Source: Bacteroidales bacterium (lineage in GTDB: Bacteria > Bacteroidota > Bacteroidia > Bacteroidales > P3). Taken from it: 64,000 nt of DNA. The stretch covers positions 31,134-95,133 of the forward strand of contig JAFTFL010000015.1 of assembly GCA_017449525.1 (NCBI GenBank), given 5' to 3'. The notes under the pieces were generated by a model. It did not search any database, was not told where the DNA came from, and saw only the letters and a list, made by a program, of their open reading frames with translations. The translations under genes and the position numbers were made by a program. Below, piece by piece: positions 1 through 64,000 of this stretch (positions are counted from its first letter, which is position 1; every line of letters starts with the position of its first letter).

Positions 1-125
1 CGTTTCATATTGTGATGCTGTGTTTCGGTGTGCAAACGATTGCGCCGCACGGACTTGTATTCGGCCTGTTGGTGGCTGCACGCTTGGGGCGTGTGGGCGG
101 CGAGATGCGGTTGTGCATGGGTTGA
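1..125 (+). CDS. Possible C-terminal end of an unidentified gene running in from the left edge
   Basis: One frame is open from the window edge to a TGA at 123-125. It reads as about 40 residues, moderately hydrophobic, with the stretch GLVFGLLVAARLGRVGGEM. The other two forward frames look less protein-like. The stretch could be the tail of a membrane protein, but there is too little to name a family and it may be fortuitous. No downstream gene is coupled to it. Confidence 0.25.
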   Translation, partial: FHIVMLCFGVQTIAPHGLVFGLLVAARLGRVGGEMRLCMG

Positions 126-268
126 TGATTTCCGTCGTCGACAATAGCGCACAAATGGTTGTTTTATTGTGTGCAGGCTGTTTTCGGAAGCAATAAAGGT
201 GGTGCAGCCGAGAGTCGCCTTGCCCAGACCTGGAGGCGTCGGCCGCTGCGCTATTCAAATCTTTTCCG

Positions 269-276
269 TACCTTTG
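269..276 (+). promoter_or_regulatory. Promoter-like -7 box TACCTTTG reading into a 22-bp array
   Basis: The octamer matches the Bacteroidetes -7 consensus TAnnTTTG. It points rightwards into the GTAC-type repeat array that starts about 100 bp further on. The next gene (start 698) has its own better-placed box at 622. The roughly 90 bp between this box and the array contain short inverted repeats (for example GGGCT/AGCCC), so a structured transcript is possible. The octamer has only six fixed bases, so chance cannot be excluded. Confidence 0.4.
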
Positions 277-368
277 CATTTCCATTGGCGTGGCATTCGG
301 GGCTTGGGAGCCCGACGGAGCGCGCTTTCCATCGTTTCAGATTTGAGAAAAGGAAGCTGAGCGCAGAG

Positions 369-580
369 GCTTATGGCGTACGGCACGTAGGTATTGTGCT
401 GTACGGCGTCGGTGTGTCGTCCGTGCTTTTCTGTTGGCGTTCATCTTGTTGTGCACGGTTGAAGCCGTACGGCATGGCCTCATGCACCGCACGACGTGTC
501 CACAGGTTCCGTACGGTGTCGAGCCGTGTGCCGCAGGGCATCAGAATGCGTTGTCCTGCAACGGTGGTGTTAATTATGTC
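369..580 (+). repeat. 22-bp periodic array, GTAC type
   Basis: The hexamer GTACGG occurs at 378, 401, 467 and 511, that is at steps of 23, 66 and 44 bp. Degenerate units (GCACGA, GCAGGG) fill the skipped registers. The best core is the palindrome GCCGTACGGC. I see no convincing gene between 126 and 697; open frames through the array have no protein-like composition. Confidence 0.7.
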
Positions 581-621
581 TAAATGACTGCATCAGCCGC
601 CGTGTTCGCTTGGCTTTTTTG

Positions 622-629
622 TACTTTTG
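622..629 (+). promoter_or_regulatory. -7 promoter box TACTTTTG for the small lipoprotein gene
   Basis: This exact TAnnTTTG match lies 69 bp before the start codon at 698. The 5' leader it would produce contains GCCGAAAACC at 648-657, exactly 50 bp upstream of the ATG, followed by AGAGTAGGC. The same arrangement precedes the porin-like gene at 36591. Confidence 0.7.
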
Positions 630-697
630 TGCCTGCATTTTGGAGCAGCCGAAAACCATATAGAGTAGGCAACATAAACAATAATAGCGAGAAAACA

Positions 698-919
698 ATG
701 AAGAAAGTAGTTTTAGTATTGGGCGTTGCAGCCATGATGTTTGGCATGGCAAGCTGCAGCAAGACCTGCAAGTGCACTTACACTGTGGCTGGTATTTCCG
801 CAACACAGCACGACATCGACATTTCGGACAATGACGATGTGAAGAAGTGCAAGGACCTCAACGACTCTTTCACCGTGAACGGTGTAAAAGTAGCCGATGC
901 TGATTGCAGCGCTGAGTAA
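698..919 (+). CDS. Small Cys-rich lipoprotein
   Basis: This is a 73-residue protein with an N-terminal lysine pair, a hydrophobic segment and a lipobox (FGMASC, lipidated Cys20), so export and lipid anchoring are expected. The mature part is acidic and holds four further cysteines (about residues 23, 25, 52 and 70), which could form disulfides or bind metal. The frame is open further upstream, but the ATG at 698 is the only start that begins a signal peptide and lies downstream of the TACTTTTG box. A strong hairpin terminator follows at 961, so it is probably monocistronic. I do not recognise a family. Confidence 0.75.
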   Translation: MKKVVLVLGVAAMMFGMASCSKTCKCTYTVAGISATQHDIDISDNDDVKKCKDLNDSFTVNGVKVADADCSAE

Positions 920-960
920 ATAGAACAGGTGTCGCCCAGAGGGCGGCGCAAAAGTACAAC

Positions 961-998
961 AGCCACGGCAATACTCCTCTGCGAGTGTTGCCGTGGCT
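961..998 (+). terminator. Hairpin terminator after the small lipoprotein gene
   Basis: AGCCACGGCAA pairs perfectly with TTGCCGTGGCT, and the inner bases TACTC/GAGTG extend the stem to about 16 bp around a 6-nt loop. GTGTTTTATG follows. Confidence 0.8.
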
Positions 999-1127
999 GT
1001 GTTTTATGTGGTGGGGGATTGGAGCGCGGATTGCCGCATCCTTCTGCTGCAACTGGTGCCACTGTAGGGTGGGGACTACTGCAGAACGCTGCGCTTCGGT
1101 AGGGGTGCAAACGCTTGGTTAGCAGTG

Positions 1128-2591
1128 CTATTTCAGGTTGAAGCGGAGCGTCTTTTCGCCCTTGTTGGTGCGAATGTGCAGTGTGTAGCTGTCCTTGGGC
1201 ATCTTGCTGATGGTGATGCGCTGCCCGTTGCGATATTGGGGCAGGGTGCGCACGCTGCGTCCGTCGCTGCCCACGAATTCTACTTCGGCCGCCTCGCTCT
1301 CCATGCTGATGGTGATGTAGCCCTGGCTGAGGAAGGGGTTGACTGTAATTTTCTCTGTGGAGCGGCCTTGGGCTTCCATGCCCGACGAGAGGGTGTAGTC
1401 TTCGTTGAGGAGGCTGCGGCTGAGGCTGCTGTATTGGCGCGATTCGGGTGTGGCACTGCGCCCTTCGCTGACTGGCCGAGCTACAAAAGTGCTGCCCACA
1501 GGCAGGTGGGCGGTGTAGCGCCCCTCCTTGTCGGTCGTTACGGTGGCGTTGCCTATCGAGAGGGTGATGCCCTCTATTGGCGTGCCGCGTTCGTCGCGCA
1601 CCGTGCCGGCAATGCTTTGTCCGCTGAAGCGTACGAGCCCACGCGAATCGGTGCCAAACCATTTGGAGCCCTGCGCGTCAATGGCAATGCAGTTGACTGA
1701 GGCTTGGGGTATCGGACTGTTGGCTGGGGTGAAGGTCTGCCAATGTTTGTGTCCGTCGAACGAGGCCACCCCCTTGGCTGTGGCAATCCATAGCAGGCCG
1801 CCCTCGTCGATGGCCAGATCGTTCACCTGGTCGGAGGGCAAGGGGCTGTTGTCCACGGTGTAGGTGGTCCATCGCGACCCGTCGTAGTGCGCCAGGCCAC
1901 CGAGGGTGCCCATCCAAAACGAGCCGTCGGCAGCCTCCACAATGGAGGGTACATTGTTGTGGGGTAGGGAACTATTGGTGGTAGTGAAGGTGGACCACTG
2001 CTCCCCGTTCAGCAGCGAGATGCCCTCGTTGGTGCCTATCCATTTGCGTCCGCGCTTGTCGATGGTAACGCAGTGTATGAAGTCGCTCACCAAGCTGGAG
2101 GACTGCTGGGTGTACTTCTGCCAGTGGGTGCCATCAAAGCTGAGCAAGCCGCCGAGCGTTACGCCTATCCAGAGTGTACCCTGGCGGTCGATGGTAATCT
2201 CGCGTATGAATTTCATGCCGTAGCGTTTGGTTTCGGCTGTGTATTCGGTCCAGTGCACCCCGTCGAATTTCATCACGCCGTAGTCGTCGGTGCCGAGCCA
2301 CAGGTTGCCCTCCTTATCGGTGGTGAGGCAGTTGATGAACTGGTCCTTCAGCTTCTTGTTGAACATGGTGTAGTCGGTCCAAGTGCGGCCAGTGAGGCGG
2401 CACAGGCCGAGGTTGGTGCCCACCCACTTGTTGCCCTTAGCATCGGTGGTGAGAGCCAAGATGTTGTTGCCCGCAATGTCGGAATTGGAGGTGTTGAAGA
2501 TGGTCCAAAGTGTCTGCTGGGCAAAAGCAGTGTGAGATAGCAGCATCAGCAGCAGGCCTACGAGGGAACGAAAGGGGCGCATGTTGGGCAT
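1128..2591 (-). CDS. Secreted beta-propeller sensor-type protein with T9SS-like C-terminal domain
   Basis: The protein has 487 residues. A signal peptide ending near AFAQ is followed by about seven two-component-regulator propeller repeats (for example NLWLGTDDYG, TLWIGV, KWIGTNEG, SFWMGTLGG, LLWIATAKG, KWFGTDSRG). Next comes a carboxypeptidase-regulatory-like domain starting SIAGTVRDERGTPIEGI. The final roughly 75 residues resemble a T9SS type A sorting domain (ITVNPF...SYTLHIRTNKGEKTL), so cell-surface delivery is likely. Unlike hybrid histidine kinases with such propellers, there is no membrane segment or kinase. It follows the 'AsnB-like' gene by 15-bp spacing, so the two are probably co-transcribed. 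The ligand is unknown. Confidence 0.8.
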   Translation of the reverse strand: MPNMRPFRSLVGLLLMLLSHTAFAQQTLWTIFNTSNSDIAGNNILALTTDAKGNKWVGTNLGLCRLTGRTWTDYTMFNKKLKDQFINCLTTDKEGNLWLGTDDYGVMKFDGVHWTEYTAETKRYGMKFIREITIDRQGTLWIGVTLGGLLSFDGTHWQKYTQQSSSLVSDFIHCVTIDKRGRKWIGTNEGISLLNGEQWSTFTTTNSSLPHNNVPSIVEAADGSFWMGTLGGLAHYDGSRWTTYTVDNSPLPSDQVNDLAIDEGGLLWIATAKGVASFDGHKHWQTFTPANSPIPQASVNCIAIDAQGSKWFGTDSRGLVRFSGQSIAGTVRDERGTPIEGITLSIGNATVTTDKEGRYTAHLPVGSTFVARPVSEGRSATPESRQYSSLSRSLLNEDYTLSSGMEAQGRSTEKITVNPFLSQGYITISMESEAAEVEFVGSDGRSVRTLPQYRNGQRITISKMPKDSYTLHIRTNKGEKTLRFNLK

Positions 2592-2606
2592 GGAATGTCG
2601 GGGGTG

Positions 2607-3893
2607 TTAGGTTTTGTGTTTTTCTTTTTTGGCGGCAGGAAAGAGAATATTGTTCAAGATGAGTCGGTAGCCTGGGGAGTTGGGGTAGAGCGACAGGTCG
2701 GTCTGGGGGTCGCCCACGAAGTGGCTGTAGTCCTCGGGGTCGTGGCCGCCGAGGAATGTCCAAGTGCCCCGACCGTACTCTCCGTGGAGGTAACGCACTT
2801 CGCCCAACGCCTTGTTCTCTCCCAGAATGAGGGCGCTGCTCTTGACGTGTTGTTTGCGGAAGGCGGTGGTCTGCCCCATGAATCCGTGGATAACACGGGT
2901 GTGGTTCTGGGTCAGCATGGTCGGTATACAGTCCCACTTGGCTGAGAAGTCGAAGAGTGTGAAGAAGTCGTTCTTCTCGTTGACAGTGCGCGAACGACTA
3001 CGCGCATCGATGTCGATGGTCGATATCTCGTACTCCGAGGGATTGGTGCTGATGCGGAAGTCCTTAAAGGCAAAGGTTTTGGAGAAGTCTAAGAGCTGCT
3101 GCGCGTTGGGTTGCATAGGGTCGCCGTCGAACATGGACTCGCAGATGTCCACTCCCTCTGCGGCGAGGGCTACGTCGTAGCTGTCGGGTGCGGAGCACAT
3201 GGCGAAGAGGAATCCCCCTCCGGCCACAAAGTCGCGTATCTTCAAGGCAACGGCCAACTTCAATTGAGACACCTTGCTGTAGCCCATCTTGTGTGCCAAA
3301 TCTTCCTGTGCGCGCACGTCCTCGATATACCACTGTTGGTGGCGGTAGCTGCCCCAGAACTTGCCGTACTGGCCAGTGAAGTCTTCGTGGTGGAGGTGCA
3401 GCCAGTCGTACATAGGCAGCACGCCTCCCAGCACCTCTTCGTCGTACACTACGTCGTAGGGTATGTCGGCGTAGGTGAGGACGAGGGTTACCGCATCGTC
3501 CCATGGGAGCTTGTTCTTGGGCGAATAGACCGCTATCTTGGGTGCTTTCTGCAGACGCACTGCGTCCTGGTTGACGCTGGGGTCGGCTATGTGGGAGAGG
3601 ATTGCGGTGGATTGGCCGTCGGCTATCACTTCACAGCTCACGCCGCGCAACTTGCACTCGCGTTCTATGCCGTCGGCATGCTTCATCATAAAGCTACCGC
3701 CGCGATAGTTGAGCAGCCACTGCACCTCCACGTCGTGTTGTAGCACCCAGTAGGCCACACCGTAGGCCTTGAGGTGATTCTTCTGCACATCGTCCATGGG
3801 AATGAGCAGGTAGGCGGCACGCAGGGGCGGCGCACTAAGTAGGCAAAGAAGGAATAGGAGGACGGGAACGGTGATGCGACGTAGGGCCGACAT
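2607..3893 (-). CDS. Secreted Bacteroidetes protein often labelled 'asparagine synthetase B'
   Basis: The protein starts with a signal peptide (MSALRRITVPVLLFLLCLL). A longer start at 3932 would place 13 extra residues in front of it, so I chose the inner ATG. The mature part opens LIPMDDVQKNHLKAYG, which I recognise as typical of a conserved Bacteroidetes family that databases call asparagine synthetase B. I see neither the N-terminal catalytic cysteine nor the ATP-pyrophosphatase loop of real AsnB, so that name is probably an annotation error. The central part (KIAVYSPKNKLPWDDAVTLV) looks like a flavodoxin/amidotransferase-type alpha/beta fold. It lies directly upstream of the propeller gene, suggesting a joint surface role. 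Confidence 0.7.
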   Translation of the reverse strand: MSALRRITVPVLLFLLCLLSAPPLRAAYLLIPMDDVQKNHLKAYGVAYWVLQHDVEVQWLLNYRGGSFMMKHADGIERECKLRGVSCEVIADGQSTAILSHIADPSVNQDAVRLQKAPKIAVYSPKNKLPWDDAVTLVLTYADIPYDVVYDEEVLGGVLPMYDWLHLHHEDFTGQYGKFWGSYRHQQWYIEDVRAQEDLAHKMGYSKVSQLKLAVALKIRDFVAGGGFLFAMCSAPDSYDVALAAEGVDICESMFDGDPMQPNAQQLLDFSKTFAFKDFRISTNPSEYEISTIDIDARSRSRTVNEKNDFFTLFDFSAKWDCIPTMLTQNHTRVIHGFMGQTTAFRKQHVKSSALILGENKALGEVRYLHGEYGRGTWTFLGGHDPEDYSHFVGDPQTDLSLYPNSPGYRLILNNILFPAAKKEKHKT

Positions 3894-4000
3894 CGGCGCA
3901 TGAAGCAATGGGATGCAGGTGCGATTGTCCATGCGGACAGTAACTCAAAAATGGCGATTATAGTATGCTCGTACGGGAGTTCCCCCTACGGCGGCAGGGG

Positions 4001-4474
4001 CTACTGGGCTTGGGACGGGCTGTAGCGCGTGCCGACAAAGCCGTGGGCTACCGTGTTGTGCTGCAGGTCGAAGTGCAGAAAGAGGGGTGGGGTGGGCTTG
4101 AGGTCGTAGTAGTCTAATGCGCGGATGCTCATCTTGAAGTAGGCGATTTCCGTATAGTCGCTGTAGAGGCGTGGCAGTACGGGATTGCGCTGGAAGATGA
4201 GTTGCTGATGTGCGTCGTCCACGTTGAAGTCGGCATCGCCCTTGCACCGCACTGAGGTCTGGTCAGCCATGGTCAACAGTTCTATGTGTGGATTGGCCTG
4301 CAGTTGGCGGTAGACATCCTTGCGGGGCGAGGTGGCAAAGTATAGGGTGGAGCCTTCGATGTGCATCACCTGAAAGGCGCGCAGTTGTGGATAAGAGTCC
4401 TCGCAGGTGGCGAAGACCAGTTCGTTGTGTTCGGCTATGAAGCGCAGTGCTTGTTCAAGATTGACGTTGTTCAT
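4001..4474 (-). CDS. Pyridoxamine 5'-phosphate oxidase-family flavin-binding protein
   Basis: The protein is about 157 residues with a split-barrel PPOX-family pattern: EQALRFIAEHNELVFATCED, then PQLRAFQVMHIEGSTLYFATS, then PHIELLTM. Family members bind FMN or a related cofactor and are often small reductases; the substrate cannot be told. A start at 4516 would add 14 residues, but the family normally begins close to MNNVNLEQAL, so I use 4474. That ATG overlaps the stop of the sirtuin remnant (ATGA-type junction), which implies that a deletion has placed this gene behind the macrodomain gene. Confidence 0.8.
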   Translation of the reverse strand: MNNVNLEQALRFIAEHNELVFATCEDSYPQLRAFQVMHIEGSTLYFATSPRKDVYRQLQANPHIELLTMADQTSVRCKGDADFNVDDAHQQLIFQRNPVLPRLYSDYTEIAYFKMSIRALDYYDLKPTPPLFLHFDLQHNTVAHGFVGTRYSPSQAQ

Positions 4475-4635
4475 GTGGATAGGTGGGTTGAGGATGTCGG
4501 CAATCGGCTCCAGCATAGTCCAGCCCAGCTGGCGGTCGACAGGCCTGTGCCGGCTCCTATCAGAAGGGCATCAGCATCGGATAGCAGCTGCTGCAGGGGC
4601 TGCAGTCGGGCAGAGTAGCTGTTGGTAGATTGCAT
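4471..4635 (-). pseudogene. N-terminal remnant of a SirTM-type sirtuin
   Basis: A 54-codon frame starts with an ATG inside the 3' end of the macrodomain gene, in a different frame. Residues 19-34 read SDADALLIGAGTGLST, the first Rossmann strand and glycine loop of the class M sirtuins that are normally encoded just after zinc macrodomains. After SWAGLCWS the similarity stops and the frame ends 11 codons later at the start of the flavin-binding gene. The roughly 250 residues that carry the catalytic histidine and the rest of the NAD site are missing. A deletion is the simplest explanation. Confidence 0.7.
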
Positions 4636-5389
4636 AGTCTATGTTTTTGAATACGTTGAAGACGACGGTGCGCACACTGCGTCGGGGGTAGGCACGCACG
4701 GTTTGGATGGCCACTTCGGCAGCCTCGCGGTTGGGATAGCCAAACACGCCCGTGGAGATGCAGCAGAAAGCTATGCTGCGGAGCGAATGGGATTCGGCCA
4801 GGTCGAGGCAGGCTTGGTAGCACGAGGCCAACAAGTTGCGCTGTTGGGGTGTGGGGTGTCCATCCTCGATAATGGGGCCCACGGTGTGGATGACGTGGCG
4901 GGCGGGCAGGTTGTAGGCCTGCGTGATTTTGGCTTGCCCCGTGGGTTCGGGATGCCCCTGCTGCTGCATCAAGTCGTGGCACTCGCACCGCAGTTGCAGG
5001 CCAGCCGCCGAGTGGATGCAGTTGTCGATGCAGGCGTGCAGCGGATGCCAGCAACCGAGCAGCTGGCTATTGGCCGCGTTGACGATGGCGTCGACGCGCA
5101 GCCGTGTGATGTCGCCTTGCCAGAGACATACACCTTCTTCGCTGATTTCCACCACCCCTCGGTCTACAGTTTGTTGCTGCAGTTCGCGGTCTTGCGCCTC
5201 GAGCAGTGTGGAGGAGGCGGGAAGGGGCGGACGGGTGTTGAGGAGGGCACGCATGAGCCGTTGCTTCTCGGGCAAACGGCTGGGAAGGGGATGCTCAACG
5301 TGCTGTTCCTGCATGAGCAACCGTATGGTTAGGTCAAGATTTGCAAGTCGATCCATGTCGCGAAGCGTGTCTTCTTTGATGATGCGCAA
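4571..5389 (-). CDS. Zinc-dependent macrodomain protein-ADP-ribosylhydrolase
   Basis: The protein has 272 residues. An N-terminal helical region of about 90 residues precedes the macrodomain, which begins WQGDITRLRVDAIVNAANS. The motif GCWHPLHAC at residues 112-120 has the Cys-His-Cys arrangement (C113, H118, C120) that binds zinc in the SAV0325 type, and GVFGYP supplies the late ADP-ribose loop. Known members remove the ADP-ribose that an operon-partner SirTM puts on a lipoylated GcvH-like carrier. Here the partner survives only as a fragment and no GcvH-like or LplA gene is visible, so the present substrate is uncertain. Upstream lie short GTACGG repeats. Confidence 0.85.
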   Translation of the reverse strand: MRIIKEDTLRDMDRLANLDLTIRLLMQEQHVEHPLPSRLPEKQRLMRALLNTRPPLPASSTLLEAQDRELQQQTVDRGVVEISEEGVCLWQGDITRLRVDAIVNAANSQLLGCWHPLHACIDNCIHSAAGLQLRCECHDLMQQQGHPEPTGQAKITQAYNLPARHVIHTVGPIIEDGHPTPQQRNLLASCYQACLDLAESHSLRSIAFCCISTGVFGYPNREAAEVAIQTVRAYPRRSVRTVVFNVFKNIDYAIYQQLLCPTAAPAAAAIRC

Positions 5390-5570
5390 TGTACTGTGTT
5401 GGCACGTGCGCCAAGCACGATGTGAAACGTGGTGCCGTACGGTTTAGTATGTACGGCCTGCGCCCCGATGCGGTACGTACAATAATAACGTGTGTTTGAT
5501 TATCTTGATAAATGCCACCATGTGAATTGTTTAGGTTGTGAATGATAGGGTCGTTTTCATGTGTCTTTTG

Positions 5571-5790
5571 TCAAGGTCTCAGCTTTACATTGTCAAGGTC
5601 TCAGCTTTACGTTGTCAAGGTCTCAGCTTGACATTGTCAAGGTCTCGACTTTACATTGTCAAGGTCTCGACTTTACATTGTCGAAGTCTCGGCTTGCAGA
5701 AGAGGGTTTTTGATGCTTGCAGAAGAGGGTTTTTGATGCTTGCAGAGGAGGACTTTTTGATGCTTGCAGAGGAGGGCTTGATGTAGGTGT
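5571..5790. repeat. 22-bp periodic array, TCAAGGTCTC family passing into a 23-bp TTGCAGAGG family
   Basis: TCAAGGTCTC starts at 5571, 5593, 5615, 5637 and 5659, with a variant at 5681, so the period is exactly 22 bp. It then changes to three to four units of 23-24 bp built on TTTTTGATGCTTGCAGA. Further left, GTACGG/GTACGT at about 5465 and 5487 are also 22 bp apart. With the next array, these repeats fill most of the 810-bp gap from 5390 to 6201; I see no gene there. Confidence 0.85.
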
Positions 5791-5865
5791 AGTCCGACGG
5801 AGGGTCAGAGGCAGCACTCGTCGCGTGCCGCACTTGCTCTACGGATGACCGCCGCCTCCCCAAAA

Positions 5866-6008
5866 TGGCATGTGCATGTCCATCTTGGGGAATGTGCATG
5901 TCCATTTTGGGGATGTGCATGTGCATCTTCGGAGCATGTGCATGTCCATCTTTGAGGATGCGCATGTCCATTTTGGGGCATGTGCATGCCCATCTTCGGA
6001 CGCGCATG
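5866..6008. repeat. 22-bp periodic array, ATGTGCATGTCCAT family
   Basis: About six units of ATGTGCATGTCCATCTTGGG and close variants follow each other at 21-23 bp. Open frames crossing it give only low-complexity His/Met/Cys-rich peptides. Confidence 0.8.
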
Positions 6009-6026
6009 TACCGTTCCTCGGAGGTC

Positions 6027-6105
6027 TTACCGTACCGCAGTGAGTTTGCGGATGGTGATGCCTTTAGAGGTGGTGATGGGTAGGAAGTATACGCCTGTGG
6101 GCGTA
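6027..6105 (-). pseudogene. Possible remnant of a T9SS sorting domain C-terminus
   Basis: Reading leftwards, a short frame ends with GVYFLPITTSKGITIRKL and a few more residues before a stop at 6027. This resembles the last 20-25 residues of a T9SS type A sorting domain (GxYfv...g....KKi). Nothing upstream in this frame continues the domain, and it sits between the terminator of the peptidase gene and a repeat array. It may be what is left of a surface protein gene, but the match is short. Confidence 0.35.
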
Positions 6106-6161
6106 GGGCGCTGTGTTGAGCGTTGTTGAGGAGGCAGAAGCCTCGCGTGTAAGAAGAAGTA

Positions 6162-6193
6162 GAGTCCTGGTTGCCGTCTCCGGCAGCCAGGAC
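6162..6193 (-). terminator. Hairpin terminator of the C1B peptidase gene
   Basis: AGTCCTGG pairs with CCAGGACT, and the inner TTGCCG/CGGCAG pairing (one G-T) gives a 14-bp stem with loop TCTC, just past the stop at 6202. Confidence 0.7.
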
Positions 6194-6201
6194 TGAGGGC
6201 T

Positions 6202-7428
6202 TTATTTGATGCCGAGCTTGTCTTTGATGTCTTGTGGCAGTGCGTCCTTGTGGACTACAATGTTCATCGTCTTGTAGCGCACAAAGGCTTTGGATGCGTA
6301 GAACATGCCGTGGTAGGTGTTGTAGTCGCCCCAGCTGTTCTTCACCATGTAGTACTCGTTGCCGGTTTGGTCCGTGGCGATGCCGTAGATGAGCATGCCG
6401 TGGTCATCGGTGGTCTCCCAGTTGTCATAGCCTTCTTGACGTTCCTCTTGGGTAACCCAGCGTTGAGGAGTGGGGTGCTTGGCGGCCTCTTCGGATATGG
6501 CCTTTGCACTCATGCCAGTCCAATGTGCCATGTCGCTACCCAGTCCGCGCATGTTGGCAGCATCGGTTTCTGGCAGCACACAGAAGTCGCGCTTGGCCGA
6601 AAGACGGAAGCCAGGCTCGCTGACGTCGCTTCCCCATGCAATGGTATATCCACGGTAGATTGCACTGTCGAATACGCGCATGAAGTCATCCAAGGGGATG
6701 TTGTAGCTCTGCCCCCAGCGCCAGTTGTCTTGAATTTCCAGCACAAACTTCTCCCAGAAAGGATGGTGGGTATAGGAGGTGATGGAGACATAGTCATCGG
6801 CATTGAGCCCCAGAGACTGGTAGAACGACATGGGGGTGTAACGGATGCCCTTGTAGGTGAACTCGGATGGACAGCTGCCGAGGTAGATGTCATGGACGGC
6901 TTGCAGTGCTTTGGTCCACATCATCTCGCCCTCTTTGTTCTTCTGCAGCTTTTTCAATTTGCCCTTAGCCACTGCGTTCACCATGGCATCGGTCAAGGCG
7001 CTGAGCTCGCTGTGGTCAGACAGTGTGTCGCCATACATAACGCCAGGACGCATCTGCTCCTCGGGCACAAGGCCAAAGGTCTTCATGCCGTAGATGACAT
7101 CGTAGAACGAGCCGCCTTGCGAGAAACTTACGTCGCCGTGTGTACGCACCGAGGCCTTGGCGCGGTCGGCGTAGGTCTTGCTTACGATGTACATTTCGCT
7201 CAGGTCATACGTGCCCTTGCCCATGCGCAGCAGTTCTGCCTCGATGAAACCCAGGCCACTGTAGCACCAGCAGGTACCAGCACGGTTCTGATTTTTGACG
7301 GAGGTGACGGGATTCTCCTTCACCACTGAGAAGACGTATCCCTCATCTTCGCTCTTCTTGGTCTCCTTCTTTGCAAAGGAGGGGCTGCACAGCAGTGCTG
7401 CAACAGCCAGAATGAGTGTTTTCTTCAT
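6202..7428 (-). CDS. Secreted C1B-family cysteine peptidase (aminopeptidase C-like), short form
   Basis: The protein has 408 residues with a signal peptide (MKKTLILAVAALLCSPSFA). The papain-type triad is visible: QNRAGTCWCYS with Cys53, DDHGMLIYG with His near 344 and VKNSWGDY with Asn near 365. The length and the SEMYIVSKTY and GGSFYDVIYGMKTFGLVP motifs match the bleomycin hydrolase/PepC branch. In Bacteroidales such enzymes are exported and trim peptides in the periplasm. It is the last gene of a leftward set that begins with a second C1B peptidase and includes a barrel protein; the gap to that barrel gene is 69 bp. Confidence 0.85.
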   Translation of the reverse strand: MKKTLILAVAALLCSPSFAKKETKKSEDEGYVFSVVKENPVTSVKNQNRAGTCWCYSGLGFIEAELLRMGKGTYDLSEMYIVSKTYADRAKASVRTHGDVSFSQGGSFYDVIYGMKTFGLVPEEQMRPGVMYGDTLSDHSELSALTDAMVNAVAKGKLKKLQKNKEGEMMWTKALQAVHDIYLGSCPSEFTYKGIRYTPMSFYQSLGLNADDYVSITSYTHHPFWEKFVLEIQDNWRWGQSYNIPLDDFMRVFDSAIYRGYTIAWGSDVSEPGFRLSAKRDFCVLPETDAANMRGLGSDMAHWTGMSAKAISEEAAKHPTPQRWVTQEERQEGYDNWETTDDHGMLIYGIATDQTGNEYYMVKNSWGDYNTYHGMFYASKAFVRYKTMNIVVHKDALPQDIKDKLGIK

Positions 7429-7497
7429 GACTTTTGTTAGGTGTTTTTTATGTGTTAATGATTTGATGTTTGACGCTTGGTTTGTTGATGTTCGTTT

Positions 7498-8244
7498 TCA
7501 GTTGCCTACAGAACCGAAATTCAGACCCCAAGTCAGCCCGATGTACACAGGCTTGTAGTGGCCGTAGGTAAATTCGGTATTGGGTTGGTTAGGCACAACC
7601 ACTTGCCCCTTGGCATCGTGGTCTCCCATCATGCGCAGGTGTAGTGCCAGTTGCATGTGGCTCCGCAGGAATATCACGCCGCCCGATAGGCTGAAGGCAT
7701 AGGACAGCGTGCGGTCAAAGTCGCAGGTGAGGTTCTGTTTTGTCGTAGCCGAGGAGATATAGCAGTTAATGTCCGAGGCAGTGGCTATGCTCATGCCCGT
7801 CAGCGCTTCCACATACCAAGCGTGACGGGTGAGCGGCAGTGTATAGCGCAACCCTATTTGCAGCGGTATGATGTGGTAATCTGGTGTGTTGCACGATATG
7901 TCGGCATCGGCTCCGCCCATGTCGGCCATGTCTTGGCGCAGTGCCTCCATGGCATCTTTCTGTAGTAACATGTCGTTCCACTGGGCATCCAACACCACAC
8001 CCACCTGGCTCGATGCGATGCTGTGGTGGTATTGCGCTCCAATGCTATAGCCCCACAGAGCGCCGCCTTTGCCATCGGCATAACTATGGGTCAGCACGCT
8101 GGCTGGTTGTTCGTTGTAGGGGATGGTAGCTGTCTGTCCGAACTCGCCCACAGGCATCATGGCACCAATGTGCAAGCTCAGTTGAGCGTGTGCTGCGCAG
8201 CCCACTGCCAGAAGGAGAAGTATCGCTACAAAAGGTCGCTTCAT
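7498..8244 (-). CDS. Outer-membrane beta-barrel protein
   Basis: The protein has 248 residues with a signal peptide ending AHAQ, alternating hydrophobic strands through the mature part, and a C-terminal strand ending in GLTWGLNFGSVGN. This fits an 8-10-strand porin-like barrel of the outer-membrane beta-barrel families common in Bacteroidetes. It starts 7 bp after the stop of the long C1B peptidase, so the two are clearly co-transcribed. The operon suggests a role in uptake or handling of peptides, but that is inference from position. Confidence 0.7.
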   Translation of the reverse strand: MKRPFVAILLLLAVGCAAHAQLSLHIGAMMPVGEFGQTATIPYNEQPASVLTHSYADGKGGALWGYSIGAQYHHSIASSQVGVVLDAQWNDMLLQKDAMEALRQDMADMGGADADISCNTPDYHIIPLQIGLRYTLPLTRHAWYVEALTGMSIATASDINCYISSATTKQNLTCDFDRTLSYAFSLSGGVIFLRSHMQLALHLRMMGDHDAKGQVVVPNQPNTEFTYGHYKPVYIGLTWGLNFGSVGN

Positions 8245-8251
8245 GATGGCT

Positions 8252-9679
8252 CTACTCTTCGGGGGCGAACATGGGGTCCCAAGCAGGGAGCATGATGGGC
8301 TTTTGGTTGAGTAGGGCGCGCAGGTTGGTAGGTATGTATTTCTCTTCCAGTACTACGCGGAACATATACTCGTCAAACCACTTGTTGCTCATGATAAGGT
8401 TGCCTTGGTATCCGTAGTTGGGGCCCCAGCTGTTTTCGACCATCCACTTCAGTGGTTTCCCGTCAGCATCCAGGTCGACGGCGCACAGCGTCATGGCATG
8501 GCTACTACCGCTGGCGAAGGTGCGGACGCGCTGCTCTTTGTTCATGCCGAAAGTGGTGCCGAGCAGGGTGGCGTAGTCAAAGTTGTCGGGGTCCATGAAG
8601 CCCTTGTCGCGATCCAGAAATTTTCCGACGTCGCAACTGAAGTACATCATGGTGCTATCCTTAAGCGAGGCTATGCACATCGGTGCAATGTCGCTCATCG
8701 GCAGGTTGAGGTAGCGCCAGTTTTGCCCGTCGTATACGTGTCGGTCGTATTGAATTTCGTACACCTTATAGTACTCGCGCGTGGGGTCGTTCATTACCAT
8801 GTAGAACTTCGAGAAGTCGGTCTTGGCGTACTTTTCATAAAAGGACATGGGCGTATAGTTTTCGGTGCTGACGGCGTTGCCCTTCTCGTCGCGCTGAGTC
8901 CATGTGAACTCTGAGGGTGGTTCGCCAAAGGTGAGAGCCAACATGCGGTAGATGGTGCCGAGCATTTCCGTTTTGCGTGCTTGCAGTTTCGCAGCCGTCA
9001 TGCCTTTTTGGGCGGCCATCGTGCGTAGCTCCAGCCCGTTCTCGCGCAGCTTAAGCGCCAGCAGACTGCTGATGGAGCTGGTGTTGTTGGTGTTGAATGT
9101 TTCAGGCATGGCCTCTTTGGGCACCAGGCCGTACTTCTCAATGAGGTTGGCTATGCCAGTGAATTGGCCACCGTCGCCGATGGGGTTCTTGAAGAGCCAT
9201 TCCACCTCTTTGTCTTCGAAAGGCTTCTTGTAGGTGTCGATGACAGCCTGTAGGAACAGATTGCTTTTTTCCAGTTGGTCGTAGAAGAAAGTGTAGGCTT
9301 GCGAGAATTGGAAGTCGGCTGGCAGATGATATTTGCGTATTGCTTTGTTGCGCAGTACGTTCATGCCAGTAAACATCCAGCATCTACCGCTTGATTTCTG
9401 GTCGGTTACGGCCTTGGAGACCACCCGGGTGCTGAAGTGGGAATCGAATGCGTTTTTGTTGTCGTAGTTCACGGCCATCTTTGCGGGACTGTTGCTCACC
9501 ATGATGTTGCGCAGCGCTTTGTCAGCAGGATTGGTGCCGAAACTTTTCTTGATTTGCTGCATCATGGTCGTACTGATGCCGCCGTTGTCGGCTGCGGCCG
9601 TGGATTGATTGCCTTTTTGTGCCATGGTGCTACCCGTAGCGAGCAGCAAGGCAGAGAGTAAACACAGGTGTAGTTTCAT
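8252..9679 (-). CDS. Secreted C1B-family cysteine peptidase (aminopeptidase C-like), long form
   Basis: The protein has 475 residues with a signal peptide (LLATGSTMAQ). The active site is complete: QKSSGRCWMFTG with Cys100, SHAMTLCAVD with His near 394 and VENSWGPNYG with Asn near 414. This is the bleomycin hydrolase fold in near full length. Together with the 408-residue homologue at 6202 it suggests a peptide-degrading lifestyle. It is the first gene of a three-gene leftward operon with a TAATTTTG box 116 bp upstream. Confidence 0.88.
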   Translation of the reverse strand: MKLHLCLLSALLLATGSTMAQKGNQSTAAADNGGISTTMMQQIKKSFGTNPADKALRNIMVSNSPAKMAVNYDNKNAFDSHFSTRVVSKAVTDQKSSGRCWMFTGMNVLRNKAIRKYHLPADFQFSQAYTFFYDQLEKSNLFLQAVIDTYKKPFEDKEVEWLFKNPIGDGGQFTGIANLIEKYGLVPKEAMPETFNTNNTSSISSLLALKLRENGLELRTMAAQKGMTAAKLQARKTEMLGTIYRMLALTFGEPPSEFTWTQRDEKGNAVSTENYTPMSFYEKYAKTDFSKFYMVMNDPTREYYKVYEIQYDRHVYDGQNWRYLNLPMSDIAPMCIASLKDSTMMYFSCDVGKFLDRDKGFMDPDNFDYATLLGTTFGMNKEQRVRTFASGSSHAMTLCAVDLDADGKPLKWMVENSWGPNYGYQGNLIMSNKWFDEYMFRVVLEEKYIPTNLRALLNQKPIMLPAWDPMFAPEE

Positions 9680-9794
9680 TGTGGTGTATATTGTGTTTTG
9701 TTGTGTATCAGTTGTCTGTATGGCGGTCGGATGCGTATTCGCGCCTGTACGGTGTCTCGCGCGCGTGGCGTAGTCTTTGTCGCCAATACGGGTG

Positions 9795-9802
9795 CAAAAT
9801 TA
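9795..9802 (-). promoter_or_regulatory. -7 promoter box TAATTTTG of the peptidase operon
   Basis: This is a TAnnTTTG match on the minus strand upstream of the start at 9679. It implies a leader of about 110 nt. The gap 9680-9951 otherwise shows only a degenerate GC-rich stretch. Confidence 0.65.
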
Positions 9803-9951
9803 CGCAAAAAAAACGACTTGTGCATACCCTTTGTGCTTGTGTGGTGGCGGTTTTTTTGTGCAATATTACTGTTGCTGCTGTGGGGTAAAGGGGAAAGTGG
9901 ATTGCAGGGCGAAGCTCGGTGGGGTACGGATCGGGGGCGAGCGGCTGTAGG

Positions 9952-11169
9952 TTAGAGCAGTCGTTTGCGCCAGCAGTAGCGCAGGTAGAGGCCAAAGGCT
10001 ACGTCGGTGGAGTGCTGCAGCAGGTCGTGCCAAGCTGTGATGTCGGCACCGAGCTGGCATTCGCCGAATGCTATTTCGGCCGTGGCGTTGAGCGTAAGGA
10101 TGCTGCGTGTGGGGAGTACGGTCTCTGGATGCAAGGCGTAGTCGCACTGCGAGGCGTAGTGTCCGTCGCCTCTTGCCGACAGGAAGTGCTGGCCATACCA
10201 ATAGCTGGCCGAGCCCTGCAGTCGGTAGGGCGATGTGGCGTTGGGGGCGACCGATGTGTAGTCAATGGCAAGGGTGGTCTGCAGTGCCTGCCCCGAAGTG
10301 TAGGGCACGTAGGCAGTGGCTTTTCCTGAGGCCATGTGGTAGTTGAACAGCGTGGCGCTGAGGCTGGCTGTGGTGCTTTGGTCGGTCGAACGCAGGTTCA
10401 GACGTAGCCCGATGCTCTCGTTGAAGCGCGATTCGATACAGGTGTCGAGCGTACTTATTTGGCCTCCTCGATGGCTGCCGATGAAGGTGAGGGGCATGTC
10501 GAGTTGCCAACGGGCTCCCTTGCCGTTGGCACCGAGCGGCAGGTGCAGCTCGTGGTGCGAGCCGAGCGTGAAGCGTTCTTGCGCGGCGGTCCACGGCATG
10601 AGCAGTTCTTCCCAGTTTATCCAGGTGTCCGACTGCCAATGGCGTGTGTGTGTGATGAGCTGCACTCCCTCTTCAAGAAAAGTGTGGGTGGGCAGAAACA
10701 GTCGTTCGGGATCGAGCAAGGCCGGCGGAACATCGTGGCTGCTACTTCCGCCGAGGGTGCCCATGACCACTTGCAGCAGGTCGTTTCCGAAGGGTTGGCA
10801 GCGCAGGGTGGCTCGAGGGCGCATTAGGCTGATGCCTTGATCTCCGGCCAATAGTTCAGTGAGGAGCCCTATTTCGATGTCGGCATGTCGGCTGAAGGTG
10901 TATTGCAGGGTGGGGGAGATGCGGCTGCCGATGGCTGTGTAGCCCAGCGAGGTGGGGTTGAAGCACTCGGCATCGCGCAGGAATGCCAGTGCGTCGACGG
11001 CTATGTGTAGCCTACCGCTGTCGGCCGTGGAAATGGGGGTTGGACGGTTGCACAGCATCTGAGGAAGGGTGCTCTGTGCGCGAACGCCATTTCCTACAAG
11101 TAGCATTCCGAGCAAAAGCCCGCACAGGGCTGCGGTGAGCGGTAGAGGGTGAGAGGAGGTCATCGTCAA
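9952..11169 (-). CDS. Predicted outer-membrane barrel protein of unknown function
   Basis: The protein has 405 residues: a signal peptide ending GVRAQ, then a long series of amphipathic strands with many Thr/Ser/Tyr alternations, ending LYLRYCWRKRLL. No known domain is recognisable. It overlaps the upstream TlpA-like gene by 4 bp (ATGA), so translation is coupled. A role as an envelope partner of that thiol oxidoreductase is plausible but unproven. Confidence 0.65.
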   Translation of the reverse strand: MTMTSSHPLPLTAALCGLLLGMLLVGNGVRAQSTLPQMLCNRPTPISTADSGRLHIAVDALAFLRDAECFNPTSLGYTAIGSRISPTLQYTFSRHADIEIGLLTELLAGDQGISLMRPRATLRCQPFGNDLLQVVMGTLGGSSSHDVPPALLDPERLFLPTHTFLEEGVQLITHTRHWQSDTWINWEELLMPWTAAQERFTLGSHHELHLPLGANGKGARWQLDMPLTFIGSHRGGQISTLDTCIESRFNESIGLRLNLRSTDQSTTASLSATLFNYHMASGKATAYVPYTSGQALQTTLAIDYTSVAPNATSPYRLQGSASYWYGQHFLSARGDGHYASQCDYALHPETVLPTRSILTLNATAEIAFGECQLGADITAWHDLLQHSTDVAFGLYLRYCWRKRLL

Positions 11170-12275
11170 CTGGCGGGGTTGAGCAGTTTCTCGAGCAGCG
11201 GCTCTATCTGGTTGCCCTGGAGGTCGCGAGCTGCTATGGTGCCGTCGCGGTCTATCACGACAAGTTGCGGTATGGCGTCGATGCCGTAGGTGGTGGTGGC
11301 GGTGTGTGCCTCCGTGGTGTCAACCAGTTGGGGGTAGGTGATGCCGAGCTGCTCGGTGGCCTTTCGGTGGGCATCGGGTTGGTCCCACACGTCGATGCCG
11401 ACAAATACCACACCGCGTTCGGCGTAGCGCGCATGGAGGTCGAGGAGGAAATTGCTGATGGTGTGGCGGCAAGGTGCACACCAAGAAGCCCAGAAATCCA
11501 CCACGGCAATGTGGCCGTCGATGAGCTGGCTCAGCAATGCTGTTTGGCCGGTGGCAAAGTCCACCCCTTGCAGGTCCGCGTAGGGCTTGCCTGCCGAGGT
11601 GCGGTCCGTTGCCTGCAGGTGCAGTAGCAGGTCGCGGTTGTGCTTGAAGCCGCTGACGGTGGGTGTGGCTTCCCTCATCAGGTCGTCGAAGTGCAGATAG
11701 TCCATGTCGCTCTCCGATGCCATCATGTGGAGTGCATACGCCCCGACAATGTTGTCTTTATTCTCGTTGTAGCACTGTTCGGCACAGGCTACGTTGGCCT
11801 GACTGATGAGCAGGCTGATGCTGTCGAACTGTTGGGCAAGCATCTCGCGCTCCATCGATGTTTCGGCAGCGAGGTAAGCGTAGTAGCAGCCTTCCAGTTC
11901 GTTGCGCAGCTGGCTGTTGTGGCAGCAGCGTTGCAGCTCCCACAGGCGGTCGTTGAGTGGGGTGCCACCGACGATGCTCTTGTCCACGTCAACCATCACT
12001 GTGCCGCGCTCCAGCACGCACAGCGTTTGACTGCTGCCAATGATCACCACGGCTAAGCGTGGTTGCGGTGTTTTGCCAGTGAAGACGATTTCGGACTCCT
12101 GTACGTTGACCGAGTCGATGTATTGTTGAGTTTCGTAATCAGCTAAGTATGCAGTCTTGATGTCGGCGAGGTCGGTGTCGATGGCGCAGCGGAGGGTGTA
12201 TGATTCGGAGCGGCTACAGGCCGATGCCACGAGGAGCAGGCAGCCTATGAGAGCGGTGTGTAGGCGGAGGTGCAT
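11166..12275 (-). CDS. TlpA-like thiol:disulfide oxidoreductase lipoprotein
   Basis: The protein has 369 residues with a lipobox (VASAC, Cys20). The N-terminal part resembles the DUF4369 domain often fused to such enzymes in Bacteroidetes. The C-terminal thioredoxin domain carries WCAPC in VVDFWASWCAPCRHT, the cis-proline region DAIPQLVVIDRDG, and ends with a family-typical tail. Such proteins reduce or shuffle disulfides at the periplasmic face. The gene starts just downstream of a TACATTTG box and a GTAC-type 22-bp array, and is translationally coupled to the barrel gene that follows. Confidence 0.85.
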   Translation of the reverse strand: MHLRLHTALIGCLLLVASACSRSESYTLRCAIDTDLADIKTAYLADYETQQYIDSVNVQESEIVFTGKTPQPRLAVVIIGSSQTLCVLERGTVMVDVDKSIVGGTPLNDRLWELQRCCHNSQLRNELEGCYYAYLAAETSMEREMLAQQFDSISLLISQANVACAEQCYNENKDNIVGAYALHMMASESDMDYLHFDDLMREATPTVSGFKHNRDLLLHLQATDRTSAGKPYADLQGVDFATGQTALLSQLIDGHIAVVDFWASWCAPCRHTISNFLLDLHARYAERGVVFVGIDVWDQPDAHRKATEQLGITYPQLVDTTEAHTATTTYGIDAIPQLVVIDRDGTIAARDLQGNQIEPLLEKLLNPAS

Positions 12276-12336
12276 GGCGGTTTAGATGTTGATAACGTGT
12301 GTTTCGTGCGCGCAGGTCGTTGCGCTGTGAGTGGTG

Positions 12337-12344
12337 CAAATGTA
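12337..12344 (-). promoter_or_regulatory. -7 promoter box TACATTTG of the TlpA-like gene
   Basis: This exact TAnnTTTG match lies 62 bp upstream of the start codon at 12275. Confidence 0.7.
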
Positions 12345-12379
12345 CGTCTTTTTTTGCAGATGTGGTTGTGGCGCAGGAT

Positions 12380-12580
12380 GTGATGCCGTAGGGGTAGAGG
12401 AGTGGATGCCGTACGGATGGGACATTGGCGGCCTTGGGTTGGAGAGTGTATGCCGTACGGCATGGTGGTGATATAACAAGATGAATGGCAGTGTGGTAGT
12501 GGTGGATGAATGTGGGAGCTGTGCGGCATGTGTGGCTACGCCGTACGGCCTGGCGTATGGCATTCACTGCGTGTGGAAAC
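12380..12580 (-). repeat. 22-bp periodic array, GTAC type
   Basis: GTA(C/G)GG cores occur at 12388, 12411, 12454 and 12543, that is at steps of 23, 43 and 89 bp, within 1 bp of multiples of 22. The strongest unit is the 14-bp palindrome ATGCCGTACGGCAT at 12450-12463. The whole gap 12276-12964 contains no gene I can support. Confidence 0.65.
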
Positions 12581-12716
12581 GGGAGGTGAGACAAAGGGAA
12601 CTTGGCAGGACTGCTGCCAAACGCGATGGGTGCTGCCAACCGAGGTGGGTGGGCGTTCGACAAATGGGGTAACCTTTGGACAGGTTGCGTTCAAAATCTG
12701 CAGCCCAACTCGGTTG

Positions 12717-12724
12717 CAAAAGTA
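12717..12724 (-). promoter_or_regulatory. Promoter-like -7 box TACTTTTG reading into the GTAC array
   Basis: This TAnnTTTG match points leftwards. It is too far (over 440 bp) to be the main promoter of the TlpA-like gene, which has its own box at 12337. The GTAC array lies between the two boxes. Confidence 0.4.
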
Positions 12725-12936
12725 CGCATTTTTCGGCAATCGTCAGCAGGTTGGCCTCCTAACGTTGCACGGCGTGTGATAGCCTGCGCTTCGGGTGTGT
12801 CAAAAAATCAGCGGCGCGCTTTGTAGGGCACCGCACAAGCCGGTGCACGGGGCTGTTCGGTGCAGAGCTGAGTGTTGACAATCATGCCTATGCAAAATTG
12901 CACAGAGGTCGGCTCGAGTGTGTGGTAAAAAATGCG

Positions 12937-12944
12937 TATCTTTG
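12937..12944 (+). promoter_or_regulatory. -7 promoter box TATCTTTG of guaB
   Basis: The box lies 21 bp before the ATG at 12965. It rules out the in-frame ATG at 12932, which would lie upstream of the transcription start. Confidence 0.8.
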
Positions 12945-12964
12945 CACGAAAATTGTATTATATA

Positions 12965-14437
12965 ATGTATACTGACCAATCTAAATTCATAGGCGAAGGC
13001 CTTACCTACGACGACGTGCTGCTCGTCCCCTCGTACTCCGATGTGCTTCCTCGTGAAGTGAAAGTGAAATCACGCTTCAGTCGTAATATCACAGTTAACG
13101 TACCACTTGTGTCGGCTGCCATGGACACCGTAACCGAGGCTGCCATGGCCATCGGCATGGCTCAAGAGGGTGGCATCGGTGTGCTCCACAAGAACATGAC
13201 GATAGAACGCCAGGCAAACGAGGTGTTGAAGGTGAAGCGCTCGGAGAACGGTATGATAGTCGACCCCGTTACGCTCAGTAAGGATGCCTTGGTGAAAGAC
13301 GCAGTGGAACTGATGCACGAGTACGGTATTGGCGGTATACCTATTGTGGACAGCAACCGTATGCTTATTGGCATGGTAACCAACCGCGACCTGCGCTTTG
13401 AACGCAATATGAGTCGTCCGTTGAGCGAAATCATGATCACCAAGCTCATCACTACCCATGAGGGTACCACCTTCGAGGAAGCAACAGACATCTTGCAGCA
13501 GTACAAGATTGAAAAGCTGCCCGTGGTGAACAAGGAGGGTCAGTTCGTGGGCTTGATTACCTACAGCGACATCATGAAGACCAAAGAGCGTCCCAACGCA
13601 TGTAAGGACAAGAACGGTCGGCTGCGCGTGGCTGCAGGTGTAGGCATCACGGCCGACATGATGGAACGTGTGCAGGCACTGGTGAAGGCCGGAGCCGACG
13701 CTATTGTGATAGACACGGCGCACGGCCACTCCATACGCGTTGTTGAAGCCTTGAAACGGGTGAAGGCTACCTATCCGGAAGTGGATGTGGTGGTGGGCAA
13801 CATCGCCACTGGCGAGGCTGCACTCATGCTGGCCGAGGCCGGAGCTGACGCCGTTAAAGTGGGTATAGGCCCAGGCAGTATATGCTCCACACGTGTTATT
13901 GCAGGCATCGGCGTGCCACAGCTCACGGCTGTGTGCGAAGTGGCGGGCGCCTTGAAGCAAGGTGGCTATGATATTCCGCTCATTGCCGACGGCGGCATAC
14001 GCTACAGTGGCGACGTGGTGAAGGCACTGGCTGCTGGAGCAGGCACGGTCATGATCGGCTCGCTGGTGGCTGGCACCGAAGAGGCTCCAGGCGAAACCAT
14101 TATATTCGAAGGACGCAAATTCAAGTCGTATAGGGGTATGGGCTCTTTGGAAGCCATGCAGAGTGGCAGCAAGGACCGCTACTTCCAAGACAAGGAGACC
14201 GACGTTAAGAAACTGGTGCCGGAAGGCGTGGTGGGAAGAGTGCCCTACAAGGGAACGCTCAACGAGGTGCTCTACCAACTGGTGGGCGGCTTGAAGGCTG
14301 GTATGGGCTATACCGGTAGTAAAGACATAGAAACCCTCCAAAAGGCCAAGTTCATCCGCATCACCTCGGCAGGCTTCACGGAGAGCCATCCGCACGACAT
14401 AGCCATTACACGCGAAGCTCCTAACTATTCACGATAA
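12965..14437 (+). CDS. guaB: IMP dehydrogenase
   Basis: The protein has 490 residues, the normal bacterial length. It converts IMP to XMP with NAD, the first committed step of GMP synthesis. An N-terminal catalytic-barrel segment starting [11 protein letters not shown] is interrupted by a CBS pair (about residues 95-210). Then come the substrate loop [10 protein letters not shown] with catalytic Cys near 306, the flap residues around SMGSLEAMQ and the C-terminal [10 protein letters not shown]. The start at 12965 lies just after the promoter box. The downstream PPIase genes start 15 bp later and probably share the transcript. Confidence 0.97.
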
Positions 14438-14452
14438 TTCAGCATCAACCAC

Positions 14453-16642
14453 ATGACGCCTTTGATGAAAGGGAAAATGCCGCACGTGGCAGAGTCGGGT
14501 GTCCGCAGCCCCCGGCACGACAAGAGGACAACGAGCCCGCTGTGGGCTTTGGCCATCGTATGTCTGTTGGCAGCACAGACAGCCTTTGCGCAAACGGATT
14601 CGGTAGTGATGGAGATAGGTGGCAAGCCTGTCTACAAAAGTGAATTCATGAGAGAATTCTTGCGCAGTATAGGTAAGAAACCAGGCGATGCACCCACGGC
14701 ATGTACCTACGAGAAGCGTCAAGCGTTGGAAGAGTACGTGCAGACCTATGCGAACTATCGCGCCAAGCTGGCAGATGCATTTGCCAAACGCTACGACAAA
14801 AACCGCCGTCTGCAACGCGAGTTCAAGGGCTACCGTGCCGAGTTGGCTGCGCCCTACTTGATTGACTCGGCTACACTGCAACGTCTCATGGCAGAGGCTT
14901 ATGAGCGTAATCACTATGTGCTCAGCGCCTCGCACATCCTCGTCCCTCTGGGAGAGAACGCCATGCCAGCGGATACACTGGCTGCATACAACCATGCGCT
15001 CGAGTTGCGCAAGCGCGTAACGCAAGGTGGCGAAGACTTTGCAGAGGTTGCCAAGGAGGAGTGGATACGCAATAATAAACTGGATGACGACTTGGGCAAT
15101 GGAACCGGAGATCGTGAGCCAAACGATGGGACACTCGGAAGCTTTACGGTATTCGACATGGTGTACCCGTTCGAAAGTGCCGCTTACGCTCTTCAGGTCG
15201 GTCAAGTCTCAAAGCCAGTGAGGACGCGGTACGGCTACCATATTATTAAGCTCCACGGAAAGACACCTTACTTCAATGTGGCAACGGTGCAACACATCTG
15301 GATAAGCGACGAGCAGAACAAGGAGTACGCCAAAGGGAAAGTACAGGAGGCATATCGCCAAATCTTGAGTGATACGATTGGCTTTGCAGTGGTGGCACGC
15401 AACTACAGCGATGACCGATCCACTTCCTTCAACGGCGGTCTTATACCCAACTCTAATATACACCAGTTGCCTCCCGAATATGTGGACCGGCTGGGTCGTA
15501 TGAAGGCGGGCGAAGTGAGCGAACCGTTCCACACTGCCTACGGTTGGCATATCCTCTACTTGGTGAAGAAGGATGCCCTGCCTCCCATGGAGGAAATGGA
15601 GCCCTACTATAGACAAAAGATGGCTCACGACAACAGAAATGACCAGTCGACCAAAGTGTTCGTGGAGCAATGCAAAAGACGTTACCACGTGGTGGACAAC
15701 GTGAATACCACACACAAAGTGAAGGTGGGTAAGACGTACAAAACGATGCCTGTGGCCACGCTGGACGCTGCCAAGTCGATGCTCAATGACTCGGTGTTCA
15801 GAAAGAGATGGCGTTATCGTGTTCCGCAGAACCCCGACAGCACCGTCCTCCTTGTCATTAAGGAAAACCAGTACACGGTGCATGACTTTTTGAAGTACTT
15901 GGAACAAAACCAAGAACTAATACGTAAGTACGACGTCAGTCTGTGGGTAGACGGAAAATATCCAGAGTGGGTAGACCGTATGGTGTTGGACTATGCGGAC
16001 AGCCACTTAGAGAGTGAGCATCCCGAGTTTGCAGCATTGATGTCGGAATACTTGAATGGGTTGACCATCTTCTCTTACAACCACGTCAATGTGTGGGACA
16101 AAGCACAGACCGACAGCGTGGGACTGCTGCAGTTCTATCAGGAGAACAGCAGCCGTCGCAGCTATGACAATCCAGCAGACTCGTCTTATTTTTGGAATGA
16201 GCGCGCCAGCCTCGTGATGGTTACAGTGGCAGATAGCCTGTGTATCGCTCCCTCAAAAGTGGAGAAGCAACTCAACAAAGCGTTGAAGAAGGGCGAGGTG
16301 GATGAGGCTTCCATCGGAAACAAACTATCGGGCATGCTCAGCAAAGAGTGCTCGGCTGCCAAGCCGGTTGAGGTGTTGCAGACCACGGCGGAGAAAGGCC
16401 ATCAGATGTTGCTGCGTTCCGATGAATGGCACCAGGGAGTGTATGCCCGCAGTGGTGTGCGTGGCTACACCTTCTATATAGTTACTAAGGTGCAGGAACC
16501 GACCCTCAAATCCCTTTCGGAAGCAAAAGGGTTCTACATGAACGACTACCAGAATTTCCTGGACGAACAGCTTATCAAGAGTCTTTGGGAGACCTACCAA
16601 GTGAAGATTCATCAAAACGTTGTTGACGAGATTACCTATTGA
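14453..16642 (+). CDS. Periplasmic peptidyl-prolyl isomerase with two parvulin domains
   Basis: The protein has 729 residues. A hydrophobic export signal (LWALAIVCLLAAQTAFAQ) lies 30 residues in, so translation may start at an inner Met (14465 or 14477). Two PPIC-type rotamase domains follow: the first around SASHILVPLGENAM to YGYHIIKLHG, the second around VQHIWISDEQ to YGWHILYL. The remainder is an unassigned helical tail. It acts on unfolded envelope proteins by analogy with SurA/PpiD. It is the first of three consecutive PPIase-family genes. Confidence 0.85.
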   Translation: MTPLMKGKMPHVAESGVRSPRHDKRTTSPLWALAIVCLLAAQTAFAQTDSVVMEIGGKPVYKSEFMREFLRSIGKKPGDAPTACTYEKRQALEEYVQTYANYRAKLADAFAKRYDKNRRLQREFKGYRAELAAPYLIDSATLQRLMAEAYERNHYVLSASHILVPLGENAMPADTLAAYNHALELRKRVTQGGEDFAEVAKEEWIRNNKLDDDLGNGTGDREPNDGTLGSFTVFDMVYPFESAAYALQVGQVSKPVRTRYGYHIIKLHGKTPYFNVATVQHIWISDEQNKEYAKGKVQEAYRQILSDTIGFAVVARNYSDDRSTSFNGGLIPNSNIHQLPPEYVDRLGRMKAGEVSEPFHTAYGWHILYLVKKDALPPMEEMEPYYRQKMAHDNRNDQSTKVFVEQCKRRYHVVDNVNTTHKVKVGKTYKTMPVATLDAAKSMLNDSVFRKRWRYRVPQNPDSTVLLVIKENQYTVHDFLKYLEQNQELIRKYDVSLWVDGKYPEWVDRMVLDYADSHLESEHPEFAALMSEYLNGLTIFSYNHVNVWDKAQTDSVGLLQFYQENSSRRSYDNPADSSYFWNERASLVMVTVADSLCIAPSKVEKQLNKALKKGEVDEASIGNKLSGMLSKECSAAKPVEVLQTTAEKGHQMLLRSDEWHQGVYARSGVRGYTFYIVTKVQEPTLKSLSEAKGFYMNDYQNFLDEQLIKSLWETYQVKIHQNVVDEITY

Positions 16643-16649
16643 TAGTCCT

Positions 16650-17504
16650 ATGTACCGACGCATGCGCGCAACTGGCTTAGTGGTAGCCATGATGGGGCTT
16701 TTGCTCTGCTCTTGTTCTGAAAAAGCAGGGGAAGAGAAGCCTGTGGCACGTGCATTTGATAACTACCTATATCAGTCGGACTTGGAAAACTTGGTGCCAG
16801 AAGGTGTGGGTGGAGAAGACAGCATCACGATTGTCAATAACTACATCAACCAGTGGATGCAGCAGATGGTGGTGCTGGAGAAGGCCAAGAGTAATGTGTC
16901 GTCAGACTTTGAGCGCGAGTTGAATAACTACAAGAATAGTCTGTTGACTTACGAGTATGAGCGCATGGTGATAGCCCAACTACTGGATACGGTGGTGAGC
17001 AATGGTGAAATAGAGACGTACTACAACGAGCATAAGGACAACTTCACGCTACGTATGAATATTGTGAGAGCCGTGTATGTGAAAGTGGCGAAGGATGCTC
17101 CCGTGGTGAACCGACTGAAGAAACTCATCTCTGGTAAATGGTCGGACGACACGATGTTGGAGTTGCAGCGTATTGCCTCGATGTATGGGAAGGACTACTC
17201 TTTTGAAGAAGACCAATGGATGCCCTTTCAAAAGCTGCAGATGGTTGTGCCTATTGAGACATACAATGAGAGTTTGTTCCTCCGAAACAACAGTAGCGTC
17301 CTTATTAAAGATGATGCCTATGTGTATGCCGTACGGATATTGGATTTCAAGATTACGGACGAGGTGTCGCCGCTGGAGTATGAGAGGGAACGCATCTGTA
17401 CTATTATTCTCAATGCGCGCAAAATTGACATCATCAAGAATATGCAGCGAGACCTGCTGAAAAAAGCAGAAGTGAGTTGCGACATAGAACGATACAAGAG
17501 TTAG
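16650..17504 (+). CDS. SurA-N-like lipoprotein (PPIase family, no clear rotamase domain)
   Basis: The protein has 284 residues with a lipobox (GLLLCSC). It contains the SurA/PpiD-type helical chaperone region (NNYINQWMQQMVVLEKA, then DTVVSNGEIETYYNEHKDNF) but I see no complete parvulin motif, so it is more likely a chaperone than an isomerase. The start at 16650 lies 7 bp after the preceding stop; an earlier ATG at 16620 overlaps that gene. It sits between two parvulin proteins in one transcript. Confidence 0.75.
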   Translation: MYRRMRATGLVVAMMGLLLCSCSEKAGEEKPVARAFDNYLYQSDLENLVPEGVGGEDSITIVNNYINQWMQQMVVLEKAKSNVSSDFERELNNYKNSLLTYEYERMVIAQLLDTVVSNGEIETYYNEHKDNFTLRMNIVRAVYVKVAKDAPVVNRLKKLISGKWSDDTMLELQRIASMYGKDYSFEEDQWMPFQKLQMVVPIETYNESLFLRNNSSVLIKDDAYVYAVRILDFKITDEVSPLEYERERICTIILNARKIDIIKNMQRDLLKKAEVSCDIERYKS

Positions 17505-17555
17505 AATAAGGACAACAACGTATGGGAAACCATACGGAAAGTATACTGGAAGAAC

Positions 17556-18944
17556 ATGGAAAGACACGACAGAAAGCACTCCTTAGGAAGATTGGCCGTA
17601 CTGGTAGTGGCAATGGGTGCCATTCTTGCTACCAGTCGACTGCAGGCGCAAGAGTCTGCCACCGTCATAGATGGTGTGGCTGCTGTGGTAGGGAAGAACA
17701 TCATAAAGTTTTCCGACATAGAGAATGCCATGCTGCAAGTGCGCATGCGCGAGGGTTACGAAAGTGCCCAAGCCAGCAAGTGCGAACTACTCGAAAGTGC
17801 ACTGATAAGCAAACTGCTGGTGCACAAAGGTCAGGTGGATAGTGTGGAGGTTACGGACGAAGAGGTTGAGACCCAAGTGGACTACTACTTACGCAACTAC
17901 ATACGGCAGTATGGGAGCAAGGAGGCTTTGAAGACGGCCATGGGCTTTTCATATGATGAGATGCACGACTTATTCTTTGACATGATGAAGGATAGGATGT
18001 TGAGCCAACGAGTCGAGCATCAGCTGACGCAAAATATAAAGGTAACGCCTGCTGAGGTGGCAGCCTACTTTGCGAAGATGCCAAAGGACAGCATCCCAAC
18101 CATTGCTGAAGAGTATGAGTTGGAAGAGATAGAGATTGCCCCATCGATTGCTCAAGAGGAAAAGGAGCGCGTTAAAGCGGATTTGGCCGAATTGCGCGAA
18201 CGCATTCTGAAGGGGGAGCGTTTCGCTATGCTGGCCACGCTCTACTCCGAAGACCCAGGCTCCGCTAAGAAAGGGGGAGAACTCGGCTTCTTCACGCGTG
18301 GCGATATGGTGCCCGAGTTTGAGGCCGCTGCGTTCGCATTGAAGCCAGGCGAGGTGTCGCCCATCATAGAGAGTTCCTACGGATATCATGTACTACAACT
18401 GATAGAGCGGAGAGGAAACACTATCAATGTCCGCCACATATTGAAGATTCCTAAGGTGTCGTCTGATGACATGCTCCACACGCGGGTGTTGCTTGACAGC
18501 GTAGCCAATCAGATAAGACTGGGCAACATCTCTTTTGAAGAGGCAGCCAAGAAGTACTCGATGGCTCCAAACAAGGCACAGGGTGGAGCTGTAACGAACC
18601 CGTATACAGGCAATAACCGCTTCAATAAAGAGATGGCTGCCGAGCGCTACCCAGGTATATCCTTTTCTGGTATGCACGAGGGAGACATCAGCGCAGCCTT
18701 GAACATGAAGAACGATGAGAGCAAAGATGTGTATCGTATCGTGCGGCTGAAGCGCAAGATAGAGGCTCATGCTGCTAATCTGACGGATGACTACGATAAG
18801 ATAGCCAATGCGGCACTGCAGGAGATGCAACATCAAAAAGTAATGGATTGGGCTTCGAAGATGATCAAGACGACCTACATTCACTTGTCAGATGCCTATA
18901 AGGATTGTACATTCGAGTTGAACTGGACGAAAACCAACAAATAG
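17556..18944 (+). CDS. surA: SurA-like periplasmic chaperone/peptidyl-prolyl isomerase
   Basis: The protein has 462 residues with a signal peptide ending RLQAQ. The SurA N-domain begins [20 protein letters not shown]. The first parvulin domain runs from [12 protein letters not shown] to [16 protein letters not shown], with the [17 protein letters not shown] motif. A second, weaker parvulin domain begins [13 protein letters not shown]. SurA escorts outer-membrane proteins through the periplasm. It is the last of three PPIase-family genes and is followed 7 bp later by a MoxR ATPase. Confidence 0.88.
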
Positions 18945-18951
18945 CGAACGC

Positions 18952-19926
18952 ATGGAGACATCAGCAAATATAGAACTGCTCTCAACGCTCGTCACTAAGT
19001 ATGAGCAGCTGAAAGAGGAGATAGGAAAGGTTATAGTAGGTCAGTCAGATGCGGTGGACAGTATGCTGACAGCCATTTTCTCAGGCGGTCATTGTCTTCT
19101 TGTTGGGGTGCCAGGCTTGGCAAAGACGTTGATGGTAAACACGCTTGCCAAAGTTCTCGGATTGGAGTTCAGTAGAATCCAATTCACTCCAGACCTCATG
19201 CCATCGGATATCACTGGTTCGGAAATCCTGGATGAGTCGCGCCAGTTTCGCTTTGTAAAAGGACCCATATTTGCTAACATTGTGTTGGCCGATGAAATTA
19301 ATCGTACTCCGCCGAAGACGCAAGCCGCTTTGCTGGAAGCTATGCAAGAGCGGTCGGTAACGGTGGCTGGTGTGGCGCATAGACTTCAAGCCCCCTTCTT
19401 TGTACTGGCAACCCAGAACCCGATAGAACAGGAAGGTACTTATCCATTGCCAGAGGCGCAGTTGGATAGGTTTATGCTTAATGTGAAGTTGGACTATCCT
19501 TCTTTTGAAGAGGAACTGGATATTGTGAAGAACACTACTGTAGCGCAGAGTGGAGCGGTGAAGACTGTACTGACTGGAGGTGAAATAGTGAATCTGCAGG
19601 AGGTAGTTAGGCAACTGCCTGTACCCGACAATGTGTATCGATATGCAGTGAGATTGGTGGAGATGACGAGAGTGGGGACTGGTCGTGAGTGTGAGTATGC
19701 AAAGAAGTACCTTTCGTGGGGAGCAGGGCCTCGGGCATCGCAGTTCTTGGTCATGGGTGCAAAGACTCACGCCGCAATGCATGGCAAGTACTCGCCTGAT
19801 ATAGAGGATGTGCGTTCGGTCGCTACCGAAGTGTTGCGTCACCGCATTGTTCGTAACTATTATGCGGAGGCTGAAGGTGTCTCCTCGGATGCGGTTATTG
19901 AAAGGCTACTACAGGAAAATAAGTAA
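18952..19926 (+). CDS. MoxR-family AAA+ ATPase
   Basis: The protein has 324 residues. Walker A is GVPGLAKTL, Walker B is [13 protein letters not shown], sensor 1 is [21 protein letters not shown] and the arginine finger is in QLDRF. MoxR proteins are chaperone-like ATPases that usually work with a von Willebrand factor A protein and a DUF58 protein. Those partners (bat genes) are not adjacent here; a secreted protein of unknown type follows 22 bp later instead. Confidence 0.92.
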
Positions 19927-19948
19927 TGTAATAGAACGTAAACAGAGC

Positions 19949-21205
19949 ATGAAACGATTGTTATTCTTTGGGCTCATAGGTGTGTGCCTAATGTCGTTTC
20001 GCACGGCGTATGCGCAGACTGGTATCTATATTCCGAGTGCCAAGCCTGTGAAGAACATGAAGCGGGCAATGCAGAATCCAGAGCAATTCTGTTTGCTTAT
20101 ACAATATCAAGGTCAAGATAGTACGTTCGGTACATCGGCGTTGGATTGGTTGGACTCCTCCTTTAACGTGGCATTTCGGGAAAGCAATCCCATGCTGTAC
20201 ACCATCACAATTGAAGGGTATGGTACATCGGATGAGGCATTGAACAAGGCACGTGTAGAGGGTGTGTACAAGTATTATTCCATGCGTTGTCATGCTTCTT
20301 TCCCTATCCGCTATGCGGTGAATGCAATACATTGTTCTTGCCATGGAGATACAACGGAAAGGCTTCGGTATGAGGTGCCTGTGGCTCGAAAGGTCTATGA
20401 CTGCGCCCAGTTGCCAGAGAGCCGCACCCTATTCAATGGCTCAATAAAATTGCAGAATGCGGTGTTGATTACCTTTAAGAACAATCCTGACGAGTGTATT
20501 GGTATGTCGCGGGGTTGCTTCTTACCAGCTCAAGATAGTACTATCAGAGGGTACTATGCATCGGTATTTATGAAGAAGGGGGCTTTGTATTCTGTCTCCA
20601 ACACCAAAGACTCATGCCCCAAGGTGCGTTTCTCCATTGAAGAGCACTTGGATTATAAGGAGGTGGTGGAACGGTACTTCTTAGTACCCCATCCTAAGCA
20701 GATAATCGTGCAGGCTGGTTACGTTGTTCTGCACAGCAATATACATAGAGAGTATGGTGAATGTTCACAGGTGTTGAACGATTCCATATATGTGCGCTTC
20801 CCAGTTACGGCCGAGCAGTGGGACAATAAGATTCGCATATTTGGCAAGAAGTATACTGAGAAGGGAGCAACCTATCGTGCCTTGACCACAAAGAAGGTCC
20901 CCTCAAAGATATCAATCAATGTACAGTCGGGCTTGAGTGCGATGCAACTTGATACAATCTATTTGGGTAAGAGGATTGATGCATCAGAGCTCAAAAACTA
21001 CTTCTACGAAGTGAAGACCGACATGGAGGAGGGCTCTTTTACCGTGGAGGGGAAGCATTACAAGGCTTACCAGTTGGATAAGCATGGCAAGTATGAAATC
21101 AAGAAACCTCTGAAGCAGTTGCTGCGCATTGTGGACGATGCGGATGAAGAGGTGCCAGATAAGAAGCAGGACAAGCGTTACTCGGATGATGAGGAGATAG
21201 AATAA
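19949..21205 (+). CDS. Secreted protein of unknown function
   Basis: The protein has 418 residues. The signal peptide is clear (MKRLLFFGLIGVCLMSFRTA, ending YAQ), which sets the start at 19949; the frame is open further upstream but overlaps the MoxR gene. The mature part has six or more cysteines and no domain I recognise. The last 30 residues are strongly acidic/basic mixed and polar (DEEVPDKKQDKRYSDDEEIE), suggesting a disordered tail. The position behind a MoxR ATPase is the only functional hint. Confidence 0.65.
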   Translation: MKRLLFFGLIGVCLMSFRTAYAQTGIYIPSAKPVKNMKRAMQNPEQFCLLIQYQGQDSTFGTSALDWLDSSFNVAFRESNPMLYTITIEGYGTSDEALNKARVEGVYKYYSMRCHASFPIRYAVNAIHCSCHGDTTERLRYEVPVARKVYDCAQLPESRTLFNGSIKLQNAVLITFKNNPDECIGMSRGCFLPAQDSTIRGYYASVFMKKGALYSVSNTKDSCPKVRFSIEEHLDYKEVVERYFLVPHPKQIIVQAGYVVLHSNIHREYGECSQVLNDSIYVRFPVTAEQWDNKIRIFGKKYTEKGATYRALTTKKVPSKISINVQSGLSAMQLDTIYLGKRIDASELKNYFYEVKTDMEEGSFTVEGKHYKAYQLDKHGKYEIKKPLKQLLRIVDDADEEVPDKKQDKRYSDDEEIE

Positions 21206-21284
21206 TGAGGTGCAGGGCAGATGAGTGCATGCACCCATGAGGAGCACCCCGCTCGGCCCAAACTTACAAGGGATAAGAAAGGCA

Positions 21285-21350
21285 TTTAGTTCGATTGGAA
21301 AAGTTTTTTTTGTGCGGTTGGAAAAGACATCAAGTACGGTTGACTCTTAG
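21285..21350. repeat. Short 22-23-bp repeat, CGGTTGGAAAAG family
   Basis: Three degenerate units (CGATTGGAAAAG, CGGTTGGAAAAG, CGGTTGACT) follow at 23 and 22 bp, just upstream of panB. Confidence 0.5.
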
Positions 21351-21371
21351 TTTTACTATACATATAATATA

Positions 21372-22193
21372 ATGGGAGCATATCTGCAGACCGACGTTAC
21401 CAAAGTAACTACACGTGTTTTGAAAACTATGAAGCAGCATGGAGAGAAGATTGCCATGCTGACAGCCTATGACTATTCGATGGCCTGTCTGCTCGATAGT
21501 ACCAAGATTGATGTGGTGCTTGTGGGCGACTCGGCAGCTAATGTCATGCAGGGCTACAAGACCACTCTGCCCATCACGCTGGATGAGATGATTTTCTATG
21601 CTGCATCGGTTGTGCGTGGTATCAAACGTGCATTGGTGGTTGTGGACATGCCGTTTGGAACCTATCAAGGTAACTCGAAACAGGCGCTGGCCTCGGCCAT
21701 CCGCATCATGAAGGAAACCGGTGCCGACGCGGTGAAGTTGGAAGGTGGTGAGGAGGTATTGGAGTCGATAAGCCGTATTCTATCGGCAGGTATTCCTGTT
21801 ATGGGGCATTTGGGCTTGACACCGCAAAGCATTAATAAGTTCGGTACTTACGTGGTTCGTGCCACGGAGAAAGAAGAGGCCGACCGGCTTCTAAAGGATG
21901 CTCACATATTGGAGCAGGCTGGCTGCTTTGCCATGGTACTGGAGAAAATACCCGCCGTGCTGGCCGAGCAGGTTACGAAAGAGGTGAATATACCCACCAT
22001 CGGCATTGGAGCAGGGGCTGCGGTGGACGGACAGGTGCTCGTGTTGCAGGATATGTTGGGCATTACGCAGCAGTTCAAGCCGCGCTACCTGAGGCATTAC
22101 GGTAGTTTCGGTGAGGGGATCTCAACCGCGGTGCGCCAGTATATAACCGATGTAAAAGAGGGCTCCTTCCCCAACGAAAAGGAGCAGTATTAA
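21372..22193 (+). CDS. panB: 3-methyl-2-oxobutanoate hydroxymethyltransferase
   Basis: The protein has 273 residues, the usual length. It transfers a hydroxymethyl group from methylene-tetrahydrofolate to ketoisovalerate, giving ketopantoate for pantothenate and CoA synthesis. Characteristic motifs are [53 protein letters not shown] and [20 protein letters not shown]. No other pan gene is next to it; uvrA follows 29 bp downstream. Confidence 0.96.
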
Positions 22194-22222
22194 GGGAGAT
22201 ATAGAAGAAGTGTGTTGGTGAT

Positions 22223-25078
22223 ATGCCTACCAAGCAAGTGAGTATTGAAGATTGCATCCTTCTAAAAGGAGTCAGAGTAAATAATCTAAAAAACATTGAT
22301 GTCTCGATTCCACGGGACAAGTTGGTTGTTATTACGGGTGTGAGTGGGTCGGGAAAGTCTTCGCTCGCCTTCGACACCCTGTTTGCCGAGGGGCAGCGTC
22401 GGTATGTGGAGAGTCTCAGTTCGTATGCACGTCAGTTTTTGGGACGTAAGTCCAAACCTGAGGTAGATAATATTATAGGGATAGCACCAGCTGTCGCAAT
22501 AGAGCAGAAGGTGAACACCACAAATCCGCGCTCCACTGTCGGCACTTCGACAGAGATTTACGAATACCTGAAGTTGCTTTTCGCGCGCATCGGGCGCACG
22601 TTTTCTCCCGTGTCAGGAGCGGAAGTGAAGCGGCACAGTGTGAGCGATGTGGTGGACTACATATACTCTTGCCCAGAGGGTGTTCGACTTGTGGTGTATG
22701 CTCCGCTGACTGTAACTCCCGAGCGAGGTCTGCGTCAGCAGTTGGAAATATTACAACAGGAAGGGTTCACCCGGCTCTGCGTCGGAGGAACAATTGTGCT
22801 CATTGAGGAGTTTCTGCATACCTATAGCGAGGATGCTGTTCACAAGGATCCGATGTTGCTTATAGACCGAATTGTAGTGCATCATGGTGATGACGACCAG
22901 TATGCACGCATTTCGGAATCGGTGCAGACCGCTTTCTTCGAGGGTAGGGGAACGTGTTGCATCATGACCTATGCCGACGACGAAGAGGGGGCGAGACGGT
23001 TCTTCTCCAACCTTTTTGAGGCTGATGGTATCACGTTCGAAAAGCCCAACCCGAATTTCTTTAGCTTTAATAATCCGTATGGTGCTTGTCCGAAATGCAA
23101 CGGATACGGCCACACGATAGGGATAGACGAGGCACTGGTGGTGCCCAACAAAACGCTTTCCATCTATGACGATGCCGTGGTGTGCTGGAAAGGTGATAAG
23201 ATGAGCGAGTGGAAATCTCATTTCATTAGGTTTTCTACTCAGTATGATTTCCCCATACACAAGCCCTATTGCGAGTTGTCGAAAGCGGAACTCGACCTGC
23301 TATGGAACGGCAGGGGTCCTTTTGCGGGTATAAACGGCTTCTTCCGTTGGGTGGAATCGCAGAGCTACAAAATCCAATACCGTGTGCTGCTGTCGCGCTA
23401 TAGGGGGCGTACTGTATGTCCTGAGTGTCATGGTGCAAGGCTTCGCAAGGATGCTCTGTATGTGAAAGTGGGTGGCTGCAATATCGGTGAACTGTGTGAG
23501 ATGTCAATAGAAGATTTGCACTTTTTCTTGAACTCCCTACAGCTGACCGATACGGAGCAGGCCATCACGACGCGCATTATGCAGGAGCTCTTCAACAGGG
23601 TGGAATACTTGCTCGATGTGGGTTTGGGCTATCTGACGTTAAGTCGCCTCTCTAATTCGCTAAGCGGTGGCGAATCGCAACGTATTAATTTGGCCACCTC
23701 GCTGGGAAGTTCTCTGGTGGGGTCGATGTACATTTTGGATGAACCTTCAATCGGGTTGCATCCGCGCGATACATATCGTCTTATCAAGGTTTTGAAACAG
23801 TTACGCGACGCTGGTAATACGGTTATCGTCGTGGAGCACGATGAGGAAATTATGCGCGAGGCCGACTATATCATTGACATCGGGCCAGGTGCAGGCCAGC
23901 ATGGAGGAGAGGTAGTCTTTGTGGGCACCTATGCAGAGTTGATGCGCCATGCTGAGGATGGGCGGACGCTGACGGCGCAATATCTTACGGGTAGGCGTCA
24001 GATTGTCCTGCCGAAACATAGGCGCAAATGGCGTGATAGGTTGACTATTCGTGGTGCTTTTTGCCACAATCTGAAGAACGTTGATGTGGAAATACCGCTA
24101 CGCGTCTTTACAGTCGTAACGGGTGTGAGTGGCTCTGGCAAGACTAGTCTGATAAAGCACGTGCTGTATGACGTGCTGTCCAAACGGCTGGAAGGGCACT
24201 CGGACTACAGTGGGCAGTGTGCCTCTATTGAGGGCGACTGGTACGCTGTCAACGCGGTGGAAATGGTAGACCAAAACCCCATAGGCCGTTCTACACGCAG
24301 CAATCCAGCTACCTACATGAAGGCCTACGACGAAATACGGGCTCTCTACGCCATGCAGCCCTTAGCTAAGGCAAGGGGGTATAGGACAGGATGGTTCTCT
24401 TTCAACGTAGAGGGAGGCCGTTGCGAGACGTGTGAGGGAGAGGGTGAGGTAACTATCGGAATGCAGTTCATGGCCGACGTACATATCGTATGTGAGGAGT
24501 GTCATGGCTCAAGATTCAAGGAGGAGACATTGGAAGTGCTGTACCACGGTAAGCACATCGGCGACGTACTTAATATGACTGTCGACGAGGCTATATCCTT
24601 TTTCTCCGCCACGCAAGGCGACCTACGCGAGATGGTGTCGGCTTCGGGTCGCATTGTGGATAGGCTTCAGCCGCTGCACGATGTGGGTCTAGGCTACCTG
24701 AAGCTTGGACAGAGCAGCAGTAGTCTGAGCGGTGGCGAGGCACAACGTATCAAATTGGCATCCTTTATGGTAAAGGGAGAGGAGGTGCAGCCGCGCATGT
24801 TCATCTTCGATGAGCCATCCACTGGTCTGCATTTCCACGACATACAGAAGCTGGTTGTGGCATTCGATACGTTGTTGCAACATGGCCACACGGTGGTCGT
24901 CATAGAACATCATCCCGACATTATCAAAATGGCCGACTGGGTGATAGATATGGGGCCCGAGGGAGGGGCGAATGGTGGCCGCGTGGTCTTTGCAGGTACT
25001 CCCGAGCAGCTGGTGCAACGGTCTGCCTCCTACACGGCAAAGACTCTTGCACCGAAACTGAACCACAAGTTAAACTGA
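22223..25078 (+). CDS. uvrA: Excinuclease ABC subunit A
   Basis: The protein has 951 residues. It is the damage-recognition ATPase of nucleotide excision repair. It shows two ABC modules: Walker [11 protein letters not shown] near residue 40, signature [12 protein letters not shown] and Walker [13 protein letters not shown]; then Walker [11 protein letters not shown] near 635, signature [12 protein letters not shown] and [12 protein letters not shown]. CxxC pairs lie near 287, 398 and 733; the last is a full zinc module (CETC...CEECHGSRF). No uvrB or uvrC is adjacent. Confidence 0.97.
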
Positions 25079-25091
25079 ACCAACTAATACC

Positions 25092-25643
25092 ATGTACAGT
25101 AACTATCTGAAGCGCATCCGCACGTCGTCCAATATTGGCCTCTTCGGTACTCTCCTCGCGGTCGCGACGGTGGCTATTCTCCACTATGTGCTACCGTGGA
25201 AGGCCGCTCCGAATGCCTACACCGCCATGTGGCTGCTGTCCATTTCTAGCGCGTTGGCCGTGGCTGACGTCATGCTGACGCTACACATTATTCGCCGCCG
25301 TATACCACATATACGGCAGGCTGCGGAACTGGAGTTTAAACTTCGTGAATACGCTCGCTGCGTGGCTACTATCTATTGGATGAACCTGATGGTGGCACTG
25401 GTGGAGTGTGCCATAGTGCTTTTGCTGAACGAGATGGCTCTGCTCATGATACTGCTACTAATGGTTGTCATGCTCTTTATGGCCTTTCCCAACATGTATA
25501 AGATAAAGATCGATTTGGGGTTGGACGACGTTCAGATGCGGCTACTCTTCGGGGAGCGTTATGTAGATGAGGGGGCTTCGGAAGTGTCCGAGGCTGTCAT
25601 TGTTGATTCGGAGAATGGAAATGGCGATGGTACAGCATTCTAA
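25092..25643 (+). CDS. Small multi-pass membrane protein of unknown function
   Basis: The protein has 183 residues with four predicted membrane segments in two hairpins: about 18-36 and 43-63, then 96-115 and 117-134. The Arg-rich cytoplasmic loop IIRRRIPHIRQ lies between the pairs. The C-terminal 40 residues are acidic and polar. It follows uvrA by 13 bp and its end overlaps the likely start of mnmE. I recognise no family. Confidence 0.65.
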   Translation: MYSNYLKRIRTSSNIGLFGTLLAVATVAILHYVLPWKAAPNAYTAMWLLSISSALAVADVMLTLHIIRRRIPHIRQAAELEFKLREYARCVATIYWMNLMVALVECAIVLLLNEMALLMILLLMVVMLFMAFPNMYKIKIDLGLDDVQMRLLFGERYVDEGASEVSEAVIVDSENGNGDGTAF

Positions 25644-27102
25644 TCAGCCTGTTGAACATAAGCTTATATCCGATGTGATGCACGCTCACTCAGCGCCTGA
25701 AGAGTGCGGTGGGCGGATGGGCGGAGTTCTTGCAGTTGACACGATTGTGGCTGTGGCCACACCTGCAGGACAAGGTGGGGTGGCGCTACTTCGCATTAGC
25801 GGAGCGGAGGCTTATGCGGTGGCTATGCGAGTTGTTAGCGTGCGGCGGCTCGCACCGAGGCATGCTACCTATTGCCAATTTCTGTCACTCAGCGCGGAGG
25901 AAGGCAACGAGGAGGCGCAGCGAGTCTATATCGACGACGGGGTGGCTACATTCTTTCCAGCTCCCCACAGCTATACGGGCGAGGATACAGTGGAGCTGTC
26001 ATGCCACGGATCTCCTTATGTGCAGCAGGCACTTATGCGCACTGTCATGGCGGCAGGTGCTTGCATGGCGGAGGCGGGAGAGTTCACGCGGCGCGCTTTT
26101 ATGCATGGACGGCTCAATCTGTCACAAGCCGAGGCGGTGGCCGATCTCATAGAGGCTACTACACCCATGCAGCACAGGCTGGCAGTGAGCCAGTTGCGTG
26201 GAGGTTATGCGCGCCATCTGAGCGCGCTTCGCGCCCGTTTGCTCGACTTGGCGTCGCTTTTCGAACTGGAGCTCGATTTCACTGAGGAGGATGTGGAATT
26301 TGCCAACCGAGGCGAGTTGAGTGCTTTGCTGGCGGAGTTGGAAGGCAGTGTGTCAACGTTGTTGAGCAGTTTTGCAGCTGGCAACGCACTGAAGCTCGGG
26401 GTGCCTGTGGCCATTGTAGGCGAGCCCAATGTGGGCAAAAGCACGCTTCTCAATGCTTTGGTGGGCGATGATAGGGCTATTGTGTCGGCTACACCAGGCA
26501 CTACACGCGACACGGTGGAGGAGCTGCTGACGGTTGGTGAAATTACTTTTCGCATGATAGATACGGCTGGCCTGCGGGCGAGCGATGATGAGGTGGAGCG
26601 TATGGGAATGGCACGCAGCCTGCAGGCGGTGCGTTCGGCCGCGGTGGTGATGTTGATGGGCGAAAGCCGCGAGTCGGTTAAGGCCGTGGAGGATATACTT
26701 TCGGCTGAGGTGCTGCAGGGCAAACACGTGCTACGGGTGCTGACCAAGGAGGACATGTCGGCCCATCCGCAGTATGGCGCATTGGGACAGACGAACGGCT
26801 GGTTTCGCATTTCTGCCCTGATGGAGATGGGGTTGGATGAACTGAAGGAGGAAATGGTGCAGGCTGTGGAGCACACAGCGCAGGGCGACGTACTGCTTAC
26901 CAACGAGCGGCATCGTGAGGCTTTGCAGCGCGTAGAAGAGGCTTTGCATCGCACGGCCACTGGACTTCGCGAGGGGTTCCCTACCGATTTGGTGGCCATC
27001 GATATGCGCGACGCACTCTTCTATTTGGGATCCATTACTGGCGAGGTTACTACCAATGAACTGCTGGACAATATTTTCGGTCGCTTTTGCGTCGGAAAAT
27101 GA
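25627..27102 (+). CDS. mnmE: tRNA modification GTPase MnmE
   Basis: MnmE works with MnmG to put the (carboxymethyl)aminomethyl group on wobble uridine-34 of tRNAs. Visible are the folate-binding N-domain (DTIVAVATPAGQGGVALLRI, AGEFTRRAFMHGRLNLSQAE), the G domain (GEPNVGKSTLLNAL, ATPGTTRDTVEE, IDTAGLR) and the essential C-terminal FCVGK. The start is uncertain: family alignment favours the ATG at 25717, close to DTIVAV, while 25627 and 25678 are also possible and would add a non-conserved leader. Confidence 0.95.
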   Translation: MVQHSNQPVEHKLISDVMHAHSAPEECGGRMGGVLAVDTIVAVATPAGQGGVALLRISGAEAYAVAMRVVSVRRLAPRHATYCQFLSLSAEEGNEEAQRVYIDDGVATFFPAPHSYTGEDTVELSCHGSPYVQQALMRTVMAAGACMAEAGEFTRRAFMHGRLNLSQAEAVADLIEATTPMQHRLAVSQLRGGYARHLSALRARLLDLASLFELELDFTEEDVEFANRGELSALLAELEGSVSTLLSSFAAGNALKLGVPVAIVGEPNVGKSTLLNALVGDDRAIVSATPGTTRDTVEELLTVGEITFRMIDTAGLRASDDEVERMGMARSLQAVRSAAVVMLMGESRESVKAVEDILSAEVLQGKHVLRVLTKEDMSAHPQYGALGQTNGWFRISALMEMGLDELKEEMVQAVEHTAQGDVLLTNERHREALQRVEEALHRTATGLREGFPTDLVAIDMRDALFYLGSITGEVTTNELLDNIFGRFCVGK

Positions 27103-27114
27103 GGAGGATAGAAG

Positions 27115-27290
27115 GGTGTACGTCAGAGGAGAGAAAGGCACACGTCAGATAAGGATTTGTCAGAACTTTGATAAGCATACATTACGAGTGAGAAAGGCTC
27201 ACGAAAGACGGGCGGAATACTCACTTTGAGAAGGGTAAAAGGATAGATAAGGAATGAGAAAAAGATAAGGAAGGAAAATAAATAATCTAC
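27115..27290. repeat. Weak 22-bp periodicity between mnmE and serS
   Basis: ACGTCAGA recurs 22 bp apart near 27119 and 27141. GAGAAAGG/GAGTGAGAAAGG-like units continue in rough register to about 27280. The signal is weak and may be mere purine-rich composition. Confidence 0.3.
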
Positions 27291-27295
27291 AGGTT

Positions 27296-28570
27296 ATGTT
27301 ACAGATACAATACATAAGGGAACACACGGATGAGATTGTGGAACGGCTGGGCATTAAGAATGTGCCAGATGTGAGGACTCGGGTTGAGGAACTGCTCAGG
27401 ATGGACGACGAAAGGCGTGCGTTGCAGAAGCAGTTGGATGACATTAAGGCGCGTCAAAACCAGTTGGCCAAGGAGATAGGAGGCCTCTTCAAGGCAGGCC
27501 GATGCGATGAGGCCGAGCAGCTGAAGGCTGAGACGGCGCAGTTGAAGGGGCAAGAAAAGGAGCTGGGTGAGCATTCGGTGGGGGTGGAGAAAGTGCTGAG
27601 GGAGGCGCTGCTGTCGCTTCCCAACGCGCCGCATATCAGTGTGCCACGTGGGCGCAGTAGCAACGACAATGTGGAGGAAGGCCGCTATGGCACGATGCCG
27701 GTGCTTCCGCCCGACGCGGTGCCCCATTGGGAACTGTGTGTGCACTACGATTTGGTGGATTTCGAGTTGGGCAACAAGATTACGGGGACTGGTTTCCCAG
27801 TCTACAAGGGGCGCGGTGCGCGCCTGCAGCGTGCGCTCATTAATTTTTTTCTCGACCGTGCGGCGGCGGCCGGTTTCAGCGAAGTGCAGCCCCCGCTGAT
27901 GGTGAATGAGGCCTCGGGCATAGGTACTGGCCAACTGCCCGATAAGGAGGGGCAGATGTATGCCATACCTTTGGACGGCTATTATATGATACCTACGGCC
28001 GAGGTACCCATCACCAACATCTACCGCGACACCATTGTGGCTGCCGAGAGGTTGCCCATCCGCCATGCGGGCTATAGCGAATGCTTCCGCCGCGAGGCTG
28101 GAAGCTACGGCAAGGATGTGCGCGGACTGAATCGGCTGCATGAGTTTAGCAAGGTGGAAATCGTAGTCATTGAGCACCCCGACCGTAGCTACGCCCAGCT
28201 CGAACTGATGAAGCAGCACGTGGGTGGCCTACTCGATGAGTTGGGGTTGCCATACCGCATCCTCAAGCTGTGTGGTGGCGACATCAGTTTTACTTCGGCC
28301 ATGACGTTCGACTTCGAAGTGTGGAGCGCAGCTCAGCAGAAGTGGTTGGAGGTGAGCTCGGTGTCCAACTTCGAGGCCTACCAAGCCAACCGCATGCACC
28401 TGCGCTTCCGCGACGCGGACGGTCGCATTCACCTTGCTCATACGCTCAATGGCAGCGCTTTAGCCCTGCCACGCATCGTGGCGGCATTGTTGGAAAACAA
28501 TCAATCCGCTGACGGCATCCACATGCCCGCCTGTCTGCAACCCTATCTGGGTTTCGACACGATAAACTGA
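27296..28570 (+). CDS. serS: Seryl-tRNA synthetase
   Basis: The protein has 424 residues, class II. It charges tRNA-Ser with serine. The N-terminal coiled-coil tRNA-binding arm spans roughly residues 30-100 (RRALQKQLDDIKARQNQLAK). Motif 2 is CFRREAGSYGKDVRGLNRLH and motif 3 includes NGSALALPRIVAALLENNQ. The ATG at 27296 gives the standard start MLQIQYIREH. Confidence 0.97.
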   Translation: MLQIQYIREHTDEIVERLGIKNVPDVRTRVEELLRMDDERRALQKQLDDIKARQNQLAKEIGGLFKAGRCDEAEQLKAETAQLKGQEKELGEHSVGVEKVLREALLSLPNAPHISVPRGRSSNDNVEEGRYGTMPVLPPDAVPHWELCVHYDLVDFELGNKITGTGFPVYKGRGARLQRALINFFLDRAAAAGFSEVQPPLMVNEASGIGTGQLPDKEGQMYAIPLDGYYMIPTAEVPITNIYRDTIVAAERLPIRHAGYSECFRREAGSYGKDVRGLNRLHEFSKVEIVVIEHPDRSYAQLELMKQHVGGLLDELGLPYRILKLCGGDISFTSAMTFDFEVWSAAQQKWLEVSSVSNFEAYQANRMHLRFRDADGRIHLAHTLNGSALALPRIVAALLENNQSADGIHMPACLQPYLGFDTIN

Positions 28571-28781
28571 CGACCTGTTAGGGTTTATTTCGACGGTCTG
28601 CAGGTGCCCATTAGCCTCATGATGGGCATCGCTTTCGGGGAGGCTTTACACAGCGAAGTTTCCCCTTGGTGTATTCGTAGATGCATGATTTGGAACTTTT
28701 GTACTCCAGAGGGATGGGTTTCGCAGACGAGGGGAATACATTTTGTGCATTATATATAGGTAAGAGTGCGCGCGAAGAGCC

Positions 28782-28799
28782 TTCCTCACAGGTGAGGAA
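28782..28799. repeat. Inverted repeat TTCCTCAC/GTGAGGAA
   Basis: This perfect 8-bp inverted repeat has a 2-nt centre. Similar CCTCA/TGAGG hairpins occur near 31495, 33440 and 37965, so it may be a dispersed element. The stretch 28571-28820 is otherwise without recognisable features. Confidence 0.45.
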
Positions 28800-28819
28800 T
28801 GGGGAGAGGATTCCTGCGA

Positions 28820-29075
28820 AAAATATACATCAGATTTGATGTAAGCCTACATCAGTTGCTGACAACGTGTTTTCAGCAACTTTGCTACACGTTGTAAAGT
28901 GCTTTACAACGTGTAGTGAGATTATTGAGAACGCGTTATAAAAAATATCACTACGTATACTAAACTTCTTCACAACGTGTTATTAGTAGTACGTGATATA
29001 CCTTTACCTCACGACTGATAAATCCTTTCATCAGCCCAGATGAAAGGATTTCGTGGTCGCGATGAAAGAGCAAAC
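28820..29075. repeat. 22-bp periodic array, ACAACGTGTT family
   Basis: About ten consecutive 22-bp units keep register, with a near-palindromic centre (ACAACGTGTT, ACAACGTGTA, AGAACGCGTT, ACTACGTATA). ATCAGATTTGATGTAAG at 28829-28845 recurs exactly at 37790-37806 in the array near fabG, where GAGAACGTGTTG also appears, so the two arrays are related. Confidence 0.75.
29020..29051. repeat. Hairpin inside the array
   Basis: AAATCCTTTCATC pairs perfectly with GATGAAAGGATTT (13 bp, 6-nt loop). No T-tract follows on the plus strand, so it is not a typical terminator. Confidence 0.5.
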
Positions 29076-29117
29076 TACACATGAGAAACTACACATAAAA
29101 ACTGGAGGGAAGTACGT

Positions 29118-29562
29118 ATGGCCTACAACAAACAACGCAAATCGAGCCTCACAGGACGGTGGACCCCGTGGTCGTATCGGCACAGCGAGCCGATACCGAC
29201 TACCTCTCGCAGTGCATTGGCGAGCGCAGTACGGTGCACGCATCTGATATTGCCGCCGTACTCACCGCACGGCCCGAAGTCATCGGCGAGGTACTGGCGC
29301 TCGGATACAGCGTCCAATAGGGCAAACTCGGCACATTTAGCCTGGTGGTGGAATTTGAAAAAAAACTGGTGTCGACCCCCCTGCAGAAGTGGTTCCGAGC
29401 CAGATAACCAACGTCAAGGTGCACTTTTGTCCGCCCCGTAAAATGCGCTTGGTGAGCGGTGGCCGAAGGTGTCAGAACTTGCTTGGGGAGCGTCCGATAG
29501 ACTGGGTGGAATTGCCACAAAGGCCTGGTACGCAGGTTTCCGACGTACCCGATGAGCCCTGA
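29118..29562 (+). pseudogene. Frameshifted HU-like DNA-binding protein gene
   Basis: No single frame is intact, but pieces in successive frames join into an HU-related protein of the Bacteroidetes long type. MAYNKQRKSSLTGR starts at 29118. After a +1 shift come SAQRADTDYLSQCIGERSTV, then the helix HASDIAAVLTARPEVIGEVL, then an in-frame stop at the position before GKLGTFSL. After another shift comes SQITNVKVHFCPPRKMRL, and the frame stays open to a stop at 29560. The order and spacing match the family (StvxxxDixAvL, GxxGtF, ItnVkVxFxP). It lies right after the 22-bp array and before recJ. Confidence 0.7.
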
Positions 29563-29620
29563 CGCCACCTACATGCTCTAGGCTGTGTGCCGAAAACCCT
29601 GTGCCCTTACATCCAGTAAA

Positions 29621-31468
29621 ATGAAAACGAAACATTGGATAATCAAAGAAGAGTATGATAGAGAGCTCGTTGGAAAGTTGGCTGCCGACCTGGGAGTAGA
29701 CCCAATAATTGCTACACTGCTCCTACAGCGCGGCGTGAGAACCTTCGAAGAAGCCCGCCGATTCTTCCACCCCAGCCTCGACCAACTGCATGACCCCTTC
29801 CTGATGAAAGACATGCGCCGCGCTGTGGACCGCATACGCCAAGCTATAGCAGCGCACCAGCGCGTGCTCGTATACGGCGACTACGACGTTGACGGCACCT
29901 CTGCCGTAGCCCTCGTATACTCCTTCTTTCAGCCCCTGCACGACAACATCGATTTCTATATACCCGACCGAGATACAGAAGGCTCGGGCATATCTCTCAA
30001 AGGCATAGACTACGCCCACACCACTGGAGTGAGCCTTATCATAGCCCTTGACTGTGGTATCAAAGCCCACGACTCCATAGCCCACGCTCGCCAATTGGGC
30101 ATCGATGTCATCGTGGGAGACCACCACCTGCCTGGAGAATCCCTACCCCCCGCCTACGCCATACTCGACCCCAAGCAGAGCGACTGCCACTACCCGTATA
30201 AAGAACTCTCTGGTTGCGGTATCGGATTCAAAATAGTAGAAGCCTACGTAGAAGACGAAGTGGGTGTGAGGCTCAGCTACCCGCCCGCCGAAAACGACTC
30301 CCAAGGCCGCATCTACTATGAGCAACTGCAGCGCCTGTTGATGAAATACCTCGACCTCGTAGCAGTCAGCATAGCCTCCGACATCGTTCCCATGACTGGC
30401 GAAAACCGTGTCCTTGCCGCTCTCGGCCTCAAAGTCATCAACCACCGACCCCGTCCGGGCATCGAAGCGATACTGCACTACAGCCATGTAGACCCACGCA
30501 CCATCGAAGACGAACCCACTGACGACACCCACCCCAAAGGCTATTTTGAGCGCGAATTGACTGTCAGCGACCTTGTCTTTATGGTAGGTCCTCGCATCAA
30601 TGCCGCTGGACGAATCCACAGCGCCTTTGACTCCGTGCGCCTCCTATTGGCACACGACCTCAGCCAAGCTATGATACTCGGCGAAGAAATAGACCGCTAC
30701 AACCGCGAACGAAAAGGCCTCGACGCCCTGGCCACCGAAGAAGCCCAGCGCACCATACGCACCAACGCTGACATGAAAAAGCGCTCCTCCATCGTCCTCT
30801 ACAGCCCCACCTGGCACAAAGGAATCGTAGCCATCGTAGCCTCGCGCCTTGTCGAAGAATACCATAAACCCACCATCATTTTTACCCCAACGGCCGACGG
30901 CACCATGTATGTAGGCTCGGCTCGCTCGTTCAAAGAATTCGACGTTCACGCCGCACTCGAACAATGCGCCGACCTCTTAGTGTCCTTCGGCGGCCACCGA
31001 TGTGCCGCTGGTGTCTCCCTAAAGGCAGAACACTACGAGCAATTCGTACACCGCTTCGACGACGTAGTGCGCTCCACTATGCCACGAGAGGATATCGAAC
31101 CCAAGATTGAAATTGATGCCGTTATCAGTTTTTCCGAACACATCAAGCCCTCATTCCTCCGTATCCTTAAGCAATTCGCACCCTTCGGCCCCGACAACCC
31201 TGTACCCGTCTTCCGCACTAACAACCTCGTAGACACAGGCTACCCACGCATCGTAGGCAACAAAGATGTGAAGCATCTCAAATTTGCCCCCATCCAATTC
31301 GAGACGCGCTCACGATCCTACCCCGCCATAGGCTTTCAACTTGGCGAATATTACGGCCGTGTAAAAGCCGGAGACCATTTCGATATCTGTTATCAAATAG
31401 AAGAGAACTTCTGGCGAGGCAAAAGCGACATTCAACTCAATGTGAAGGATATTCGCTTTGTAGACTAA
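29621..31468 (+). CDS. recJ: Single-stranded-DNA-specific 5'-3' exonuclease RecJ
   Basis: The protein has 615 residues. RecJ degrades single strands during recombination and repair. DHH-phosphoesterase motifs are present: VLVYGDYDVDGTSAVALVY near residue 87, ALDCGIKAHDS and VGDHHLPGE near 167. The DHHA1 motif SFGGHRCAAGVSL follows and a C-terminal OB-like domain ends the protein. The start at 29621 is chosen because MKTKHWIIKEEYD is the usual beginning; an in-frame ATG at 29585 adds 12 unrelated residues. GCCGAAAACC occurs 32 bp upstream of the start. Confidence 0.95.
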   Translation: MKTKHWIIKEEYDRELVGKLAADLGVDPIIATLLLQRGVRTFEEARRFFHPSLDQLHDPFLMKDMRRAVDRIRQAIAAHQRVLVYGDYDVDGTSAVALVYSFFQPLHDNIDFYIPDRDTEGSGISLKGIDYAHTTGVSLIIALDCGIKAHDSIAHARQLGIDVIVGDHHLPGESLPPAYAILDPKQSDCHYPYKELSGCGIGFKIVEAYVEDEVGVRLSYPPAENDSQGRIYYEQLQRLLMKYLDLVAVSIASDIVPMTGENRVLAALGLKVINHRPRPGIEAILHYSHVDPRTIEDEPTDDTHPKGYFERELTVSDLVFMVGPRINAAGRIHSAFDSVRLLLAHDLSQAMILGEEIDRYNRERKGLDALATEEAQRTIRTNADMKKRSSIVLYSPTWHKGIVAIVASRLVEEYHKPTIIFTPTADGTMYVGSARSFKEFDVHAALEQCADLLVSFGGHRCAAGVSLKAEHYEQFVHRFDDVVRSTMPREDIEPKIEIDAVISFSEHIKPSFLRILKQFAPFGPDNPVPVFRTNNLVDTGYPRIVGNKDVKHLKFAPIQFETRSRSYPAIGFQLGEYYGRVKAGDHFDICYQIEENFWRGKSDIQLNVKDIRFVD

Positions 31469-31489
31469 CCTTACATACCGATAGCACAC

Positions 31490-31605
31490 ACCTCACGCCT
31501 GAGGAACGAACACACATGTTCATATAAACGCACACAATGCAGCAAGGACGTATACACACATTAGGTCATACAAAAGCTCATATAAAACCTGACATAAACT
31601 AACCT
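31490..31605. repeat. Probable 22-bp periodic array between recJ and ettA
   Basis: Units beginning ACAT/AATG/ACAT and ending ACAC follow at 22 bp (for example ACATGTTCATATAAACGCAC). The register holds for four to five units but identity is low. Confidence 0.4.
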
Positions 31606-31679
31606 CACCTGGCATGTGCCTACCCGCTCGAAGCGCTGTGCACACGTCCCTCGAAACACAACATCTAATCCAAACAGCG

Positions 31680-33350
31680 ATGGAAGAAAAACCAAAAATC
31701 ATCTTTTCCATGGTCGGCGTTGGCAAAATCATTTCCCCAAACCGCCAAATATTGAGGGATATCTACCTCTCATTCTTTTACGGGGCGAAAATAGGCATTA
31801 TCGGACTCAACGGGTCTGGTAAATCTTCGCTTCTGAAAATCATTGCCGGCCTCGACAAAGATTACCAAGGTGAGGTGGTGTTCGCACCTGGCTACTCGGT
31901 GGGATACCTTGCCCAGGAACCCCAATTGGACAACTCGAAGACGGTGCGTGAGGTGGTCGAAGAAGGGGTGGCCGAAACGGTAGCCTTGCTAAAGGAATAC
32001 GAAGAGGTGAATAACGCCTTCGCCGAGCCAGACGCCGACTTTGACAAGCTGTGTGAAAGGCAGGGTGAGCTGACAGAACTACTTGACCAGTACGATGCTT
32101 GGACGCTTGATAGTCGGTTGGAACGCGCTATGGACGCACTGCGATGCCCTGACGAGGACCAGTTGGTAGCTAATCTCAGTGGCGGCGAAAGGCGCAGGGT
32201 GGCCCTGTGCCGCCTATTGCTCCAAGAGCCCGATATCCTTCTGCTGGACGAACCTACGAACCACTTAGATGCGGAGGCTATAGACTGGCTGGAGCAGCAT
32301 CTCAATCAGTACAAGGGCACAGTGATTGCCGTCACGCACGACCGATACTTTTTGGACCACGTGGCGGGTTGGATTCTAGAGCTTGACAGGGGCGAAGGTA
32401 TTCCCTGGGAGGGTAATTACTCGTCATGGCTCGACCAAAAGAGCAAGCGTCTGGCAATGGAAGAAAAGCAGGAGAGTAAGCGTAAGAAGACGCTGCAGAG
32501 AGAGTTGGAGTGGGTGCGTATGGCACCTAAAGCACGCCATGCCAAAGGGAAGGCACGTCTTGCGGCATACGACCGTCTGCTCAACGAAGACGTGAAAGAG
32601 AAGGAGGCGCAACTGGAAATTTACATTCCCAATGGCCCACGTTTGGGTAACAAAGTGCTTGAAGTGGAGGGCGTGTCAAAGGCTTTCGGAGAAAAGGTAC
32701 TGTATGAGAATCTGTCGTTTAGCCTTCCACCTGCAGGCATTGTGGGCGTTATTGGACCCAATGGGTGTGGGAAGACCACGCTTTTCCGCCTTATTATGGG
32801 GTTGGAACATCCCGATACAGGCTCGTTTGTGGTTGGGGAAACGGTGCGTTTAGGATACGTTGATCAGCAGCACACTACGGTTGATCCTGAGAGGTCGGTG
32901 TGGGAAGTGTTGAGCGAGGGTAACGAGCAAATAGAGATGGGGGGCCGATTGGTCAATTCGCGCGCTTACCTTTCTCGCTTCAACTTTAGCGGTGCCGAAC
33001 AGCAGAAGAAGGCGGGCGTGCTGAGTGGGGGAGAGCGAAACAGGCTGCAGTTGGCCCTTACGTTGAAGAGCGAGGCCAATGTCCTACTGCTTGACGAACC
33101 TACTAATGACATCGACGTGAACACGATGCGAGCCCTTGAGGAGGCGTTGGAGAATTTTGCGGGATGCGCTGTCATCATCAGCCATGACCGTTGGTTCCTT
33201 GATCGTATATGCACTCACATTCTGGCCTTTGAGGGTAATTCGCAGGTGTATTTCTTTGAGGGTAGCTATTCGGAGTACGAAGAGAACAAGCGCAAAAGGC
33301 TTGGCGATGCCGAGCCGCACCGCATTCGTTACAAGAAGTTTCAAGCTTGA
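31680..33350 (+). CDS. ettA: ABC-F translation factor EttA
   Basis: The protein has 556 residues, the length typical of EttA, when started at MEEKPKIIFSMVGVGK (31680). An ATG at 31614 would add 22 unrelated residues. It has two ABC domains: Walker A GLNGSGKSSL, signature LSGGERRRVALC and LLLDEPTNHLDAE; then GPNGCGKTTLF, LSGGERNRLQLA and LLLDEPTNDIDVN. The EttA-specific linker AGWILELDRGEGIPWEGNYS and the PKARHAKGKARL toe are present, so it should bind the ribosomal E site and sense ATP/ADP. Confidence 0.93.
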   Translation: MEEKPKIIFSMVGVGKIISPNRQILRDIYLSFFYGAKIGIIGLNGSGKSSLLKIIAGLDKDYQGEVVFAPGYSVGYLAQEPQLDNSKTVREVVEEGVAETVALLKEYEEVNNAFAEPDADFDKLCERQGELTELLDQYDAWTLDSRLERAMDALRCPDEDQLVANLSGGERRRVALCRLLLQEPDILLLDEPTNHLDAEAIDWLEQHLNQYKGTVIAVTHDRYFLDHVAGWILELDRGEGIPWEGNYSSWLDQKSKRLAMEEKQESKRKKTLQRELEWVRMAPKARHAKGKARLAAYDRLLNEDVKEKEAQLEIYIPNGPRLGNKVLEVEGVSKAFGEKVLYENLSFSLPPAGIVGVIGPNGCGKTTLFRLIMGLEHPDTGSFVVGETVRLGYVDQQHTTVDPERSVWEVLSEGNEQIEMGGRLVNSRAYLSRFNFSGAEQQKKAGVLSGGERNRLQLALTLKSEANVLLLDEPTNDIDVNTMRALEEALENFAGCAVIISHDRWFLDRICTHILAFEGNSQVYFFEGSYSEYEENKRKRLGDAEPHRIRYKKFQA

Positions 33351-33394
33351 TGGGGCGGCGGGTGTGCATACATATATGTAATATGAGGTGCACC

Positions 33395-33460
33395 TCGTGT
33401 GTGGGGAAAGGTTTCCGTGCGTGCGAAGAAGGGCTTCCTCACGAGTTAGGAATCGTATAG
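33395..33460. repeat. Short 22-bp repeat, GGTTTCC family
   Basis: GGTTTCC and GGCTTCC are exactly 22 bp apart, inside GAAAGG/GAAGAAGG-flanked units. They are related to the array at 34300. Confidence 0.45.
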
Positions 33461-33461
33461 C

Positions 33462-34274
33462 ATGAGGCAGATGTGCATACCTGTGTATAATATAAGGTGT
33501 AGCTCGCGCGTGGGGTGCATGCTGGTGGTGCTGGCGGTGTGCCTCTCGTGGGGTGTGGCGATGGGCCAGACTGCGCTGAGGCAGCCCACTCATGCGGATT
33601 ACGGTTTGCAGGGAACAGTGCTTCAGGTGAGGGTTTTGACCACTGGCTTGGAAGGGTATGATATGAATTATCAGGAGGTTCTGCAGTTTGAGGGGGATCG
33701 CTTGGCGCGCAGCGTGAAGAGCATGATGGGACGTGAGGTGGAGACGCGCTACCCCCAGCCCACTGGGTTGCGACGGGTGGAGGTGAAGGATGAGTCGGGA
33801 TTGACGGTGGGCACGCAGGAGTTCGACACGGCATCAGGCAGGCTGGAAGCATCGGAACGGTATGTGTACGATGCGCAGGGCACGCTGGCGGCGAGTGTGC
33901 GCTACGAATATGATTCGACGGCTTCGGGGGCGGTGATGCGCCGTGTGCTGACGGCTTATGAGGGTGGTCGGCAGGTGCGACAGGAGCATTTCGATGCCGA
34001 AGATGCCCTTTTACTGCGCGAGGATCGGGGCTATGATGCGTGTGGTAACATGGTGCAGCGCACTCAATATGACTACACTGTGGGACTGTACAATAAGGTG
34101 GTGGAGTGCCGAAGCTATGCCTACGACGCGTGTGGAAACTGGGTGCGGTGTACGGTGAGGGTGCGTCGACAGCAGTTCTACGAGGGGCGTCGGCTACTGG
34201 GCTTGGTGCGCAGGCGGGATGAGGCCTCTCGCGTGGCCTACCACGTGGAGCGTACCGTGGTCTACGCCAATTAG
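33462..34274 (+). CDS. Secreted protein with YD-like tyrosine/aspartate repeats
   Basis: The protein has 270 residues with an export signal around VVLAVCLSWGVAMGQ; the long N-region suggests that an inner Met (MLVVLAV, residue 19) might be the true start. The mature part contains repeats of the type YVYDAQGTLAASVRYEYDS, GYDACGNMVQRTQYDY and YAYDACGNWVRC, like isolated YD/RHS-type beta-strand repeats. It lacks the shell, DPXG motif and toxin tip of real RHS proteins. It stands alone between two short 22-bp arrays. Confidence 0.6.
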   Translation: MRQMCIPVYNIRCSSRVGCMLVVLAVCLSWGVAMGQTALRQPTHADYGLQGTVLQVRVLTTGLEGYDMNYQEVLQFEGDRLARSVKSMMGREVETRYPQPTGLRRVEVKDESGLTVGTQEFDTASGRLEASERYVYDAQGTLAASVRYEYDSTASGAVMRRVLTAYEGGRQVRQEHFDAEDALLLREDRGYDACGNMVQRTQYDYTVGLYNKVVECRSYAYDACGNWVRCTVRVRRQQFYEGRRLLGLVRRRDEASRVAYHVERTVVYAN

Positions 34275-34299
34275 CCTGCGACGCGCCTCGAAGGACTTT

Positions 34300-34435
34300 T
34301 CGTGGGAGGGGTAATTCGCCCTGAGTAAAGGGTTTCTCAGCCGAGGGGAAAGGTTTCCGCGCACAGGAGATACCTTTTCCCCACATCGTGGATGAGCACT
34401 CCCTGGCGTAAGGAAAGCCTCGGCGCGTTTGGCCG
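34300..34435. repeat. 22-bp periodic array, GAAAGGTTTC family
   Basis: GGTTTC and related CTTTTC cores lie 22 bp apart (GGTTTCTCAGCC, GGTTTCCGCGCA, CCTTTTCCCC), and the flanking AGGGG/AAAGG blocks keep the same step. Confidence 0.5.
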
Positions 34436-34451
34436 AACGGAATATTCTACC

Positions 34452-34459
34452 TACCTTTG
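34452..34459 (+). promoter_or_regulatory. -7 promoter box TACCTTTG of the TM1266-hydG pair
   Basis: This TAnnTTTG match lies about 105 bp upstream of the TM1266-type gene. Confidence 0.65.
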
Positions 34460-34563
34460 CAGGCGCATACTGCGTGAGTTTCGCTTTTGCAACGTGCTGA
34501 ATTTGATAAATATTGCACTTGCAGAACGTCGCCCCCCCACCTGCTCCAAAAGCACACCGCCTG

Positions 34564-34866
34564 ATGGAAAAGAGAATAGGAACGATTACATTGCTCATTG
34601 CCGACCGCTCTCAGTCAGCCCAAGTGAACGCCATCATCTCAGAGTTCGCCGACATTGTGTTGGCACGTCAAGGATTGCCCCTACAGGCACGTCCCGTGGC
34701 CGTCATATCCCTCATCGTGGAGGGAAGCACCGACCGCATCAACACTATCTGTGGCCGCCTGGGGCGTCTACCTGGTGTGGAGGCCAAAGCAGTGGTTACC
34801 CGCACCGCACCCATTGCACAGGGTTCTCCAGATAAAAGCATACATAAATATTGTAAATCGCATTAA
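34564..34866 (+). CDS. TM1266-type putative regulator of the iron-only hydrogenase system
   Basis: The protein has 100 residues with an ACT-like ferredoxin fold: MEKRIGTITLLIADRSQSA, then INTICGRLGRLPGVEAKAVV. This family sits beside [FeFe]-hydrogenase maturation genes and is thought to be a small-molecule or metal-responsive regulator; its ligand is unknown. The ATG at 34564 gives the family start, although the frame is open from 34513. hydG follows 9 bp later. Confidence 0.85.
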   Translation: MEKRIGTITLLIADRSQSAQVNAIISEFADIVLARQGLPLQARPVAVISLIVEGSTDRINTICGRLGRLPGVEAKAVVTRTAPIAQGSPDKSIHKYCKSH

Positions 34867-34875
34867 TCCAATATT

Positions 34876-36267
34876 ATGAGACACCAGAATTTCATTGACC
34901 GAGACAAACTCTACGGCCTCCTTGAGGGCTCGGCACCCACCGAAAGCCACCTCAACACCATCCTCAATAAGGCACGTCAGCTCCACGGATTGAGTCTCGA
35001 AGAGGTGGCTACCCTGCTACGCGTGGAGGATGAAAGCGCTATAGGCAAGATACTGGATACGGCGAAATACTGCAAGGATGAGATATATGGACGCCGATTG
35101 GTGCTCTTCGCCCCCATCTACACAGGTAACGCCTGCGTCAACAATTGCGTATACTGCGGCTTTCGAAGCGATAACAAAGGGTTAAAACGCAAGGTGTTGA
35201 CGATGGATGAATTAGAACAAGAGACGCTCCATCTGCTACGCATGGGCCATAAGCGAGCACTCCTCATCTGCGGCGAAAGCCCTCGCAACAATGCCGACTA
35301 CATGGTGGAGGCCATACGACGCACCTACTCTGCACGCGACGAGAAAGGCAGTACCATACGCCGCATTAACGTAGAACTGGCTCCCATGAGTGTGGACGAC
35401 TTTGCTAAACTAAAGGATGAACACATTGGCACATACGTCTGCTTCCAGGAGACCTACGACCCCGTGGAATACGCCCAGTTCCATCCCGCAGGCACCCCAA
35501 AAGGCGACTACCTCTACCGACTGACCTGTATGGACCGCGCCATGGAAGGTGGCATCAACGACGTGGGACTTGGTGTGCTCTTCGGACTTGTGGACTACCG
35601 CTTTGAAATCCTTGCCCTCATGGAGCACGCTCACCACCTTGAGCAAGACTACGGTTGCGGTCCCCACACCGTCTCATTCCCACGCATTGAACCCGCCGAA
35701 GGCACCCCCTTCAGCCTTCCAGAGAATATACCGCACCCCGTGTGCGACAAAGACTTCATGAAAATAATAGCCATCATACGTATCGCCATGCCCTACACTG
35801 GCATCATTATATCCACTCGCGAACGCCCCGAAATGCGCGACGCACTTGTGCGCTACGGAGTGAGCCAGATTTCGGCAGCCAGTGAGACCAATCCCGGTGG
35901 CTATGAAGAAAACAACAGCGGCGCACAGTTTACACTTGGTGACCACCGTTCGCTCGACCAAGTAATAAGCATGATGATTGACGGAGGTTATATTCCCAGT
36001 TTCTGTACAGGCTGTTATCGCAAAGGACGAGTGGGGGCCGACTTCATGGACCTTGCAAAGCCTGGCCTCATTAAGGAGTATTGCAAGCCCAACGCTATGT
36101 TCACCTTCCGCGAGTACTTAGAGGATTATGCCTCACCTGAAACCAAAGCAAAAGGACTCGCACTGCTCACTCAACTCACGCGGACCTTTAATAAAGAGGA
36201 GCTCAAACGCAAAGTGGAAGGAAACCTCTGTAAGATAGGCGAGGGGCAACGTGACCTTTACTTCTAA
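34876..36267 (+). CDS. hydG: [FeFe]-hydrogenase H-cluster maturase HydG (radical SAM tyrosine lyase)
   Basis: The protein has 463 residues. HydG cleaves tyrosine to make the CO and CN ligands of the H-cluster. The radical-SAM cluster motif CVNNCVYCGF is near residue 87, the SAM-binding region includes LLICGESPRNN, and the C-terminal dangler-cluster motif CTGCYRKGRVG is near 377, so the enzyme looks complete and distinct from ThiH. HydE, HydF and the hydrogenase itself are not in this window, so the set must be dispersed. Confidence 0.95.
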   Translation: MRHQNFIDRDKLYGLLEGSAPTESHLNTILNKARQLHGLSLEEVATLLRVEDESAIGKILDTAKYCKDEIYGRRLVLFAPIYTGNACVNNCVYCGFRSDNKGLKRKVLTMDELEQETLHLLRMGHKRALLICGESPRNNADYMVEAIRRTYSARDEKGSTIRRINVELAPMSVDDFAKLKDEHIGTYVCFQETYDPVEYAQFHPAGTPKGDYLYRLTCMDRAMEGGINDVGLGVLFGLVDYRFEILALMEHAHHLEQDYGCGPHTVSFPRIEPAEGTPFSLPENIPHPVCDKDFMKIIAIIRIAMPYTGIIISTRERPEMRDALVRYGVSQISAASETNPGGYEENNSGAQFTLGDHRSLDQVISMMIDGGYIPSFCTGCYRKGRVGADFMDLAKPGLIKEYCKPNAMFTFREYLEDYASPETKAKGLALLTQLTRTFNKEELKRKVEGNLCKIGEGQRDLYF

Positions 36268-36276
36268 GCCGCTGGT

Positions 36277-36390
36277 GGGCACATCAATCCTCGCGAACAG
36301 GTACGGCAAAAATGAGAAACATTCACATCAAACCTTGCGAATGGGCACATCCAGCGTGGAGAAATAATCTCCAAACGCTACCCTATGTGT
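36277..36390. repeat. 22-bp periodic array, GGGCACATC family
   Basis: GGGCACATC recurs exactly 66 bp apart, and CACATCAA...GCGAA units lie 44 bp apart in the same register. The rest of the gap 36268-36590 holds the porin promoter and leader. Confidence 0.6.
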
Positions 36391-36510
36391 TCCTTCGGCC
36401 TTATGCGCCCAATCGATATCAGGGCTGATTGGCGCACCGATGTGGCCATTTCAATACATCTTTCGGCTGGTTAAACTGCACAGTAAGGCCGTCGTGCCGA
36501 TAAATCTGTG

Positions 36511-36518
36511 TACTTTTG
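36511..36518 (+). promoter_or_regulatory. -7 promoter box TACTTTTG of the porin-like gene
   Basis: This TAnnTTTG match lies 73 bp before the last base upstream of the ATG. The leader carries GCCGAAAACC at 36541-36550, exactly 50 bp before the start, followed by AGAGTAGGCG, as in front of the lipoprotein gene at 698. Confidence 0.75.
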
Positions 36519-36590
36519 CACCCACAAAACCAATGGGGATGCCGAAAACCAATCAGAGTAGGCGCAATTAAACAATCAAACTAAACCACT

Positions 36591-37349
36591 ATGAAGAAAA
36601 TCCTTTTGACCTTGGGTCTTGCAGCCTTTGCTTTTGCTGCCAATGCACAATGGGTAGTCGGCGGAAACCTCGGCTTCAGCGCTAATGGAGGCAATACGCA
36701 CGAGGAGAGCACTGCAGCAGGTTCCCCTGAATTAGACCTTCACACCACCCGCGCTACCGACCTCACCCTCCTGCCCAAAGTGGGCTATCAGCTCAATGAA
36801 AAGATGCAGATTGGTGCATCATTTGGTCTCCAGTTTAATAAGGATAAGAACTTCACTGGATCAACAACCGAAAGCAATGAAAACTACACCTCGCGTGGCC
36901 AGAGCGTTATTACCATTGCTCCCTACTTCCGTTACAACGTCACCGAGTTGGGTAAGTTCACCCTCTTCTGCGAGGCAAGCCTTGGTATCGGCATTACTCC
37001 GAAGTCGCACAGAGCTACTTATGCTCCCAGCGCAATTGATACGACCTGGAGAGGTAACAACCGTGAACTGGGCATCTCTCTATCCATCGTACCTGGTCTG
37101 AACTATAAGTTCAATGAGCATTTGTCGGCCGACCTCTACATCGACCTGCTCCGCTTGGGCTACAACTACACCAAGCACACCACCGAGAATGAAACCACTC
37201 TTGGAGGAACAACAATCACCACAACCAAGGTTACTAAGACCCACGACTTTGGCTTTACAGCCAACGCAGCTGCAGGTATGGGCGATGGCACAGGTGCTAT
37301 CATGCACATGAACGGTGCTATTCGCATCGGTTTTAATTACCATTTCTAA
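36591..37349 (+). CDS. Outer-membrane beta-barrel (porin-family) protein
   Basis: The protein has 252 residues with a clean signal peptide (MKKILLTLGLAAFAFAANAQ). The mature part is a series of 8-10 alternating strands such as KMQIGASFGLQFN, VITIAPYFRYNV and LSADLYIDLLRLGYNY. It ends in a terminal strand with the aromatic last residue HF, as expected for BAM-dependent insertion. It is monocistronic, with its own promoter, a shared leader motif and a terminator hairpin. The physiological substrate is unknown. Confidence 0.8.
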   Translation: MKKILLTLGLAAFAFAANAQWVVGGNLGFSANGGNTHEESTAAGSPELDLHTTRATDLTLLPKVGYQLNEKMQIGASFGLQFNKDKNFTGSTTESNENYTSRGQSVITIAPYFRYNVTELGKFTLFCEASLGIGITPKSHRATYAPSAIDTTWRGNNRELGISLSIVPGLNYKFNEHLSADLYIDLLRLGYNYTKHTTENETTLGGTTITTTKVTKTHDFGFTANAAAGMGDGTGAIMHMNGAIRIGFNYHF

Positions 37350-37401
37350 TTGAGACGCGAGTAAGTCGCGCTGAGGCGACTGTTGTATGGATTTTAAATG
37401 A

Positions 37402-37435
37402 GAAAGCGACATAGTCTGTGGGCTGTGTCGCTTTC
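37402..37435 (+). terminator. Hairpin terminator of the porin-like gene
   Basis: GAAAGCGACA pairs with TGTCGCTTTC with an extended inner stem; GATTTGTC follows. Confidence 0.75.
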
Positions 37436-37599
37436 GATTTGTCAAGTCTGCTCCTTACTGCGCGTAGGCGAGAACTGTGCATTGTATAGGTAGGAACTAT
37501 GCTGTGGGTGGTTGTCTGCAAATCGTTGTTTAAGAGTGATTCATGTGTTTCCTTTTGCTGACGGATGCGCATGCTGTGCGAGGGGGCGTTGGGCAGGCG

Positions 37600-37930
37600 T
37601 GATGTAAGTTTACTTCATTGGCCATATATTGTTATATCAAGCTTCATGAAAGCTTTCATTAGGTTTGATGAAAGTGCACATCTTGTCTGATGAAAGTTTA
37701 CTTTGGTTCTGATGAATACTTACATCATGTCTGACGAAAACGTACATCATATCTGATGAAAGTATACTTCAGACATGGTAAAAGTTTATATCAGATTTGA
37801 TGTAAGTGCTCATCATTTTTTGAGAACGTGTTGTAAAGATACTGAGAGCGTGTTCTTAGCTTTTGACGTAAGCTTACATCAAACCTGATATATGCTTACA
37901 TGAGGGTGTGATGTAAGCCTTTGTTACTCA
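37600..37930. repeat. 22-bp periodic array, TCTGATGAAAGT family
   Basis: At least ten consecutive units (TCTGATGAAAGTTTACTTTG and relatives) step by exactly 22 bp. Their centres are near-palindromic (GATGTAAG/TACATC). Towards the right end the unit changes to GAGAACGTGTTG, as in the array at 28820. It fills the gap between the convergent porin and fabG genes together with terminators at both ends. Confidence 0.85.
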
Positions 37931-37959
37931 TGGAGAGTGTTTTCCGAGGACAAAAAAGA

Positions 37960-37987
37960 AAGGGTACCTCGCAAGTGAGGTACCCTT
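37960..37987 (-). terminator. Hairpin terminator of the fab genes
   Basis: AAGGGTACCTC pairs perfectly with GAGGTACCCTT (6-nt loop). On the minus strand a T-rich tract (CTTTTTTGTCC) follows, 24 bp past the fabG stop. Confidence 0.85.
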
Positions 37988-38011
37988 TGGGGATGGAAAT
38001 GATCGGTTTGG

Positions 38012-38758
38012 TCAGAGTGACAGTCCTCCGTCGCAGCGGATGACCTGCCCAGTGATGTAGGTCGAGAGGTCGGACCCGAGGAATACGCAGAGCTTGGCTA
38101 TGTCCTCGGGTGTGCCACCACGGCGTAGCGGAATTTGCTTCATCCATTCCTCGCGCGTTTCGGCTGTTAGCTGCTGGGTCATAGGTGTTTCGATGAAGCC
38201 AGGAGCTATGGCATTGCAGCGAATGCCTCGCGAGCCGAATTCTTTGGCTACTGAGCGACTGAGGCCTATGATACCGGCTTTGGATGCGGAATAGTTACAT
38301 TGGCCGGCGTTGCCATTGATGCCCACGATGGAACTGAGGTTGATGATGGAGCCGCTGCGCTGTTTCATCATGATTGGGGCAAAGGCTTTGGAGTAGTTGT
38401 ATACGGAGCGGAGGTTGACATTGATTACCATGTCCCAGTCTTCGGGGCTCATACGTAGGAGTAGGCCGTCGCGTGTGATGCCGGCGTTGTTGACCAGTAT
38501 GTCAAGGCGGCCAAATTCTTTCTGTACGGTTTGTGCAAGCTCTTGTGCGGCGTTGTAGTCGGAGGCGTTGGTGGCGTAGAAGGCGGCACGTACGCCGAGG
38601 GAGGTGAGTTCCTTGTAGAGTGAGGCGCTGTCTTCGTTGTCCTTGAGGTCGGTGAATATGATGTCGGCTCCGTGCTGTGCCATCATCAGGGCCGTGCTTT
38701 TACCGATGCCGCGCGATGCGCCCGTGATGAGGGCTATTTTGTTTTCAAGCAGTTTCAT
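38012..38758 (-). CDS. fabG: 3-oxoacyl-ACP reductase
   Basis: The protein has 248 residues. It reduces 3-oxoacyl-ACP with NADPH in fatty acid elongation. Short-chain dehydrogenase motifs are ITGASRGIGKST (cofactor loop), NNAG, the catalytic serine in NLSSIVG, YSASK and the C-terminal YITGQVIRCDGGLS. The start MKLLENKIALITG at 38758 overlaps the fabZ end by a few bases; an in-frame ATG at 38785 is unlikely. It is the last gene of the leftward fab cluster. Confidence 0.95.
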   Translation of the reverse strand: MKLLENKIALITGASRGIGKSTALMMAQHGADIIFTDLKDNEDSASLYKELTSLGVRAAFYATNASDYNAAQELAQTVQKEFGRLDILVNNAGITRDGLLLRMSPEDWDMVINVNLRSVYNYSKAFAPIMMKQRSGSIINLSSIVGINGNAGQCNYSASKAGIIGLSRSVAKEFGSRGIRCNAIAPGFIETPMTQQLTAETREEWMKQIPLRRGGTPEDIAKLCVFLGSDLSTYITGQVIRCDGGLSL

Positions 38759-38771
38759 GATTGGATAGATT

Positions 38772-39191
38772 TTATTTGTTTTCAACTAATACGAACGATA
38801 GGGTGCCCTTGCTGCACAGCTGGCCTTCCACACGCGCCTCGGCTTCGGCAAAGAAGGTAAGGCCACGGTGTGCAGTGATGTGGCCAGTGATGGTGAGCGT
38901 GTCTCCCGGCCGTACTTGGCGTTTGAAACGTGCGCCGTCTATGCCAGCGTAGAAGGGGGTGCGCCCTTTCTCCAGCTCATCTTTGATAAGGATGCAGCAG
39001 GACTGTGCCATGATTTCGCACAGGATAACGCCTGGCACCACGGGGTAGCCAGGGAAGTGGCCTTGCAGGAAGAACTCATCACCTTTCACGTGGTAATGGG
39101 CTATCGCCTGTTCGCCCTCCAATGTTACGTCGTCCACCAGTAGCATGGGCTCGCGGTGGGGAAGGAATGTTTTAATCTCGTCGCGGTTCAT
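38772..39191 (-). CDS. fabZ: 3-hydroxyacyl-ACP dehydratase
   Basis: The protein has 139 residues, hot-dog fold. The motifs HREPMLLVDDV and GHFPGYPVVPGVILCEIMAQ carry the catalytic His45 and Glu59. It dehydrates 3-hydroxyacyl-ACP. In many Bacteroidetes FabZ is fused to LpxC; here it is a free-standing short form. It lies between fabF (about 50 bp upstream) and fabG. Confidence 0.94.
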   Translation of the reverse strand: MNRDEIKTFLPHREPMLLVDDVTLEGEQAIAHYHVKGDEFFLQGHFPGYPVVPGVILCEIMAQSCCILIKDELEKGRTPFYAGIDGARFKRQVRPGDTLTITGHITAHRGLTFFAEAEARVEGQLCSKGTLSFVLVENK

Positions 39192-39242
39192 GTGATTTGT
39201 GTTTATGCTTTACAGGATGGGAGGGATAAGCCTTCTGCTGCA

Positions 39243-40496
39243 TTACATTTTGCGTATGGCCACGCAGGCGTTTTGGCCTCCAAAGCCGAAGGAGTTGCTT
39301 ATGGCTACGTTGACATTGGCTTGGCGAGCAGTGCCTGGCACATAGTCTAGGTCGCAGTCAGGGTCTGGTGTGGTGAGTCCGATGGTTGGTGGTACGATGC
39401 CTTTACACAACGTCATGACGGAGGCAATGAGTTCCACAGCTCCAGCGGCTCCAAGCATGTGGCCTATCAAGGACTTATTGCTGCTGATGAGGGCGCGTCG
39501 AGCATCCGTCTCGCCCAGTGCCATCTTGATAGCCAGTGTCTCAGACTTGTCGTTGAGTGGTGTACTTGTGCCGTGTGCGTTGATGTATAGGTGGTCCTCA
39601 GCAGTGTATTGTGCCATGCGCAGGGCTTCGGCAATGGCCTTTGATGAGCACTTTGCATCGGGGCGAGGTGCTGTGTAGTGATAGGCGTCGCAAGTGTTTC
39701 CGTAGCCCACCACCTCGGCCAATATGTTGGCACCACGGCGCACCGCGTGCTCGTATTCTTCCAATATCATCACGCCCGAACCTTCACCCAGCACAAAGCC
39801 CGAACGGTTGGCATCGAACGGGATGCTGGCATGTTTGGGGTCTTCAATGTGGGTGAGAGCCTTGCAGTTATTGAATCCGGCAATGGCAATCTCGGTTACG
39901 GCAGCTTCGGTGCCACCTGCTATCATGGCGTCGGCACGCCCATAAGCGATGGTTAAGAATGCTTCGCCTATGGAGTGTGTGCCAGTAGCACAAGCTGTTA
40001 CGACGGGTAGACAGGGGCCTTCGGCATGGAAAACAGTGGCCACATTGGCGGCTCCCATGTTGCCAATCATCATAGGGATGAAGAGAGGCGAAACGCGACG
40101 TGAGCCGTCGTTCATCAGCACAGCATGCTGCTTCTGAAAGGTCTGAATGCCACCCACACCACTACCGATGCACACGCCTATGCGGTCCGAAGCAATGGCG
40201 TTAGCACCCGTGCCTTCCACTTCAAGGCCTGCATCCTGCATGGCCTGTGTTGCTGCAGCCATGGCGTAGAGTGCAAACGTGTCGCTGTGGCGAATGCTGC
40301 TCTTATCAATGCCGTAGGCCGTTGGGTCGAAGTTTTTTACTTCTGCCGCAATGCGTACAGGTAGGTTCTCATTGGGGATTTGCTGTATGTAGTCTATTGC
40401 ACATTGGCCTTCAACAAGTCCTTTCCAAAAATCGTTCACGTTGTTGGCAAGGGGCGAAATCACTCCCATGCCTGTAATTACTACTCTGCGTGTCAT
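39243..40496 (-). CDS. fabF: 3-oxoacyl-ACP synthase II
   Basis: The protein has 417 residues. It condenses malonyl-ACP with acyl-ACP. The Cys-His-His triad is visible: VTACATGTHSIGEA, NAHGTSTPLNDK and SLIGHMLGAAGAVE. The glycine-rich end FGFGGQNACVAI closes the thiolase fold. Start MTRRVVITGMGVIS at 40496. The acyl-carrier gene acpP, which usually precedes fabF in Bacteroidetes, is not in this cluster; a short repeat array occupies the gap to fabH. Confidence 0.95.
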   Translation of the reverse strand: MTRRVVITGMGVISPLANNVNDFWKGLVEGQCAIDYIQQIPNENLPVRIAAEVKNFDPTAYGIDKSSIRHSDTFALYAMAAATQAMQDAGLEVEGTGANAIASDRIGVCIGSGVGGIQTFQKQHAVLMNDGSRRVSPLFIPMMIGNMGAANVATVFHAEGPCLPVVTACATGTHSIGEAFLTIAYGRADAMIAGGTEAAVTEIAIAGFNNCKALTHIEDPKHASIPFDANRSGFVLGEGSGVMILEEYEHAVRRGANILAEVVGYGNTCDAYHYTAPRPDAKCSSKAIAEALRMAQYTAEDHLYINAHGTSTPLNDKSETLAIKMALGETDARRALISSNKSLIGHMLGAAGAVELIASVMTLCKGIVPPTIGLTTPDPDCDLDYVPGTARQANVNVAISNSFGFGGQNACVAIRKM

Positions 40497-40589
40497 AATC
40501 TTGGTCGTATTATTGGTTATTAATAGGGTGGAGCGTGCCGTCATGTAGCATCTGCACTGTCGGATGCTGCCACCTGTTGTTGAATAATT

Positions 40590-40690
40590 CGTTTAGTTTG
40601 AGTGAGTACTGAAAAATGGTTCTGGGTAGTACTGACTACTGTTTTAGATAAGTACTGATTATGGTTGTATTTAGTACTGAATGGTGTGCC
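40590..40690. repeat. 22-23-bp periodic array, AGTACTGA family
   Basis: AGTACTGA occurs four times at steps of 23, 23 and 22 bp in the gap between fabH and fabF; the last copy overlaps the final codons of fabH. AGTACT is a GTAC palindrome. A single GTAGTACTG also precedes the MFS gene near 43350. Confidence 0.7.
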
Positions 40691-41633
40691 ATGTGAGGAT
40701 ACATGCTCCCGTAACGAAACCTGCTCCAAAAGCGCTCAAAAGCAATTGGCTGCCCTCGGGAAGGTGTCCTTCACGCGACAACTCATCTATCAAGATGGGG
40801 ATACTGGCCGATGAGGTGTTGCCATAGCGCTGAATGTTGCTTGGGAACTTCTTAGTAGGCTGGTGCACATGAGTGCGGATGGCCTCGATGATGCGCATGT
40901 TGGCCTGATGGAGGAGGAAGAAATCAATCTCGTCCGATTGCATATTGGCCTCCTTGAGCACAAAGTCGATGTCGCTGCACGACGAGCTTACTGCCATGCG
41001 GAATACATCTCGCCCATTCATGACGAGAGGCATTGTCATCTCGTTGTTGTGCTCAAATGGCGTAGGCTCCATCTTGCGCTGGTAGTACAGCACTTCCTTT
41101 TTGGAAGAGGCGGTGAGTCGTATGGCCTTCAGGTCGTCGCCAGCACCCAGCACCACAGCACCAGCTCCGTCGCCAAACAGGATGCTGGTAGAGCGCTCTT
41201 GCCAATTGCAGAACTTGGTGGGCTCTTCAGCACAGAGTATGAGTATTTTCTTGGCACGGTCGGTCTTGAGAAACGACTCGGCAATGTCCAGAGCATAGAT
41301 AAATCCGGCGCAAGCTCCGTTGAGGTCAACACAGGGGCAATTGCTGCCGATGTTGCCCTGAATGATAGTGCTGAGCGCGGGTGTTACATAATTATTGGCT
41401 ACGTTTGAGCAGATGATAAAGTCCAAATCCTCAGGTGTAATGCCTGCCGATGCTATAGCATTTTGTGCGGCGCGGGTAGCGAGGTCGACCAGAGTCTCGT
41501 CTGAAAGGATGTGGCGTGTTTTGATACCGGTCCTTGTGGATATCCATTCATCATTTGTATCAAGGAATCCGGCCAGCATGTCGTTAGTGACGGTTTGAGA
41601 GGGGAGTGCACTCCCGGTTCCTAATATTCTCAT
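40671..41633 (-). CDS. fabH: 3-oxoacyl-ACP synthase III
   Basis: The protein has 320 residues. It starts fatty acid synthesis by condensing acetyl-CoA or a branched acyl-CoA with malonyl-ACP. The triad is Cys108 in NGACAGF, His in LLHQANMRII and Asn in YGNTSSASIPI. It is the first gene of the leftward fab cluster; the leader contains a small hairpin (CCGCAC/GTGCGG near 41655). The last codons run into the AGTACTGA array. Confidence 0.95.
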   Translation of the reverse strand: MRILGTGSALPSQTVTNDMLAGFLDTNDEWISTRTGIKTRHILSDETLVDLATRAAQNAIASAGITPEDLDFIICSNVANNYVTPALSTIIQGNIGSNCPCVDLNGACAGFIYALDIAESFLKTDRAKKILILCAEEPTKFCNWQERSTSILFGDGAGAVVLGAGDDLKAIRLTASSKKEVLYYQRKMEPTPFEHNNEMTMPLVMNGRDVFRMAVSSSCSDIDFVLKEANMQSDEIDFFLLHQANMRIIEAIRTHVHQPTKKFPSNIQRYGNTSSASIPILIDELSREGHLPEGSQLLLSAFGAGFVTGACILTWHTIQY

Positions 41634-41807
41634 TCTTTTCTTCTTTTAGTGGCCGCACCCGTGTGTGCGGTTTTAGTTGAATAGGCCTTAAACGATAGGT
41701 TTATGTAAATATTGTATAAAACGCCCGAGCGTTGTGCTTTTTAACGTGAAGCGTACGGAATGTATACCTGTATTTCCACATATTCAATCGGCCAAGTGCT
41801 CAAAAGA

Positions 41808-41849
41808 GAAGCAGAGGAGTGTGAACTGCGTGCCACGCTCCTCTGCTTC
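41808..41849 (-). terminator. Hairpin terminator of the MFS gene
   Basis: GAAGCAGAGGAG pairs perfectly with CTCCTCTGCTTC, about 40 bp past the MFS stop; CTTTTGAGC follows on the minus strand. Confidence 0.75.
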
Positions 41850-41887
41850 ATTGTGCGCATGTGTCGTATTGCGGTTGGTGAGAGAAC

Positions 41888-43267
41888 TTACTTCTTAATG
41901 TTCGGTTCTTCCAATCCAAAGCCCTTCTTCCGGTCTTCAACCTTCAACATCAAGCTGAATATGAAAGCCAGCACACCGAAGGAACTGAATATTACCATTG
42001 GGGCAACATATCCACCTGTCGCATCGAGCACCTTGCCAATGAGAAGGGGAACAAAGCAGAGACCCAAGTTTTGTACCCAGAATATCAAGCAGTAGGCACT
42101 GCCGAGAATCTTCTCATCGATAATCTTTGGCACTGAGGGCCACAGAGCAGCTGGTACCAGAGAGAAACTCACGCCGAGCACCACAATCAGCAGTACTGCC
42201 AGCCATTGTTTCGGGAAAACTGGGAGCAGGAATGCGAAGCTGAGGTGGCAAACAATCATGATGATAGCACCTACCATAAGCATCGATGCTCCCTTACCTT
42301 TGTGATCCAAGAATATGCCCAGTACTGGTGTGAGGCACATTGCCAAGATGGGGAACACGCTGAACAGCTTGGCACCAGTCTCTGCACTAACGTTGAGTGT
42401 AACTTCAAGGAAGTTGGGAGCGTAGCGTTGGAAGGGGAAGATGGCACTGTAGTAGAGAACACACAGCAGGGCAACAATCCAGAACATTTTGCTGGAGAAT
42501 ATTTTGCCCAGGTCGGAAAGATGGAACTCGTCCTCAGGTGATTTCTCTTCTGTTGCCATACCTGCAGCCACAAGTTGCTTGTCAAATTTGCGGTCCATGG
42601 TACAGAAAATAAGGAAGAACAGCAGGCCGATGCACAGCAGGGCTCCGCAGAAAGCCACGGGTGCCACAATGGATTGCATGCCGTTGGAGCCGAATTTGGT
42701 GGCGATAATCGGGGCGATCCACATCACAGCGAATACGCCCAAACGTGCAATGGCCATCTCCAATCCCATGGCGAGTGCCATTTCTTTACCCTTGAACCAC
42801 TTGGCTATGGATTTTGATACCGTGGTGCCGGCCATTTCACAGCCGCAACCGAATATCATGAATCCCAACGAGGCCATCTTTGCGCTTGCGGGCATGGCTG
42901 TCCACCAGCTGTTGAGCCACTCGGCCATGCCAGTGGTCTGGAACCAGTCGCTGATACCGATAAACTTGATGGCAGCGCCGATGACCATCAGTGATGCCGA
43001 CAGAGTGCCAGTGAATCGGATGCCCATCTTGTCAAGGATGATACCAGCGATGATGAGGAAACCGCATACGTTGAGGATGTACTCAGAGGCGGCGTAGGTG
43101 CCGAACACTCCGCTGTTCCAGCCGCGAGCCCCTTCAACAAGAGTCTTCAAGGGCGACATGACGTCAACGAACATGTAACCGAAAAACATCATCAATGCAA
43201 TCAATACCAGTGCCGACCAGCGCGCCACTGGATTGTCATTCATTAGTTTTACTACTTTTTCTTTCAT
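41888..43267 (-). CDS. Major facilitator superfamily transporter
   Basis: The protein has 459 residues with about 12 membrane segments in two six-helix halves separated by a charged cytoplasmic loop (FCTMDRKFDKQLVAAGMA). The glycine-rich and acidic loop motifs GIILDKMGIRFTG and LGIFLDHKGKGAS fit MFS motif A. Substrate unknown; the family resembles organic-anion and sugar-phosphate carriers. The start at 43267 follows a TATCTTTG box; an upstream ATG at 43318 would overlap the promoter. Monocistronic. Confidence 0.88.
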   Translation of the reverse strand: MKEKVVKLMNDNPVARWSALVLIALMMFFGYMFVDVMSPLKTLVEGARGWNSGVFGTYAASEYILNVCGFLIIAGIILDKMGIRFTGTLSASLMVIGAAIKFIGISDWFQTTGMAEWLNSWWTAMPASAKMASLGFMIFGCGCEMAGTTVSKSIAKWFKGKEMALAMGLEMAIARLGVFAVMWIAPIIATKFGSNGMQSIVAPVAFCGALLCIGLLFFLIFCTMDRKFDKQLVAAGMATEEKSPEDEFHLSDLGKIFSSKMFWIVALLCVLYYSAIFPFQRYAPNFLEVTLNVSAETGAKLFSVFPILAMCLTPVLGIFLDHKGKGASMLMVGAIIMIVCHLSFAFLLPVFPKQWLAVLLIVVLGVSFSLVPAALWPSVPKIIDEKILGSAYCLIFWVQNLGLCFVPLLIGKVLDATGGYVAPMVIFSSFGVLAFIFSLMLKVEDRKKGFGLEEPNIKK

Positions 43268-43315
43268 GGTGTTTTGATAATTATTAGTTCTGTTCTCTAT
43301 CGCATTCAGAGGGTG

Positions 43316-43323
43316 CAAAGATA
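43316..43323 (-). promoter_or_regulatory. -7 promoter box TATCTTTG of the MFS gene
   Basis: This exact TAnnTTTG match lies 49 bp upstream of the chosen start and excludes the ATG at 43318. Confidence 0.75.
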
Positions 43324-43393
43324 CATAAAAATACTTAATTGGGTTGTATGTAGTACTGTGTGGTCTTCGCTACTTGTGAAGGGGAGGGGCTTT

Positions 43394-44653
43394 TTAGCGC
43401 AGCCAACCGCGAGGATTGATGGGAGTGGTGCCTTGCCAAAGTTGGAAACTCAGTTCGCCCTGCCCCGATTCTGAAGTGGCTACGGTGCCGATGGTCTGCT
43501 TGGTAGTAACATCGGTACCCTCTTTCACGCTGACGGAGGAGAGGTTGGCGTAGACCGACATGTAGTCGCCGTGGCGTATGATGATGCCTTTAGTGCCGTT
43601 GGGGCAGGTGAAGACGCGTGTGGTTTTACCTTTGAATATGGCGTAGACCGATGCGCCTGCAGCTGTGCTAAATTCCATGCCATTACTCATGTTTTCGCCT
43701 CCCGACTCGTGCCGATATTTGCCAAATTCTCGGGTAATGCTCTTGTAATATGCCGGCCAAGAGAGCTTGCCCTTGTTGGAGGCAAAGTCGTTGCTCAAGG
43801 CGTTTTCGGCTGTCGATGGTTGCGAGGGTGTGCTGGTGGCGTTGGGTTTCGAGGTCGATGTGTTGGACTGAGGTTTCTTAGCTCTGTTCTTATTGGCCTT
43901 AGCCACTTCTTCGGCAATGAGTTTTTGTATCTGCTTCTCGAGTTCTTTCTTTTGCTTTTGCTTCTGAGCTATTTGGGTTTGGAGCTTTTTCTCGTTCTGT
44001 TGCGAGGTTTTGACCGACTGCTGTTTTTGTGCCTGTTCTTTGGTGAGCTGCTCTTTGTGCTTCTTCTCTTCGCTCAGCAGTGCGGTCTTTTCGTTCTTTT
44101 GCTGTTGCAGTTGGGTTTGCATCTGCTGCAGGTCCATCTGTTTGCGTCTTATGTTGGAGGCTTGATGCTGACGGTAACGCTTGTATTCGTTGAAGTATTT
44201 CAGGCGCAAAAAGGCGCGGTTGTAGCCTGTAGTGTCAAGCAGTAGCGACGTGGCGCTGAGGTTGTCGTGCTCGCGATAGAGTACGCGTATCAGTTTTCCA
44301 TACTCGTTCTTCAGGCTGTCCACCCTTGCGTGCATGACGCTGAGGGTGTCGGAGGTTTGTATGATTTGCTTGTCCAGCCCCGACAGTTGACTGTTGATGT
44401 TGCGTATAAGCCGATTGCGTTCGTCTATTTTCTTGCTCAGCGCAGCCAGCTGCGATTTGGTGAGCGAGGTGTTCTTCTTTGCTTTGCTCAGTTCTTTGTC
44501 GAGCTTTTTTATTTCAGCTTCAATACGGGTTTTCTCTTTTTGCAGTTGTGCCTTGCTGTTTTTCTGCGCGAAGGCACCTGTGGCTATGGTTGTGCACAAG
44601 ATGATGCACAGCAGTGCTTTGAATGCTTTGGGGCTGTGTTTCGGTGTGGACAT
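43394..44653 (-). CDS. EnvC-like murein hydrolase activator
   Basis: The protein has 419 residues: a signal peptide (ALLCIILCTTIATGAFAQ), a long coiled coil (about residues 30-260, rich in Lys/Gln/Glu), a Ser/Thr/Asn linker, and a C-terminal LytM/M23 domain (NGMEFSTAAGASVYAI, IIRHGDYMSVYANLS, GELSFQLW). The zinc ligands of active M23 peptidases are replaced (YANLS where HxH-type ligands are expected, LSFQLW for LHFEIW). So it is probably an activator of cell-separation amidases, like EnvC. The start at 44653 leaves a sensible leader after the TACCTTTG box. Confidence 0.85.
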   Translation of the reverse strand: MSTPKHSPKAFKALLCIILCTTIATGAFAQKNSKAQLQKEKTRIEAEIKKLDKELSKAKKNTSLTKSQLAALSKKIDERNRLIRNINSQLSGLDKQIIQTSDTLSVMHARVDSLKNEYGKLIRVLYREHDNLSATSLLLDTTGYNRAFLRLKYFNEYKRYRQHQASNIRRKQMDLQQMQTQLQQQKNEKTALLSEEKKHKEQLTKEQAQKQQSVKTSQQNEKKLQTQIAQKQKQKKELEKQIQKLIAEEVAKANKNRAKKPQSNTSTSKPNATSTPSQPSTAENALSNDFASNKGKLSWPAYYKSITREFGKYRHESGGENMSNGMEFSTAAGASVYAIFKGKTTRVFTCPNGTKGIIIRHGDYMSVYANLSSVSVKEGTDVTTKQTIGTVATSESGQGELSFQLWQGTTPINPRGWLR

Positions 44654-44697
44654 TGCAGGTTCTATTGTTGACCGTGTGTGCACGGCATGTACGGGTG

Positions 44698-44705
44698 CAA
44701 AGGTA
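44698..44705 (-). promoter_or_regulatory. -7 promoter box TACCTTTG of the EnvC-like gene
   Basis: The box lies 45 bp upstream of the start at 44653; the in-frame ATG at 44683 would leave almost no leader. Confidence 0.75.
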
Positions 44706-45086
44706 CGTAAATATTATAGGTGTGCGATGGGCTGTGCAGATGGATTTATCTCGGGGTATCTGTTGATAAGCGTGTGCTGAGCAACGGTGAAGGGAACGTG
44801 GTTTTGGTGGGTTCAGTTTAGACGCAAGGGGCGTTGAACAAAAAGGGACTCCCAAATACAAATACCAACTTCAATCCGTAGAGAGATGCTGTTTTTGTTT
44901 TTGGGAGTGTCGCGCCGCTCTAAAAGGAGAAAAACGAAGCAGCACAACTTTCCCTTTTCGACAAAATAACAAACAACGCCTTTTAGTGGTTGCAGGCTTG
45001 CACTTTTTGCACTTCTCTGCAATTTTTTTTTCCGTTCTCCGTGAAAGGGGTGGTTGAAAGAGAAAATGGGTTGGGTATTTGTGTGC
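44706..45086. other. Intergenic stretch without a gene
   Basis: It is AT-richer than its neighbours. ACTCCCAAA near 44850 can pair imperfectly with TTTGGGAGT near 44910 across a long loop. I see no 22-bp register and no convincing coding frame. Confidence 0.5.
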
Positions 45087-45113
45087 GCAAACCGTTGTGT
45101 ACAACGGCTTTGC
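45087..45113 (-). terminator. Hairpin after miaA
   Basis: GCAAACCGTTGT pairs with ACAACGGCTTTGC with one bulged base, 16 bp past the miaA stop. The run after it on the minus strand is only moderately T-rich. Confidence 0.65.
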
Positions 45114-45128
45114 TTGGGATGGTGCTGC

Positions 45129-46022
45129 CTATATAGAAAGAGCTTGCAGCAGGCTGTCGACGGGGGCTGTATTAGGCAGGTGTAGTGCGTCCTCGTAGCG
45201 TGAGATCCAGGTGAGCTGCTTTTTGGCGTAGTGCCATGTGTTGACTTTGATTTGCAGCACGGCTTGTTCCAGGGTGCAGAGGCCGTCAAGGTGGGCAAAG
45301 AGTTCTTTGTAGCCCACGGTGTTGAGCGCGTTTAGCTGGCGGTAGGGTAGCAGTTGGCGCACTTCGTCGAGCAGGCCGAGCGTCATCATTCTGTCTACAC
45401 GTTGGTCTATGCGTTGTCTGAGCACCTGCTTGTCGCAGTCCAGCACTACCGTTACGATGCGGAAGGGGCGTGGGCGTGGTGCGGCGTTGACCGAGTGGCT
45501 GAGCGGCTTGCCTGTGGTTAGGGTGGTCTCGAGGGCGCGCTGCAGTCGTGAGGGGTTGAGCGTGTCCACACGGCTGTAGGCTTCGGGGTCCACTTGTGAG
45601 AGCAGTGTCTGCAACGGTCGGATGCCTTCGGTCTGTAGGCGGTGAGTGAGATATTGCCGCAGGCGGGGCGACGGGTCGGGCATCAGTGCCATACCACGTC
45701 GCAGGGCATCGATGTAGAGGCCTGTGCCTCCAGTGGCTATCACCGTGGGGTGCGTGGCGAAAAGTCGTTCGGCCATTTGGAGCGCCTCCTGCTCAAAGAG
45801 GTAGGCGTTGTAGGGCTGCTTAATGGTGCGGTGTGCCACAAGGTGGTGTGCCACGGTGCGCAGTTCCTCCTCTTCCGGACGAGCCACACCGATGCGCAGT
45901 TCGCGGTAGCACTGGCGCGAGTCGCACGATATGATTTCGGTCTGCAGGGCTTGGGCCAACTGGATGCTCCACGCTGTCTTGCCCACTGCGGTGGGGCCAG
46001 CCACGATGACGAGGGTGTTCAC
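45129..46022 (-). CDS. miaA: tRNA dimethylallyltransferase
   Basis: The protein is about 297 residues. It adds the dimethylallyl group to N6 of adenosine-37 in tRNAs reading U-starting codons. The P-loop GPTAVGKTAWS, the substrate loop ISCDSRQCYRELRIG and GGTGLYIDAL are clear. No suitable ATG exists at the family start; a GTG at 46022 overlaps the stop of the CCA-transferase gene (GTGA), giving coupled translation. A longer ATG frame from 46103 would overlap that gene by over 80 bp. Confidence 0.92.
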   Translation of the reverse strand: MNTLVIVAGPTAVGKTAWSIQLAQALQTEIISCDSRQCYRELRIGVARPEEEELRTVAHHLVAHRTIKQPYNAYLFEQEALQMAERLFATHPTVIATGGTGLYIDALRRGMALMPDPSPRLRQYLTHRLQTEGIRPLQTLLSQVDPEAYSRVDTLNPSRLQRALETTLTTGKPLSHSVNAAPRPRPFRIVTVVLDCDKQVLRQRIDQRVDRMMTLGLLDEVRQLLPYRQLNALNTVGYKELFAHLDGLCTLEQAVLQIKVNTWHYAKKQLTWISRYEDALHLPNTAPVDSLLQALSI

Positions 46023-47470
46023 ACCGATTGTCTCCAGTTGGGGTTGTCGTCGTGTAGGGTAAGGCCTATGTTGCGCCCCAGTTCGACCATCATGACCCAG
46101 CACTCGGGGCGGCTGTTGGGCGCTTGGCCGTCGAGTATGGCGTCCTTGATGGCATCCTTGATAACCCCTATCTCCTGGCAGGGGCCGATGTTGAAGGCGT
46201 GCATGATGTCCTCACCGTTGATGGGGGGCTGGAAGTTGCGGATGCGGTCGCGTTCCTCCAGTTCGACCAGTTTTTGGCGCACCAGTTCGAAGTTGCGCAG
46301 ATAACGGCGCACCTTGGCTGAGTTCTTCGACGTGATGTCGGCTTCGCAGAGGGTCATCAGGTCGTCAATGTCGTCGCCGGCATCAAACAGCAAACGGCGC
46401 ACGGCCGAGTCGGTAACGATGTCTTCGGCCAAGATGATGGGGCGCAGATGCAGCATGACCAGTTTTTCGACGTATTTCAACTTGGTGTCAAGGGGTAGCC
46501 GCAGCCGTTTGAAGAGAGCTGGCACCATGTGTGCCCCCTTGGCTTCATGACCGTGGAAGGTCCAACCCAGTCGTTTGTCGAACCGCTTGGTGGCCGGCTT
46601 CCCTATGTCATGCAGTAGGGCGGCCCAGCGCAACCACAGGTCGTCAGAGTGGCGAGCCACATTGTCTACCACCTCCATGGTGTGGACAAAGTTGTCCTTG
46701 TGGCTGTGTCCTTCGACGGTTTCCGTACCCTTGAGTTGTGATATTTCGGGCAGGATGAGTTGCATCAGCCCGGTGTCTTCCATCAGTTGCAGTCCGATGG
46801 AAGGTTTGGGGGAGAGGAGTATTTTGTTGATTTCAGTTGTGATGCGCTCGTGCGACACTATGCGTAGCCGTTCGGCATGCTGGCAAATGGCGTTGTAGGC
46901 ATTGGGGGCAATGTGGAAACCCAGTTGCGCGGCGAAGCGCACGGCGCGCATCATGCGCAGCGGGTCGTCGCTGAAGGTTATGAGGGGGTCAACGGGGGTG
47001 CGCAGCAGGCCGTTGTCTAAGTCCTTGATTCCCCCGAAGGGGTCGACCAATTGGCCGTGGTTTTCGCTGCCCAAGCGAACGGCCATGGCGTTGATGGTGA
47101 AGTCGCGTCGGGTCAGGTCGTCTGCTAATGAGCCGTTTTCGACGATGGGCTTGCGGCTGTCTTTACGGTACGATTCGCGGCGCGCTCCTACGAATTCCAC
47201 CTGCCAATGCGTGTGCTGTTCGTCCACATAGACAAAGGAGGCGGTACCGAAATTCTTGTACACTTGGACGTGAACCGGTGGGGTGCAGTGTTGTGCCACC
47301 TCGGTAGCCAGGTCGATGCCGCTGCCCACACACACGATGTCGATGTCGGTGCAGGGGCGCTGCAGAAAGTAATCGCGCACTACGCCGCCCACTGCGTAGG
47401 CTTCCACTCCTGTGCGGTCGGCCGCTTGGCCTACGAGGTTGTAGATGGGATGCTTGAGGTCAACGTCCAT
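46019..47470 (-). CDS. CCA-adding-type tRNA nucleotidyltransferase with HD domain
   Basis: The protein has 483 residues. The nucleotidyltransferase head has YAVGGVVRDYFLQRPCTDID, and RRDFTINAMAVRLG is the second family motif. A later HD domain reads VEGHSHKDNFVHTMEVVDNV and LLHDIGKPATK. It adds or repairs the 3' CCA of tRNAs. It is coupled to miaA and begins 2 bp after the lipoprotein gene, so all three are one leftward operon linking tRNA maturation with a surface lipoprotein. Confidence 0.9.
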   Translation of the reverse strand: MDVDLKHPIYNLVGQAADRTGVEAYAVGGVVRDYFLQRPCTDIDIVCVGSGIDLATEVAQHCTPPVHVQVYKNFGTASFVYVDEQHTHWQVEFVGARRESYRKDSRKPIVENGSLADDLTRRDFTINAMAVRLGSENHGQLVDPFGGIKDLDNGLLRTPVDPLITFSDDPLRMMRAVRFAAQLGFHIAPNAYNAICQHAERLRIVSHERITTEINKILLSPKPSIGLQLMEDTGLMQLILPEISQLKGTETVEGHSHKDNFVHTMEVVDNVARHSDDLWLRWAALLHDIGKPATKRFDKRLGWTFHGHEAKGAHMVPALFKRLRLPLDTKLKYVEKLVMLHLRPIILAEDIVTDSAVRRLLFDAGDDIDDLMTLCEADITSKNSAKVRRYLRNFELVRQKLVELEERDRIRNFQPPINGEDIMHAFNIGPCQEIGVIKDAIKDAILDGQAPNSRPECWVMMVELGRNIGLTLHDDNPNWRQSV

Positions 47471-47472
47471 AT

Positions 47473-48204
47473 TCAGCGGTCGTAGTTTTGAGTGCCTACC
47501 AGTTTGCCGCTGGCGTCGTAGAATTCCCACACGCCAGCCCTGCGGTCGGCTATGTAGAAGCCTTTGAAGGTGGGTTTCCCGTCCTCACGGTAGCTATTGT
47601 ATATGCCATTGAGCGCACCGCTAATGTATACGGCTTCGCTGAGCAACTGGCCGTGAGGATAGTAGTAGCTCCAGCGGCCAGTGCGTTGGCCTCCTACTTC
47701 GCAGCCGTAGGATTCGATACTGCCGTTGGCATAGAGCTGATAGATGTAGGCGCTGTCGGCGTGGTGAAACCGCACGATGTGCAGGCTGCCGTCGTCGTTC
47801 CAGTCTACGCTGGTGGAGTCGGTCTTGCCCTGAAAGAGGGGGTCGCCGTCGGGGGTGCGCACGTCCCAGTCGCCGGTAGTGCTGCGGTTGTAGTTGGCTG
47901 TGGCCAGTGGTTTGCCGTTGGGGTAGTAGCAGTGCCATTGACCTGTAGGTTGTTGCGCCTTGAAGTGCTTCTCGGTTTGCACCTGTCCGTTGGGGTAGAA
48001 CGTGGTCTCGTCCACACTCGACGGACTGGCAACATCGCCGCGCAAGGTGCGCTTCATGGCAGGTTGCCCATTGTCGTGGGTAGCTACTATCTCGTCCTGC
48101 TTGGACTGGCAAGCTACCAGGAGAATCAGCGCACTGCAGGCGAGTAGCAAACGTTTTGCTGGACGAAGCAGGAGGTGCAGATGAGGTTCAATCGGTTGTT
48201 GCAT
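47473..48204 (-). CDS. MORN/YwqK-type repeat lipoprotein
   Basis: The protein has 243 residues. The lipobox LLVAC (Cys32) follows a hydrophobic stretch. The mature part has repeated strands of the type FYPNGQVQTEKHF, YYPNGKPLATANY, YYPHGQLLSEAVY and YREDGKPTFKGFY, as in YwqK-like antitoxin or MORN proteins. These form a beta-sheet rod and probably bind a partner at the membrane. The start at 48204 lies 40 bp after a TATCTTTG box. First gene of the operon with the CCA transferase and miaA. Confidence 0.8.
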   Translation of the reverse strand: MQQPIEPHLHLLLRPAKRLLLACSALILLVACQSKQDEIVATHDNGQPAMKRTLRGDVASPSSVDETTFYPNGQVQTEKHFKAQQPTGQWHCYYPNGKPLATANYNRSTTGDWDVRTPDGDPLFQGKTDSTSVDWNDDGSLHIVRFHHADSAYIYQLYANGSIESYGCEVGGQRTGRWSYYYPHGQLLSEAVYISGALNGIYNSYREDGKPTFKGFYIADRRAGVWEFYDASGKLVGTQNYDR

Positions 48205-48243
48205 ATTGCGTTGATTGGAGCACGTAGTGCTGTTGAACGGGTG

Positions 48244-48251
48244 CAAAGATA
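48244..48251 (-). promoter_or_regulatory. -7 promoter box TATCTTTG of the MORN lipoprotein operon
   Basis: This exact TAnnTTTG match lies 40 bp before the start at 48204. Confidence 0.75.
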
Positions 48252-48399
48252 CGAAAAAAGCACGCAGCACCGCACCGTACACACTCCAGGGGTGCAGAGG
48301 GGACTGGCAAATGCCGATCGGCACTGCGGATGCGGCCGTGGACATGCGCCTACAAGAGCTGCGCGAGAGCACGGCGGGAACCGTTCGGCCTTGTGGTCG

Positions 48400-48570
48400 A
48401 TGCTGTACGCAATGGGCGGCAATGTCCTGCTGCATCGTGTCCCCTGCTGTACAGCATGGGATGGGATTAACTGGATGAATGATAGATTGATTCTTGCGCA
48501 CATGGGAATAAGTCGTGCGGCATAGTGTCCGATGCTGTACGCCATCTGGCACTACGCTCATGGGCGTATG
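48400..48570 (-). repeat. 22-bp periodic array, GTAC type
   Basis: GTAC cores (GATGCTGTACGC, CCTGCTGTACAGCAT, GATGCTGTACGCCAT) lie at 48405, 48449 and 48537, exactly 44 and 88 bp apart, with degenerate units (CGTGCGGCAT, CTGCTGCAT) in the intermediate registers. Nothing else in 48205-48915 looks like a gene. Confidence 0.75.
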
Positions 48571-48754
48571 GCGCGAAATGGTAGGGAAAAACGGTGCAGG
48601 GTGGGGGAGAATCCCTTGCAAGGTGTAAGGCCGAGCGGCCTAATTGGGGTGCGACGAAAGGAGCGACGGGCAACTGTGCCTCCCTGTACGCAATGCGCTG
48701 AAACAGCCATGCCTGTACACTTCGGCTTCATGGAGCCTGCGACGCATCACGATG

Positions 48755-48762
48755 CAAAAGTA
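48755..48762 (-). promoter_or_regulatory. Promoter-like -7 box TACTTTTG reading into the GTAC array
   Basis: This TAnnTTTG match faces leftwards, over 500 bp before the MORN lipoprotein gene, which has its own box. About 190 bp of leader with short inverted repeats (TAAGGCCG/CGGCCTAA) precede the array. It may express a non-coding RNA or be a second distant promoter. Confidence 0.4.
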
Positions 48763-48903
48763 CGAAATAAATGCTGTATGCTCTTGGGTGCTAAAGAAAA
48801 TATTGCAGATGCTTGCAACCGAAGCGCTTGCAAAGCGGACATCCCCTCGTTGCACCCACCATCGGCCGTCCTACGCCTTCGGGGGTGGCATGCGAGGTAT
48901 AGG

Positions 48904-48944
48904 TACAAAAAAAGAGTTGCTGTTGCGAGCCTCGCAACAGCAAC
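48904..48944 (-). terminator. Strong hairpin terminator of the Ala/Glu-rich lipoprotein gene
   Basis: GTTGCTGTTGCGAG pairs with CTCGCAACAGCAAC, and the minus strand continues with CTCTTTTTTT. Confidence 0.9.
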
Positions 48945-48970
48945 CCTCGGCGTTAGAAGCCAAGAACGTT

Positions 48971-49441
48971 TTATTTGTTCTTGTTGAGTACTCCGGACAA
49001 AGCCTTTGCACCAGCCTTGATACCCTCGTTGGCTTTCTCGGTGGCAGCAGCCTTAACCTTATCCTTGATGCACTGCTGATACTCCTCTTCCATAGCAGCC
49101 TTGAAAGCGTCGTTGCCTTCATAAGCAGCATATTGCGAACTGATGATGGAACGGATGCAAGCCTCAACCGAAGCAGCGTCGGTCTTGTAGCAATTGCACT
49201 TTGCTTGACCAGCTTCGCGTGCAGCTGCAAGCATAGCGGCATCGTTAGCGCTCTCGTTTGTGGTAGCAGCCTCGCTGCATGCCTCGGTTGCTACAGGAGC
49301 AGCAGCCTCAACGGTGGTCTCTTCAACAGCTTCCTCTACTACGGCTTCGGGAGCTTCTTCAGTTGTGTTCTTGTTTCCACAGGAAACGCTCAGTGCAGCA
49401 ACCATTGCTGTGCATCCGAGGAAAAACAGTACTTTTTTCAT
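48971..49441 (-). CDS. Ala/Glu-rich lipoprotein of unknown function
   Basis: The protein has 156 residues with a lipobox (LSVSC, Cys21). Residues 25-70 are a low-complexity Ala/Glu/Val/Thr stretch, probably a disordered tether. The C-terminal half has four spaced cysteines (AKCNCYKTDAASVEAC, QQCIKDKVK) in a helical region. It has its own promoter and a strong terminator, so it is probably an abundant monocistronic envelope protein. I recognise no family. Confidence 0.75.
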   Translation of the reverse strand: MKKVLFFLGCTAMVAALSVSCGNKNTTEEAPEAVVEEAVEETTVEAAAPVATEACSEAATTNESANDAAMLAAAREAGQAKCNCYKTDAASVEACIRSIISSQYAAYEGNDAFKAAMEEEYQQCIKDKVKAAATEKANEGIKAGAKALSGVLNKNK

Positions 49442-49487
49442 TGTTGTTTAGATGTTTAATTGTTATACTTTTTGTTGTTAACGGATG

Positions 49488-49495
49488 CAAAAGTA
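49488..49495 (-). promoter_or_regulatory. -7 promoter box TACTTTTG of the Ala/Glu-rich lipoprotein gene
   Basis: This exact TAnnTTTG match lies 47 bp upstream of the ATG. Confidence 0.75.
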
Positions 49496-49669
49496 CCACT
49501 TTATTTTGTGGCGTTGTGTTGGCTATGCAATATTTAATACTGTTTAACGTTCTCGTAGCCACTACGGTTACGCCGTGCATGGACTACCACTGGGATCATT
49601 CGGCTCGAGAATGTAGGCAGTGCCACTGCAGGCGATGAAGCCGTAGGGACAACGATAACACACTATAAT

Positions 49670-50758
49670 ATGGAGAAAAGCAACAGCAATATGCTGGGAA
49701 CAGTTACACGTGATCCCATGTACGTAACGCTCGGTCGCTCGGGGCTGAAGGTGCCCAAGAATGGGTTTGGAGCCCTTCCGATACAGCGCATTTCGACCGC
49801 CGAAACAGTGCACCTGCTGCACAAGGCGATGGACAACGGGATGTATTATTTTGACACGGCACGCTTCTACACTGATAGCGAAGCCAAGTTGGGCGAGGCT
49901 TTCGCCGACGGTCGACGAGGACGTGTCATCATTTCCACCAAGACAGGTGCCACCACGGCCGAGGGTTTCTGGCACGACCTTGAGACATCGCTGCGGTTGC
50001 TGCGTACGGACTACATTGACCTGTACCAGTTCCACAACCCAGCTTTCTGTCCGAAACCGGACGACGGCACAGGGCTATACGAGGCGATGATGCAGGCCGT
50101 GCAGCAAGGCAAGGTGCTGCATGTGGGTATTACCAACCACCGGTTGGCTGTGGCACACGAGGCGGTGGAGAGCGGATTGTACGAGACATTGCAGTTCCCG
50201 TTCTCCTATTTGGCATCGGACAAGGAACGGGCTTTGGTGGAGATGTGTAGCAGCCACGACATGGGCTTCATCGCCATGAAGGCATTGGCAGGAGGCCTTA
50301 TCGACCATGCCGCCACGGCGTTTGCCTACCTGATGCAGTTCCCACAGGTGGAACCTATATGGGGAATACAACGGGAGTCGGAGCTCGACGAGTTCATCTC
50401 CTATCAGCAGAACCCACCCACGCTCACGGAAGAGATGCAGCAGCGCATAGAGAAAGACCGCCAGGAACTGAGCGGCGACTTCTGTCGTGGCTGTGGATAC
50501 TGCCAGCCATGCCCTGCGGGTATCGAGATTGAGTCCTGCAACCGCATGTATCTTTTCCTGCGCCGCGCCCCCTACGAAGTCTATCTTACTGAGGAGTTTC
50601 ACCAGAAGATGTTGCAAGTGCGCGAATGCTTGCGGTGTGGACGCTGTAGGGAACATTGCCCATACAACTTGGACACGCCCAATCTTCTGCAACGCAATTT
50701 GGAAGACTTCCTCGCGCATTGGGAACATCGCGACCGCTACCTAAATGGTCAGAAATAA
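49670..50758 (+). CDS. Aldo/keto reductase with C-terminal 4Fe-4S ferredoxin domain
   Basis: The protein has 362 residues (the start could also be Met8 or Met17). The AKR barrel shows the Asp/Tyr/Lys/His set in DTARFYTDSE, IISTKTG and LYQFHNPAF. The C-terminal part has two cluster motifs, CRGCGYCQPCPAGI near 272 and CLRCGRCREHCPYN near 320. Such fusions are common in anaerobes and are likely electron-linked oxidoreductases of unknown substrate. An EFR1-type flavodoxin/ferredoxin gene lies downstream beyond a terminator-like hairpin. Confidence 0.88.
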   Translation: MEKSNSNMLGTVTRDPMYVTLGRSGLKVPKNGFGALPIQRISTAETVHLLHKAMDNGMYYFDTARFYTDSEAKLGEAFADGRRGRVIISTKTGATTAEGFWHDLETSLRLLRTDYIDLYQFHNPAFCPKPDDGTGLYEAMMQAVQQGKVLHVGITNHRLAVAHEAVESGLYETLQFPFSYLASDKERALVEMCSSHDMGFIAMKALAGGLIDHAATAFAYLMQFPQVEPIWGIQRESELDEFISYQQNPPTLTEEMQQRIEKDRQELSGDFCRGCGYCQPCPAGIEIESCNRMYLFLRRAPYEVYLTEEFHQKMLQVRECLRCGRCREHCPYNLDTPNLLQRNLEDFLAHWEHRDRYLNGQK

Positions 50759-50774
50759 GGCTCGGCACGTCGAC

Positions 50775-50807
50775 ACCCTGGGGCTGCCCAATGGGCAGCC
50801 CCAGGGT
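50775..50807. terminator. Perfect hairpin between the two iron-sulfur protein genes
   Basis: ACCCTGGGGCTGCCC pairs perfectly with GGGCAGCCCCAGGGT (15 bp) around a 3-nt loop. No T-tract follows, so it may act as an mRNA 3' end or a processing site. Confidence 0.7.
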
Positions 50808-50841
50808 GAAGGGTTGGATATACTATAATATATAAGGTGTC

Positions 50842-51624
50842 ATGATTTGTTTTTATTCGGGCTGTGGCAACAGCAGATGGGTGGCGCAACAACTGGCCGC
50901 CCATCTGGAGGACAAGATGATATTCATTCCAGACGCACTGCGCTCCAGACAGCGGATCACGCTGCACGAAAGGGAGGCGTTGGGCTTGGTGTTTCCCATC
51001 TACGCATGGGATGTGCCAACGGTAGTACGCCAGTTCGTGAAGCAGTGTCTCGATGTGGAGGCAGGGGCGGAAGTCTATGTGTACGTGGCTTGCACTTGTG
51101 GTGACGATGCGGGCTTGGCTGTGCAGCGACTGAGCAAACTGCTGAAGCGGCAGGGGCTCAAGGTGTCGGCTGACTTTGGCTTTGTGATGCCAGAGACCTA
51201 CATCAATCTGCCAGGCTTTACGCTGGACACTTCCGAGGGGGAACGCCAAAAGCTGCAGCATGCCGAGGCGTTGATGCCCGAGGTGGTTGATGCTGTGCGG
51301 CGCAGGGCATCAACTTCGCTCACACCGCGAGGCAAGCAGGCATGGCTGAAGTCCTACGTGGTGAGTGCGCTCTTCAATGCTTTGCTGATTAGCGACCGGC
51401 CGTTCCGAGTGGAGGAGCAATGCGTAGGCTGTGGTCGTTGTGCAGAGGTGTGCCCCGCCCAAAATGTCGTTATGTCGGAGGGAAAAGGTGCAACACGTCG
51501 CCCACAGTGGCAGCACCACTGTTGGGGCTGTATGGCTTGTTATCATCACTGTCCGGTGCAGGCTATTCAGCGCGGACGGCATACGCTCGGCAAGGGACAG
51601 TACTATTACGGCCACACTCGGTAG
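50842..51624 (+). CDS. EFR1-family flavodoxin-ferredoxin fusion
   Basis: The protein has 260 residues. The N-terminal flavodoxin-like domain has FYSGCGNSRWVAQQLA (the usual SGTGNS loop with Thr changed to Cys) and LVFPIYAWDVPTVVRQF. The C-terminal domain has two 4Fe-4S motifs, CVGCGRCAEVCP near 193 and CWGCMACYHHCPVQAI near 227. The family carries electrons between flavin and cluster in anaerobes. It lies 83 bp downstream of the iron-sulfur aldo/keto reductase, suggesting a shared redox pathway. Confidence 0.85.
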   Translation: MICFYSGCGNSRWVAQQLAAHLEDKMIFIPDALRSRQRITLHEREALGLVFPIYAWDVPTVVRQFVKQCLDVEAGAEVYVYVACTCGDDAGLAVQRLSKLLKRQGLKVSADFGFVMPETYINLPGFTLDTSEGERQKLQHAEALMPEVVDAVRRRASTSLTPRGKQAWLKSYVVSALFNALLISDRPFRVEEQCVGCGRCAEVCPAQNVVMSEGKGATRRPQWQHHCWGCMACYHHCPVQAIQRGRHTLGKGQYYYGHTR

Positions 51625-51719
51625 CCACCGAGTGGCGTACCCTTGCGCACAGCACAAATGCGTTTTGTGAACAGTCCAGTTTCGTTTTTAAAACGACACA
51701 GCTGTGCTGAGAGAACAGT

Positions 51720-52043
51720 ACGTCAGCATCCGCCAGGGGGTACTTGGCATGGGTTCTGCGCGCTACGTCACCGCGGTCCGCACTAAATGGAGACGTGTTT
51801 GGTGCAGAAAGAATTTGCTGTCAGCGCAAAAAGAAATGAAGCCCAGTACAAAAGGATCTTACGGTTCGTACTAACAGAAACTGCGGTCAGTGCAAAAAGA
51901 AATGAAGACCAGCGCAAAGAGACCTTACGGTTCGTACGAACAGAAGCTGCGGTCAGCGCAAAAAGAAATGAAGCCCAGCACAAAAGGGCCTTACGGTTCG
52001 TACTAACAGAATTTGCTGTCAGCGCAAAAAGAAATGAAAAAAA
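51720..52043. repeat. 22-bp periodic array with 66-bp higher-order unit
   Basis: TTACGGTTCGTAC starts at 51859, 51925 and 51991 (66 bp apart). Each 66-bp unit is three 22-bp sub-units: AGCGCAAAAAGAAATGAAG, AGCACAAAAGGGCCTTACGG and a CGTACTAACAGAA type. Weaker TACGTCA/TACTTGG units at 22-23 bp begin near 51720. It fills the gap between the convergent EFR1 and M6 protease genes. Confidence 0.9.
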
Positions 52044-52045
52044 GT

Positions 52046-52079
52046 AGAGGGGGACGTGCCTATCAGCATGTCCCCCTCT
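52046..52079 (-). terminator. Hairpin terminator of the M6 protease gene
   Basis: AGAGGGGGAC pairs with GTCCCCCTCT and the inner GTGC/GCAT extends the stem. The minus strand continues with ACTTTTTTTTCAT. Confidence 0.9.
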
Positions 52080-52109
52080 GCTGTAATGAAGGGGTGTGGC
52101 AGTGCGCGG

Positions 52110-54932
52110 CTACTGCAGTACGATGCGCGTCGTACTGTTGCCAGCCCGCAATAGGTAGATGCCGCGTGCTACGTTGCTCACGTTAAGCAGGGTGCTCGTT
52201 TCGATGGCAGTCTGTTTCAGCACGGGTCGACCCTGTAGGTCGAACATCACGATGTTGGTGCCTGTGGGGCACTCGATGGTAATATACTGCGATGCAGGGT
52301 TGGGGTAGACCAGCAGTGGGCTCTCGTCTGCGACGGGCGAAATGGCGTTGCGCGTACGCAGCGACACATTTACCTCATGGCTGCGGTTCATCAGTATCGA
52401 GTAGCTGTCGCTTATATTCCCAATCCATTGCGATGTCCCGTCAAGGTAGATGCGGTGCAGGAAGTAGTCCGTGGCAGGAGTTATCGTTATCGTTATGCTG
52501 TCGCCCGCTGCGATGACGGTGTCGCCATACGGCGTTATGTCGCCTTGACCCGTTGACGATACGCGCAGCAAGTAGCCGCTGATCAGCTCGACGTCGTCGA
52601 TGTAAACCTGATGACGATTGCTGGCTGCGAGCTCGAAGACTACGAGGGCATAGTCGCTTTGGTTGCCGAGGTCGGCGCACAGCGTAGTCCACTGGTCGGC
52701 CGAACCGTTCGGGGTGTCGCCCGTTAGGGTGGCGGCTTCAGTCCAGTCGGCTTCAGCATCGTGGCGCACCATGATACGGAATGTGTCGGTGGTAGCCAAC
52801 TGGTTGGAGCGCACGCGGCAACGGAGCACGGTGTTTAGGCTGTCGACTTGCATTGGCGGGGCCTGCATGCGAATGGTGCGACGTGCAGGGGGCACCAGCT
52901 CTGTGATGGTGCCTAAAGAGTAGTTACCACTGGTAACGGAGGTCTGACTCACTTCCCAACCTCCGTTGCTGATCCAGCAGGAGGGCATTGCGCCGTCGTT
53001 CTGGTCGAAGTCTTCACGCAGCCAGGTGGAAGCTGTGCAGCCCAGAGTAGAGGCTGTTGTGCTGATGCTGTTGCCCAGCGTGCTGTCGTTGAGAATGGGA
53101 TACAGATTGTAGTGGTATGAGGTGCTGAACTCAAGGGCTGTGTCTAAGTAGCTGCTCAGCGTGCCACGATATAAGATAAGGCTGCTGTCGCTCAGCGTGT
53201 CGCCTGCCTGTGCTCTGGCGTTGGGTATCTCCATGGGCAGTGCACTGCGTTGCAGCAATACGGGCAGGTTTCCGTAGGCTTTCCACTGCAGGGCGATTTT
53301 TTTGTCGGTTACGCCTTCGGCACTGAGGCTGACGGGGGTGGGGATTGCGTTCTTGAAGCAGAAGAACACTTCGCCTTGGTCGTTTTCGGAAATGTAGTAG
53401 AGCGGCGTGCCGTTTTTACTTTTGTTCCATGGGCGGAACCAGGGCACGCTGTGGTCGGTCAGACTGTCGCGGCGGCCTGCCCCTGGCAGGGGAGCATAGG
53501 CGCTGTTCGTGATGCCGTAGGACGATGGTGTGGAGGTTGGGAACGTGTCAATAACGGAACCTTGCGCCATGATGTATAGTTGCTGAGGGTGGGTGTAGTT
53601 CTGCACCGAGGCCCCATTTGCATTGGGGTGGGCATGGTAGACTATTAGGCCGTGCCCCGACACGTTGCGGTCCCACTTCACTTGCTGACGGTTTTCGAGG
53701 AGGAAGAAGTCGCCAGCGGTGTTTGTGTTGATGCGGTGGAAGTCGGTGTTGTTGTCGGTTACCGACTGCATTATCATCTGCTGCGATTGCTGCAGTGTGT
53801 CGGCGGTTGCCCACTTGTAGATGTATACTTTGGTGTATGCATTATGGTGTGCAGGGGTTACGCCCCCGTTGTTCCAGCTGCCACTCGACATGATGTCCCA
53901 TGTGCCCAGTCCAGGATATTGCCCGCCGCTGCTGGCGTAGTCGGTGTCATAGAAGTCGGGAGCACCAAACACGTGCCCCAGCTCATGGCATATTACGCCA
54001 ATGGCAGTGAGGTTGGTGTTGTTGTTGCCGCTGCACTCGGGTGAGCAGGAGTAGACGTTGATGCGTGTTCTGTTGTACGATGGGGCGTTGGCTATGCTCG
54101 ACTTGTGCGACCAGATGGCGGACGCAGGTGCACCAGCTTCTTCCCCATGTCCTGCGAAGATGATGTGCAGACCGTCAATGTAGCCGTCGTGGTCGTTGTC
54201 ATAGTCGCTGAAGTTGACGTGAGGTGCAGCCGAATCGACGGCCTCGCGTGCAAAGGCTTGGTAACCGCCGCTGCGGTCACCATAGTATGCGGTGTTGCGG
54301 CTTCCAGTGAAGGGTCCTACGATGTCGACACTGAGGGTGAATTGCCCATGCGATACGTCGTAGTAGTAGTCTCTCACACTACCGGTGGATCGATTTACAT
54401 TGTAACCTACCTGGTTGAACAAGGCGTTGAACTCGGCTGTCGTGTGGGTGAAGGATTGGTCCTGAAAGGCGAAGAGGATGACGAGGAACTTCTTTGTGCC
54501 CAATACATCACTCATGGCTTTCGGCCCTGGTGCAGCTTGCTCTATGCTGTTCCACAGTCCCAGCATTTCGTCCACCTGGTTTTGGCTGAACAACATGTGC
54601 TTCTCGGTGCGGCTGAGGAATAGGGCGACCTCGGGCGTGCGCTGCTCCTTGTCGGTTGCTATGTAGGGCGAGGGCACCATGTCGCCGTTGGCGTTGCGCA
54701 TGGCGTACACAAGGCAGCGACGGTCGTCGAACACGAGTGAGTAGCCGTCGGGCGTTTCGGCCCAGTGCACACGCTCATCGCCTTTGAGCAGGATGTCCAC
54801 GGTCAGTTCGCCCACAGGTTGACGGAAGGTGGTCAAATCTGGTTTGGCTGGCACAGCCTCCACGTTGTTCCAGCAGAGCATCAGCATGGCGATTAGAAAG
54901 AAGTGTTGAAAAGGAAAGAGTTTTTTTCTCAT
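52110..54932 (-). CDS. Secreted M6-family metalloprotease with T9SS sorting domain
   Basis: The protein has 940 residues: a signal peptide, a propeptide-like region (VGELTVDILLKGDERVHW), and the M6 catalytic domain with the zinc motif HELGHVFGAPDFYD near residue 314 and the Met-turn region GTWDIMSSGSWN. A carbohydrate- or ligand-binding-like beta domain lies in the second half (SSYHYNLYPI, then LREDFDQNDGAMPSCWI). A C-terminal sorting domain reads VYPNPASQYITIECP and ends ARGIYLLRAGNSTTRIVLQ. It should be exported by T9SS and anchored or released at the surface. Metal ligands look intact. Confidence 0.92.
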   Translation of the reverse strand: MRKKLFPFQHFFLIAMLMLCWNNVEAVPAKPDLTTFRQPVGELTVDILLKGDERVHWAETPDGYSLVFDDRRCLVYAMRNANGDMVPSPYIATDKEQRTPEVALFLSRTEKHMLFSQNQVDEMLGLWNSIEQAAPGPKAMSDVLGTKKFLVILFAFQDQSFTHTTAEFNALFNQVGYNVNRSTGSVRDYYYDVSHGQFTLSVDIVGPFTGSRNTAYYGDRSGGYQAFAREAVDSAAPHVNFSDYDNDHDGYIDGLHIIFAGHGEEAGAPASAIWSHKSSIANAPSYNRTRINVYSCSPECSGNNNTNLTAIGVICHELGHVFGAPDFYDTDYASSGGQYPGLGTWDIMSSGSWNNGGVTPAHHNAYTKVYIYKWATADTLQQSQQMIMQSVTDNNTDFHRINTNTAGDFFLLENRQQVKWDRNVSGHGLIVYHAHPNANGASVQNYTHPQQLYIMAQGSVIDTFPTSTPSSYGITNSAYAPLPGAGRRDSLTDHSVPWFRPWNKSKNGTPLYYISENDQGEVFFCFKNAIPTPVSLSAEGVTDKKIALQWKAYGNLPVLLQRSALPMEIPNARAQAGDTLSDSSLILYRGTLSSYLDTALEFSTSYHYNLYPILNDSTLGNSISTTASTLGCTASTWLREDFDQNDGAMPSCWISNGGWEVSQTSVTSGNYSLGTITELVPPARRTIRMQAPPMQVDSLNTVLRCRVRSNQLATTDTFRIMVRHDAEADWTEAATLTGDTPNGSADQWTTLCADLGNQSDYALVVFELAASNRHQVYIDDVELISGYLLRVSSTGQGDITPYGDTVIAAGDSITITITPATDYFLHRIYLDGTSQWIGNISDSYSILMNRSHEVNVSLRTRNAISPVADESPLLVYPNPASQYITIECPTGTNIVMFDLQGRPVLKQTAIETSTLLNVSNVARGIYLLRAGNSTTRIVLQ

Positions 54933-55011
54933 CGGTTGTGATGTTTTGATTGAGTGATTATAAAAGTGAATGGACTGGAGTTGTTAGTCGCCGTAGTGTG
55001 GTGGGCGTTGG

Positions 55012-55806
55012 CTACAGGAAGCACTCCTGCTCGTATTCTTCCAGGGTGCAAGGCTCCACGTCGGCCTTGCCTTCTTCGTTCCATGTGTAGCGGGTGTAGG
55101 TGGGGTTGGCCGATTTGTAGAGGTCTTCCTCGTACTGGCGCATGGTGGAGCTGAGAGGAATGTTGCGCATGACGTAGTCGTTGACGCGCTCAATAAGAAA
55201 ACAGCGTTGAGCCGTACCATTGTCTATATTCATCTCTTTGGCGTAGCGACGGTCTTCTTTCAGCGGTCGGGGGTCGCGCTTGAGGTCAGTGGGAATGACC
55301 TTGGAGGCCACCACCCAGCGGTGCATCAGATCAGCGCCCGTCTTGCTGGAGCGTAGGAGATATTCAAGGTAGACGGTCCACTCACCGTTCTTTTCTACCC
55401 AGCGGTGAATGGTGGTCAGTAGGACAGCGTCGATGCTATAGTCCTTGTAGTAGCGTGATAGGTCGCTGTGGCGAAGCTGCTTCAGTTCGCGTGTCTCGGT
55501 GGCAGCGATCTGCTCGGAGGCCACTGGCCCAATGACGTAGTACCCGTGGTTAAGGAGTGGGGCAGCCAGGGTCTGGTGCATGTAGTTCTTGGCCGAATTG
55601 ACTTCCACGTTGTAGGCTATGTCTTTGGGGTACTTTTCTATTTTGCGTTCGGAGTTGTCCTGAACGGGGGCAATGTAAATCAGCGTTGGCTTTTCGCTGT
55701 AGATGTTGCTGTAGTAGGAGGCTTTTTTCTCGCTCTTGCAGCCCGAAAGCAGTGTAAGGGCTGCAAATGCTGCCAACATAATGTAGGTGTGGGATGTTCT
55801 CTTCAT
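55012..55806 (-). CDS. DUF799 (GNA1162-like) lipoprotein
   Basis: The protein has 264 residues with lipobox LLSGC (Cys23). The segment TLIYIAPVQDNSERK, then LLNHGYYVIGPVASEQI, matches the GNA1162/DUF799 lipoprotein family, related to TolB-N/FlgT-like folds. These are usually encoded with a DUF4810 lipoprotein and a CsgG-like outer-membrane pore. The DUF4810 gene is directly upstream, but no CsgG homologue is present. The C-terminal 45 residues (TRYTWNEEGKADVEPC) are an extension I cannot place. Confidence 0.8.
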   Translation of the reverse strand: MKRTSHTYIMLAAFAALTLLSGCKSEKKASYYSNIYSEKPTLIYIAPVQDNSERKIEKYPKDIAYNVEVNSAKNYMHQTLAAPLLNHGYYVIGPVASEQIAATETRELKQLRHSDLSRYYKDYSIDAVLLTTIHRWVEKNGEWTVYLEYLLRSSKTGADLMHRWVVASKVIPTDLKRDPRPLKEDRRYAKEMNIDNGTAQRCFLIERVNDYVMRNIPLSSTMRQYEEDLYKSANPTYTRYTWNEEGKADVEPCTLEEYEQECFL

Positions 55807-55842
55807 GGCTTTGCCGTGTGCTGTGTGGTGGTGTGGAGGGTT

Positions 55843-56619
55843 CTACTCGTTGTCGGCTGCAGTTTTCTTTTTGCCGAAGGGCAGACGCAGTTTGCGCTTG
55901 GTGGCTGTGGAGTCGGACTGCGCTTCGGTTCGGGGCGAGGCCGATTGCTTTGCAACCTTGTTGTTGGCGGCGTTCGCTTTCTTTACTTTGCTCTTTGAGC
56001 TTTTCTTCTTCTTGCTGCTTTTCGACTTGGCGTGGCCCTTCTTTTTGCCGTTCTTGCTCTTGGCGGTGGCCTTCTTGTCTTTTGCGCCGTCGGCTTTGAT
56101 GCTGCTCGGCTTGCCCTCTTCGTCCTTTTGCAGAGCCTGACGCTGCTGCTCAATGGGGAGTTCGCTGGCCACTCGGTTTTCGGTCGGCCGCATAATGCCA
56201 ATGTCGTCCATGGTTTTCACCTCGTCAATGGTTGGTGTGCGGCGTGGTCCACCAGCCTTGGCGGCCTGCTGCTGTGCCATCTGTGCTTTGACTCGTTGCA
56301 CGTAGGGGCGCGAGGAGGGAAATGCCGAAATCTCCTTGTTGAACCATTGTTCGGCCTCCGTGGTTTTGCCCATGAGGGCGAGCGTGCTGGCGTAATCGCA
56401 ATACAGGCCAGGCTGTTCTATGCCTGCTTTGCGGTTCTTGGCTATGGTGGCCGCATACGACTTTGACAGGTTCTCCAGGTTTGCATCCGAGGGGTCCAGC
56501 TTGTACGTTATGACCACGTTGGGGTTTTCTACAAGATATTCGGTGCTGCTGCATGCGGTGCACAGAGCTGTTGCCCAGGCGGCGAGTGCCAGTACCGAAA
56601 GGCGTATGTTTCGCTTCAT
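55843..56619 (-). CDS. DUF4810 lipoprotein with long lysine-rich tail
   Basis: The protein is about 258 residues from the ATG at 56619 (MKRNIRLSVLALAAW; lipobox CTAC, Cys23). An ATG at 56703 would add 28 residues and lie close behind the promoter. Residues 23-125 match DUF4810 (tetratricopeptide-like helices: YCDYASTLALMGKTTEAEQW). From about residue 170 the protein becomes a roughly 60-residue Lys/Ser/Ala-rich tail (KKGHAKSKSSKKKK), unusual for the family and probably disordered. It is the first gene of the pair with DUF799. Confidence 0.8.
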   Translation of the reverse strand: MKRNIRLSVLALAAWATALCTACSSTEYLVENPNVVITYKLDPSDANLENLSKSYAATIAKNRKAGIEQPGLYCDYASTLALMGKTTEAEQWFNKEISAFPSSRPYVQRVKAQMAQQQAAKAGGPRRTPTIDEVKTMDDIGIMRPTENRVASELPIEQQRQALQKDEEGKPSSIKADGAKDKKATAKSKNGKKKGHAKSKSSKKKKSSKSKVKKANAANNKVAKQSASPRTEAQSDSTATKRKLRLPFGKKKTAADNE

Positions 56620-56708
56620 GGTGTTGAAATTCTTCTTACTGCCGCACCCTCGCGACACGACTGCTACGGGCGGTGAACCGTTGAGTGTCGGCATTCTAAA
56701 CACGGGTG

Positions 56709-56716
56709 CAAAAGTA
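56709..56716 (-). promoter_or_regulatory. -7 promoter box TACTTTTG of the DUF4810-DUF799 pair
   Basis: This exact TAnnTTTG match lies 90 bp upstream of the chosen start. Confidence 0.7.
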
Positions 56717-56791
56717 CAAAAAAATACTGATATAGGGCATCGACGCTGCGGTAGGGGTGGGGTGGTCGGTGTGCGATCGGCAATTTATTCG

Positions 56792-56799
56792 TACCTTTG
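56792..56799 (+). promoter_or_regulatory. Promoter-like -7 box TACCTTTG reading into the GTAC array
   Basis: This TAnnTTTG match lies 540 bp upstream of serC, which has its own box at 57233. The transcript would begin with GCGCAAAGT, which pairs with ACTTTGCGC about 70 bases later and would enclose a structured domain, and then run into the array. Confidence 0.45.
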
Positions 56800-56919
56800 C
56801 AGCGCAAAGTGGCACGTCTGTTGGCAGTTTGCCTGTAGGCGATGAGGTGTGTCCGTCGTGGCGTTCTGAGCCGACTTTGCGCAGCCAAAATCTTCTTTTT
56901 CAGATAGAGCAACGAGACG

Positions 56920-57145
56920 GAAGTTTGCAGTGTTCGGCCGTTGCGCCGTACGGCATGCGTCGGCTGATTGCGCGGCGATGGTGTAAATCAACAACATGAT
57001 TGGCCTCGATGCCGTACAGTTTGTGCGCCGCTGCCCAACGACATCGGGGCGGAAGTCTGCAGTGTTCGGTGCGGCGCGTGTACAGCATCGCGCCGCGACC
57101 ACCTCAGGCGTTGCTGGCGAAGACCAACCCATACAGGGACTGGTG
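56920..57145 (+). repeat. 22-bp periodic array, GTAC type
   Basis: GTAC cores lie at 56948, 57014 and 57080, exactly 66 bp apart. GGAAGT(T/C)TGCAGTGTTCGG recurs at a 132-bp distance (6 x 22). Intermediate units keep the register. The gap 56620-57337 contains no gene I can support. Confidence 0.8.
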
Positions 57146-57232
57146 CAGCACGCTACGCGACCTCATGCAGCAGTGGCGAGGCGTTGTGGATTAAAAAAAA
57201 AGACCAACATCCTGTATGTTTGGAAAAAGATG

Positions 57233-57240
57233 TATCTTTG
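57233..57240 (+). promoter_or_regulatory. -7 promoter box TATCTTTG of serC-serA
   Basis: This exact TAnnTTTG match lies about 98 bp upstream of the serC start. Confidence 0.75.
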
Positions 57241-57337
57241 CCCCCGTGTGTAGAAAGGGAGGGGCAGTCGTAAAAGACATGCAGAGAAACGATTAAAGAT
57301 AACTTGTTTATACATACCAAACATCAAACAAAAACCA

Positions 57338-58441
57338 ATGAAAACAGCTTATAACTTCAACGCAGGTCCCTGCGTGCTGCCGAAAGAGGCAGTAGAGTCG
57401 ACTATCAATGCGATTCGCGACTTTGACAACACTGGAATAGGACTGATGGAGATTTCCCACCGCACTCCGGGTTGGGAACGTACGATGGCTGAGACCCGCC
57501 AGCTTTGGCGTGACCTCCTCAACATCCCCGACAACTACGAGGTTCTCTTTCTCGGTGGTGGTGCCAGCACCCAGTTCTTCACCGTGGCAGCCAACTTGCT
57601 GAACAAGAAAGCTGCTTACCTGCAGACGGGCGTTTGGGCAAAGAAAGCTGCCAAAGAGGCCAAGTTGTTCGGCGAGGTCGCTATCGTGGCCTCCAGCGAG
57701 GACAAGACCTACAGCTACATCCCCAAGGGCTACACCATCCCGACCGATGCAGACTACTTCCATATCACGACAAACAACACCATCTACGGTACTGAGATTA
57801 AGTACGACATGGACTGCCCCATTATGCTCGTGGCCGATATGAGCTCCGATATCATGAGCCGTCCGGTGGACGTAACGAAGTACGGCCTCATCTACGGCGG
57901 TGCACAGAAGAACGTCGGCCCCGCAGGCGTTACCTTCGTGATCGTTCGCAAGGACATCCTGGGTAAGATTACGGATCGTCAGTACATGAACCCACTGCCC
58001 ACGATGGTGGACTACCGCACCCACGCAGCCGAAGAAGCAAAGAACATCAGCATGTTCAATACGCCTCCCGTGCTTCCTATCTTTGTGATGCATGAGACCC
58101 TGAAGTGGTTGAAGGACACCGTTGGCGGTGTGGCTGAGATGAACAAGATAAACGTCAAGAAGAGCAACCTGCTCTACGATGAGATCGATCGCAACAGTCT
58201 GTTCGTCGGCACTGCAGCAAAAGAAGACCGTTCCATCATGAACCATTGCTGGGTTATGGCCGAGGGTCGCGAGGCTCTGCAGGACGAGTTCATGGCTTTC
58301 GCCAAGGAGCGTGGCATGGTCGGCATAAAGGGACACCGCTCGGTGGGCGGCTTCCGCGCCAGCCTCTACAACGCTTGCCCCATCGAGGCCGTTGAGGCTC
58401 TCGTGCAGTGCATGCAGGATTTCGAAAAAGCTCACAAGTAA
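57338..58441 (+). CDS. serC: Phosphoserine aminotransferase
   Basis: The protein has 367 residues. It converts 3-phosphohydroxypyruvate to phosphoserine with glutamate, using PLP. The start [15 protein letters not shown] is typical. Conserved sites include [11 protein letters not shown] (phosphate cradle), [15 protein letters not shown] and the PLP lysine in [14 protein letters not shown] near 193, and the C-terminal [17 protein letters not shown]. It forms an operon with serA downstream. Confidence 0.97.
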
Positions 58442-58458
58442 ACAATCGCATGACGACG

Positions 58459-58506
58459 GTGGTTCGCGGACACGCACGCTCAGCAGGTGGCGCTCTCGCG
58501 AACCAC
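58459..58506 (+). promoter_or_regulatory. Intercistronic hairpin between serC and serA
   Basis: GTGGTTCGCG pairs perfectly with CGCGAACCAC over a 28-nt loop inside the 99-bp gap. No T-tract follows. It may protect the serC transcript end or reduce read-through into serA. Confidence 0.55.
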
Positions 58507-58540
58507 TGCTTGCATCATCCTTAATTAGACAATCGAAGCA

Positions 58541-59461
58541 ATGAAAGTTTTAGTTGCAACAGAGAAACCTTTCGCTAAGGTGGCCGTTGACGGCATCCGC
58601 GAAGTGGTTGAGAAGAACGGCTACGAGCTGGCTCTCCTTGAGAAGTATACTGATGTGAACGACCTCTACAAGGCAGTGGCTGACGCTGATGCCCTCATCG
58701 TTCGTTCGGATAAGGTTACGAAAGAGGTGATAGACCATGCCAAGAACCTCAAGATCGTGGTTCGCGCTGGTGCAGGGTTTGACAACCTTGACCTCGAGGC
58801 TTGCACGGCTCGCGGCATTGTGGCTATGAACACGCCTGGTCAGAACAGCAACGCTGTGGCTGAACTGGTGATGGGCTTGCTGGTTTATGCAGTGCGCAAC
58901 TTCTACAACGGAAAGAGCGGCAGCGAACTGATGGGCAAGAAGCTCGGCATTTTGGCCTTCGGCAACGTGGGCCGCAACGTGGCTCGTATAGCCAAAGGCT
59001 TCGGCATGGAGGTGTACGCTTACGACGCGTTCCTCACCGCTGACCAAATCAACCAAAGTGGTATTGCCACGGCAGTGGCCAACCAGGAGGCACTGTTCGA
59101 GACTTGCGATGTGGTGTCGCTGCACATCCCGGCAACTGCCGAGACCAAGCAGAGCATCAACTACGCGCTCGTGGGCAAGATGCGCAAGGGTGGTATTCTG
59201 GTGAATACGGCCCGCAAGGAGGTTATCAACGAGGCTGAACTGCTTAAGTTGATGGCTGAACGCACCGACCTGAAGTATGTTACGGATATTATGCCCGATG
59301 CCGACGCTGAGTTCAAGGCTTTCGAGGGTCGCTACTTCGCTACGCCCAAGAAGATGGGTGCTCAGACCGAGGAGGCTAACATCAATGCTGGTATTGCAGC
59401 AGCCAATCAGATTGTTGACTTCTTCAAGACGGGTAACAAGAAGTTCCAGGTGAACAAGTAA
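58541..59461 (+). CDS. serA: D-3-phosphoglycerate dehydrogenase, short lysine type
   Basis: The protein has 306 residues, without the ACT or other regulatory domains of E. coli SerA. It oxidises 3-phosphoglycerate to phosphohydroxypyruvate. The NAD site is AFGNVGRNVARIAKGFG, the substrate region is VRAGAGFDNLDLEA, and catalytic Arg/Glu positions are likely in NTARKEVINE. Where the classical enzyme has its catalytic histidine (TPHxG), this one has TPKKMGAQTEEA near residue 268, that is lysine. Lysine-type enzymes of this length are known, for example in Entamoeba, so it is probably active. Confidence 0.94.
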   Translation: MKVLVATEKPFAKVAVDGIREVVEKNGYELALLEKYTDVNDLYKAVADADALIVRSDKVTKEVIDHAKNLKIVVRAGAGFDNLDLEACTARGIVAMNTPGQNSNAVAELVMGLLVYAVRNFYNGKSGSELMGKKLGILAFGNVGRNVARIAKGFGMEVYAYDAFLTADQINQSGIATAVANQEALFETCDVVSLHIPATAETKQSINYALVGKMRKGGILVNTARKEVINEAELLKLMAERTDLKYVTDIMPDADAEFKAFEGRYFATPKKMGAQTEEANINAGIAAANQIVDFFKTGNKKFQVNK

Positions 59462-59492
59462 TCACGGTCGCTTGTCATCGAGACTATGAAGC

Positions 59493-59517
59493 AGAGGATG
59501 CCACTGCGGCATCCTCT
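59493..59517 (+). terminator. Terminator of serC-serA
   Basis: AGAGGATGCC pairs with GGCATCCTCT (5-nt loop), followed by CTCTTTTTTT. Confidence 0.95.
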
Positions 59518-59619
59518 CTCTTTTTTTGCAGATGTATGGAGTGGCGAAGGGCATGAGGTGATAGGGAGTGGCGGTTGTGTCGGGTGGCGGTGCTATATAT
59601 TATAGGTGTAGGCGCTGGT

Positions 59620-60160
59620 CGGTGGCTGGAAGTTCACTGGCCGAAGGAGGAAGTTGTGCTGCTTAAGGTGGAAGTTCCGTTGCTCGAATGAGATAGTTAC
59701 GCTGGCCGAAGGAAGAAGTTGTGCTGCTTAAGGTGGAAGTTCCGTTGCTCGAATGAGATAGTTACGCTGGCCGAAGGAAGAAGTTGTGCTGCTTAAGGTG
59801 GAAGTTCCGTTGCTCGAATGAGATAGTTGCACTGGCCGAAAGAAGAAGTTGTGCTACTTAAGGTGGAAGTTCCGTTGCACGAAAGAGATAGTTACGCTGG
59901 CCGCAAGAAGAAGTTGCGCTGCTCAAGGTTGGAGTTCCGTTGCTCGAAAGAGATAGTTGCACTGGCCGAAGGAAGAAGTTGTGCTGCTTAAGGTGGAAGT
60001 TCCGTTGTTCAAAAGAGATGGTTCCGCTGGCCGGAGGAAGAAGTTGTGCTGCTTAAGGTGGAAGTTCCGTTGCTCGAAAGAGATAGTTCTGCTGTCCGCA
60101 GGAGGAAGCTCAGCTGTCCGCAGGAGGATGTTTCGCTGGTCGAGGAAAGGTGGGAGGCTG
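59620..60160. repeat. Tandem array, 65-bp unit made of 22+21+22
   Basis: AAGGTGGAAGTTCC-type cores lie at 59665, 59730, 59795, 59860, 59925, 59990 and 60055, all 65 bp apart. Each unit contains three related sub-units ending AAGTTG, AAGTTCC and TAGTTAC. Copies are 85-95% alike to the eye. Frames reading through give repetitive peptides without protein-like features. Confidence 0.92.
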
Positions 60161-60199
60161 GTCGATGATGGAAATGATGATGATTGACAGGAGGATAGG

Positions 60200-61294
60200 A
60201 TGATGTCGGTGGAGACGCTGTGGGTGTACAATCCGGAGCATGACTTGTGTCTGGCGAACGGGGATGCGCATTTTGTGGCGCCGGAGTCGGCGCTGAGGTT
60301 GGGCGACGATTGTTGCGAGGCGATGCGGTGGATTGGCGAGGCGGATGAGTTGTGCCGCTCGTCGCGTGGGCTGTGCTGCTCGTCGCGCGGGTTGGCGCGG
60401 GTGCTGCGCGAGGTGCGCCCTGAGCGCGTTGTGCCGTGGGGATGGAATGCGGTGTTGACCACGCAGTTGCGTCGGCTGGGGGTGGCTGAACGGTTGTTGC
60501 CTTCGGCCGATGAGTTGGGTCGTTGGCGGGCGCTTCAGCACCGGTCGACGGCGGTGAGGTGCGCGTCGTGGTTGGCGAGTCGTGGTGTGGAGGTGGTGGA
60601 GTGCGCGTTTGCGGCGTCGGTCGACGAGGTGGTGGCTGCGGTGAGTGGGGGCGGCGACTGGGTGCTGAAGGCTCCCTGGAGCGGCAGTGGGCGCGGGTTG
60701 CGCTGGGTGAGGTGGCCGATGAGTGGGCATGACCTGGGGTGGGTGGCGCGCATGGTGCGAACGCAGGGGGGCGTGGCGGTGGAGCGTCGGTGCCGACGGG
60801 TGTGCGATTGGGCTATGCTGTTTGCGGTGGATGAGGAGGTTAGTTTTACGGGCTATTCGCTCTTTGCGACGCGCGGTGGTGTGTATGCGGGCAATTGGTT
60901 GCGGTCAGATGGGGCGGTGGAGCGGCTGGTGGGCGAGCTGGTGGGGCTGGAGGTGGTGCGGAGGGTGCGCGCCGAGTTGGCCGAGTGGCTGCGGCAGGAG
61001 GTGTGGCCGTGCTATCGGGGGCCTGTGGGGGTGGATATGTTGGTGTATGAGGATGAGGTTGAGGGCGGTGCGCGTCTTCATCCGATGGTGGAATTGAACT
61101 TGAGGCACACGATGGGCATGGTGGCGCACGGTTTGCTGGCGCGTCGTCCGGAGTTGGAGGGCGGCTGGATGGGGGTGGAGCGTGCGGCCGCCGAGGGTGA
61201 TGGCTATGTGCTGCAGGTGCGGCCGCCGCGGTCGGATTGGGAGGCGATGGCAGAGCGTGTGAAGGGTATGGATTGTCTTTTTGTTAACGGTTGA
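60200..61294 (+). CDS. ATP-grasp-like conserved Bacteroidetes protein
   Basis: The protein is 364 residues (or 363 from the second Met). The start VETLWVYNPEHDLCLANGDA and the glycine-rich loop WVLKAPWSGSGRGLRWV resemble an ATP-grasp carboxylate-amine ligase-like family found in Bacteroidetes. VGVDMLVYEDE and HPMVELNLRHTMGMVAHG would supply metal and substrate sites. No substrate is known. The gene is markedly G-rich on the coding strand, with Val/Arg/Gly/Trp-heavy composition. mntP follows after a 22-bp array; I recall the two as frequent neighbours in Bacteroidetes. Confidence 0.7.
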   Translation: MMSVETLWVYNPEHDLCLANGDAHFVAPESALRLGDDCCEAMRWIGEADELCRSSRGLCCSSRGLARVLREVRPERVVPWGWNAVLTTQLRRLGVAERLLPSADELGRWRALQHRSTAVRCASWLASRGVEVVECAFAASVDEVVAAVSGGGDWVLKAPWSGSGRGLRWVRWPMSGHDLGWVARMVRTQGGVAVERRCRRVCDWAMLFAVDEEVSFTGYSLFATRGGVYAGNWLRSDGAVERLVGELVGLEVVRRVRAELAEWLRQEVWPCYRGPVGVDMLVYEDEVEGGARLHPMVELNLRHTMGMVAHGLLARRPELEGGWMGVERAAAEGDGYVLQVRPPRSDWEAMAERVKGMDCLFVNG

Positions 61295-61299
61295 TGATT

Positions 61300-61445
61300 C
61301 CTGAAGTAACAGAAAATGTTCACCATAGCAGTAGAAAATGTTCTCCGCAGAAACAGGGCATGGTCAGCACAGAAGCAGATGATGCGCTCTTTGGCAACAG
61401 ATAATGTGTAGTATAGCGGCAGAAGGTGTTCTGCGTAGTAAGGGT
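61300..61445. repeat. 22-bp periodic array, CAGAAAATGTTC family, upstream of mntP
   Basis: Six consecutive units step by exactly 22 bp: AACAGAAAATGTTC, AGTAGAAAATGTTC, AACAGGGCATGGTC, AGCAGATGATGCGC, AACAGATAATGTGT and GGCAGAAGGTGTTC. They fill the gap up to 25 bp before the mntP start. Confidence 0.85.
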
Positions 61446-61469
61446 TGAGGGTTGTTTTTTAAACGGTTG

Positions 61470-62039
61470 ATGATGAGTTTGGTGGAAGTTTTACTCATGG
61501 CGGTGGCTCTTTCGGTGGATTCGTTGGTGGTGGCGGCTGCGGCGACGGTGCAGTCGCGCTTGTCGGTGCGGCGGCTGGTGCTGATGGCGTCGGTGTTTGC
61601 GGTGGTGCAGGGGGTGCTGCCGTGGTTGGGTGCTATGTTGGGCGGTGTGTTTCAGCAGGGTATGGAGTCGGTGGATCATTGGGTGGCGTTCGGGCTGCTG
61701 GTGGCTGTGGGGGGCAAGATGGTGTGGGACGGCGTGCGCGGTGCCGAGGAGGGGCGGCGGCTTGATGCGTCGCGCCTCGGGGTGATGTGTGTGCTGGCGG
61801 TGGCCACTTCGATCGATGCTTTTGTGCTGGGCATCGGCATGGGGCTGAGTATGAGGGGCGGACGGGTGTGGCCGGCGTGCGCGCTCATTGGGCTGGTTAC
61901 GTTCGGTGCGGCGCTGCTGGGGGGCTGGCTGGGGCGGCGCAGCGTGGTGCTGCCTGCGCGGTTGGCTTCGGTGGTGGCAGGGACGGTGCTCATTGGGTTG
62001 GCGGTGCGCACGCTGTTTGAGCACGGGGTGTTCGCGTAG
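61470..62039 (+). CDS. mntP: Manganese efflux pump MntP
   Basis: The protein is about 189 residues with six membrane segments. The paired motifs MAVALSVDSLVVAAAA and LAVATSIDAFVLGIGMG carry the essential aspartates of the two MntP repeats. It exports Mn2+. ATG codons at 61470 and 61473 are equivalent; an earlier TTG is unlikely. I see no yybP-ykoY riboswitch; the leader is replaced by a 22-bp array. Codon use is G-rich like its upstream neighbour. Confidence 0.93.
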   Translation: MMSLVEVLLMAVALSVDSLVVAAAATVQSRLSVRRLVLMASVFAVVQGVLPWLGAMLGGVFQQGMESVDHWVAFGLLVAVGGKMVWDGVRGAEEGRRLDASRLGVMCVLAVATSIDAFVLGIGMGLSMRGGRVWPACALIGLVTFGAALLGGWLGRRSVVLPARLASVVAGTVLIGLAVRTLFEHGVFA

Positions 62040-62078
62040 GGTTTTCTTTTTCAGAGGGTTGTTTTCCTGTGTGCTGCG

Positions 62079-62100
62079 CGCCGAGTTGGGGTACTCGGCG
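62079..62100. terminator. Hairpin after mntP
   Basis: CGCCGAGT pairs perfectly with ACTCGGCG (6-nt loop), 40 bp past the stop; no T-tract follows, so function is uncertain. Confidence 0.55.
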
Positions 62101-62169
62101 TGTGGGGGCGGGGATTTGTGCGTGGTGGGACAACGAATGGTGTGCGTCGGTTCGCGCAGATGTATGTGT

Positions 62170-62690
62170 TGTTTTTCAATGGTCTATGCATAGATTTTTA
62201 ACGGTCTATGCGTAGATTTTCAACGGTGTATGCGTAGACTTTCAGCATTGTATATATAGCGTTGCACATTTCTATGCGTAGATTTTCAACGGTGTATGCG
62301 TAGACTTTCAGCATTGTATATGTAGAATTGCATATTTTTATGCATAGATTTTAAACGGTATATGCGTAGACTTTCAGCATTGTATATATAGAGTTGCACA
62401 TTTCTATGCGTAGATTTTCAACGGTATATGCGTAGACTTTCCATGTTCTATGCGTAGACTTTCAGCATTGTATATATAGAGTTCTTCAACTCTATGCATA
62501 GACTTTCGAATTTGTATGCATACAATTTCTGAATTGTATGCATAGAGTTTGCGAATTGTATGCATACAGTTTTCCAACCGACCGTGCTGACTTTCTTTTT
62601 CGACCGTGGTGGATTTTGAAATTGACCGTGGTGGATGTCAGAACTGACCATAGTAGATGTCAGAACTAAACATGGTGCTTTGTATTTTTG
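62170..62690. repeat. 22-bp periodic array, TATGCGTAG family passing into CGACCGTGGTGGA family
   Basis: TATGC(A/G)TAG starts at 62185, 62207, 62229 and onwards at 22 bp through about 18 units, including TATATATAG variants. From about 62582 the register continues with CGACCGTG, TGACCGTGGTGGATGTCAG and TGACCATAG units. Several 66-bp super-repeats (TATGCGTAGATTTTCAACGG, TATGCGTAGACTTTCAGCAT, TATATATAG) are visible. Confidence 0.92.
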
Positions 62691-63150
62691 GACACGAAGC
62701 CCCTCTGCATTGGGGCGGAACTTTTTGTGCTATGGGCACGAAGTGCTTCCGAGGGGAGTGCGAAGTCCCTCTGCATTGGGGCGGAACTTTTTGCGCTATG
62801 GGCACGAAGTGCTTCCGAGGGGAGTGCGAAGCCCCTCTGCATTGGGGCGGAACTTTTTGTGATACGGGCGCGAAGTGCTTCCGAGGGGAGTGTGAAGTCT
62901 CTCTGCATTGGGGCTGAACTTTTTGCGTTATTGGCGCGAAGCAAATTCGCTTTGCGCGCGAAGCAATTTCGCTTTGCTCACGAAGTTCCACTGCTGGGCT
63001 CATGAATAGTTCCCTCTTTGTCCGCAAAGACTATTTGCATTGCTTACGAAGCAATTCCACCTTGCTCGCGAAGCATTTCCGCCTTGTTCGCGAAGCAATT
63101 TCGTTTTGCTCGCGACGGTTATTTGCATTGCCCGCAAATTTCTTCTGCAC
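62691..63150. repeat. 22-bp periodic array, CGAAGC family, with 66-bp higher-order units
   Basis: CGAAG(C/T)CCCTCTGCATTGGG starts at 62695, 62761 and 62827 (66 bp apart). Each unit also holds GGAACTTTTTG(T/C)GCTATGGG and CGAAGTGCTTCCGAGGGGAG. From about 62937 single 22-bp units CGAAGCAAATTCGC, CGAAGCAATTTCGC and CGAAGTTCCACTGC continue to near 63150. Combined with the preceding array this is about 960 bp of uninterrupted 22-bp register. Confidence 0.92.
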
Positions 63151-63201
63151 GGAGGGTGCACGTTGGTGGAAGTGATGCGGAAGAGCTTTTGCTTCAGTGC
63201 G

Positions 63202-64000
63202 CTACGGGCGGAGTGGGGAGGGCGCGGAGGGGGCGGTGGTGTCGACGATAGTGATGCGGCTGCGGGTGTCGTTGAGGCGGTTGACTTCGATGTGGACGGG
63301 GATGCGCTCGTAGAGTTGCTTCATGTGGCTGATGATGCCCACGCGGCAGTTGCGCAGGCGGGGCAGCGAGGAGAGGAGCTTCACCACCTCGTCCAGCCGG
63401 TCTTCGCTGAGGGTGCCGAAGCCTTCGTCGATGAACAGGGTGTCGATGCCCAGTGTGCTGTATTCCACGGTGGAAAGTGCCAGCGCGAGGGCGAGGGAGA
63501 CGAGGAACGATTCGCCTCCGCTGAGCGATTCGACGGGGTTTTTGACGTGGCGCTGGGTGCGGTCGAGGATGCTGATGTGGAGCGTTCCGGGTATGGCTTC
63601 GAGCAGGTAGCGGTCGCTGAGTTGGACAAGGTATTGGTTGGCGTTGTGGAGCAGGCGGCCGAGCACGCGGCTTTGCGCCACGTCGCGCAGGCGGCTGCCT
63701 GATGAGCTGCCGAAGAGTTCGTTCAGCTGGGCCCACTCTTCGTAGGCGGCGCGTTTGGTTTGGGCGTCGGCTTGGGCGGCCCGACGCAGGGCGGCTTGCT
63801 GCTGGTTGAGCTGGAACTGTTGGCGCAGCTCGCCCTGGCGGCGCAGCAGGGAGGCTGCGAGGTCGGCTTGCTGGCGGGCGCGCTGGGCAATGGAGGTCGC
63901 GGTGTCCTGTTCCGACAGGTGGGGGGGACGGCGGCGAGCGGCGTCGGCCAGCTGGGCGGCCACCGTCTCGGCGGCTGCTCGGGCGCGTGCCTCGGCGGCT
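63202..64000 (-). CDS. sbcC: C-terminal part of an SbcC-like SMC-family nuclease subunit (cut by window edge)
   Basis: About 266 residues are visible; the frame stays open to the right edge, so the gene begins outside. A coiled coil rich in Ala/Arg/Gln leads into the C-terminal ATPase lobe: VESLSGGESFLVSLALALAL (signature), then LGIDTLFIDEGFGTLSEDRL (Walker B and D-loop), then VGIISHMKQLYERI. This is the SbcC/Rad50 pattern; with SbcD it processes DNA ends and hairpins. The last 20 residues are Ser/Pro-rich. It converges with mntP across the long array. Confidence 0.85.
   Translation of the reverse strand, partial: AAEARARAAAETVAAQLADAARRRPPHLSEQDTATSIAQRARQQADLAASLLRRQGELRQQFQLNQQQAALRRAAQADAQTKRAAYEEWAQLNELFGSSSGSRLRDVAQSRVLGRLLHNANQYLVQLSDRYLLEAIPGTLHISILDRTQRHVKNPVESLSGGESFLVSLALALALSTVEYSTLGIDTLFIDEGFGTLSEDRLDEVVKLLSSLPRLRNCRVGIISHMKQLYERIPVHIEVNRLNDTRSRITIVDTTAPSAPSPLRP

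What the first reader, a model, noticed from the sequence alone, without database searches (positions are those of the whole stretch)
369..63150. Intergenic DNA built from tandem arrays with one fixed 22-bp period but many unrelated unit sequences
Reading the gaps by hand I find arrays at about 369, 5571, 5866, 12380, 21285, 28820, 33395, 34300, 36277, 37600, 40590, 48400, 51720, 56920, 59620, 61300, 62170 and 62691. Weaker ones lie near 27115 and 31490. Core motifs repeat at 22 bp or multiples (44, 66, 88, 132). The sequence of the unit differs between loci (GTACGG, ACAACGTGTT, TCTGATGAAAGT, TATGCGTAG, CGAAGC, CAGAAAATGTTC), so the loci are not copies of one mobile repeat; what is conserved is the length. 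Twenty-two bp is close to two helical turns, so units would face the same side of the DNA, and many cores are near-palindromic. Possible meanings: arrays of sites for an abundant DNA-binding protein, or the footprint of a mutational process that duplicates 22-bp blocks. I vaguely recall 22-23-bp direct repeats being noted in Porphyromonas genomes but cannot verify that.
Basis: seen in the sequence. Interest (0 to 1): 0.9.

Follow-up and report, generated by a model that had tools for sequence, protein, structure and literature searches.

The report
Gene-upstream DNA-site arrays at 22-bp steps
In a gut-type Bacteroidales bacterium the DNA between genes carries repeats set two helix turns apart, and the commonest kind is a copied switch-like module upstream of genes, which suggests an unknown protein lining up on one face of the DNA across the genome.

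Summary
The 22-bp observation is real and genome-wide. In 348 kb of the window's genome all 26 intergenic repeat clusters lie within 1 bp of a multiple of 22; in a second 294 kb 17 of 20 do. Two classes exist. Class I is phased sites rather than duplication: a 12-bp palindrome TGCCGTACGGCA at 22-bp steps with poorly conserved spacers. Site pairs lie within 1 bp of 22n in 87 of 105 and 197 of 233 cases. The module is stereotyped: promoter, ~107 bp, 2 sites, a 44-bp siteless centre, 4 sites, gene. Of 50 arrays, 42 have a promoter reading into them, at distances stepping by 11 bp (R 0.79). I extrapolate ~140 copies. 0 of 119 other genomes of the genus hold the exact spaced pair. Class II is true tandem arrays with several unrelated cores, enriched in convergent gaps. 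Same-genus relatives favour 11-bp arrays with other units, over a third of them with long inverted repeats. Best reading: operator-like arrays for an unidentified cooperative protein, one half-site per turn; protein, binding and effect are inferred. The palindromic-core claim holds for class I only.

The parts
269..277 (+). class I module A: promoter -7 element (TAnnTTTGC), P1
   Evidence: 193 bp before first site of the 4-block
373..541 (+). class I module A: sites at 373, 396 (2-block) and 462, 484, 506, 528 (4-block); siteless centre with TTCATCTTGTTG
12383..12551 (-). class I module B, between guaB (12932, +) and a thioredoxin-domain gene (-): sites 12538, 12516 | centre | 12450, 12406, 12383
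12716..12724 (-). module B: P1, 261 bp before first site of the 4-block, reading into the array
12336..12344 (-). module B: gene-proximal promoter P2
48311..48545 (-). class I module C: seven phased sites (48311, 48378, 48400, 48422, 48444, 48510, 48532); overlaps the called ORF 47473-48621, whose true start is probably further in
48754..48762 (-). module C: candidate P1, 305 bp before first site of the 4-block
56792..56800 (+). class I module D upstream of serC: P1, 217 bp before first site of the 4-block
56943..57088 (+). class I module D: sites 56943, 57009, 57031, 57075
57233..57241 (+). module D: proximal promoter P2 of serC (57338)
5568..5776 (.). class II: TTGTCAAGGTCTCAGCTTTACA x5.8 (22 bp) running into a 23-bp array
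   Evidence: similar DNA also on contigs C15, C8 and C5
5867..6000 (.). class II: GGCATGTGCATGTCCATCTTGG array, 22 and 66 bp
28862..28983 (.). class II: weak 44-bp array (ACAACGTGTT core)
37636..37854 (.). class II: TGATGAAAGTGTACATCATGTC array, convergent gap
51799..52038 (.). class II: 66-bp higher-order array, convergent gap
59637..60116 (.). class II: 65-bp array (7.3 copies) with weak 22-bp substructure
61311..61423 (.). class II: decayed CAGAAAATGTTC array at 22 and 88 bp
62140..62577 (.). class II: TATGCGTAGA/TATGCATAGA array, 22 bp with 66- and 132-bp higher order
62579..62676 (.). class II: GACCGTGGTGGAT array, continuing the register of the preceding array (ATGCAT centre to first GACC centre = 22 bp, measured by hand)
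62695..63135 (.). class II: CGAAGC-type 66-bp array followed by 22-bp arrays

Best explanation
Most of the pattern comes from DNA-binding-site arrays whose spacing, not sequence, is fixed by the double helix. Shown: class I is a ~300-bp cis module, present dozens of times, usually in the order promoter P1, ~107 bp of C/T-leaning leader, two sites, 44 bp with a TTCATCTTGTTG-like motif, four sites, then a gene read in the same direction (27 of 31), with a second promoter P2 before that gene in 19 of the 27. Sites step by 22 bp and P1 sits at 11-bp steps from the array, so site centres and promoter keep one face of the helix. Inferred: an unidentified dimeric protein that covers one half-site per turn (11 bp) binds cooperatively along one face and interacts with RNA polymerase at P1, blocking or insulating the P1 transcript ahead of P2. 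Class II arrays would be further site families enlarged by unequal duplication, which preserves multiples of 22. Relatives would use the same 11-bp footprint with half-sites head to tail (period 11) and other recognition sequences. How likely: phased protein-site array about 0.8; one footprint shared with the relatives about 0.35; P1 roadblock or insulator role about 0.3.
For: Spacing within 1 bp of 22n: 87 of 105 site pairs and 197 of 233 in a second sample, chance 3 in 22; the site matrix was trained on 20 loci of which one lies in each sample (L204 in L097, L206 in L296). Spacer columns are only 0.21-0.47 identical between 43 adjacent units against 0.53-0.88 for the ten inner core columns (pairs were picked by site score, so the core value is partly by construction). 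Stereotyped order: 10 of 36 arrays show exactly 2-centre-4 and most others a part of it. P1 reads into the array in 42 of 50 and the opposite orientation occurs in 12 of 50, with orientation set by the sites alone; distances 184, 193-197, 205-208, 216-219, 227-230 and a few others, Rayleigh R 0.79 at period 11 and 0.84 (p about 2e-7) for the 22 outside the main mode; against random distances with the best of nine periods p = 5e-5, the floor of 20,000 trials. P1 has TAnnTTTGC plus a weak TGC near -22. The gene on the 4-site side is co-directional in 27 of 31. Class I is in 18 of 31 divergent gaps against 13 of 124 others, p 8e-8; class II in 10 of 25 convergent gaps, p 6e-4. DNA-level constraint: G-U type 69 against C-A type 65 in 124 sites. 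Abundance: GCCGTACGG 180+168 strand hits against 23+14 for the reversed control.
Against: No protein was identified and no binding or expression data exist. P2 is not clearly phased with the array (p 0.18 at 11 bp; 0.024 uncorrected at 11.25). An operator ~100-270 bp downstream of a promoter is unusual (recalled). 8 of 50 arrays have no P1 in the interval, and 4 of 31 have a non-co-directional gene on the 4-site side. Promoters within 350 bp of relatives' 11-bp arrays mostly point away (41 away, 5 toward), as do those near the G029 hairpins (16 away, 3 toward), so the module order is not shared, and the link between 11-bp and 22-bp arrays is inference. Class II cores are not palindromic beyond chance. 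At the score used, class I-like sites are also common in coding DNA (0.72 against 1.36 per kb), so single sites mean little.
Confidence: 0.62

Rival explanations
1. A mutational process (slippage, end joining or a nuclease) duplicates 22-bp blocks of any sequence; the arrays have no function.
For: Class II units are whole-unit copies of several unrelated sequences, all 22 bp or multiples; higher-order 66 and 132 bp repeats.
Against: In class I the spacers are not copies; P1 distance, site order and gene orientation are stereotyped; coding DNA shows no such dominance (3 of 12 coding clusters within 1 of 22n against 43 of 46 intergenic); cores recur between distant loci.
Confidence: 0.17
2. A dispersed mobile repeat (REP/REPIN or MITE type) whose copies carry tandem units; the module is the decayed element.
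Against: Own copies are alike mainly at sites, centre and promoter, with low information in leader and most spacer columns; no Y1 transposase match in the own genome; in G029 conservation fades outward at 11-bp-phased positions instead of ending sharply.
Confidence: 0.13
3. The arrays act as RNA: chains of small hairpins in 5' leaders or small RNAs transcribed from P1.
For: P1 reads into the array in 42 of 50; some class II arrays fold better than mononucleotide shuffles (z to -7.7).
Against: No excess of G-U over C-A pairs in sites of oriented elements (69 against 65); helical phasing with the promoter has no RNA reason; other class II arrays fold near or worse than shuffles (z +2.5 at 59637).
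Confidence: 0.08

Closest known systems
P. gingivalis BrickBuilt MITE and the 22/23/41-nt direct repeats of W83 (PMC4596501, passages seen)
   Same: Bacteroidales, intergenic, dispersed, tandem 22-23 nt units, promoter activity in the element's leader and tail
   Different: BrickBuilt is one family of elements with terminal inverted repeats, leader and tail; here mainly sites, centre and promoter are conserved, there are several unit families, and sites are phased to a promoter
REP/BIME/REPIN palindromes (PMC3733652, passages seen)
   Same: Short intergenic palindromes in many copies, lineage-specific, often paired
   Different: No stem-loop constraint found, no fixed GTAG/CGTC tag in the own unit, runs of about six sites at 22 bp, upstream and divergent location, no Y1 transposase match in the own genome
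Phased operator arrays: PhoB/OmpR-type 11-bp direct repeats, plasmid iterons of about 22 bp, multi-site repressor operators (recalled, not from a call)
   Same: One subunit or dimer per one or two helical turns, cooperative arrays near promoters
   Different: Those (as recalled) keep one consensus across relatives and have few copies; here an extrapolated ~140 modules per genome in front of unrelated genes, with a spaced motif pair not found in 119 other genomes of the genus

Membership tests
REP/REPIN with RAYT | Stem-loop under pairing constraint | tested here: not met
   G-U 69 vs C-A 65 in 124 oriented sites
REP/REPIN with RAYT | Y1 (REP-associated) transposase in the genome | tested here: not met
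   PF01797: 0 matches in G000, though 16 of 21 searched genomes have one; the genome is 94.65% complete
REP/REPIN with RAYT | GTAG or CGTC tag next to the palindrome | tested here: not met
   Consensus around the sites carries no such fixed tag; most G029 hairpins are preceded by CCGTC, which resembles the tag
MITE (BrickBuilt type) | Terminal inverted repeats and element-wide similarity between copies | tested here: not met
   Low information in leader and most spacer columns; terminal repeats were not searched for beyond the aligned stretches of that call
MITE (BrickBuilt type) | Insertion polymorphism or target-site duplication | not tested
   No strain pairs were available
Simple minisatellite | Whole unit copied head to tail | tested here: not met
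   Class I spacer columns 0.21-0.47 identical; class II does meet this feature
Multi-site operator array of a DNA-binding regulator | Conserved symmetric sites in fixed helical register with a promoter | tested here: met
Multi-site operator array of a DNA-binding regulator | A protein that binds the site and changes transcription | not testable with these tools
   needs pull-down, ChIP and reporters

The most novel reading that the evidence does not exclude
This genus organises gene-upstream DNA with nucleoprotein arrays whose conserved property is geometry, one protein unit per 11-bp turn, while the recognition sequence is replaced from species to species at dozens to over a hundred loci, with the arrangement of half-sites (all one way, or alternating) setting whether a genome shows an 11- or 22-bp period.
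Probability: 0.3. Interest if true: 0.92.

Novelty: new variant of a known kind. Interest (0 to 1): 0.78.

Why it matters
A cis module present at an estimated 140 places in one genome, in front of unrelated genes, with its own promoter and helix-locked spacing, points to a global DNA-binding factor that I could not name. The apparent replacement of its motif within one genus would be a rare natural case of a global regulator and all its sites changing together, which could be followed across the 120 genomes of the genus held here.

Tried and rejected
Palindromic cores as a general property: rejected for class II and for the relatives' 11-bp units. RNA hairpins as the selected feature: not supported. 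RAYT-driven REPs: no Y1 transposase match in G000. Order-wide phenomenon: samples of eight genomes from other families of the order showed few arrays (one 22, one 23 among them) and no 22-bp dominance (for G053 and G054 my caller found no genes, so those two cannot separate coding from intergenic DNA). P2 phasing with the array: not clear. Literature: searches listed no paper that I recognised as reporting 22- or 11-bp quantised arrays of this kind; I judged by titles and abstract starts and saw passages of three papers; only open-licence papers are held. Rows dropped before counts: contig C8 (L099), part of which looks like a second copy of the end of C5, was left out but not; placements were made unique by contig position; the 54 placements still held overlapping ones, and only the 26 with a promoter entered. 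In one search, 3 of 34 arrays lacked a gene on one side. Phase of P2 used 20 promoter positions copied. A first spaced-pair pattern was searched in 50 genomes and a broader one in 120, both exact. Searches fetched stretches around sites picked from the list, so the 50 arrays are not a random sample; the ~140 extrapolation uses only the 34 arrays in about 622 kb not picked for sites (it includes the window itself).
Full report
Setting. The window is G000:C3:31134-95133 of a 2.53 Mb, 26-contig genome, 94.65% complete. Its guaB protein is up to 90% identical to that of sheep, goat and other ruminant metagenome Bacteroidales, and T9SS genes are present. In the rows listed, UvrA is at most 72% identical to that of other genomes of the genus, so no close sister is in hand.

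Observation. A base-identity lag scan of the window gives peaks at 22, 44, 66, 88 and 132, and one 65/130 locus. With one threshold for all lags 5-70 and the smallest well-scoring lag assigned to each cluster, all 26 intergenic clusters in 348 kb of G000 fall at 22 (17), 23 (1), 44 (4) and 65-67 (4); of 7 coding clusters two are within 1 of a multiple of 22 (21 and 66). With the arrays masked, lag 22 is still the highest intergenic lag (z 8.3), ahead of 15 and 12 (z 7.2 and 7.0), which I take for leftover coding DNA. A second, non-overlapping 294 kb gives 17 of 20, the others 16, 24 and 56.

Class I. The most frequent intergenic 10-mers besides the promoter type TACCTTTGCA belong to ATGCCGTACGGCAT. 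GCCGTACGG occurs 180+168 times by strand in the genome against 23+14 for the reversed control. Of twenty fetched sites, 15 are listed with at least three phased sites; L202 and L204 also show them by eye, while L190, L192 and L195 hold a lone site. The palindrome recurs in the same 22-column register while the spacers differ: spacer columns 0.21-0.47 identical, ten inner core columns 0.53-0.88, in 43 adjacent pairs picked by site score. In gaps of at least 150 bp, 87 of 105 site pairs up to 200 bp apart are within 1 bp of a multiple of 22; in the second sample 197 of 233. Chance is 3 in 22. One of the 20 training loci of the site matrix lies in each sample.

Anatomy. Among 36 arrays of three or more phased sites the spacing pattern 1-3-1-1-1 or its reverse is the commonest (10 of 36): two sites, a 66-bp step, four sites. 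The 44-bp siteless centre carries a TTCATCTTGTTG-like motif, read in the 2-to-4 direction. A template made only of sites was then used to orient arrays: 42 of 50 have TAnnTTTGC 100-330 bp before the 4-block, reading into the array, against 12 of 50 for the opposite orientation. Distances fall at 184, 193-197, 205-208, 216-219, 227-230 and at 161, 249, 261, 283 and 305, a period of 11 bp (R 0.79; R 0.84 for the 22 outside the main mode). Against random placement, with the best of nine periods, p = 5e-5, the floor of 20,000 trials; that null does not keep the main mode, but 22 distinct distances alone give R 0.80. The promoter also has a weak TGC near -22, supporting the reading direction. The gene on the 4-site side is co-directional in 27 of 31, and 19 of those 27 have a second TAnnTTTG promoter before it. 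Those genes are of varied kind: of seven scanned, six gave families (a DnaX-type clamp loader subunit, YceD, a dihydroorotate dehydrogenase B-type protein, a T9SS-secreted protein, a polysaccharide export protein, a thioredoxin-domain protein) and one none; serC is another. Thirty-four arrays in about 622 kb not picked for sites extrapolate to about 140 in the genome.

DNA, not RNA. In 124 sites of oriented elements, pairs that would be G-U in the transcript (69) are no commoner than C-A mismatches (65). Selection therefore seems to act on the DNA palindrome.

Class II. The other arrays are whole-unit tandem repeats with several cores. Combining the two samples, class I is in 18 of 31 divergent gaps and 2 of 25 convergent ones; class II in 10 of 25 convergent and 1 of 31 divergent. 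Cores recur between loci: ACCGTGGTSGA has 46 matches against 4 for the reversed control and forms arrays on C3, C5/C8, C15 and C24. The C24 array has 13 consecutive units at exactly 22 bp that share GACCGTGGTCGAT, with a few varying bases after it. In the window the TATGCAT array passes into the GACCGTGG array without losing the 22-bp register (measured by hand). These units are not palindromic beyond chance.

Relatives. In 1.06 Mb from same-genus genomes and guaB loci of near relatives, the commonest intergenic period is 11 (52 of 142 clusters), then 7 (29), 8 (15) and 9 (12); period 7 is also the commonest in DNA called coding (45 of 128). The 11-bp units differ between and within genomes. 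The 11-bp arrays have long inverted repeats more often (score 15 or more in 37%) than those of period 7 (0), 8 (20%) or 9 (0). The 450 bp before guaB has best lag 11 in 9 of 21 relatives against 15 of 400 random windows from such loci, which I take to be mostly coding. In G029 a 93-bp hairpin of 4+4 11-bp units is dispersed (80 strand matches, capped); in 24 distinct copies the stem is almost invariant, the 5-nt loop varies, and similarity fades outward over units such as GACGGTGTTGA. Promoters within 350 bp of the relatives' 11-bp arrays point away (41) more than toward (5). The exact spaced GCCGTAC pair is in 1 of 120 genus genomes, the own one.

Mechanism. Shown: sites, spacing, order, promoter register and gene orientation. 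Inferred: a cooperative protein with one half-site per turn on one face, acting on polymerase at P1 ahead of P2; and a shared 11-bp footprint in relatives, with half-sites head to tail (period 11) or alternating (period 22). The last step rests on geometry alone.

Known context. PMC4596501 (passages) describes BrickBuilt, a MITE with 23-nt repeats, and cites 22-, 23- and 41-nt direct repeats in P. gingivalis W83. PMC3733652 (passages) describes CGTC-tagged REPs in Bacteroidetes not linked to transposases. The passages I saw show no promoter-phased site array. My searches listed no such report.

Noticed in passing
L118 7500-7592, L153-L182 (genome G029): A 93-bp hairpin built of 4+4 11-bp units is dispersed at about 40 or more places with almost invariant stems, varying 5-nt loops and flanks that fade outward over degenerate 11-bp units.
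   Followed up: partly
near-relative loci L005-L026, L039, L105-L144: Tandem arrays of period 7 are also frequent (29 intergenic clusters and 45 called as coding); units and genic status were not examined.
   Followed up: no
L106 and L126 (genome G002): Lags 26, 27, 52, 53, 79, 105 and 132 in one genome, as if the period were about 26.4 bp.
   Followed up: no
far loci L027, L029, L031, L035, L040, L074: Period 21 or 42 arrays in several distant Bacteroidetes, again close to two helical turns.
   Followed up: no
36532-36564: Rfam DUF805b RNA (RF02914) match 21 bp after a promoter-like TAnnTTTGC at 36511 and ahead of the ORF at 36591.
   Followed up: no
G000 contigs C8 and C5: The arrays on C8 (6795-6959, 13716-13850) look like copies of those near the end of C5 (134285-134449, 127394-127528), possibly strain redundancy or an assembly duplicate.
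   Followed up: partly
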